Source of the DNA: a virus
Strand: one strand, 5' to 3'
DNA length: 23,921 nt
Virus record (IMG/VR): IMGVR_UViG_3300012988_000040
Location: 1-23,921 of that record
Part shown: piece after piece, positions 1 to 23,921 of the stretch
How the letters are laid out: each line of letters opens with the position of its first letter
How positions within the stretch are numbered: the stretch's first letter is position 1
The notes under the pieces: generated by a model
Databases searched by the model: none
The model's input: only the letters and a program-made list of their open reading frames with translations
What the model was told of the DNA's origin: nothing
Made by a program: the position numbers and the translations under genes

Positions 1-87
1 CATCAAATCAGGATCGATGTCATCACGTTCAACTAGATTCCTGTATGCAACATCATAATTGAACAGGAGTTTGGTCAACAGTTTCAT
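1..87 (-). CDS. Partial hypothetical protein, 5' end only
   Basis: An ATG at 87-85 opens a frame that stays open to the window edge (29 codons, beginning MKLLTKLLFNYDVAY). It starts 3 nt after the stop of the exonuclease gene, as expected for the next gene of a tightly packed minus-strand operon. No strong Shine-Dalgarno is visible. Too little is present to assign a family. Confidence 0.55.
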   Translation of the reverse strand, partial: MKLLTKLLFNYDVAYRNLVERDDIDPDLM

Positions 88-90
88 ATT

Positions 91-720
91 TTAGTATCCG
101 TGTTTCAACTGCATGATATCATAGGCACAATCATGAACTGGATCATGCTTCACAACTTTACTGAAGTCAAAGTCCTTGATTCTGCAGTAACCATTCTTGG
201 CTGAATTCTTTGACAAGGCGATTGCAGTTCTGACATCCATCCAGTTATTCCACTGGACAATTGGTGGACGGTCAGGGAACACCACACGGCAAAGGCTGTC
301 AAACACAAGCTGGTCCAAGCTACCACGCTGCCAGAATATAGTGCTCTTGTCTAGGACAGTTCTCTTTTGCTCAATGGTCTTTTCAGAGTCACCATGTAAG
401 AAGCTGCAATACTTATAGATCTCTTCAATACCAACTGCAGCGGCCAAGTCATCAGCATATGGCTTGAAGCTCTTGAGTCTTGAAAGTTCTGGCTGATCAG
501 CCCACCACTGCATAGTTCCCTTATCAGAACCTCTGTTGTAGTGCTTCATCTGCTCTTTGACGTCGAACTTTACAAATCTTGCTTTTTCAAGGAGGTGCTG
601 GTATTCTTCATTGACATCAACTTCATACTCAGTTTCTGCTAGATCGAAAGCAATGATGGCAGCTGAGAGCACAACTGATGTGCTCTCAACTCCAAGGGTT
701 TCCAAGTCAAACATGTACAT
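91..720 (-). CDS. DexA-like 3'-5' exonuclease (DnaQ/DEDD fold)
   Basis: 209 aa. The N-terminus MYMFDLETLG carries the first DEDD motif (D-x-E), and the C-terminus has HDCAYDIMQL, matching the last HDxxxD motif with its catalytic His and Asp. The layout resembles T4 DexA (about 227 aa): a WW-containing segment near residue 73 (MQWWADQP), a central FWQRGSLDQLVFD block, then the HDxxxD end. DexA is a 3'-5' exonuclease acting on single-stranded DNA; family members may also act on RNA. The start may be Met1 or Met3, since neither has a strong Shine-Dalgarno. It lies 2 nt after the stop of the small gene before it. The fold call is firm; the exact substrate is inferred. Confidence 0.85.
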   Translation of the reverse strand: MYMFDLETLGVESTSVVLSAAIIAFDLAETEYEVDVNEEYQHLLEKARFVKFDVKEQMKHYNRGSDKGTMQWWADQPELSRLKSFKPYADDLAAAVGIEEIYKYCSFLHGDSEKTIEQKRTVLDKSTIFWQRGSLDQLVFDSLCRVVFPDRPPIVQWNNWMDVRTAIALSKNSAKNGYCRIKDFDFSKVVKHDPVHDCAYDIMQLKHGY

Positions 721-722
721 GA

Positions 723-908
723 TTAAACGCTTTCTGAATCCAATCCTAGAAATTCAACAAACTTTTTACGGGCAGCGAGGAATTCTAACCTGTGTTTGTG
801 AAATTCTTCGTCTTTGATGTCTTCATAGTCACTATAATTCACGAAAGCATAGTCAAAGCCTTCATTGTCAATAGTTTCATGGACATACTTTACGTCTTTT
901 GGTCTCAT
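723..908 (-). CDS. Small hypothetical protein
   Basis: 61 aa, acidic and probably helical in its second half (EEFHKHRLEFLAARKKFVEF). Not recognised. Its ATG overlaps the stop of the upstream nuclease gene as ATGA, which supports both the start and translational coupling. The stop is 2 nt before the DexA-like gene. Confidence 0.6.
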   Translation of the reverse strand: MRPKDVKYVHETIDNEGFDYAFVNYSDYEDIKDEEFHKHRLEFLAARKKFVEFLGLDSESV

Positions 909-1585
909 TTGACACCTTGAGTCTTACGATACTCAATCAGTTCTCTCACATAACCCTTGAACATAGCAAAGCACTCATTGGTGTCTTTGATGAATATCTG
1001 TGGCCAGTTGGATTCTTCATTGGCAATGATGATGACACCACGCTCAGGCCAAACTCCAAAGTGTTCTTCATACATGACAGCATATGCGCCGACCTGCATA
1101 AAGTAGTGACCAATCCATGATTCATCTTTCAGTCTATTTGAAGTCTTGAAGTCAATTACAGAAAGCACCTTGGCATAGTCAGCGATGATGTCAGGTGTTC
1201 CGGCCATCCTCAAGCGATCGCTGTACAGAGGCTTTTCGATCATGCGCACGTTTTGAATCTGGTTCAAAAGTGGCTTGATGCTCATGAAGAGCCTTTTGGC
1301 TATAGGATGATCTGCTTCAGGCTTTTGGTTGTTGAGATATGCTTCAGCCAAGCCATGCATGAGAGTTCCGCGATCAGCTGCTCTTGTGGCCTGCTTATTG
1401 GCTTCTTCTGAACCAAGCCTCTTTTCCCATTTAACCAATTCTTTGTTGGGGATCTCACCCAAAATGGTTGTGATGGAGGGATAGTGGTCACCCTTTGGAG
1501 TCTGATAGAATCTCTTTCCATCTTTTACAACCCTCTCAAGTTTTGGTATTTCTTGGTTCAGGTGATTGAATCTTACATCAATCAA
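905..1585 (-). CDS. PD-(D/E)XK nuclease (RecB/Cas4-like exonuclease fold)
   Basis: 226 aa. An N-terminal YPSITTILGE block, typical of phage RecB-like nucleases, is followed by a helical segment (RAADRGTLMHGLAEAYL, with the family His). The catalytic core is GTPDIIAD then VIDFKTS (Asp, then D-x-K), and a Q-x-x-x-Y motif follows (MQVGAYAVMYE). The family cuts DNA with Mg2+ and serves recombination or end resection. The best start is TTG at 1585-1583, directly after the TAA of the preceding gene, with AAGGCGA about 9 nt upstream. The last codon overlaps the next ATG (ATGA). Pairing with the DexA-like exonuclease two genes on suggests DNA processing. Confidence 0.85.
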   Translation of the reverse strand: MIDVRFNHLNQEIPKLERVVKDGKRFYQTPKGDHYPSITTILGEIPNKELVKWEKRLGSEEANKQATRAADRGTLMHGLAEAYLNNQKPEADHPIAKRLFMSIKPLLNQIQNVRMIEKPLYSDRLRMAGTPDIIADYAKVLSVIDFKTSNRLKDESWIGHYFMQVGAYAVMYEEHFGVWPERGVIIIANEESNWPQIFIKDTNECFAMFKGYVRELIEYRKTQGVK

Positions 1586-1882
1586 TTAATGTTCGCCTTG
1601 AAAGTTGTAGCGGCTCTTGTCAAGCATACCCTTGGCACCTGGGAAGTTCTTCTCAATCTGCTTCATTCGATCCTTGAAGCCATTTGGTAGAACATTGCAA
1701 CGTCCAGTACCATCAAACGTGAAGTTTGGTGGTGTGTCATAGTAACGCTCCAATTCAGGATGCGCTTCCTTGAAGTCATCATACTCAGTAATCTTCATCT
1801 CAACTTCTACGAGATCATCCTTCTCATAGGTTTGAGTTTCTGTTACAATTTTCTCAAGGACTTTGAAGCAATATGTTGGCAT
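1586..1882 (-). CDS. Small conserved phage protein, MPTYxF family (zinc-ribbon derived)
   Basis: 98 aa. It begins MPTYCFKV and ends with PNGFKDRMKQIEKNFPGAKG. This resembles small T4-like and cyanophage proteins that begin MPTYEFKN and carry a GFK/ELLKxIKKxxPG tail; their start is related to FmdB zinc ribbons, but the metal-binding cysteines are missing here (only C5 and one internal Cys). Function unknown. ATG at 1882 has AGGA 6 nt upstream. The TAA stop is followed at once by the TTG of the PD-(D/E)XK gene. Confidence 0.65.
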   Translation of the reverse strand: MPTYCFKVLEKIVTETQTYEKDDLVEVEMKITEYDDFKEAHPELERYYDTPPNFTFDGTGRCNVLPNGFKDRMKQIEKNFPGAKGMLDKSRYNFQGEH

Positions 1883-1914
1883 GGTCGTTCCTATTCTATA
1901 ACTTGTATTCTTAA

Positions 1915-2103
1915 TCAGAGCTTGACGTATTTACCGTTGCACAAAAGAGTCAGATCGTACCATGGAACACCTTGTGGGTGTTCATAGTATAGATGGCCAC
2001 ACTCAGGACATATGCAATCACCACTGACTCTATTAGCCTCAGGTGATTCATGATGAGCTTGAGCACGATTCATCATGAGCATCTCACGCTCCAAGATGAA
2101 CAT
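1915..2103 (-). CDS. Small zinc-ribbon-like protein
   Basis: 62 aa from the ATG at 2103. I prefer this start to the in-frame one at 2118 because it makes a TAATG junction with the upstream gene. It has one CxxCG knuckle (CICPECGHLYYEHP) and a single later Cys (LLCNGKYVKL), so a metal-binding fold with an incomplete second knuckle is possible. Function unknown. Confidence 0.6.
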   Translation of the reverse strand: MFILEREMLMMNRAQAHHESPEANRVSGDCICPECGHLYYEHPQGVPWYDLTLLCNGKYVKL

Positions 2104-2540
2104 TAGAGGTTGGCCCACCCCATATTACCAAATCCAAGGTTGTCACGAATGTCAGCCATCTCACGCTCACCATAGTTCAGGATGTTGCTGTCAGGATCAT
2201 GTACAAGGATACCTTCAGCCACAGCATGTTCACGAGCAAGCCTCTTCGCCTTCTGACGTTCTGGCTCATAGTAACGGGCATTGTTAGTCCTGTACTTAGA
2301 CACACGCGATCTCACGCTCTGAACGTTTAGGAGCTTGTAAGCTGTAACCTTGCGGCCTTCCCTAACCGACTCAATCTTAGCACGGTATCGGTTGCGGAGT
2401 TCAAAGATATAGACAGCAACAGATTGCTCTTCAACACCCAAAACCTTTGCCAATTCTTCCTTGGTGACTGGTTCCCCACTCTCCATCGCCTTTAGCAAGT
2501 TGTAGTTCTGTGTTTCCTTCGGTTCTGGCTTAGTGTCCAA
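2103..2540 (-). CDS. Winged-helix DNA-binding protein
   Basis: 145 aa. Residues about 15-75 form a winged helix-turn-helix: a helix (YNLLKAMESGEP), a helix-turn-helix (TKEELAKVLGVEEQSVAVYIFELRN) and a basic wing (ESVREGRKVTAYKLL). The rest is highly charged (ERQKAKRLAREHAVAEG) and unassigned. It may be a phage transcription regulator. The start is TTG at 2540-2538; an AGAGGTG site 4 nt upstream decides it, and no in-frame ATG is available. It overlaps the small upstream ORF by 11 nt and the next gene by 1 nt (TAATG). Confidence 0.7.
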   Translation of the reverse strand: MDTKPEPKETQNYNLLKAMESGEPVTKEELAKVLGVEEQSVAVYIFELRNRYRAKIESVREGRKVTAYKLLNVQSVRSRVSKYRTNNARYYEPERQKAKRLAREHAVAEGILVHDPDSNILNYGEREMADIRDNLGFGNMGWANL

Positions 2541-2682
2541 TTTTCACCTCTTTCATATCCAAATTCACTTTATCATTCTGTTTCATTTTCTTGGGCCAGT
2601 AGCTTGTTGATTGTGCCCAAGGTGATTGTTGTTTGGCTCTTCGCCTCAACTTCTTCTGACCTTTCCTAATGCTCTTTGTCAT
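2530..2682 (-). CDS. Very small basic protein
   Basis: 50 aa, starting MTKSIRKGQKKLRRRAKQ, so strongly basic at the N-terminus and possibly nucleic-acid binding. No family recognised. Support comes from organisation: its ATG overlaps the stop of the upstream 34-aa ORF (ATGA), AGGA lies 5 nt before the ATG, and its last codons contain the ribosome site of the winged-helix gene. Confidence 0.55.
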   Translation of the reverse strand: MTKSIRKGQKKLRRRAKQQSPWAQSTSYWPKKMKQNDKVNLDMKEVKIGH

Positions 2683-2783
2683 GGCTTCCTGTTAGTGACC
2701 AAATGCCTGTTACAACGATTACAATAGGGAGTGCAAATCCAATCCCTATCATGACCGAATAACAGGCACCAAAGATACTTCAC
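2679..2783 (-). CDS. 34-aa Cys-rich microprotein, DUF1660-like
   Basis: Begins V/MKYLWCLLFGHDRDW and continues with CTPYCNRCNRH. The pattern C-LLFGH-...-C-x-x-x-C-x-x-C resembles small phage zinc-binding proteins (DUF1660-like: CLxFGHK followed by CxRCG). The GTG start overlaps the TGA of the phosphoesterase gene (GTGA), AGAAGGG lies just upstream, and its TGA overlaps the next ATG. These three couplings make it likely real despite its size. Function unknown; zinc binding is inferred. Confidence 0.65.
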   Translation of the reverse strand: MKYLWCLLFGHDRDWICTPYCNRCNRHLVTNRKP

Positions 2784-3373
2784 AGATCACCCTTCTTTTC
2801 ATGGTGCTGTCTGATGTCTCTCTTTTCCAAGATCTTCCTGACATCATACCATGGCCACAAAGTCATGTCACCCTGTGGACGTGAGTCAATTCCAACGTCC
2901 ATGGCACGACCAGTCACTGCTGGGTTCTCCAAGTAACCATATGGTGAATGGATGTGACCATACAAGTGGAATGCCCCACGATGCATCTTGTTCCACTCAT
3001 AGATTGGGAAGTGGAACAACACAACGTGGTGACCCTCAATGGTCATTTCCAAATAGTCATGGAAAGACTCAAACATCCCATCATTTGCTCCATTGAAGCG
3101 ATGGATGTTGTTCTTGATCACCTGATCATGGTTGCCCCAGATCAAATGCTTGTGGCCATTCAATCTGCGAACGACGTTCACAGTTTCCTCAAGGCGACCA
3201 AAACTGAAGTCACCCAATGAATAGACATGGTCAGTTGGCTGGACAACTTCGTTCCAGCGTCTGATCATCAACTCATTCATTTCATTCACGTCCTTACCCT
3301 GACGTGTCCCAACACAGAACTTCTTCAATATGTTGTGATGAAAGAAATGGTTGTCACTCGTAAAATATATCAT
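2780..3373 (-). CDS. Calcineurin-like metallophosphoesterase
   Basis: 197 aa from the ATG at 3373. All metal-site motifs are present in order: SDNHFFH (D-x-H), GDFSF (GD), GNHD, HFP and GHIH. This is the compact phage/bacterial branch that hydrolyses phosphomono- or diesters with two metal ions; the substrate cannot be read. The start is 1 nt after the TGA of the small gene before it and matches the usual family start (MIYFTSD). A TTG at 3394 with AGAGGA 7 nt upstream would add seven residues and is a real alternative. The RNA-repair set nearby makes a nucleotide or RNA-end substrate possible. Confidence 0.85.
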   Translation of the reverse strand: MIYFTSDNHFFHHNILKKFCVGTRQGKDVNEMNELMIRRWNEVVQPTDHVYSLGDFSFGRLEETVNVVRRLNGHKHLIWGNHDQVIKNNIHRFNGANDGMFESFHDYLEMTIEGHHVVLFHFPIYEWNKMHRGAFHLYGHIHSPYGYLENPAVTGRAMDVGIDSRPQGDMTLWPWYDVRKILEKRDIRQHHEKKGDL

Positions 3374-3374
3374 A

Positions 3375-3554
3375 TCACCAATCCCTATCTTCAACACCAG
3401 TTCCTCTGATGTCAATTACTGTTTCGCCATTATGCATGTATGGTGTTCTCAAATACACCATGAATATCAATCCTGCTGCGCTAGGCATTGGTTGTACGTT
3501 GACCAAGTCATTCGCCAAGTTCGACATGAACCTGTGCCTGATATGATCAATCAC
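3375..3554 (-). CDS. 59-aa protein with a gp23-like VQPM...GLIF segment
   Basis: GTG at 3554 overlaps the end of the metallopeptidase gene; TGA at 3375 is 1 nt before the phosphoesterase ATG, so it fits the operon. The segment LVNVQPMPSAAGLIFMVYLR resembles the conserved VxVQPMtgPtGLIFamr strip of T4 gp23-type major capsid proteins. The protein is far too short to be a capsid subunit. It may be a decayed capsid fragment, a capsid-binding decoy, or a small family reusing this motif. The reading frame is well supported; the role is not. Confidence 0.6.
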   Translation of the reverse strand: MIDHIRHRFMSNLANDLVNVQPMPSAAGLIFMVYLRTPYMHNGETVIDIRGTGVEDRDW

Positions 3555-4257
3555 CGAACACCTTCAAATACAAAATCCTTCTAAGACCATCATTCCCCAT
3601 CTTGTTGAAGAATACCAATGACTCATTGGCAGTCAGGAATGGTGATGCAGGCATGTACTTCAATACCTGCGGGTCTTCATATGGTCTGTCATCAGCTGGC
3701 AGCCAACGCTCATAATGTGCATAGAACCAATATTCCATCTGATAAGCATTAGCGATTCTAACGTATTCCTTCACAGAAGTAAAGCGATGAAAGCCATATT
3801 TCAAAATCTTTTTAACTGTCCTGCGATCGGCATCGACTTCACAGTTGACGATCCTCTTCACATAGTTGATTTTCTTGTCTTCAGACAAGTCAACGATGCC
3901 ATTCTCCATCAACTCAAGGAGGTTGGCCACATCATTGCCTTCAATGAAGCAGTCAGTCCAATACTGGGAATTTTCCAGCATCTGATCCAGATGGCAAGAC
4001 TCATGAAGTAGAGTCAGGATGTTATCCACGGTGCAAAGCTTGTCACCATAGAACACAACAAGACTTTCCCCATCAAAGTAACCATTGGCTTCTCCATCCT
4101 TTTCCTTGGACTTACCAGGCTTCAACAGGAACTTGATCTTGTTGTCTTCACACTTGCGGCGAATGTCAGTGTATGCATTCATGAACACACGATACAGCTG
4201 CATGTAATTGCGAGCCTCAACCAACTCACTTTTCATAAGCCTTGCTTCATTCCTCAT
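3547..4257 (-). CDS. HExxH zinc metallopeptidase-like protein
   Basis: About 236 aa from the ATG at 4257; an ATG at 4236 with AAGG just upstream is also possible. The helix VDNILTLLHESCHLDQMLE carries HExxH (H-E-S-C-H), the zinc-binding and catalytic motif. A downstream CEVDADRRTVKK may give the third (Glu/Asp) ligand, as in ImmA/IrrE- or SprT-like peptidases. The N-terminal part is charged, the C-terminal part aromatic-rich. The target protein is unknown; phage homologues may cleave host repressors, but that is inference. It overlaps the HAD gene by 11 nt. Confidence 0.7.
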   Translation of the reverse strand: MRNEARLMKSELVEARNYMQLYRVFMNAYTDIRRKCEDNKIKFLLKPGKSKEKDGEANGYFDGESLVVFYGDKLCTVDNILTLLHESCHLDQMLENSQYWTDCFIEGNDVANLLELMENGIVDLSEDKKINYVKRIVNCEVDADRRTVKKILKYGFHRFTSVKEYVRIANAYQMEYWFYAHYERWLPADDRPYEDPQVLKYMPASPFLTANESLVFFNKMGNDGLRRILYLKVFGD

Positions 4258-4777
4258 ACCATTCTGCCTTTGCGTTTGGGTTGCTGACAGGCTTTTCAAT
4301 GTCACCCTTCAAAAAGGCGATGGCATTGAATGCATCCTCATCAGTGATTCCAGTGTCCCATGACGTCTGGAGCAAGTTGTTGTGTGGATGAAAGTCACTG
4401 TTGTCATCCAAGCAAATGAACTTGGTGACACCTTCAGCGTCTGTGGTTGTCAACCAGAAGTCAACTTCATCACCACGGAAGCTTGAACCACCGGGGAGAC
4501 GCTTTGGAGTGTGACCAATGATTGGACAATCCCATTCATGCAGGCGCAGGATATCCTTCAATTCAGCATCAGTGTGTAGAATGCGCCAACTGGAACTGAT
4601 GACCACTTTGGCACTAGTCTGATCCACAATGTACTTGACTCGATCAACACAATCAGGATCAAGTTCATCGCTATGACGCGTGAGAAAAGACTCACCCTTC
4701 TTGCGTGACTCAGTGAGCTTTTTGAACCATGCGGCGGAATTCATCACGCCATCAAAGTCCAGAAATAGAATTTTCAT
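4247..4777 (-). CDS. HAD-superfamily phosphatase
   Basis: 176 aa starting MKILFLDFDGVMNS. Motif I is LDFDGV (nucleophile and acid Asp), motif II VVISSSWR, and motif IV CLDDNSDF. The SSSWR form and short cap match the HAD branch found in RNA-repair and 5'-nucleotidase-like proteins. In T4, Pnkp joins a 5' kinase and a HAD 3' phosphatase in one chain; here a stand-alone kinase lies about 1.6 kb upstream, so this could be the missing phosphatase. That role is inferred. The ATG overlaps the upstream stop (ATGA). Confidence 0.8.
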   Translation of the reverse strand: MKILFLDFDGVMNSAAWFKKLTESRKKGESFLTRHSDELDPDCVDRVKYIVDQTSAKVVISSSWRILHTDAELKDILRLHEWDCPIIGHTPKRLPGGSSFRGDEVDFWLTTTDAEGVTKFICLDDNSDFHPHNNLLQTSWDTGITDEDAFNAIAFLKGDIEKPVSNPNAKAEWYEE

Positions 4778-5007
4778 TTTCCAAGAACCCCAATCATACA
4801 ATCAGCAATTGTCTTGCCAGTTTCATTTCCACCGGTGACCAGATGAACTTCACCAGCCTTGAATCCCTTCAGGGTTTCTTTCACGTCAGGTTCATCACCA
4901 AACAACAGGAATTCAATATCCTGCTTCTTGTCCTGACGTGCTTTGTATGCAGCGTACCTCAATTCAGATACATTGTCACCACGTTGCGTGTAGAATCTGT
5001 CACCCAT
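4774..5007 (-). CDS. 77-aa protein ending in a Walker A-like motif
   Basis: Starts MGDRFYTQRGDNVSE and ends with GEVHLVTGGNETGKTIADC plus seven residues. GGNETGKT fits Walker A (GxxxxGKT), and the preceding GEVHLV resembles the strand before the P-loop in RecA/DnaB-type ATPases. But the chain stops about 12 residues later, so no full ATPase fold is possible. It is either a truncated ATPase or a small protein with a nucleotide-binding loop. The ATG lies 6 nt after the -10 box of a strong promoter, so the mRNA may be leaderless. TGA overlaps the HAD start. Confidence 0.7.
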   Translation of the reverse strand: MGDRFYTQRGDNVSELRYAAYKARQDKKQDIEFLLFGDEPDVKETLKGFKAGEVHLVTGGNETGKTIADCMIGVLGK

Positions 5008-5013
5008 AGTAGA

Positions 5014-5042
5014 ATTATATGCGGTTTCTTGTAGAAAGTAAA
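5014..5042 (-). promoter_or_regulatory. Promoter (sigma70-type, phage variant)
   Basis: On the minus strand TTTACT, 17 nt, then a perfect TATAAT. The same TTTACT(T) box and 17-nt spacing recur at 7321-7349 and 10541-10569. The predicted +1 falls on or next to the A of the ATG at 5007. Confidence 0.8.
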
Positions 5043-5062
5043 CCCTGAAAACTACAATAGGA

Positions 5063-5449
5063 TCAAGGACTTACCGCCATCAGAGGAATGCTAACGAGCA
5101 GGCAGGTGTAGTGGATCAACTGATCAGCACCAATCACAACGAATCCATTGTGTACATCACCCTTGGCAAAGAGCTTCTTGGAGGCTCTGGAACTGAAATA
5201 ATCAGTGATCCAGTGCGCTGAAAAGTTGAACACTGCATACTTCCATCCAAAGAACAACAGGAACGGAAGAATGTACACGCTAACATGCAACGTGAGAATC
5301 CAATTATCAGAGCTCTTACCCTTGGCCCAAGCATCAGCCTGACACATGAAGTCCATCACAAAATGGATGAACAGAAGTGCAAGCACCAACACCACAGGGA
5401 TGTTGAACTTGAAGGTGGTGAAGTTGTTGATAAAGAAATGCGGTTCCAT
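5063..5449 (-). CDS. DUF3307-like integral membrane protein
   Basis: 128 aa with three or four hydrophobic segments (about 17-35, 52-70 and 108-126). The signature HFVMDFMCQADAWAKGKS, followed by a later HWITDYFSSR and a Q-x-I-H near the C-terminus, matches DUF3307 membrane proteins found in phages and bacteria. The conserved His/Asp residues in the membrane suggest a metal or proton site, but no function is known. ATG at 5449 has AGAGG 5 nt upstream and sits 1 nt after the ligase stop. Confidence 0.7.
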   Translation of the reverse strand: MEPHFFINNFTTFKFNIPVVLVLALLFIHFVMDFMCQADAWAKGKSSDNWILTLHVSVYILPFLLFFGWKYAVFNFSAHWITDYFSSRASKKLFAKGDVHNGFVVIGADQLIHYTCLLVSIPLMAVSP

Positions 5450-5450
5450 G

Positions 5451-6365
5451 TTAACCTCTTGCAGTTAGGTTGGTGGACAAGTAGTTGCTGATGTAGTTGA
5501 TTCTTGCTCTTTCATCCATACAAACGAATGCCAACTTGGTGTTCTCATCACCAGTGATATGGTCAATCAGGTTGTGGTATTCTTCCTCAACTGTCTTCTT
5601 CATCTCATATGGGTTGTCAAACATCTCAAGCAACCTTTCTGGGTTCTTACGAGCCAAGAACTTGGTTGTCAAGTAATATGGAGACTTGATCTTCAAAGAC
5701 ATGCTCTTGGCATGGATCACGTAGCCTTCATGAACCACTGACTTGATGTTATCAAGAACCCAAGCAAAGCTTACGGTCTGGTGCGCAGGTCTATACACAC
5801 CAATCTCAGCTGCCCACATATCAAGCATGTTCTCATTCATCATTTCATTGGTGCGCAAGTCACGAATACCAATCAAATATGCACCTGGATGTTCCTTGAC
5901 GATGTGCTCATCAGATGGATCACAGATTTCAAAGATGAATGTGTAACGCTCAGGCAAGTGTAATGCTCTGAGATACTTCTCAGCCAACTCAACGTATGGA
6001 GAATCCAATGATCCAGTTGTGGAAATTAGGTTCTTTCCACTCTTCATTCCCTTTGGAACATAGAACGTTGCACAAGCCATGAATCCATTGACCTTGCGGA
6101 CAATTTCAACCTGCTCATCCAAAGGCAAAGTTGTGCCTCTTTCACCAAAGTTAAAAATCTTGGTGAATGGGTAGGCAACAATGTTGTTATCCTCGTCAAC
6201 AACGAGGCCACGGAATTCTATGAGTTCATCATCCCAAAGGGCATCATAGAACACCTTGTTCTTGTACTTCAATACATAAAGACCAGGATAGCGAGTTGAC
6301 TGCTTCTTGGTGATTAGGTTTGTAGAGGTTAGAACACGCTCAATTTCAGCTTTGCACAAAAACAT
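5451..6365 (-). CDS. RNA ligase, T4 Rnl1-like
   Basis: 304 aa. The N-terminal part has FRGLVVDED and PFTKIFNFGE, as in T4 RNA ligase 1. Nucleotidyltransferase motif I is K91-VNG (the lysine that would be adenylated), followed by STTGSLDS, motif III-like FIFEICDP, motif IV EGYVIH and motif V LKIKSPYY. The normal KxDG is KVNG here, so Asp is replaced by Asn, an oddity worth noting. Rnl1-type enzymes join 3'-OH and 5'-phosphate RNA ends and repair cleaved tRNA anticodon loops. It overlaps the kinase gene by 20 nt, forming a repair pair next to a large tRNA array. Confidence 0.85.
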   Translation of the reverse strand: MFLCKAEIERVLTSTNLITKKQSTRYPGLYVLKYKNKVFYDALWDDELIEFRGLVVDEDNNIVAYPFTKIFNFGERGTTLPLDEQVEIVRKVNGFMACATFYVPKGMKSGKNLISTTGSLDSPYVELAEKYLRALHLPERYTFIFEICDPSDEHIVKEHPGAYLIGIRDLRTNEMMNENMLDMWAAEIGVYRPAHQTVSFAWVLDNIKSVVHEGYVIHAKSMSLKIKSPYYLTTKFLARKNPERLLEMFDNPYEMKKTVEEEYHNLIDHITGDENTKLAFVCMDERARINYISNYLSTNLTARG

Positions 6366-6798
6366 CTTTCACATTCTTCATAATGACGTTTGAACCGACC
6401 TTCAACTTCTCATTCGGAACCCAGCGCTGCTTCATGCGGCGCAAGGCTTCCTCAGGGACGTTATGAAGGTTCCCATAATCACCATCACACTCAATGATCT
6501 GGATGGTGGCCTTGATTTCATAGGCACGCTCCAAATACTTCGCAAATTCCCAAGGAACAGTGAAAGTATTGGAGACAACAACTGAACGACCCTGAGTGAG
6601 TTCATTGTCAACGACATTGAAGCACCACTCATGGGCATCACCGATCTTGGAAGCAATGAACTTGTATTCACCTGACTCTTCATCGATGAAGAACATATCA
6701 GACTCAACATGTTCAATGGAGTGCATCTTGGCGAGTTTCCCAGCGAGGGTGCTCTTGCCGGATCCTGGCAATCCACGGACTAGATAAAGTGTTGGCAT
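6346..6798 (-). CDS. P-loop kinase, polynucleotide-kinase-like
   Basis: 150 aa from the ATG at 6798. Walker A is VRGLPGSGKST near residue 8, followed by ESDMFF (substrate/Asp region), AHEWCFNVV and a strand SVVVSNTFT. This is the pattern of the small AAA_33/N4BP2-like and T4 PseT kinase families that phosphorylate 5'-OH ends or small substrates. No phosphatase domain is attached. Overlap with the RNA ligase strongly suggests 5'-end healing before sealing. An upstream TTG start (6849) would add a basic tail but has little support. Confidence 0.8.
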   Translation of the reverse strand: MPTLYLVRGLPGSGKSTLAGKLAKMHSIEHVESDMFFIDEESGEYKFIASKIGDAHEWCFNVVDNELTQGRSVVVSNTFTVPWEFAKYLERAYEIKATIQIIECDGDYGNLHNVPEEALRRMKQRWVPNEKLKVGSNVIMKNVKDVFVQS

Positions 6799-6808
6799 AA
6801 TAAAGATT

Positions 6809-7117
6809 TCAGTGCGTCGTACTAGGTGTTGTTTTCGTCTTGGAGTCAAAGTGATCCACCCCTAATGGGTCAGAAGCCAACTCATCGTAAGCTGCAGTCA
6901 AATCCTCCAGATCTCTTAATTGTAGTTCATACATCCCATAGAGGGAACTGATGACCTCAGTTATCTCCTCATATGTGCCAAGTTCCTTGTAACGATCAAG
7001 TTCCTTGGCAACACTCATCAAATGGGCAGAAACTTCCTTGCGCCAAACACTGAGTTCATCAATCAACTCAGCCTTTGACATCTTCTTGATGTCTTTGAAG
7101 TCAAAGACTTCTGACAT
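6809..7117 (-). CDS. Hypothetical helical protein
   Basis: 102 aa from the ATG at 7117, which forms a TAATG junction with the upstream gene; this decides against the TTG 12 nt earlier. Helical, acidic and heptad-like (AELIDELSVWRKEVSAHLMS, then KELDRYKELG), so possibly a coiled coil. The C-terminus is polar and low in complexity (SKTKTTPSTTH). Not recognised. Confidence 0.6.
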   Translation of the reverse strand: MSEVFDFKDIKKMSKAELIDELSVWRKEVSAHLMSVAKELDRYKELGTYEEITEVISSLYGMYELQLRDLEDLTAAYDELASDPLGVDHFDSKTKTTPSTTH

Positions 7118-7284
7118 TAACCAGCCCAACCAACATGATATGGGTTGTTGGTCTTGCGATCTTCCTTGGCCGCAGCCAACTTCAGGCGAAGGTCACGCTC
7201 AGTCTTATCATCGACCAGCTTCACAGTAGGAAGCAGAACAACTTCCTGATTACCCTTGAAGAAACGCTCGTACTTGAAAATCAT
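7117..7284 (-). CDS. Small hypothetical protein
   Basis: 55 aa starting MIFKYERFFKGNQEVVLLP and ending NPYHVGWAG. The second of two adjacent ATGs is chosen: it lies 6 nt after GAGG. The TAA overlaps the next ATG (TAATG). It is the first gene after the promoter at 7321-7349. No family recognised. Confidence 0.6.
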   Translation of the reverse strand: MIFKYERFFKGNQEVVLLPTVKLVDDKTERDLRLKLAAAKEDRKTNNPYHVGWAG

Positions 7285-7320
7285 CATACACCTCAAGCTA
7301 CCGATCTGATATTTAGAGTA

Positions 7321-7349
7321 ATCTTAATGGTCTTCGGTGCGAAAGTAAA
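7321..7349 (-). promoter_or_regulatory. Promoter (phage variant)
   Basis: Minus strand TTTACT, 17 nt, TAAGAT. It shares the -35 sequence, flanking TTC and spacing with the promoter at 5014-5042. It leaves a leader of about 30 nt with a Shine-Dalgarno before the gene at 7284. Confidence 0.65.
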
Positions 7350-7376
7350 GCCTAAAAGCTGTGTATTATCAATAAC

Positions 7377-7586
7377 TTACGATCCAGCTATTCCTTTGAC
7401 GCAGCTGGCCTTGGTGATCAGAGTAGGGTTAGTGTGGATTGATCTGGAGTGATTGAGCACTCCAGTGTTGATGAACTTAGCCTGCTCAACACAATCGGCA
7501 CGGCTGAGGGTGTTCACTTTCGTGATAGCAACTCCACCTTCATATATGTTTGAGCTAACAATGATCAGCACCCACACAATACTCAT
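7377..7586 (-). CDS. Small exported protein
   Basis: 69 aa from the ATG at 7586, which overlaps the upstream TGA (ATGA); the longer frame to 7730 would overlap the membrane gene and is rejected. It begins MSIVWVLIIVSSNIYEGG, a short uncharged hydrophobic segment that may act as a signal or anchor. Two Cys (about 31 and 63) could form a disulfide outside the membrane. Function unknown. Confidence 0.6.
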   Translation of the reverse strand: MSIVWVLIIVSSNIYEGGVAITKVNTLSRADCVEQAKFINTGVLNHSRSIHTNPTLITKASCVKGIAGS

Positions 7587-7873
7587 TGCTTGTTTTCCTT
7601 CCAAATCTTCCACTTGACGGCACCATACGTTCCAAGGAATGCCCCAAATATTGCAGGCACCATCAGCCTTCTGTCTTGGATGTATGAAAACGTTGTAATC
7701 ATACCACACATCAAGATCATGACTGACCAAAAGGAAGCAATAAATGCTTGTCGTTTTTCAACCCCAAAATAGTAGAGGGTCCAAAACAGGTCAGCCAAAG
7801 CCATAGCAAAGAATACCATCACCGATTTATAGATGAAGTCTGGTTGTAGAATCCCATTGAATACTTCTTGCAT
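7583..7873 (-). CDS. Small integral membrane protein
   Basis: 96 aa with about three hydrophobic segments (VMVFFAMALADLFWTLYYF; FIASFWSVMILMCGMITTF; MVPAIFGAFLGTYGAV) and a charged tail WKIWKENKQ. It starts 1 nt after the TAA of the HNH gene. Not assignable to a family; topology and its exported neighbour suggest the envelope. Confidence 0.65.
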   Translation of the reverse strand: MQEVFNGILQPDFIYKSVMVFFAMALADLFWTLYYFGVEKRQAFIASFWSVMILMCGMITTFSYIQDRRLMVPAIFGAFLGTYGAVKWKIWKENKQ

Positions 7874-7874
7874 A

Positions 7875-8438
7875 TTAGTTCAACCTTGAGCTTGTATCAA
7901 TCATTGACATCAAATATTCCAACTGATCATCAAGAATGCTGTGATTCTTGTGAATGAACTTCTCTGCTCTGTTTGGAACATATGGCTTGTAAAGAAGAGT
8001 CATGTTTGCCTCTTCCAAAGACCTGTCAGCCTTTCGATGGTTACAACGACGGCAAGCAGTGATTGTGTTCATGTAGGTGTTCTTACCACCACGTGACTTT
8101 GGCACAATGTGCTCAATAGTCAACTGATGTGGTGCAAACCCCTGACCACAGTAGCAACACATGTAACGGTCGCGACCATAAAGAACCTTGCGCTCAGGAT
8201 TTACTGACGCACGTTCCTTGAAGTCCTCACCATAGATTGGACCAGAAACTCCCAAGATGGAGTGAACATCAACAATGGATGTGATGCCATACTGGTTCTT
8301 TCCACCGGTGTATGACTTGATCACTTCACCCAAACGAAACATGACCTTGGCCCGAACTTCATAGGCAACAGCTTCCTCAAGATCAACCCAATCTCTTGGG
8401 GATCCAGCCTTGTCAAGTATTAGCACCAACTTCTTCAT
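7875..8438 (-). CDS. HNH endonuclease
   Basis: 187 aa. Residues about 91-140 hold the HNH core: YMCCYCGQGF, LTIEHIVPKSRGG (His general base), NTYMNTITACRRCNHRKADR (Asn, second Cys pair and final His). The two CxxC pairs bind structural zinc. The N-terminal 90 residues are unassigned. Such stand-alone phage HNH proteins may act as homing endonucleases, in packaging, or in host DNA degradation; the context does not decide. AGGA lies 5 nt before the ATG. Confidence 0.85.
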   Translation of the reverse strand: MKKLVLILDKAGSPRDWVDLEEAVAYEVRAKVMFRLGEVIKSYTGGKNQYGITSIVDVHSILGVSGPIYGEDFKERASVNPERKVLYGRDRYMCCYCGQGFAPHQLTIEHIVPKSRGGKNTYMNTITACRRCNHRKADRSLEEANMTLLYKPYVPNRAEKFIHKNHSILDDQLEYLMSMIDTSSRLN

Positions 8439-8445
8439 ATAAGTC

Positions 8446-8793
8446 CTATTTGATCACTAACGGTTCATTAGAACAACAATTCTTCAACTCTTCGTAAACT
8501 TCTGGTTGTACATTGATACAACCCTTTGTAATCTTCCTTCTAACCAAATCACCTTCTGTGATTCTCTTTGTTCTTTCCTGTTCAGGGTTTCTTGTCCAGA
8601 TTCTATGAATCGCGTAGATTCTAGATTCTGTTTCCTTGAACTGGATCACGTCACCACCATAACCAACTTTGGAAGTCATACGGAGGTTCATTCTGAACTC
8701 ACCTTTGGGCGTGTCATCACCAAACAAAACCGGATGACATTCCATATTACTTCCAAAACAGATTACCGCCAACGCTAAGTCCACAATCACCAT
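8446..8793 (-). CDS. L,D-transpeptidase (YkuD)-like exported protein
   Basis: 115 aa. A hydrophobic N-terminus (MVIVDLALAVICFGSN) looks like a signal or anchor. Then CHPVLFGDDTPKGEF, the substrate-loop motif of YkuD domains (TPxGxF), an AIHRI strand with the family His, and KGCINV, matching S/TxGCxR/N with the catalytic Cys. L,D-transpeptidases cross-link or trim peptidoglycan stem peptides. A phage copy could modify the wall during infection. A Shine-Dalgarno AAGGTG lies 5 nt before the ATG, just after a terminator. Confidence 0.7.
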   Translation of the reverse strand: MVIVDLALAVICFGSNMECHPVLFGDDTPKGEFRMNLRMTSKVGYGGDVIQFKETESRIYAIHRIWTRNPEQERTKRITEGDLVRRKITKGCINVQPEVYEELKNCCSNEPLVIK

Positions 8794-8804
8794 TTTATCA
8801 CCTT

Positions 8805-8838
8805 AAAAAAGCCTCTGGTTGATTTACTAACCAGAGGC
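8805..8838 (-). terminator. Intrinsic terminator
   Basis: Perfect 10-bp stem GCCTCTGGTT/AACCAGAGGC with an 8-nt loop, followed on the minus strand by six T. It lies 27 nt after the stop of the secreted low-complexity protein gene and separates it from the L,D-transpeptidase-like gene. Confidence 0.9.
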
Positions 8839-8865
8839 AATGTTTAACTCAACTCAGATTAGCAA

Positions 8866-9861
8866 TTACTCGCTAACGGTCTTCGCAGCGACTTCGACGT
8901 ACACAATCTTCTCGACTGGCACTTCTACGGTCTTCTCGACAACCTTCTCAACTTCCACAGTCACGGTCTTGACTTCTGGCACACAAGTTGGCAGCTTGAC
9001 ACCGTTCTTTGCAGCACGACGAGCAGCCTTGGTGTGATTCAGAACTTCAATTGCAGCGCAATCCTGCTTGACTGACTGGTAAGCCTGTGCCAACATGAAG
9101 TCATAGCACTGAGCAGGCGTCCAACCAAATCCAAGGAATGCTGAACCATGAACGTTTGAACCACCAGCGTTTCCACCGACAGCGCAACCCGCAATCATGA
9201 TGCTACCCTGACCAACTGAAGGAGCATTGCGTGCCTCATTGAACGTGTCGCCTTCGACAGTCACATCAGTCTTGTTACCAGCAGCGGAGTTGGAGTTGTT
9301 GTTACCAGCATTGACGTTGGAACTAGTCTGAGACTGGTCCTGACCCTGCTTGGAATTACCTGAACCAACAACAGCCTGTGACTGTCCCTGATCCTGACCC
9401 TGACCCTGAAGCTGACCCTGCTTGTTGCTGTTCAGATTCACATCTGAAGTGTTGACGTCAGTCTTCACAGTGTTGATGTCAGTGTTCAGGTTTGAGACGT
9501 TAGACTCAGCCTTTCCACCAGCACCACCAGTTGCAGAAACGTTACCAACAGTTGCCTTCACGTCACCGTTGACGTTACCGGAACCCAGCACCGTACCACC
9601 ATTGGCCACAGCAGTTCCACCCGTTGCATTGGAGTTTCCACCATTAGCAACTGAAGAAGAATTACCAGAACCAACTACAGCGGCACCTGCGACGGCACCG
9701 GCAGCGGCTCCAGCAACTGCTGTTGCAGAAGGATCACTTGCCGTAGTCGTTGTTGAACAACTGCCCGGCGTCTGACAGGAATGGTCCTGGGTGGGTGTAG
9801 CAAACGCAGGCACTGAAAGTGCAAGCAGCGCAGCTACCACGAACATATTACTCTTTCTCAT
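8866..9861 (-). CDS. Large secreted low-complexity protein
   Basis: 331 aa. A clear signal peptide (MRKSNMFVVAALLALSVPAFA) ends at an A-x-A site. Next come Ala/Gly/Ser/Asn-rich repeats (VVGSGN and VANGG types), a Gln/Gly tract (GQLQGQGQDQGQSQ), a Cys-containing domain (IAGCAVGG, AQCYDFMLAQAYQS, QDCAAIEV, LPTC) and a tail of VEVEK/VEVP repeats. The composition suggests an extracytoplasmic or surface protein. It is bounded by its own terminator and differs in codon and residue use from its neighbours. Function unknown. Confidence 0.75.
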   Translation of the reverse strand: MRKSNMFVVAALLALSVPAFATPTQDHSCQTPGSCSTTTTASDPSATAVAGAAAGAVAGAAVVGSGNSSSVANGGNSNATGGTAVANGGTVLGSGNVNGDVKATVGNVSATGGAGGKAESNVSNLNTDINTVKTDVNTSDVNLNSNKQGQLQGQGQDQGQSQAVVGSGNSKQGQDQSQTSSNVNAGNNNSNSAAGNKTDVTVEGDTFNEARNAPSVGQGSIMIAGCAVGGNAGGSNVHGSAFLGFGWTPAQCYDFMLAQAYQSVKQDCAAIEVLNHTKAARRAAKNGVKLPTCVPEVKTVTVEVEKVVEKTVEVPVEKIVYVEVAAKTVSE

Positions 9862-9941
9862 ATTAAAAACATCCTCTATTGTTAATCAATCATTCAAAAC
9901 AAACAACACATTGAGTCTGTGCTCAACTTCATTTTCCTTTA

Positions 9942-9959
9942 TCACAAAACCTATTGTGA
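9942..9959. other. Small hairpin in the leader of the secreted protein gene
   Basis: Inverted repeat TCACAA/TTGTGA with a 6-nt loop in the 138-nt gap 9862-9999. No T-tract follows, so it is not a clear terminator. I see no convincing promoter for the secreted protein gene here, only a GAGGATG ribosome site near its ATG. Confidence 0.4.
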
Positions 9960-9999
9960 CAGGATCATACATCCCAACCTCGTGGTTGAAATCTAATTC

Positions 10000-10515
10000 T
10001 TAGTCCCAAAGTCCCTGGTAATACTTACCAAACAACCTCAAGCCATTCTTGATTCTTGCTCGATATTCCTCAAGTCCCTTTTTATCCCAATCAGGAAACT
10101 CAAAAGTGTTTCCCTTCTTCCCACTCTTGCTGATGACGACTTTCTTCTTACTCTTTCCGTAGAACTTGTCCTCACCATCACTATTGATCTGCTTGAATGC
10201 CCAGTGCATTTCCTTCAGAACCCATTCCCAACGCTTGAAGAAGTTCTTGTCAGTCTTGCCTTCTTCATCCCAAGCCTTCTTCTCAGCAATGCTGTTGAAG
10301 CGGAGTTCACGAGGAACATCTTCCACATCAACCATGGCAGCACCACGGATGCCCTGCTTGATGAATGCCTTCAGCGCTGGCTCAATGATGTATGCGAGTG
10401 TGCTGTCAAGACCCCAAAGATCGAAGCTATCAACCTTGACAACAATCTTGCGCTTGATGTCATACTTCTTCTTTTTTGGCATCCACTTTGGGTGCCTACC
10501 AATCAAAACCTTCAT
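10000..10515 (-). CDS. Conserved phage protein of unknown function
   Basis: 171 aa. Matches the layout of a protein widespread in large tailed phages and cyanophages: MKVxIG, a KIVVKVDSFDLWGLDSTLAYII strip (others read V-D-PWDTWSMDHTL), then DVEDVPRELR and FFKRWEWVLKEMHWAF. No enzyme motif is apparent and no function is established. ATG has GGAG 6 nt upstream. It is the first gene after the promoter at 10541-10569. Confidence 0.75.
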   Translation of the reverse strand: MKVLIGRHPKWMPKKKKYDIKRKIVVKVDSFDLWGLDSTLAYIIEPALKAFIKQGIRGAAMVDVEDVPRELRFNSIAEKKAWDEEGKTDKNFFKRWEWVLKEMHWAFKQINSDGEDKFYGKSKKKVVISKSGKKGNTFEFPDWDKKGLEEYRARIKNGLRLFGKYYQGLWD

Positions 10516-10540
10516 TCATCACTCCATTCCAATTACGATA

Positions 10541-10569
10541 ATTCTACTCTATCCAGTCAAGGAAGTAAA
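10541..10569 (-). promoter_or_regulatory. Promoter (phage variant)
   Basis: Minus strand TTTACT, 17 nt, TAGAAT, in the 81-nt gap between two genes. It is the third example of the shared TTTACTT box. Confidence 0.75.
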
Positions 10570-10596
10570 GTAGAAAAGTTCAACAGAATCAATCTT

Positions 10597-10809
10597 CTAG
10601 CAATCGTCTAATTTGTGCCAAAGATTCATCTCCTTGATAACCTCATAAGTGAGGTCAGGAGCATCAATTATACAGTCATCATTCTGGTACAGGTCTTCAG
10701 CGCAGTGTGACTTGTGCTTTTCAACCCAAGCCTTGACAATTGCTTCAAGCCTCTTGTACTTGGCTTCATAGTCAATAAAGTCAGCAACAATTTCGCTGTC
10801 CATTCCCAT
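10597..10809 (-). CDS. Small hypothetical acidic protein
   Basis: 70 aa from the ATG at 10809, in a TAATG junction with the DNA ligase stop and with GGGGTG 4 nt upstream. Helical first half (YEAKYKRLEAIVKAWVEKH), acidic second half with two Cys. It ends with TAG, notable because a CUA-anticodon tRNA lies in this window; readthrough would add 15 codons before the next TAG. Confidence 0.6.
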   Translation of the reverse strand: MGMDSEIVADFIDYEAKYKRLEAIVKAWVEKHKSHCAEDLYQNDDCIIDAPDLTYEVIKEMNLWHKLDDC

Positions 10810-11801
10810 TACACACCCCAAGGACCGCTGTAATTAGGGTCAGAGGATTCTTGCTTCTTTGGCTGCTTGATGTCAAAGTCCATCTTGTCACGGAATCCCT
10901 TCACAATTGGGAACCTTGGCAGGTCCTTGCAACCAACACTGAAGTATTTGTATGAGACAATCTTACCCTTGAGTTCATCACGGGCATTCCAGAGCCTCTT
11001 GCGGCCTTCCTTTGTCAAGATTGGGCCAGAGCCTGAACCAAATTCACGACCTTCCCACTTGCCATGGACATCCTTTAGAATGAATGCACCGAGGGTTTCC
11101 ATCGGTACCATGTTGTCCTTGTGGCTTGAACGCTCAGTGTGGCCAAATTCATCCTCTTTGGCATCATTGCCATTCATGAGCAATTCCTTGACTCCAACAA
11201 TGATCGCCTCTGAGTCCTCGAAACGCTTCAATTTCAAAAGGAGACCTTGTTTCGCTGTAGATCTGCCGAACTTATACAATCCCTTGGGGTCACGCAGAAT
11301 GAGTCCTTCATAACCCAGCGTGTCAACATACATCTTCTCGATCTCATCGAGCTCTTCAAGGTTGTTGACAAGATGCTGATCAAGGATCTCAAGATGGGCA
11401 GCAACCTTTGCCGCACAAGCCTTGCGCACCTTATCTTCTACAATGACCTTCCTCTTGTCATATGTTGAATCAGGCTCACTGATATCATCAAAGATGTAGA
11501 AAGAGAAATCCGGTTCACCAGATTGGCGCATGATACCTGAGCTTGTAGTGTTGTATACAAGTGGATCATTGGGTTCACCAACGATCAACTCACCATCCAG
11601 TCCTTCCAACAGCTTAAAGTGGCTTTGGAAGTATGCTTGTGTGAAACGATTTGGGATAAGCTTGCCAGTTCTGGAGTAGATACCAGGGCCATCCTTACCA
11701 ACAACCACAACTCCACGGATACCATCCAACTTGGCACTGGCCAGAATCGGCCATCTCACCAAATCCATCTTGGCATCATCGGCAAGCATCGGCTGCTTCA
11801 T
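10809..11801 (-). CDS. ATP-dependent DNA ligase
   Basis: 330 aa from the ATG at 11801 (ATGA overlap with the upstream gene). Motif I is K24-LDGIRG, the adenylated lysine; then YSRTGK, motif III LDGELIVGE, FYIFD, motif IV EGLILRDP and motif V LLKLKRF. The OB-fold part has VSYKYFSVG. Length and layout match small T7-type phage DNA ligases (about 350 aa), which seal nicks in duplex DNA during phage replication and repair. Confidence 0.9.
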   Translation of the reverse strand: MKQPMLADDAKMDLVRWPILASAKLDGIRGVVVVGKDGPGIYSRTGKLIPNRFTQAYFQSHFKLLEGLDGELIVGEPNDPLVYNTTSSGIMRQSGEPDFSFYIFDDISEPDSTYDKRKVIVEDKVRKACAAKVAAHLEILDQHLVNNLEELDEIEKMYVDTLGYEGLILRDPKGLYKFGRSTAKQGLLLKLKRFEDSEAIIVGVKELLMNGNDAKEDEFGHTERSSHKDNMVPMETLGAFILKDVHGKWEGREFGSGSGPILTKEGRKRLWNARDELKGKIVSYKYFSVGCKDLPRFPIVKGFRDKMDFDIKQPKKQESSDPNYSGPWGV

Positions 11802-12034
11802 ACTGTAGTTTCCAAAAGTTTGTTGATTATGACGCAATGATTTGGGGTTGTGATCTTCCAATTCTTATCCAAGCCATTACCATACACTTGCCTGGCACTC
11901 TTAATGACATCAACCCACATGGTCTTTTCAGTCATACGAGTTACCACACACTGCACATGGTATGCGTAGCGACCGGTGGATGCATAGAACAGCGTGTCAC
12001 CAATCTTGATTTCCTGACCAAGAAAGTCTTTCAT
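11798..12034 (-). CDS. Small beta-rich hypothetical protein
   Basis: 78 aa starting MKDFLGQEIKIGDTLFYAS. The start resembles small phage proteins with an SH3/KOW-like barrel (LGxEIxxGDxV...). Function unknown. It is tied to both neighbours by TAATG (upstream) and ATGA (ligase) junctions. Confidence 0.65.
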   Translation of the reverse strand: MKDFLGQEIKIGDTLFYASTGRYAYHVQCVVTRMTEKTMWVDVIKSARQVYGNGLDKNWKITTPNHCVIINKLLETTV

Positions 12035-12555
12035 TATTTACCACTCACAAATCTGACCAAAGTATTGCTGAACGTTCTACCATTGAATGGCTTGTCAATG
12101 TTATCAGCCAGCGGATAATATCCCATGACCTTGTCCATTCCATTGACAGTCATCTGGTCAAGGACATAATCAAGCTTGTTGAGCTTGATCGTTTGCATGC
12201 CATTTCGATTCCCAAAGAGGGGACGCAGCTGGCGACAAACCAGATCACCACAATCAAGTATGCTTTCAATGTACCTGATCTTTCCACCAGTGAGGCGAAC
12301 AACCATCCCAGGTTTCAGAAGTTCACGTGACTTCTTCAAACGCAGAAGCTTGAGTTTGTGTGCTGATTTCTGAGAAGCAGCACTCTTGATTGCGGCTTTC
12401 TTGTCCTTCGCAACTCGCACATCATGAAGGATATCTGCGAAGTATGTATCAAAGCCTTTGGCCTTGATGCCATCACAGATTTTCTCATGGAAGAACTCAC
12501 TATAGTTCTGCCTCAGATACTGCCCCAGTTCATACTCAGACAGACGGTGATTCAC
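12034..12555 (-). CDS. Hypothetical protein with a KOW-like segment
   Basis: 173 aa from a GTG at 12555 with AAGGAG 7 nt upstream; an ATG at 12579 lacks a comparable site. A helical, lysine-rich middle (ADILHDVRVAKDKKAAIKSA) is followed by KPGMVVRLTGGKIRYIESIL, which looks like a small beta-barrel (KOW/SH3-type) segment. No family recognised. Overlaps the upstream gene by 20 nt. Confidence 0.55.
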   Translation of the reverse strand: MNHRLSEYELGQYLRQNYSEFFHEKICDGIKAKGFDTYFADILHDVRVAKDKKAAIKSAASQKSAHKLKLLRLKKSRELLKPGMVVRLTGGKIRYIESILDCGDLVCRQLRPLFGNRNGMQTIKLNKLDYVLDQMTVNGMDKVMGYYPLADNIDKPFNGRTFSNTLVRFVSGK

Positions 12556-12874
12556 CAAAGTGCTCCTTGAATCGCTCATAGTTCTTCTTGACCCATTCGC
12601 CCGGCGGAACCCAACCAAGGTCCCTGACATCACGGCACTCATCAGAATACGGTTTCATCTTGGTCAGGTAGTAGATTGCCACACCATGCCAAAATGGGAT
12701 GCCAGCAGCTTCCCAATCACTGCGGTATCCATAACACTTGTCGCCCTCAGCGGAGTTCAAGGAACGAATCGCTGAGAGATCAAATTCAGATCCATAAATC
12801 TTGAGACCCAAGCTCTGGAAGAACTTGGGCCCATATTTCTCTAGATCCTGATAATGGCTCATGGTTAGAATCAT
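12536..12874 (-). CDS. Hypothetical protein
   Basis: 112 aa. Soluble, aromatic-rich (YGPKFFQSLGLKIYGSE; AAGIPFWHGVAIYYLTKMK). The start could be ATG 12874 or ATG 12862 (MSHYQDLEKYG); neither has a well-spaced Shine-Dalgarno. The gene begins after a 39-nt gap, so transcription may run through from upstream. Not recognised. Confidence 0.55.
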   Translation of the reverse strand: MILTMSHYQDLEKYGPKFFQSLGLKIYGSEFDLSAIRSLNSAEGDKCYGYRSDWEAAGIPFWHGVAIYYLTKMKPYSDECRDVRDLGWVPPGEWVKKNYERFKEHFGESPSV

Positions 12875-12913
12875 ACCCTAAAATGAATAGAAGGGAAGGG
12901 TTAAATTTCCTGT

Positions 12914-13456
12914 CTAATCAACTGGATACTCAGCGGACAACTTCCATTCGCCTCTGCTGTTCTTGAAGTAGCAACGAGCCACTGGTGAGTCTGGATCAAT
13001 GATGATCAAACTGTAATTCTTGCCAAGCTTTGCTGCCTGAAGGCCAGTCCATTCACCACCTGACTTGACATGATTTGGAATGTTGGTTTCATGACTATCA
13101 TGGTGGTAACATACACCGAACTTCATACCTGTGTATGATTCAGGCAGATACAAAGGAACGATGCAGATGACCTCATCACTCATTTGAGCGATTTGCAGAT
13201 TGCGCTGCTTGTACCCACCTTCCCATCGGTGAACCTTTGGTGGATACTCTATAGTGTCTATATCAAACTTTCGGGCTTCCTCGACTGCGAACACATCAAC
13301 ACCACCTAAGTGGCAGGCTCCTGAACAAACAGCATCCAGAGGCCCAAGATCTTTGATCAAGAGCCTTATGAGCTTTCTTGCCTTGAGTTCAGTTTCTGGG
13401 GTGAACTTAGCACCCTCAGAACCTACTATGCCGAGAACCAATGCTTCTTTCCCCAT
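12914..13456 (-). CDS. SLOG/Rossmann-fold protein (DUF2493-like)
   Basis: 180 aa from the ATG at 13456. ALVLGIVGSEGAKFTPE has the strand-loop of SLOG proteins (GSE/GSR), then LDAVCSGACHLGGVDVFAVEEARK and a QRNLQIAQMSDEVICIVP segment with the family's asparagine and helix. SLOG proteins bind or cleave nucleotide-derived ligands such as cytokinin precursors, ADP-ribose-like signals or ssDNA. The substrate here cannot be read. The frame is open further upstream, but the 13426-13524 microprotein occupies that stretch. The gene ends with TAG. Confidence 0.7.
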   Translation of the reverse strand: MGKEALVLGIVGSEGAKFTPETELKARKLIRLLIKDLGPLDAVCSGACHLGGVDVFAVEEARKFDIDTIEYPPKVHRWEGGYKQRNLQIAQMSDEVICIVPLYLPESYTGMKFGVCYHHDSHETNIPNHVKSGGEWTGLQAAKLGKNYSLIIIDPDSPVARCYFKNSRGEWKLSAEYPVD

Positions 13457-13524
13457 CCAACCAACATCACAACGAATGGTAGGATTACTGCAACAAACAA
13501 AACAGCAAATGTTAACGTCGACAT
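13426..13524 (-). CDS. 32-aa single-pass membrane microprotein
   Basis: MSTLTFAVLFVAVILPFVV begins a hydrophobic helix followed by a charged end (GWGKKHWFSA). AGGAG lies 5 nt before the ATG, which sits 2 nt after the TGA of the PilZ gene; this is one of the best ribosome sites in the region. It ends with TAG inside the SLOG gene, which it overlaps by 31 nt. Function unknown; size and topology resemble small phage membrane effectors. Confidence 0.6.
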   Translation of the reverse strand: MSTLTFAVLFVAVILPFVVMLVGWGKKHWFSA

Positions 13525-13526
13525 GA

Positions 13527-13850
13527 TCACTCCTGAACTGGTATCTTTGGCAATTCGTACGCATACATCGCAAACCCACTCATGCCATTGCGTACCCAAG
13601 CGACACGAGCCTTTCTTTTATGGATCTTGATCATTGTTCCAAGATTGATGAAGAAATTCAATTCAACTTCTTCATGAACCCGCAGTTGCATGTCAGTTGT
13701 TCTTGCGCAACAACCCATGACTGACAAATTTACGATTGATGTGGTTTGGCGAGCACCTGAAGTGCGGCGCACGGTCATCTTAGTTCTAGCACGATGTCTA
13801 GTGTGTAACCTTCTTTCAGAGCCCAATGGCCAAGTATCAGAGCTTGGCAT
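13527..13850 (-). CDS. PilZ-domain protein
   Basis: 107 aa from the ATG at 13850 (residues MPSSDTWPLGSERRL), chosen because GAGG lies 6 nt upstream; the longer start at 13877 has none. RRLHTRHRAR supplies RxxxR, and NLSVMGC matches (D/N)xSxxG; together they form the cyclic-di-GMP site of PilZ domains. A predicted beta-barrel follows (VELNFFINLG; KARVAWVRNG; GFAMYAYEL). PilZ domains sense cyclic-di-GMP; a phage copy could sense or sequester the host signal. It overlaps the upstream gene by 14 nt. Confidence 0.75.
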   Translation of the reverse strand: MPSSDTWPLGSERRLHTRHRARTKMTVRRTSGARQTTSIVNLSVMGCCARTTDMQLRVHEEVELNFFINLGTMIKIHKRKARVAWVRNGMSGFAMYAYELPKIPVQE

Positions 13851-14034
13851 TTTCTTCCTCTTCTTCAAAGTGGACATCTAGGAAGTACAACAGACTTTCG
13901 CCGTTGTCTCCATCTCCACCAAATTGGAATTCATCCCCATCATCCAGTTGTTGGATGGTCTCCATGATGGCAAGACTCTTTGGGTGGTGTGGAATACCTT
14001 GTTCCCATCTCTTATTGAGGTCACGTTCAATCAT
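13837..14034 (-). CDS. Small acidic hypothetical protein
   Basis: 65 aa, with Asp/Glu/Gly-rich stretches (DDGDEFQFGGDGDNGE; EEEEENA). First protein gene after the tRNA array. No Shine-Dalgarno is obvious; the frame is supported by its overlap with the PilZ gene, whose ribosome site it contains. DNA-mimic behaviour is possible for such acidity but not shown. Confidence 0.55.
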   Translation of the reverse strand: MIERDLNKRWEQGIPHHPKSLAIMETIQQLDDGDEFQFGGDGDNGESLLYFLDVHFEEEEENAKL

Positions 14035-14067
14035 ATGGCTATGATAGCTTGAGGATTCTTAATAGTA

Positions 14068-14144
14068 TGGTGCCCAAGAAGGGATTCGAACCCTCATCAA
14101 CGGCTCTCGGAGTGCCGTGCACTGCCAATTTGTGCTACTTGGGC
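14068..14144 (-). tRNA. tRNA-Arg(CCG)
   Basis: Full cloverleaf with encoded CCA. Acceptor GCCCAAG/CTTGGGC; anticodon loop CTCCGAG; D-loop with GG; T-loop TTCGAAT (canonical elbow). A31-A39 mismatch in the anticodon stem. Confidence 0.93.
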
Positions 14145-14168
14145 GAAATGGAATGTTGGATTTGAATT

Positions 14169-14242
14169 TGGTGCCCCAGAGAGGTTACGCTCCTCTGACT
14201 CATTCTTACCAAGAATGCAGTTTACTATTAGCTTACAGGGGC
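14169..14242 (-). tRNA. tRNA-Thr(GGT), AG/GC elbow
   Basis: Anticodon arm CATTC TTGGTAA GAATG is perfect. The T-loop is AGCGTAA instead of TTCRANN, and the D-loop AATAGTAA has AG where GG is normal. CCA encoded. The D-stem is weak. Confidence 0.85.
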
Positions 14243-14251
14243 ATGATATAA

Positions 14252-14308
14252 TGGAGGCATGGTCAGTATAAACCGTGAACCGAGTATCTGCAGCCTCAGA
14301 CCCACGCC
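14252..14308 (-). tRNA. Mini tRNA-like unit (57 nt) with CCA
   Basis: 7-bp acceptor GGCGTGG/CCATGCC (one G-U), T at position 73 and encoded CCA, but only 37 nt between positions 9 and 66. An inner CTGAG/CTCGG stem with a 10-nt loop is the only clear arm. No readable anticodon. Confidence 0.5.
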
Positions 14309-14316
14309 ATTGAAAT

Positions 14317-14431
14317 TGGTGCGCTAGGTAGGATTTTCACCTACAGTTTGAAGCTCTTTCATCAACAAAATGATTACTCAAGCTTGCGGCATCTTGTACG
14401 ATGCCGTGTCTGATAGTTTCACCACCAGCGC
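14317..14431 (-). tRNA. Oversized tRNA (115 nt), isotype unclear
   Basis: Acceptor GCGCTGG/CTAGCGC with CCA; T-arm GTAGG TGAAAAT CCTAC; D-arm GTG/CAC. The anticodon arm GGCATC/GATGCC leaves a 6-nt loop, or an 8-nt loop if the last pair opens (CGTACAAG). An extra arm of about 40 nt between anticodon and T-arms folds as a nested hairpin (AAGCT/AGCTT). Confidence 0.6.
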
Positions 14432-14440
14432 ATTGAAAAT

Positions 14441-14514
14441 TGGTACCCAGTGGCAGTGTCGATCTGCCGATTCCCACTTGTAAGGAAGGTGTATTACCGT
14501 TATACTAACCGGGC
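14441..14514 (-). tRNA. tRNA-Val(TAC)
   Basis: Acceptor GCCCGGT/ACTGGGT, D-loop AACGGTA (GG), anticodon loop CTTACAA, T-loop ATCGACA, encoded CCA. Anticodon stem has one mismatch. Confidence 0.85.
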
Positions 14515-14651
14515 ATAATAAGTGTCAAGCTCACCGCATTTAATGGGGATTTCAATTTCCCATCAAATAGTCGCGGCTCCCGTGCCAGGACTTAGGGAAC
14601 TGATGGGTGGCACCCTCATCATCCTTTATCGTCACTTGACGTAACTCTGTG
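14515..14651. other. Gap between tRNA-Val and an unknown gene
   Basis: 137 nt with no ORF. On the minus strand GTCAAG (near 14637) and CTTGAC (near 14525) could close it, with an inner ATGGG/CCCAT hairpin. A decayed tRNA is possible; no anticodon arm can be read. Confidence 0.35.
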
Positions 14652-15182
14652 TTAGAGTGGCACCTTGGAGATGTCTCTCACGCTGGTGTCAATCTTGAAA
14701 ATTCGATTCAACTGAAGAGTTGACTTGGTCTCAAATCCTTCAGTGACTAATGTGTAGTTTGCATGAAGCCATGCTGTCTTGCGCTCAGCGTAAGCAGAAT
14801 GTGCCTTCCTGTATTCCTCATAAGTGTTTCGCTGTTCAGTGCGCAGCTTTTCCTCATGAGCAAGATCTTCAGGAGTCTTGGTCCTGTAGTTTCCATAATA
14901 CGTTGTGCGTGATTCTGGATACGTGTATTTTGGCGCTGTCTCAATCTTGTCATACAAGTCCCATTCATACTGACTGTTGTCAGCATTGCTGCGCCAAACA
15001 TTGCGTGTTCTTTCTTCAACAACGACAACTCTCAGATTCTTGTCAGTTCCTCTTGAACCAAGATAGCGACCAACGCCAACGTGTACATTGCCAGTTGACT
15101 TCGTCACAATGACAATTGGATCATTTGGTTGTATCACCTGATCAATCTTGTTCTTGAAAGGCACTGAATCATAAGGTAGCAT
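14652..15182 (-). CDS. Hypothetical protein inside the tRNA array
   Basis: 176 aa starting MLPYDSVPFKNKIDQVIQPN. The first half is beta-rich (PIVIVTKSTGNVHVGVGRYL); the second is a long charged helix (DLAHEEKLRTEQRNTYEEYR). No family recognised. It is flanked by tRNA genes and by a 21-nt hairpin (15220-15240). It could be cargo carried with the array. Confidence 0.65.
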   Translation of the reverse strand: MLPYDSVPFKNKIDQVIQPNDPIVIVTKSTGNVHVGVGRYLGSRGTDKNLRVVVVEERTRNVWRSNADNSQYEWDLYDKIETAPKYTYPESRTTYYGNYRTKTPEDLAHEEKLRTEQRNTYEEYRKAHSAYAERKTAWLHANYTLVTEGFETKSTLQLNRIFKIDTSVRDISKVPL

Positions 15183-15219
15183 GTTGAATCCTCATCATGT
15201 AGGTTTTCACGGTGTAGGG

Positions 15220-15240
15220 AAACATCATACCCTGATGTTT
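15220..15240. other. Perfect 8-bp hairpin before tRNA-Leu
   Basis: AAACATCA/TGATGTTT with a 5-nt loop between tRNA-Leu(TAA) and the 15182 gene. No T-tract follows, so it is more likely an RNA-processing or stabilising hairpin than a terminator. Confidence 0.5.
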
Positions 15241-15246
15241 CTTAAT

Positions 15247-15326
15247 TGGTGCCCCCAGTGGGATTTGAACCCACAAATGACGGACGTTTTAAGTGTCCCG
15301 CATATGCCACGTTCTGCTACAGGGGC
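15247..15326 (-). tRNA. tRNA-Leu(TAA)
   Basis: Acceptor GCCCCTG/TGGGGGC, anticodon loop CTTAAAA, T-loop TTCAAAT, D-loop with GG, CCA encoded. A31-C39 mismatch. Confidence 0.9.
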
Positions 15327-15330
15327 AAAT

Positions 15331-15401
15331 CATTCCAGCTGACTTTCCAAATTAGTCGACTGTTCATCACGGTGGGAATCGAACCCACATCCACTGGAGT
15401 T
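15331..15401 (-). pseudogene. Rearranged tRNA remnant, 3' half before 5' half
   Basis: A perfect T-arm (GTGGG TTCGATT CCCAC, 15370-15386) is followed by a D-arm-like GAC/GTC with GG in its loop. The anticodon-stem strands GCTGG and CCAGT pair across the two parts in permuted order. The acceptor strands do not pair, so it is probably dead. Confidence 0.4.
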
Positions 15402-15478
15402 TGGTGCGCAAGGTGGGAGTTGAACCCACAAAATTCACCCTCTCGAGGTGACACGTATGCCAGTTCCGTCACAAGCGC
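15402..15478 (-). tRNA. tRNA-Leu(GAG), 5' end overlapped by a homing endonuclease gene
   Basis: Anticodon arm TCACC TCGAGAG GGTGA is perfect but position 33 is C rather than U. Acceptor GCGCTTG/CTTGCGC has two mismatches (positions 5 and 6). The last 10 nt of the endonuclease frame, including its TGA, lie inside the tRNA. Confidence 0.8.
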
Positions 15479-16065
15479 AAAGTTCTGCCTTTCTTATATC
15501 CATCAGGGATATTAGAATCTAATTTGATCTTTCTATTGAGAACCCCATTGGTGATCCACATAGAACCATATTGGTTATTCTGACTCCCAACTCTTGATTG
15601 GGCCTTTGATCTCAATTTTTGTTTGGTTTCATCAGAATGTTTCTTACCAAAGAAAGTTTTATTTCCTTTAGCAAAGGAATTGCCAAACGCCGGAGGAGGC
15701 TTTATTCCTTTCTTCTTCAAGGTTTCTGACCTCTTAAGGTTTGACTCTTCGCTATTGGAATCAACCAATCCATTGTCATTGATATAGTCAAACCCACCGA
15801 ATCCACCCACTTTCATGTTGTAGGTGTTTTCGTTCATTAGGTAATCTTTAGTGACGATCTCAGCTTCCTTTGAATACATATCAGCTGAATTGTCAAAGAC
15901 ATTGAGAATCTCCTTCTCGAAGTTCTCCAGTCCATATTTGTTGATGGCTCGTTTCAGGTATGTACCTGAACCCATATAACCATCGTCAAGCTTCTTGGTC
16001 TTATGTGATCCTATGTAGGATTTGCCAGACAGCTTGTTGGTAACTTTGTAGATGATGTAATGCAT
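15469..16065 (-). CDS. GIY-YIG homing endonuclease (Seg-like)
   Basis: 198 aa. The N-terminal GIY-YIG domain reads YIIYKVTNKLSGKSYIGSHK then DGYMGSGTYLKRAINKYG, NFEKEIL and a later glutamate (KEAEIV). The C-terminal half (KRSETLKKKG, FGKKHSDETKQKLRSKAQ) is the NUMOD-type DNA-binding region of Seg and intron-encoded enzymes. It makes a site-specific double-strand break to copy itself into phages lacking it. It sits between tRNA-Arg(CCT) and tRNA-Leu(GAG) and ends inside the Leu tRNA. Confidence 0.9.
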   Translation of the reverse strand: MHYIIYKVTNKLSGKSYIGSHKTKKLDDGYMGSGTYLKRAINKYGLENFEKEILNVFDNSADMYSKEAEIVTKDYLMNENTYNMKVGGFGGFDYINDNGLVDSNSEESNLKRSETLKKKGIKPPPAFGNSFAKGNKTFFGKKHSDETKQKLRSKAQSRVGSQNNQYGSMWITNGVLNRKIKLDSNIPDGYKKGRTLRL

Positions 16066-16088
16066 GCATCTATTTAGTTACCTCAGGG

Positions 16089-16161
16089 TGACCCCGGTCA
16101 GACTCAAACTGACGACCTGTGATGTAGGAGATCACTGCTCTATTCACTGAGCTACGGAGCC
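16089..16161 (-). tRNA. tRNA-Arg(CCT), GA/UU elbow
   Basis: Acceptor GGCTCCG/CGGGGTC, anticodon loop CTCCTAC. D-loop AGTGAATA has GA where GG is normal; T-loop TTTGAGT has U56. CCA is not encoded (ACCC follows). Confidence 0.9.
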
Positions 16162-16166
16162 AAAAA

Positions 16167-16243
16167 TGGTGACCCTTGAGGAAGTCGAATCCCCAACCTC
16201 TTGTTTCGTAGACAAGTGCTCTATCCAGTTGAGCTAAAGGGCC
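16167..16243 (-). tRNA. tRNA-Arg(ACG)
   Basis: Acceptor GGCCCTT/AAGGGTC, perfect anticodon stem with loop CTACGAA, D-loop AACTGGATA, T-loop TTCGACT, CCA encoded. Confidence 0.95.
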
Positions 16244-16252
16244 ATAATAAAT

Positions 16253-16327
16253 TGGAGTCAAAGAAGGGATTTTAACCCATGTAGAACTGTTTTGCAGACA
16301 GCTGCCTAGACGCTCGGCCACTTTGAC
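16253..16327 (-). tRNA. tRNA-Cys(GCA), GU/UA elbow
   Basis: Acceptor GTCAAAG/CTTTGAC, anticodon loop CTGCAAA, CCA encoded. D-loop has GU (AGCGTCTA) and no GG; T-loop TTAAAAT has A56. Confidence 0.88.
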
Positions 16328-16332
16328 ATAAT

Positions 16333-16413
16333 TGGCGGTTCTACTACCAGGAGCATGCCCTTATATGAACTGTAAAGGACACTCAGCAGTCACCCTGTAT
16401 ACTGGGTTCGAAC
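16333..16413 (-). tRNA. Degenerate tRNA-like unit
   Basis: GGTTC/GAACC acceptor core (6 of 7 pairs) with G and CCA. D-arm-like CC/GG; the T-arm is only AGG GCATGCT CCT. The anticodon is not readable. Confidence 0.4.
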
Positions 16414-16423
16414 CATAATAAAT

Positions 16424-16497
16424 TGGAGCAGGCAGCGAGGGTCGAACTCGCGACTAAACCTTGGCAAGGTTCAATATTACCACTATACTATGCCTGC
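16424..16497 (-). tRNA. tRNA-Gly(GCC)
   Basis: Acceptor GCAGGCA/TGCCTGC, anticodon loop TTGCCAA, D-loop AGTGGTA, T-loop TTCGACC, CCA encoded. Confidence 0.94.
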
Positions 16498-16504
16498 ATA
16501 AAAT

Positions 16505-16583
16505 TGGTCAGAGGAGCGGGGTTCGCACCCGCACGATATTCTCGGTTCCAGGCCGAGTCGCCTGCTATATGGCGCTCCCTCTG
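16505..16583 (-). tRNA. tRNA-Pro(TGG), AG/GC elbow
   Basis: Acceptor CAGAGGG/TCCTCTG, anticodon arm CTCGG CCTGGAA CCGAG (C33, not U33). D-loop ATATAGCA has AG; T-loop TGCGAAC has G55-C56. CCA encoded. Confidence 0.9.
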
Positions 16584-16593
16584 ATTCTAAAAT

Positions 16594-16667
16594 TGGCAGG
16601 TCGTTAGGGAGTCGAACCCCAGCTAAGAATTTTGGAGATTCCTGTGCTACCGTAACACTTACGACCT
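16594..16667 (-). tRNA. tRNA-Trp(CCA)
   Basis: Acceptor AGGTCGT/ACGACCT, anticodon loop CTCCAAA, D-loop with GG, T-loop TTCGACT, G73 and CCA. Confidence 0.93.
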
Positions 16668-17168
16668 ATTGATGTATTTATCTTCCACAGTTGCGATGCG
16701 TCTTGCTCTGTGCAGGGGCATACTTACCTCAGCTTTCGCCGCGACAGGTCGGTGATGGTTGATTGAAATGAACCATCCTCATAGCTGCCCTTCTGGTTTT
16801 ACCCTGTCATTTGACTACCAGCTTTCGCTGATCTGGCTCCGATAAGCCAGCGCACCAACCCGAACCCTCGTCGAGCAAAGTCATCAAGTTCTGTTTGGCT
16901 TGCTGCAGTCATCGTTGTGGTATAACGATAAATTCAATGTGGGTGACGCACCACGCGGCTGGTTTAGAGTATGGTTACTCCCACTATCACAGCAAACTGT
17001 TCTGGAGCCTCATCACAGTACTTCCCTGTGTATTACTGTTTACGAAACAGTCGTGTCAATTTTAACACTTATGAGGCGAATGAAATGAGGACTCAGCCAA
17101 CTCCTAAGTGGTTACAGCGAGATTACTCTGGCTGCTCAAGTGCGCACTCATCAGATTTGTCCTCAAAT
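16668..17168. other. 500-nt non-coding stretch with tRNA-like fragments
   Basis: No credible ORF and no full cloverleaf. Minus-strand hairpins include GATGGTT/AACCATC (near 16757-16780), CAGC-GAAA-GCTG with a GNRA loop (near 16825), CTGGCT/AGCCAG (near 16840) and ACTGTTT/AAACAGT (near 17043). Near 16964-16990 GGGAGTA-ACCA-TACTCTA is followed by a D-arm-like CCA/TGG, so a permuted or broken tRNA is possible. Confidence 0.4.
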
Positions 17169-17260
17169 TGGCGGAAGGCTGAGTAGTCGAAACCCATGGA
17201 CCAATCGGCCCACAATGACTTTAGCAAAGTCTTCCAGCACGCCTGTCTGGTTAACCTTCC
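17169..17260 (-). tRNA. tRNA-Ser(GCT)
   Basis: Class II tRNA. Acceptor GGAAGGT/GCCTTCC, anticodon loop TTGCTAA, long variable arm GGGCC/GGTCC, T-arm TGGGT TTCGACT ACTCA, CCA encoded. Confidence 0.9.
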
Positions 17261-17288
17261 TTTGATTAGGTCGTCCTGCTAACTCTAG

Positions 17289-17314
17289 CAATCAGTTATC
17301 TATAGTTCTGATTG
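17289..17314. other. 7-bp hairpin in a tRNA spacer
   Basis: CAATCAG/CTGATTG with a 12-nt loop, next to a TGCTA/TAGCA hairpin, in the 105-nt gap between tRNA-Ser and tRNA-Lys. GACGACC occurs as a direct repeat at both ends of the gap. No tRNA can be read here. Confidence 0.4.
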
Positions 17315-17365
17315 TCAGCTGTTCAAAGAGCTATGCTCATATGTTGCTAGCCACGGTCGTCAAAT

Positions 17366-17441
17366 TGGTGAACCATGTAGGAACTGCCCCCACATCACTC
17401 CGCTTAAAAGGCGGGTCTCTATCTAATTGAGTTAATGGTCC
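17366..17441 (-). tRNA. tRNA-Lys(TTT), AG/GC elbow
   Basis: Acceptor GGACCAT/ATGGTTC, anticodon loop CTTTTAA. D-loop AATTAGATA has AG; T-loop is GGCAGTT. CCA encoded. Confidence 0.9.
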
Positions 17442-17449
17442 ATAAAACT

Positions 17450-17537
17450 TGGCAGAAAGTTACGGTCACGCTCCGTAACAGCTTGCGCCGTCCACATTGT
17501 TTCCAGCAATGGCCACACCTTGTGTGGTTAACTTTCT
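17450..17537 (-). tRNA. tRNA-Ser(GGA), variant T-loop
   Basis: Class II. Acceptor AGAAAGT/ACTTTCT, anticodon arm CATTG CTGGAAA CAATG, long variable arm, T-arm TACGG AGCGTGA CCGTA, CCA encoded. Confidence 0.9.
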
Positions 17538-17542
17538 ATATT

Positions 17543-17616
17543 TGGTACTCCCAATTGGTAACGCTCCAATGTCTAACGATTATCAGTCGTTTGCTCTTCT
17601 TTTGAGCTATGGAAGC
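17543..17616 (-). tRNA. tRNA-Ile(GAT), AG/GC elbow
   Basis: Anticodon arm AACGA CTGATAA TCGTT; acceptor GCTTCCA/TGGGAGT; D-loop AAAAGAA (AG, no GG); T-arm ATTGG AGCGTTA CCAAT; CCA encoded. Confidence 0.9.
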
Positions 17617-17620
17617 AAAT

Positions 17621-17706
17621 TGGCGATCTGGTCATAAGCGATGCTTGCTCTTGTTCCTGATCTTGAGGAGCAGGAGTTTAACGCTTAACGCTGCAAGTGC
17701 CAGATC
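17621..17706 (-). tRNA. Degenerate or highly divergent tRNA
   Basis: Perfect acceptor GATCTGG/CCAGATC with G73 and CCA. D-arm CTT/AAG; T-arm-like GAGC AAGCATC GCTT. The centre TCCTG/CAGGA has an 11-nt loop, so no anticodon can be assigned. GCGTTAA is directly repeated in the D region. Confidence 0.5.
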
Positions 17707-17714
17707 ATAATAAG

Positions 17715-17759
17715 CGAGGAAGGTGGATTTGCGCCACGGTAGCCTTGCAGACGTTCCTC
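17715..17759 (-). pseudogene. Mini tRNA-like remnant, no CCA
   Basis: GAGGAA/TTCCTC acceptor-like stem and a T-arm-like GTGG CGCAAAT CCAC with about 20 nt between. Most of the cloverleaf is missing. Confidence 0.4.
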
Positions 17760-17764
17760 AAAAT

Positions 17765-17839
17765 TGGCTGGGGAACTAGGGTACGATCCTAGGACAATTG
17801 TTTCAGAGACAATTATGTTACCAATTACACCATTCCCCA
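17765..17839 (-). tRNA. tRNA-Gln(CTG)
   Basis: Acceptor TGGGGAA/TTCCCCA, perfect anticodon stem ATTGT/ACAAT with loop CTCTGAA, D-loop AATTGGTA, T-loop ATCGTAC, CCA encoded. Confidence 0.93.
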
Positions 17840-18737
17840 ATATAAAGACCCACCAGATATGCGCTTCTTCGAGAGGCGTGGTGAGTGTGTTGTAGCTGCT
17901 AGGGTTTCGATATCCTAGCATCGTCAGTCTTTTTATCGCATCTGATACAGCGACCGGATCCTTTATTCTTCACCGTGAGATTCACTATTTCGTAGGCCAA
18001 GTTCTGATCCACCTGTTAGGAGGTAGCTTTTGCACAACTAGAATAACGCAAGTGATTTGCGGCTTGACCACAACACTGTTGTCCACCAGTGCGTTTCACC
18101 CTTCAAGGCGGAGGAGTGGATTTGGGGTGATGGGAGGTATTTGCAACCTCTATAAAACTGCTTTCACAGAGCAGGGCCATATCTACTTCGGCTTCCACCA
18201 CATATAACGAATCCTCAACACCGTGTCGGCATTGCAACCATTGAACTTGGTCTAGTGGGTTTCTCAATTTGTTCAGAACTGATATTCTTCCACCATAGGA
18301 TTTACGATCATGAATTCGCGGGCAGTTAGGCTGCCAATCCTTGGGTCTCTTCCCCAACTGTACGTGTCTGTAACCCAACACGACCGGGAACCGTACCTTG
18401 GCTTAATAGGCTGTATACGAATTTGAATGCTGAGTGCCGGTTTTCAGCCGACATAATTTCGGTACATGCGATTTATTAGTGGCGTCCACCCTCTGCAAAG
18501 CCACTTATGCATAGTGACTCCGCTTCATCAGGTAGGTTGGGTTTTCACCAACATGGAATGGCCTTCTGAATTATATTCTTACCCATTCCTACATAGCACT
18601 CACCGACCCTGCTTCAATTTGCTGCATCGGCTTTCGTTGTGCCACAATCTTCATGGTCTTCCTGGACCTACTCTCACCGTGATTGAAGTCACGTGCCTGC
18701 TCCCCGAAGGACGGGATGAAACAAGCTTCTCAACAAC
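17840..18737. other. About 900 nt of non-coding sequence in the tRNA array
   Basis: No ORF on either strand with a ribosome site or recognisable product. Structured pieces are visible on the minus strand: GCTAGG/CCTAGC (near 17898-17919), CACCA/TGGTG, and near 18528-18597 a T-arm-like GTTGG TGAAAAC CCAAC beside a GGAATGG/CCATTCC stem. Several look like eroded tRNA parts; I cannot assemble a complete tRNA. Confidence 0.4.
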
Positions 18738-18812
18738 TGGTGCATCCTGTTGGTAACGCTCCAACCTATCGGGCTTTTCAGACCCATGCTAATCTATCTC
18801 AGCTAAAGATGC
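18738..18812 (-). tRNA. tRNA-Phe(GAA), AG/GC elbow
   Basis: Acceptor GCATCTT/AGGATGC, anticodon loop CTGAAAA, D-loop AGATAGATT (AG), T-arm GTTGG AGCGTTA CCAAC, CCA encoded. Confidence 0.9.
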
Positions 18813-18939
18813 ATAAAATGTGCCTGATCTAGCTACACTGGCCAGTGACTAGGTTGATCGCTCAGGCGGCAAACGTGTTCAAGACCCTTCAACCTTTCGG
18901 TGAGGATGCGTCCATCCTATATTATAGGTCACAACTGGA

Positions 18940-19008
18940 TACCCTTCATGGATTTGCACCATGGTTGATCGCTTCAAAGGCGAGAGTCTTGCTATTAGAC
19001 GAAAGGGC
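18940..19008 (-). tRNA. tRNA-Gln(TTG), AG/GC elbow
   Basis: Acceptor GCCCTTT/GAAGGGT, anticodon loop CTTTGAA, D-loop AATAGCA (AG), T-arm CATGG TGCAAAT CCATG. CCA is displaced by one base (ATCCA), so the tail may need remaking. Confidence 0.85.
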
Positions 19009-19016
19009 AATAATAT

Positions 19017-19091
19017 TGGCGTCTCTACAGGGTGCTGCCCCCTGTTTTGATGATTGAGAATCATCGGTCCTAGCTGGTAGACGATAGAGAC
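19017..19091 (-). tRNA. tRNA-Glu(CTC), AG/GC elbow
   Basis: Acceptor GTCTCTA/TAGAGAC, anticodon arm GATGA TTCTCAA TCATC, D-loop ACCAGCTA (AG), T-arm CAGGG GGCAGCA CCCTG, CCA encoded. Confidence 0.92.
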
Positions 19092-19095
19092 AAAT

Positions 19096-19170
19096 TGGCA
19101 CTCCCACAAGGAATCGAACCTCAGTCTCCACCCTCAAATGGGTGGTGCTCTGACATTGAGCTATAGGAGT
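19096..19170 (-). tRNA. tRNA with a 6- or 8-nt anticodon loop, isotype unclear
   Basis: Acceptor ACTCCTA/TGGGAGT, T-arm TGAGG TTCGATT CCTTG, D-arm GCTC/GAGC, CCA encoded. Anticodon stem CCACCC/GGGTGG leaves loop ATTTGA, or CATTTGAG if one pair opens; TTG would then follow a U33. D-loop AATGTCA lacks GG although the T-loop has C56. Confidence 0.75.
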
Positions 19171-19178
19171 AAAGAGAT

Positions 19179-19226
19179 GGGTCTTGATGATTTTCACATC
19201 TACACAATCCGTGAGTTGCCAGACCC
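19179..19226 (-). pseudogene. Mini tRNA-like remnant, no CCA
   Basis: GGGTCT/AGACCC stem, T-arm-like GATG TGAAAAT CATC and one small arm; about 48 nt in all. The TGAAAAT loop recurs in the oversized tRNA at 14317-14431. Confidence 0.4.
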
Positions 19227-19638
19227 CATAATTCAGTGGTGCCATTGGGTAACAAGGCGGCACCGAACCCAGCATTAGGCAGCAAGTGCCTGATGGTAGT
19301 TGTCTTCATTTGCATTTAGACGTTTGCTTCTTTAACGTCGATCGCCTGACGGCATGTCATTATCTTTTTCAACCAAGAGTCGAACCTATTCAGACCCATT
19401 AATATACGCTTTCCAGTATATTTTGATTTTATACTGATAAGCGTATATTGGTGGATCTGGGGAGATTTGCACTCCCGTGTTCCTGACCTATTCAAGTCAA
19501 CTTCCCACATGCTTGCTGATGATGTTACTCATCAGCTAAAACGAATTACGATTGCAAATTATGGTGCATCGTCAAATGCCACACTCGCCTGTTGACGCAG
19601 ACCGCACAAGCTTGTACGCCAGTGCGTTCACAAAAGAT
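19227..19638. other. Gap with a permuted tRNA-like unit and debris
   Basis: No ORF with support. Holds the permuted unit listed at 19391-19515, a GGTGCC/GGCACC hairpin near 19240-19265 and a GCAC/GTGC hairpin around an ACAAGCTTGT palindrome near 19608. The rest is unassigned. Confidence 0.4.
19391..19515 (-). other. Candidate circularly permuted tRNA
   Basis: Reading the minus strand: TGAC/GTCA arm, T-arm GGGAG TGCAAAT CTCCC (19460-19476), 3' acceptor strand CAGATCC, A, CCA; then an 11-bp plus 7-bp hairpin (19401-19449); then GGGTCTG (19391-19397), which pairs 7/7 (one G-U) with the acceptor strand before it. The 5' strand thus follows the 3' end. The D region is poorly resolved. Confidence 0.45.
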
Positions 19639-19714
19639 TGGAGCAGGTAGCGGGAGTCGAACCCGCGTCATGTGCTTGGAAGGCACTCATAATGAGCCGT
19701 TATACTATACCTGC
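19639..19714 (-). tRNA. tRNA-Gly(TCC)
   Basis: Acceptor GCAGGTA/TACCTGC, anticodon loop CTTCCAA, D-loop with GG, T-arm GCGGG TTCGACT CCCGC, CCA encoded. Confidence 0.93.
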
Positions 19715-19719
19715 ATGAT

Positions 19720-19814
19720 TGGTGGTTCTACTAGGATTCAAACCTAGACTATGCTCTAATCTGGAGCTAATACACGGTATAAGCGTGCTGTGCTAATCGT
19801 TACACCATAGAACC
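19720..19814 (-). tRNA. tRNA with TAT anticodon and long variable arm (Ile-AUA?), GA/UU elbow
   Basis: 95 nt. Acceptor GGTTCTA/TAGAACC, D-loop AACGATTA (GA), anticodon arm GCACG CTTATAC CGTGT, variable arm GCTC/GAGC, T-loop TTTGAAT, CCA. A class II arm is unusual for an isoleucine tRNA. Confidence 0.85.
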
Positions 19815-19946
19815 GAATAAATCTTTCAGCCGCCACACCTCATTTGGCCTTTCACCTTGCCGGGTGCTATTGTCTTGCTGGGAGAATTTGAACCATTACC
19901 CAAGCGACCTACTTTGTCGTCAGGAGTCACCCTGACCTAGAAAACA

Positions 19947-20039
19947 TTGTTGATAGTGTTTGAGAGGAACGACACACCGAATCAAACACAATTCTCAGGT
20001 GTCTTTTTTCCAATGGGTTTCTTAATCCCATATCAACAA
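19947..20039. other. Three-stem structured element of unknown type
   Basis: Closed by a perfect 9-bp repeat TTGTTGATA/TATCAACAA. Inside are a perfect 8-bp GTGTTTGA/TCAAACAC stem (19956-19989) and an ATGGG/CCCAT hairpin. About 93 nt, tRNA-sized, but no anticodon or CCA. The strand of the RNA is not determined, though neighbours are on minus. Confidence 0.5.
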
Positions 20040-20041
20040 AT

Positions 20042-20118
20042 TGGTGCCCCCGGTGGGAGTTGAACCCACAAAATTTAGCTTCTAAGACTAACACGTATGC
20101 CAGTTCCGTCACAGGGGC
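20042..20118 (-). tRNA. tRNA-Leu(TAG)
   Basis: Acceptor GCCCCTG/CGGGGGC, anticodon loop CTTAGAA, T-loop TTCAACT, D-loop with GG, CCA encoded. Shares its D-arm and short variable region with Leu(GAG) and Leu(CAA). Confidence 0.9.
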
Positions 20119-20148
20119 AAAATTGTGCGGGTTATCGCCTCCTCGCAG

Positions 20149-20185
20149 CGCCGGACTTTTACCGAAGGCAACTATGATGTTACCG
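20149..20185. repeat. Diverged repeat, copy 1 (with 22002-22038)
   Basis: The two spacers share CGCCGGA-TTTACCG-AG...CTATGATT/GTTAC over about 37 nt; on the minus strand both carry a CGGTAAAA-TCCGGCG block. They are between different tRNAs, so the element has been duplicated within the array. Confidence 0.5.
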
Positions 20186-20194
20186 TTATCGCAG

Positions 20195-20268
20195 TGGTAG
20201 CTCATGGTGGTTACGCTCCACCGACTTCTCCTTATGAGGGAGGTGTCTTACTATTAAACTAATGAGCC
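20195..20268 (-). tRNA. tRNA-Met or Ile2 (CAT), AG/GC elbow
   Basis: Acceptor GGCTCAT/ATGAGCT, anticodon loop CTCATAA, D-loop AATAGTA (AG), T-arm GGTGG AGCGTAA CCACC, CCA encoded. Initiator, elongator or lysidine-type Ile cannot be told apart. Confidence 0.88.
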
Positions 20269-20324
20269 ATAATAAGGTGCAGTTGTTCTCTAGCGAGGCG
20301 GGATTATGTTGGAGCTACCTCAAA

Positions 20325-20420
20325 TCACTGCTCTATTGAACTAACTGGACAGTTGATACGCAACTTGCTTCCAGTGTGGATTCTCACCACATCGACTGCT
20401 AATTTGGTGGCCTTCGCAAG
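20325..20420 (-). other. Candidate circularly permuted tRNA (weaker)
   Basis: Minus strand: T-arm TGTGG TGAGAAT CCACA (20375-20391), acceptor-like ACTGGA, hairpin AGTTG/CAACT (20351-20365), then TCCAGT followed by TA and a D-arm GTTC AATA GAGC. ACTGGA pairs with TCCAGT. D-loop AU and T-loop GA (55-56) fit each other. A normal-order reading with CAGTT/AACTG is also possible. Confidence 0.4.
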
Positions 20421-20478
20421 TCCCCAGAATGATGGCCGCATGGGCCCTCCGAGGATACTCTGTCCCGGCCATTGAAAG

Positions 20479-20552
20479 TGGTACTCCCAGCAGGTAACGC
20501 TCCTGCGACTTTGCAATGTCAATGCAATGAGTTACTTTTACACTATGGGAGT
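20479..20552 (-). tRNA. tRNA-Val(GAC), AG/GC elbow
   Basis: Acceptor ACTCCCA/TGGGAGT, anticodon arm TTGCA TTGACAT TGCAA, D-loop AAAAGTA (AG), T-arm GCAGG AGCGTTA CCTGC, CCA encoded. Confidence 0.9.
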
Positions 20553-20560
20553 GCATGAAT

Positions 20561-20636
20561 TGGTGGCTTTCGTGGGAATCAAACCCACAGCACGCGGTGT
20601 TAGAAGCCGCTGTTCTGGTCATTGAACTAGAAAGCC
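20561..20636 (-). tRNA. Amber suppressor-type tRNA (anticodon CTA), GA/UU elbow
   Basis: All stems follow standard numbering: acceptor GGCTTTC/GAAAGCC, D-arm GTTC AATGACCA GAAC, anticodon arm GCGGC TTCTAAC ACCGC (C31-A39 mismatch, U33, A37), T-arm GTGGG TTTGATT CCCAC, A73 and CCA. Positions 34-36 are CTA, pairing with UAG. The amino acid carried cannot be read. It begins immediately after the TAA of the oxygenase gene. Confidence 0.85.
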
Positions 20637-21008
20637 TTAGAATCTAAAACCGAATGACAACAACCAACGTTCACCCTTACACACGGAGGTAAAGTGAAAG
20701 TGCTTGTTTGCTTCGAAAAGCATGATGCGTCCATTGAACCAGCTATAATACTTGGGACATATGAAGTCCCCACCAGACTCTGGTCTCTTCAACAAGAAAT
20801 TGAGACGCCAATGACGTTTCAATCCAAAGGAAGGATCCTTGTGCCTTGGGATGTATGATCCGCTCCTGTAGTGGAACAGATAGCAATCAAAGTATCGACA
20901 AAATGCTAAGGTCAATAACCTGTAGCCAGTTTTGGAAAACTTGTCTTCACCCCAACGAAACAACTTCAGAGTTGGTTTAGTAAGCTAGATCTTTGGCATA
21001 ACAGTCAT
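20637..21008 (-). CDS. 2OG-Fe(II) oxygenase with an in-frame UAG at codon 8
   Basis: 123 codons from the ATG at 21008, which has GGAG about 6 nt upstream. The frame reads MTVMPKI, then TAG (20985-20987), then LTKPTLKLFRWGEDKF without a break. The C-terminal part is a double-stranded beta-helix oxygenase: YLFHYRSGSYIPRHKDPS gives HxD for iron, and HFTSVCKGERWLLSFGF gives the distal His and the Arg for 2-oxoglutarate. Such enzymes hydroxylate proteins or nucleic acids. The only start after the UAG in the conserved region is a TTG without a Shine-Dalgarno. The CUA-anticodon tRNA lies directly downstream, suggesting readthrough or recoding; a decayed gene is the alternative. Confidence 0.8.
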
Positions 21009-21055
21009 GATTTTCTCCATTAATTACGACACGAACAAAAGAACTACCGGACAAC

Positions 21056-21123
21056 ACCAACGGTTGGAATCGAACCAACATTAACCCCTGAACGGGGCTG
21101 TCCTTCCATTAGACGACGAGGTC
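21056..21123 (-). pseudogene. tRNA-Glu(TTC)-like, acceptor stem lost
   Basis: Glu-like 5' part (TCGTCTAATGGAAGGACA), anticodon arm AGCCC CGTTCAG GGGTT (G33) and a perfect T-arm GTTGG TTCGATT CCAAC. The acceptor strands GACCTCG and CGTTGGT do not pair and there is no CCA. Confidence 0.6.
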
Positions 21124-21135
21124 ATACATTTTAAG

Positions 21136-21189
21136 TGGTCATCACACCACCGCATTAGTATGTTCCGGATATAACCCCATGACGTGATG
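21136..21189 (-). tRNA. Mini tRNA-like unit (54 nt) with CCA
   Basis: 7-bp acceptor CATCACG/TGTGATG, A73 and encoded CCA. Only 36 nt lie between the strands; no anticodon arm of normal size. Confidence 0.5.
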
Positions 21190-21205
21190 GTCATAAGGTT
21201 TAAGA

Positions 21206-21302
21206 TGGCACTCTCGGATGGAATTTAACCACCGACCTTTCCTGCAACTTATCAGCGTTGGCCAATGTTTTGAGGACTGCTCTTTCTCTGAGCTACAAGA
21301 GT
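21206..21302 (-). tRNA. tRNA with about 22 extra nt, Ile(GAT)-like loop
   Basis: Acceptor ACTCTTG/CGAGAGT, D-arm GCTC AGAGAAA GAGC, T-arm GGTGG TTAAATT CCATC, CCA. The centre holds CAAC-GCTGATAA-GTTG, an 8-nt loop containing CTGATAA as in tRNA-Ile(GAT), inside an outer TCCT/AGGA stem. Insertion or intron-like; function doubtful. Confidence 0.6.
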
Positions 21303-21310
21303 ATAGAATT

Positions 21311-21389
21311 TGGCGACCAGTACGGGATTTTAACCCGTGATCTCCTCCGTGACAGGGAGGTACATTAAAACAGACTATGTTAACTGGCC
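21311..21389 (-). tRNA. tRNA-Asp(GTC), GU/UA elbow
   Basis: Acceptor GGCCAGT/ACTGGTC, anticodon arm CCTCC CTGTCAC GGAGG, D-loop AGTCTGTTTTA with GU and no GG, T-arm ACGGG TTAAAAT CCCGT (A56), CCA encoded. Confidence 0.92.
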
Positions 21390-21398
21390 ATTGAAAAG

Positions 21399-21421
21399 CT
21401 GTTCCGGTAACGTTGTCCAGA
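21399..21421 (-). other. Acceptor-like 7-bp hairpin
   Basis: GTTCTGG/CCGGAAC with a 9-nt loop, just upstream of tRNA-Asp. A perfect CGAATC-CAT-GATTCG hairpin lies next to it (near 21430). The remaining 21422-21535 holds TCGGG/CCCGA with a 7-nt loop (near 21508) but no full tRNA. Confidence 0.35.
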
Positions 21422-21535
21422 ACGACGAATCATGGATTCGGTTTGATGTAGGCATATGAATTGACTCATAGTCATCAAAGAACCCCAACACTCAGATTAG
21501 GAGCGATCGGGAAAGTTGCCCGACACTTGTCAATA

Positions 21536-21611
21536 TGGTGGACGATACAGGGATTGAACCTGCGACCTGATACATGCCATGCATCTGCTCTCCCAGCTGA
21601 GCTAATCGCCC
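21536..21611 (-). tRNA. tRNA-Ala(GGC)
   Basis: Fully canonical: acceptor GGGCGAT/ATCGTCC, anticodon arm GATGC ATGGCAT GTATC, D-loop AGCTGGGA, T-loop TTCAATC, CCA encoded. Confidence 0.95.
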
Positions 21612-21617
21612 GAAAAT

Positions 21618-21683
21618 TGGTCCAGACATTTATCAGACCCTCCGAGTTTTGAGGGTCACTGTATCAAGTACAGTAGATTCTGG
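21618..21683 (-). tRNA. Degenerate tRNA-like unit (66 nt) with CCA
   Basis: CCAGA/TCTGG acceptor core, A73, CCA; arm ACTGT ACTTGAT ACAGT; a perfect 7-bp GACCCTC/GAGGGTC hairpin. No T-arm is visible. Confidence 0.45.
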
Positions 21684-21698
21684 CCTCTAACGTTGAAT

Positions 21699-21758
21699 TG
21701 TGCCGTTTATGGGATTCGAACCCACATCTGGTGCACCATAGTTCCTGAACAACAACAC
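21699..21758 (-). pseudogene. Shortened tRNA-like unit, canonical T-arm
   Basis: Acceptor GTGTTGT/ACGGCAC (two G-U), T-arm GTGGG TTCGAAT CCCAT, collapsed D-arm GTTC/GAAC, and a palindromic TGGTGCACCA where the anticodon arm should be. No CCA. GTG occurs centrally, so a decayed His tRNA is conceivable. Confidence 0.45.
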
Positions 21759-21762
21759 AAAT

Positions 21763-21849
21763 TGGCAGATGGCTGAGGTATCGATCCCCTAGCTTTTACA
21801 CTCCACTCGTTTTCAAGACGAGGTCACTGGCCACAGTAATTAACCATCT
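21763..21849 (-). tRNA. tRNA-Ser(TGA)
   Basis: Class II. Acceptor AGATGGT/GCCATCT, anticodon arm CTCGT CTTGAAA ACGAG, variable arm, T-loop ATCGATA, CCA encoded. Confidence 0.92.
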
Positions 21850-21854
21850 ATAAT

Positions 21855-21954
21855 TGGTAGCGGGGGCAGGAGTCGAACACTGCTATCATTTGGTTATGAG
21901 CCAAATATGATCTAGGAACCTTTTACAGTTACCATTCCGTTTCACTCACCCGCT
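21855..21954 (-). tRNA. tRNA-Met(CAT)-like with a 20-nt insertion
   Basis: 100 nt. Anticodon arm TTTGG CTCATAA CCAAA is perfect and extends outward (ATC/GAT). Acceptor AGCGGGT/CCCCGCT (one mismatch) with CCA. About 20 nt are inserted between D-arm and anticodon stem, and one T is bulged in the T-stem. Confidence 0.7.
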
Positions 21955-22001
21955 ATTGAAAATATATCCATTATCGCTGGATGATGCGGTTGATTGCCGC
22001 T

Positions 22002-22038
22002 CGCCGGATTTTACCGGAGCATCTATGATTACATCACC
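22002..22038. repeat. Diverged repeat, copy 2 (with 20149-20185)
   Basis: Lies in the 21955-22140 spacer, which also has ATCCA/TGGAT and GCGG/CCGC hairpins with 7-nt loops and a CACC/GGTG hairpin. No ORF or complete tRNA there. Confidence 0.5.
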
Positions 22039-22140
22039 TTGCGGTGTGGGTCTGTTGTTGATGCTATCGACTTGAGTGGGTCCTATGTCCTTTCATATGT
22101 CTTCTCACGATTTACCGTGAACTTCATCATCACTCAAATT

Positions 22141-22216
22141 TGGTACACCTACTCGGAACTGCCCCGAGATCCAGCTGCTTAAGAGGCAGAGCTCTATCTA
22201 ATTGAGTTATAGGTGC
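22141..22216 (-). tRNA. tRNA-Lys(CTT), AG/GC elbow
   Basis: Acceptor GCACCTA/TAGGTGT, anticodon loop CTCTTAA, D-loop AATTAGATA (AG), T-arm CTCGG GGCAGTT CCGAG, CCA encoded. Same elbow as Lys(TTT). Confidence 0.9.
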
Positions 22217-22400
22217 ATTGAAAATGTGGTCACTGATTTGCTACGCTGGTTCATGTGGCCGAAACCTCAAAGTTCTGTTGGTCCCTTTACTCAGTTGCCA
22301 TGGCTCATTGCCACGTTTAACCTTTCGGAGATCGCGAAGCATGGTGGGAAACACCAAGGTCCATCCTTTCCCAAAGACAGACATTCCTCTTACAACAAAT

Positions 22401-22477
22401 TGGCGTACCAGATGGGACTCGAACCCACATCATCCAGAGTGAAAGTCTAGTATTCTTTCCTGTTAAACTACTGGTAC
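22401..22477 (-). tRNA. tRNA-Glu(TTC)
   Basis: Acceptor GTACCAG/CTGGTAC, anticodon arm CTAGA CTTTCAC TCTGG, D-loop with GG, T-loop TTCGAGT, G73 and CCA. The 184-nt spacer before it (22217-22400) holds no ORF and no assignable tRNA. Confidence 0.88.
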
Positions 22478-22483
22478 ATAAAC

Positions 22484-22570
22484 TGGTGCATTATGTAGGA
22501 TTCGAACCTACTGCGCCCGAAGGCGGCTGTTTTACAGACAGCTGTGACTCTCCAACTTCACCGATAATGC
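22484..22570 (-). tRNA. tRNA-Tyr(GTA)
   Basis: Class II. Acceptor GCATTAT/ATAATGC, D-arm GTGA/TCAC with GG, anticodon arm GCTGT CTGTAAA ACAGC, variable arm CGCC/GGCG, T-loop TTCGAAT, CCA encoded. Confidence 0.95.
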
Positions 22571-22578
22571 ATAAATTG

Positions 22579-22615
22579 TGAAGAAGCCTACATTTCATCA
22601 GCTTTCGTTTCTTCA
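22579..22615 (-). other. Acceptor-like 7-bp stem-loop
   Basis: TGAAGAA/TTCTTCA perfect stem with 23 nt between. No CCA. Probably a further eroded unit. Confidence 0.35.
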
Positions 22616-22650
22616 TACGCTACATGACCCATAACATGCAGACTTGGGTT

Positions 22651-22725
22651 TGGTGGACCGTGAGGGTTCCGCCCCCTCTTCTCCTACGTGCAAGGCAGGA
22701 ATAATACCTAGTATACTAACAGCCC
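22651..22725 (-). tRNA. tRNA-Ala(TGC), AG/GC elbow
   Basis: Acceptor GGGCTGT/ACGGTCC, anticodon arm CCTGC CTTGCAC GTAGG, T-arm GAGGG GGCGGAA CCCTC, D-loop ACTAGGTATT, CCA encoded. Confidence 0.9.
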
Positions 22726-22729
22726 AAAT

Positions 22730-22766
22730 TGGCACCAATGGACTTGATTGTCCCACCTTCATTGGT
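22730..22766 (-). tRNA. Mini tRNA-like unit (37 nt) with CCA
   Basis: Perfect 7-bp acceptor ACCAATG/CATTGGT, G73 and encoded CCA, with only 19 nt inside (an inner GAC/GTC stem). Flanked by the same AATTT spacer as true tRNAs. Confidence 0.5.
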
Positions 22767-22805
22767 ATGTGGTTGCTACATCAGCATAACACTGACTGCT
22801 TGTTT

Positions 22806-22882
22806 TGGTGCCTCAGGAGGGAGTCGAACCCTCAAAATTTTGGTTTTGAATCAAACACGTATGCCAGTTCCGTCACCGAGGC
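22806..22882 (-). tRNA. tRNA-Leu(CAA)
   Basis: Acceptor GCCTCGG/CTGAGGC, anticodon loop TTCAAAA, D-arm as in the other Leu tRNAs, T-arm GAGGG TTCGACT CCCTC, CCA encoded. A31-C39 mismatch. Confidence 0.88.
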
Positions 22883-22884
22883 GT

Positions 22885-22970
22885 AAATAACCGGAGAATG
22901 TCATCCCACTAGACCATAATAGGTGATCAGCCCACTAGCGGGATTCGAACCCGCGTCTTTCTCCATCTCT
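22885..22970 (-). other. Candidate circularly permuted tRNA (best case)
   Basis: Minus-strand order: GGAGAA (22959-22964), T-arm GCGGG TTCGAAT CCCGC (22938-22954), 3' acceptor TAGTGGG (22931-22937), 7-nt linker, 5' acceptor CCTATTA (22917-22923), TG, D-arm GTC/GAC with GG (22900-22914), TTCTCC (22893-22898). The acceptor strands pair 7/7 (two G-U) and the anticodon-stem strands 6/6. The opening would be in the anticodon loop. Confidence 0.55.
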
Positions 22971-22975
22971 TTAAT

Positions 22976-23052
22976 TGGTGGTACTACCAGGATTCGAACC
23001 TGGAACGGACGCTAATCAGGCATCCATGATGCGCAATTTCAAACATAGTACC
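22976..23052 (-). tRNA. tRNA with GAT anticodon (Ile?), atypical D region
   Basis: Acceptor GGTACTA/TAGTACC, anticodon arm GATGC CTGATTA GCGTC (U37, unusual), T-arm CCAGG TTCGAAT CCTGG, CCA encoded. No regular D-arm found. Confidence 0.75.
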
Positions 23053-23054
23053 AT

Positions 23055-23093
23055 TGGTGAACAAATCACTTTCGCAGATCTGCTCATTTGCTC
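23055..23093 (-). tRNA. Mini tRNA-like unit (39 nt) with CCA
   Basis: Acceptor GAGCAAA/TTTGTTC (one G-U), A73 and encoded CCA; 21 nt inside with the palindrome GCAGATCTGC. Confidence 0.5.
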
Positions 23094-23123
23094 GCCGACT
23101 TTAACTAAATCGGAAATTGAATT

Positions 23124-23201
23124 TGGCTCCAGGCTCAGGAGTCGAACCTGACAAAGCTTCGTTAACAGCGAAGAGGACACCACCATCGGTCCGGGACTGG
23201 A
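23124..23201 (-). tRNA. tRNA-Asn(GTT)
   Basis: Acceptor TCCAGTC/GCCTGGA (one mismatch), anticodon arm CTTCG CTGTTAA CGAAG, D-arm GGAC/GTCC with GG, T-loop TTCGACT, CCA encoded. Confidence 0.9.
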
Positions 23202-23209
23202 ATTGAAAT

Positions 23210-23285
23210 TGGCACCCTTGATAGGAATCAAACCTACACTGAATGAGGTAGAAGCTCATTGCTCTATTCGTTAAGCTACAAGGGC
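23210..23285 (-). tRNA. tRNA-Arg(TCT), GA/UU elbow
   Basis: Acceptor GCCCTTG/CAAGGGT, anticodon arm ATGAG CTTCTAC CTCAT, D-loop AACGAATA (GA), T-arm GTAGG TTTGATT CCTAT (U56), CCA encoded. Confidence 0.93.
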
Positions 23286-23675
23286 ATAATAATTCCCTGT
23301 CGTGGTCGGTAATACAACCCACAAGGTCTAGTGACTCCTTCAAAATCACCAGTCTTCGCATGGCGAAGAAGGAAAAGAATTTGCTGGGAGTATATCGTAG
23401 AACTCCCGAACGGCTGACTTCCACAGCGACTCTACTGACCCAGATCGTTGGGTTAGGCTTTCAAGTCGTGTTGTCTTCCAGATGCCGGATACCCTTGGCT
23501 ACAGTTACTCGTTTCACAACGATTTCGCCTCATCTCGCGAGCTTTCACTCTTAGACATCTTACTCAACAATTAAATCGGGAAGGTATCAACGACGACACT
23601 GGATCGATGCCTCGATCCAAGGTATGTGCTTCTTAAGCACTGTCCCGCAAACATCTGTTTGCTCTCATCCCAAAC
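23286..23675. other. 390-nt non-coding stretch with hairpins
   Basis: No supported ORF. Perfect TCTTCGC/GCGAAGA hairpin with a 3-nt loop (23352-23368). Near 23577-23648 a tRNA-sized unit is closed by CGGGA/TCCCG and holds GTGC-TTAAGAA-GCAC and a perfect 7-bp GGATCGA/TCGATCC hairpin, without CCA. Confidence 0.4.
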
Positions 23676-23749
23676 TGGTGCCCCACCACGGTAATGGTCC
23701 GTGTTCTCCTACTTACAAGGCAGGTGCGTCACTTTAACGCTTGAGGGGC
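23676..23749 (-). tRNA. tRNA-Thr(TGT), variant elbow
   Basis: Acceptor GCCCCTC/GTGGGGC (one mismatch), D-arm GCGT TAAAGTG ACGC (AG, no GG), anticodon arm CCTGC CTTGTAA GTAGG, T-arm CACGG ACCATTA CCGTG, CCA encoded. Confidence 0.88.
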
Positions 23750-23759
23750 ATAATACAAC

Positions 23760-23859
23760 GTTGATGAATTCAGGGTATGTGATCAAGTTAATGTAACTGT
23801 CATGCTTCTTTATGGCTTTCACCACCGCACAACTATAACTCGACACGGGCATCATCAAC
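23760..23859. other. Stem-closed 100-nt spacer
   Basis: 8-bp terminal repeat GTTGATGA/TCATCAAC encloses about 84 nt. tRNA-sized, but no T-arm, anticodon or CCA can be read. Confidence 0.35.
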
Positions 23860-23865
23860 TAAAAC

Positions 23866-23921
23866 TGGTGAACCTTATCGTGGATCGTTCGGGTGAATTG
23901 CACACCTGGCCATGGCATTGA
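23866..23921 (-). tRNA. Partial tRNA-like 3' end at the window edge
   Basis: Ends AAGGTTC-A-CCA, with a T-arm-like GGTG TGCAATT CACC about 15 nt further upstream than normal. Its 5' part is outside the window, so type and integrity cannot be judged. Confidence 0.35.

Follow-up and report, generated by a model that had tools for sequence, protein, structure and literature searches.

Compensated exchanges of the D-loop/T-loop contacts in tRNAs of a phage array and of bacterial RNA-repair islands

About half of the tRNAs in a viral tRNA array do not have the conserved elbow G18 G19/U55 C56 but carry compensating exchanges, and more than 100 other phage contigs, as well as islands in bacterial genomes, carry tRNAs with matched alternative elbow contacts. 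Textbooks present G18, G19, Psi55 and C56 as almost invariant. The window, i.e. the whole 23,921-nt stretch analysed here, is the viral IMG/VR record IMGVR_UViG_3300012988_000040 (positions 1 to 23,921), and its array, on the minus strand at 14068-23749, holds at least 36 tRNAs (curated list, n=36; Table 1) and also non-tRNA units that resemble tRNAs and end in CCA. The window tRNAs match the RF00005 cloverleaf (stems of 7/4/5/5, anticodon and T loops of 7 nt each, CCA end). By their bases at D-loop 18-19/T-loop 55-56 they fall into class a (GG/UC), class b (AG/GC), class c (GA/UU) and class d (GU/UA), and re-examination bore out the units, coordinates and classes of the original prediction. 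No named phage matched the array in a megablast search.

Table 1. Features of the window (window coordinates).
Feature	Elbow	Coordinates	Strand	Remarks
T4 Rnl1-type RNA ligase (RNA repair)		5451..6365	-	PF09511
P-loop kinase (AAA_33)		6346..6849	-	PF13671; overlaps RNA ligase gene; possible polynucleotide kinase partner
tRNA-Arg(CCG)	a	14068..14144	-	
tRNA-Thr(GGT)	b, A54-U58	14169..14242	-	Rfam 42.4 bits; ARAGORN misses
tRNA-Val(TAC)	GG/UC, A54 A58	14441..14514	-	
tRNA-Leu(TAA)	a	15247..15326	-	
tRNA-Leu(GAG)	a	15402..15478	-	
tRNA-Arg(CCT)	c	16086..16161	-	
tRNA-Arg(ACG)	a	16167..16243	-	
tRNA-Cys(GCA)	d	16253..16327	-	
tRNA-Gly(GCC)	a	16424..16497	-	
tRNA-Pro(TGG)	b, TGCGAAC	16505..16583	-	ARAGORN, Rfam miss
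tRNA-Trp(CCA)	a	16594..16667	-	
tRNA-Thr(CGT)	A18U19/G55A56, G54-G58	17003..17077	-	
tRNA-Lys(TTT)	b, GGCAGTT	17366..17441	-	ARAGORN, Rfam miss
tRNA-Ile(GAT)	b, AGCGTTA	17543..17616	-	
tRNA-Gln(CTG)	GG/UC, A54-U58	17765..17839	-	
tRNA-Phe(GAA)	b, AGCGTTA	18738..18812	-	
tRNA-Gln(TTG)	b, TGCAAAT	18936..19009	-	
tRNA-Glu(CTC)	b, GGCAGCA (G54-G58)	19017..19091	-	
Aberrant tRNA	G18U19/U55C56	19096..19170	-	8-nt anticodon loop; exception
Permuted tmRNA	b swap, T-loop TGCAAAT	19184..19542	-	swap at 19460-19476 and D region 19379-19397
tRNA-Gly(TCC)	a	19639..19714	-	
TAT-anticodon tRNA	c	19720..19814	-	long variable arm
tRNA-Leu(TAG)	a	20042..20118	-	
tRNA-Met(CAT)	b, AGCGTAA	20195..20268	-	
tRNA-Val(GAC)	b, AGCGTTA	20479..20552	-	
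Amber-reading tRNA (CTA)	c	20561..20636	-	
Aberrant tRNA	G18A19/U55A56	21206..21302	-	enlarged anticodon arm; exception
tRNA-Asp(GTC)	d	21311..21389	-	
tRNA-Ala(GGC)	a	21536..21611	-	
tRNA-Lys(CTT)	b, GGCAGTT	22141..22216	-	
tRNA-Glu(TTC)	a	22401..22477	-	
tRNA-Tyr(GTA)	a	22484..22570	-	
tRNA-Ala(TGC)	b, GGCGGAA	22651..22725	-	G3-U70 identity pair kept
tRNA-Leu(CAA)	a	22806..22882	-	
tRNA-Asn(GTT)	a	23124..23201	-	
tRNA-Arg(TCT)	c	23210..23285	-	
tRNA-Thr(TGT)	A18G19/C55C56	23676..23749	-	19-56 kept, 18-55 fits neither rule; exception

Taking as the elbow rule that 18-55 is G-U or A-G and that 19-56 is a Watson-Crick pair, we found both contacts satisfied in 33/36 window tRNAs, a number that none of 20,000 shuffles reached (mean 12.7, sd 2.6, max 24), and a match in 18 of the 20 non-UC T-loops (shuffle mean 8.4, max 16). 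The covariation of 18-19 with 55-56 that had been predicted is thus confirmed in the window and also by viral loci outside it, and these independent loci weigh more than the shuffle test because the 18-55 rule was already known from the data beforehand. The two aberrant units had been named as exceptions, a list that was correct as far as it went but left out tRNA-Thr(TGT). tRNA-Thr(CGT) is a recombinant with the 18-55 pair of class b and the 19-56 pair of class d, and therefore 18-55 and 19-56 vary independently. The T-loop pair 54-58 covaries too, as U-A, A-U, G-G or C-A.

The Ile tRNA type of the window occurs in at least 119 IMG/VR contigs. In D-loops longer than 7 nt the 18-19 register is ambiguous, and the strict test was restricted to unambiguous 7-nt D-loops (n=573), where we counted 396 GG/UC, 158 AG/GC, 10 GA/UU, 3 GU/UA and 6 other tRNAs, frequencies that are biased by the gathering of loci through one class b Ile T-arm, with the D-loop and all other tRNAs unselected. 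The four matched classes together account for 567/573 of these viral tRNAs, and the mismatched combinations AG/UC and GG/GC occur in none of them. In the set dereplicated at 75% identity, 54-58 and 18-55 had higher APC-corrected mutual information than all other tertiary pairs and three stem pairs, and 19-56 likewise ranked near the top of the tertiary contacts. On a tree from which the elbow columns had been left out, a change at 18 was matched by a same-way change at 55 in 15-16 of 16 independent contrasts, and agreement was seen in about 9 of 10 contrasts for 19/56 and about 10.5 of 12 for 54/58, with none opposite for any of the three. The paired exchange can be seen in orthologous Ile tRNAs, which read AAAAGTA/AGCGTTA in Pseudomonas phage 16Q versus AAAGGTA/ATCGTTC in Stenotrophomonas phage DLP6, the latter and that of Bobbio being intermediates with A54-U58 yet GG/UC. 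That the contact is kept while its sequence changes, as had been proposed, is strongly supported inside and far outside the window. Among cultured phages, Brevundimonas phage vB_BgoS-Bajun has four class b tRNAs. Klebsiella T5-like phages also matched the Ile tRNA, but the elbow there is canonical, and T5-like phages were accordingly rejected as class b carriers; the search for class b Ile in plasmids gave a single weak partial match only.

In bacteria, a search of 84,980 species genomes for the exact class b Ile pattern yielded 19 contigs, of which 17 belong to Verrucomicrobia, and 11/196 genomes of the verrucomicrobial order Limisphaerales carry the pattern; a phylum-wide genome search added the centre genome only. 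The Limisphaerales have accessory islands made up nearly entirely of class b tRNAs, up to ~20 per island (T-loop 55-56 counts in the arrays: GC 180, GA 13, GG 13, GT 3, UC 4). These islands usually adjoin RtcB, with homologues in most loci, and sometimes Rsr/Ro60, the TROVE/Rsr gene being present in two loci (L173 and L199) together with RtcB and the tRNA array. Among the ten window proteins checked for RtcB or Rsr we found the Rnl1-type ligase and the P-loop kinase instead, and tblastn of the window with the islands' RtcB and TROVE proteins gave no match.

We think it probable that the array provides functional spare tRNAs, which would be expressed and aminoacylated and would keep their elbow geometry by compensatory exchanges. 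Covariation, repeated independent switches, kept identity elements, co-location with RNA-repair genes and the canonical housekeeping set of one carrier genome are the observations behind this; the geometry assumed for A18-G55 would be that reported from suppressor-tRNA selections. The pair 18-55 switches as a unit between G-U and A-G, 19-56 among G-C, A-U and U-A (C-G also occurs elsewhere) and 54-58 among its four forms. With purine 57 and the 7-nt T-loop always kept, the elbow stack, which is what RNase P and the L1 stalk of the ribosome read, should persist through these base changes. With the loss of U55, G18 and often U54 and A58, the sites of Psi55, Gm18, T54 and m1A58 are gone. Such a spare pool would most likely stay in service once canonical tRNAs are cut or disabled, in the phage and the Limisphaerales islands alike, and RNA repair would back it, through the Rnl1 ligase and kinase in the phage and through RtcB and Rsr in Limisphaerales. 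The variant elbow may let tRNAs work when ordinary ones are attacked, with a putative resistance to elbow-reading nucleases or modification enzymes. The predicted evasion of host enzymes or tRNA-cutting defences is plausible as a putative role, and the idea gains support because class b arrays are linked to RNA-repair genes. Against it, the PARIS nuclease AriB cleaves regardless of Psi55, in that one case (PMC12409363), and resistance of T5 tRNA-Tyr to retron-Eco7 maps to the variable loop (PMC13096335); known tRNA-targeting phage defences mostly hit the anticodon or variable loop. Furthermore, GG/UC tRNAs share arrays with the variants, so that even a single phage does not require the variant elbow throughout. 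More tentatively, and with some doubt, we suggest that phages and RNA-repair islands could hold a second tRNA pool whose elbow code differs from that of the host pool and which ARAGORN and Rfam detect only in part, to be used when canonical tRNAs are destroyed or mis-modified.

Neutral compensatory drift, in which the constraint of host modification is relaxed and the elbow wanders from one compensated state to another and is spread within arrays as tRNAs duplicate and change their anticodons, with no benefit, would account for the independent switches that recur at both members of a pair, the mixing of classes inside one array, the homologous class b Ile tRNAs across many phages and the DLP6 and Bobbio intermediates. 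However, uncompensated intermediates are nearly absent, and the Limisphaerales islands are almost uniformly class b although, in one carrier genome, the 40 housekeeping tRNAs have GG in every D-loop and 39 UC and 1 UU in the T-loop, a picture that looks selected or orthogonal; we regard drift as unlikely, if worth serious consideration. An improbable alternative is that the variants are decoys or regulators whose main task is not translation but keeping nucleases, RtcB/Rsr or modification enzymes engaged, in the manner of YrlA or tRNA-like RNAs. The CCA-ended non-tRNA units of the array, the Rsr/TROVE gene beside some bacterial arrays and the proposal of YrlA as a nuclease competitor (PMC7790460) would fit such a role, but a decoy would need none of the anticodons, identity elements, discriminators and encoded CCA that are kept over many amino acids. 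Indeed, G3-U70 is kept in 12/12 class b Ala tRNAs, class b tRNAs have the discriminators expected for their amino acids and an encoded CCA, and a purine stands at 57 in 387/387, the 7-nt T-loop being required by the scan itself. Judged by their sequences, class b tRNAs are not decayed: in the viral set they resemble class a in stem mismatches, T33, R37 and CCA, a comparison in which the scan favours intact stems, and the changes are paired, not random. Pseudogene decay could apply to a few aberrant units (the three exceptions in Table 1), is very improbable overall and, for the class as a whole, is ruled out by the identity elements. That the elbow mirrors a host lineage with variant elbows in its own tRNAs, for which class b arrays inside bacterial genomes might speak, we reject as having next to no probability, given the rarity of the class b Ile pattern, also within Limisphaerales, and the canonical housekeeping tRNAs of the carrier.

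The original prediction knew of no phage array described in this way, which fits the literature searched; the A18-G55 rule itself is not new, having reportedly emerged from suppressor-tRNA selections. In the 'specific purine trap', which Doyon, Zagryadskaya, Chen and Steinberg reportedly described in selected E. coli suppressor tRNAs (J Mol Biol, 2004), U55 is said to need G18 and G55 to need A18. The trap reportedly also calls for a purine at 57 and a T-loop of 7 nt, and in it A18 is said to stack between purine 57 and the 54-58 pair. The phage tRNAs follow the same 18-55 rule and have the same purine 57 and 7-nt T-loop. That system was a laboratory selection, mostly with U54-A58, whereas the present tRNAs are natural, occur in many phages and bacterial islands for many amino acids, have A-U, G-G and C-A at 54-58 as well and exchange 19-56 too. 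Staphylococcal cell-wall tRNA-Gly, which has altered D- and T-loop bases and binds EF-Tu poorly, is restricted to glycine, whereas the tRNAs described here span many amino acids and carry the identity elements used in translation. Eukaryotic tRNA-Ala and initiator tRNA also show a natural exchange of a conserved tertiary pair of the T-loop, namely A54-A58, a variant reported absent from bacteria and archaea, but that case concerns one amino acid and one T-loop pair, compared with three elbow pairs here in phages and bacteria (PMC7566577). The clustered tRNAs of T5 and mycobacteriophage C1, for which replacement of tRNAs cleaved by host defence has been proposed or demonstrated, are similar in arrangement and in the protective role that the present array would have, but their resistance maps to the anticodon or variable loops and no elbow change is described in the literature searched (PMC10264068, PMC11555353, PMC12409363). 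Features in common with the rsr-yrlBA-rtcBA operons for RNA repair in bacteria (PMC7790460) and with the trn operon of Anabaena, which is regulated together with rtcB (PMC10272220), are RtcB and Rsr and the link of RtcB to a tRNA array; the text consulted in these papers reports no elbow variants, in contrast to the class b tRNAs of the Limisphaerales islands.

With compensated exchanges at all three elbow pairs, this large set of natural tRNAs could yield isostericity rules for the elbow, and it makes directly testable whether a given enzyme or part of the ribosome recognises the bases or the shape. Phage arrays and bacterial RtcB/Rsr islands are connected by having these altered tRNAs in common, and why phages carry tRNAs at all, a long-standing question, becomes testable via paired class a/class b variants.

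On a practical matter, ARAGORN recovers 54% of class b versus 99% of canonical tRNAs, and 4% of the G54-G58 type. Whether annotation tools miss the variants had been proposed as a check. Of the 12 tRNAs with G55 in the window, ARAGORN detects 2, and Infernal with RF00005 retrieves some of the others but, up to E 5, does not list five (Pro, Thr(CGT), both Lys and Glu(CTC)). Given such misses, the number of phage tRNAs may be underestimated and their sets of anticodons may have gaps. Weak Rfam matches to abiF, YrlA, miRNA and plastid families lay under the gathering scores and were discarded. The tmRNA of the array has a T-loop swap like that of the variant tRNAs.

Across the dense array of CCA-ended tRNAs at 14068-23749 (minus strand, short A/T-rich spacers) of this 23.9-kb IMG/VR virus record, D-loop positions 18-19 had been predicted to covary with T-loop positions 55-56, giving GG/UC (class a), AG/GC (class b), GA/UU (class c) and GU/UA (class d) elbows. 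We divided each unit into its stem and loop segments and scored a curated list of 36 tRNAs by a rule that requires G-U or A-G at 18-55 and Watson-Crick pairing at 19-56. Both contacts obey the rule in 33, a number reached in 0 of 20,000 shuffles of the T-loops (mean 12.7, maximum 24), supporting the covariation; among non-UC T-loops, 18 of 20 match (shuffle mean 8.4, maximum 16). Thr(CGT) at 17003 joins A18-G55 with U19-A56, indicating that the two contacts vary independently. The exceptions named in the original prediction, 19096 and 21206, both stand, but the list was incomplete, as Thr(TGT) at 23676 sets A18 G19 against C55 C56.

Other features of the window
Feature	Position	Remarks
Permuted tmRNA	19184-19542	within array; phage-encoded; tag ANEDNYHQALAA
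GIY-YIG/SegE-like homing endonuclease gene	15469-16065	within array
T4 Rnl1-type RNA ligase	5451-6365	outside array
P-loop kinase	6346-6849	outside array; overlaps RNA ligase gene
Amber-reading tRNA (CTA anticodon)	20561-20636	class c elbow

Since the rule was partly derived from the window itself, we tested it on tRNAs from elsewhere. A DNA pattern fixing the anticodon loop and T-arm of the class b Ile(GAT) tRNA, with the D-loop left free, matches at least 119 IMG/VR contigs. These and related contigs yielded 573 tRNAs with 7-nt D-loops, where 18 and 19 are unambiguous: 396 GG/UC, 158 AG/GC, 10 GA/UU, 3 GU/UA and 6 others, with not one AG/UC or GG/GC mismatched elbow. As the original prediction proposed, we computed covariation at 18-55 and 19-56, and it is present outside the window too. 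By APC-corrected mutual information (sequences dereplicated at 75% identity), 18-55 and the T-loop pair 54-58 were the top non-stem pairs, exceeding also three stem pairs, and 19-56 outranked the known contacts 8-14 and 15-48. We also scored independent contrasts on a rough tree of short sequences from which the elbow columns had been left out: 18 co-changed with 55 in 15-16 of 16, 19 with 56 in about 9 of 10 and 54 with 58 in about 10.5 of 12. No opposite-direction changes occurred at these pairs, while 18 and 54 were mostly uncoupled. Among 1,532 unique tRNAs, the D-loop matched the T-loop in 96% of GC, 95% of UU, 100% of UA and 71% of GG cases, well above length-matched random D-loops; GA T-loops had a matched D-loop in just 2 of 13.

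The Ile pattern also occurs in bacteria: a search of 84,980 species genomes gave 19 contigs, of which 17 belong to Verrucomicrobia. T-loops of the bacterial arrays (180 GC, 13 GA, 13 GG, 3 GT, 4 UC) are nearly all class b, and the class b arrays combined cover 17 amino acids. Most have an RtcB homologue inside or nearby, although three matches have just 27-31% identity and lie outside the array; Rsr/TROVE is present at two. A conserved 276-aa protein of unknown family, with no Pfam, PHROGs or NCBIfam match, lies within three Limisphaerales class b arrays (L173, 14188-15018; L162; L169). One carrier contig reads as chromosomal, because it runs on into LTD/CotH/laminin-G genes and its neighbours have almost no PHROG family matches. 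A further 40 tRNAs of its genome have canonical or near-canonical elbows (39 UC and 1 UU T-loops, all with a GG D-loop). Within the order Limisphaerales the pattern is found in 11 of 196 genomes and is therefore accessory. Limisphaerales loci L153-L171 and L196-L207 hold Arg and Leu tRNAs with A18 C19 and G55 G56; this C19-G56 elbow is a fifth version, absent from the window.

Among cultured phages, Brevundimonas phage vB_BgoS-Bajun carries class b tRNAs for Ile, Val, Leu and Phe, and Pseudomonas phage 16Q carries them for Ile and Pro. The Ile tRNA of Pseudomonas phage KIL1 (T-loop AGCGTTA, D-loop AAAAATA; no gene is annotated at the site) keeps A18-G55 with 19-56 broken. In Stenotrophomonas phage DLP6 and Pectobacterium phage Bobbio, the orthologous Ile tRNA has a GG/UC elbow and an A54-U58 pair; in T5-like Klebsiella phages, the Ile tRNA is canonical.

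Class b tRNAs retain amino-acid-appropriate discriminator bases and CCA, the Ala identity pair G3-U70 (12 of 12) and, in the viral set, T33; their stem pairing resembles class a, a likeness that is conditional because the scan favours intact stems. Position 57 is a purine in 387 of 387. These retained features speak against both decay and a pure decoy role. The array tmRNA shows the class b kind of T-loop swap, with TGCAAAT versus TTCAAAT in the permuted tmRNA of another phage; on its D side, Infernal places A at the first of two conserved Gs, ambiguously given a one-base gap.

Suppressor-tRNA selections in E. coli reportedly gave the identical rule, G18 going with U55 and A18 with G55. The elbow stack (A58, G18, G57, G19, C56) and the flat 19-56 face are read by the ribosome, RNase P and T-boxes (PMC4810234). 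Compensated exchanges should preserve the shape of both. Modification sites disappear with the loss of U55, G18 and often U54/A58. In view of the link to RNA repair and of precedents for phage tRNAs replacing cut host tRNAs (PMC10264068, PMC11555353, PMC12409363), the likeliest reading is that variant-elbow tRNAs serve as a spare, attack-tolerant pool, a functional step that we infer. AriB is indifferent to Psi55, which counts against a simple version of this spare pool.

Phage tRNA elbows of this kind were undescribed in the literature searched, which was mostly open access. On the question whether tRNA finders miss the variant classes, ARAGORN found 54% of GC tRNAs, versus 99% of UC, and 1 of 26 with G54-G58, recall being measured on units from our own scan.

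Over 15 further IMG/VR loci with class b tRNAs contain relatives of the homing endonuclease. Between the window's tRNAs lie CCA-ended folded units that are not standard tRNAs, among them 14317-14431 (folding z = -4.8), 21763-21849 (a weak tRNA-Sec match) and 21855-21955, which recall T5's annotated tRNA-like stable RNAs of unknown function. At 17848-17885 there is a below-threshold abiF RNA match (33.5 bits against a gathering score of 37).
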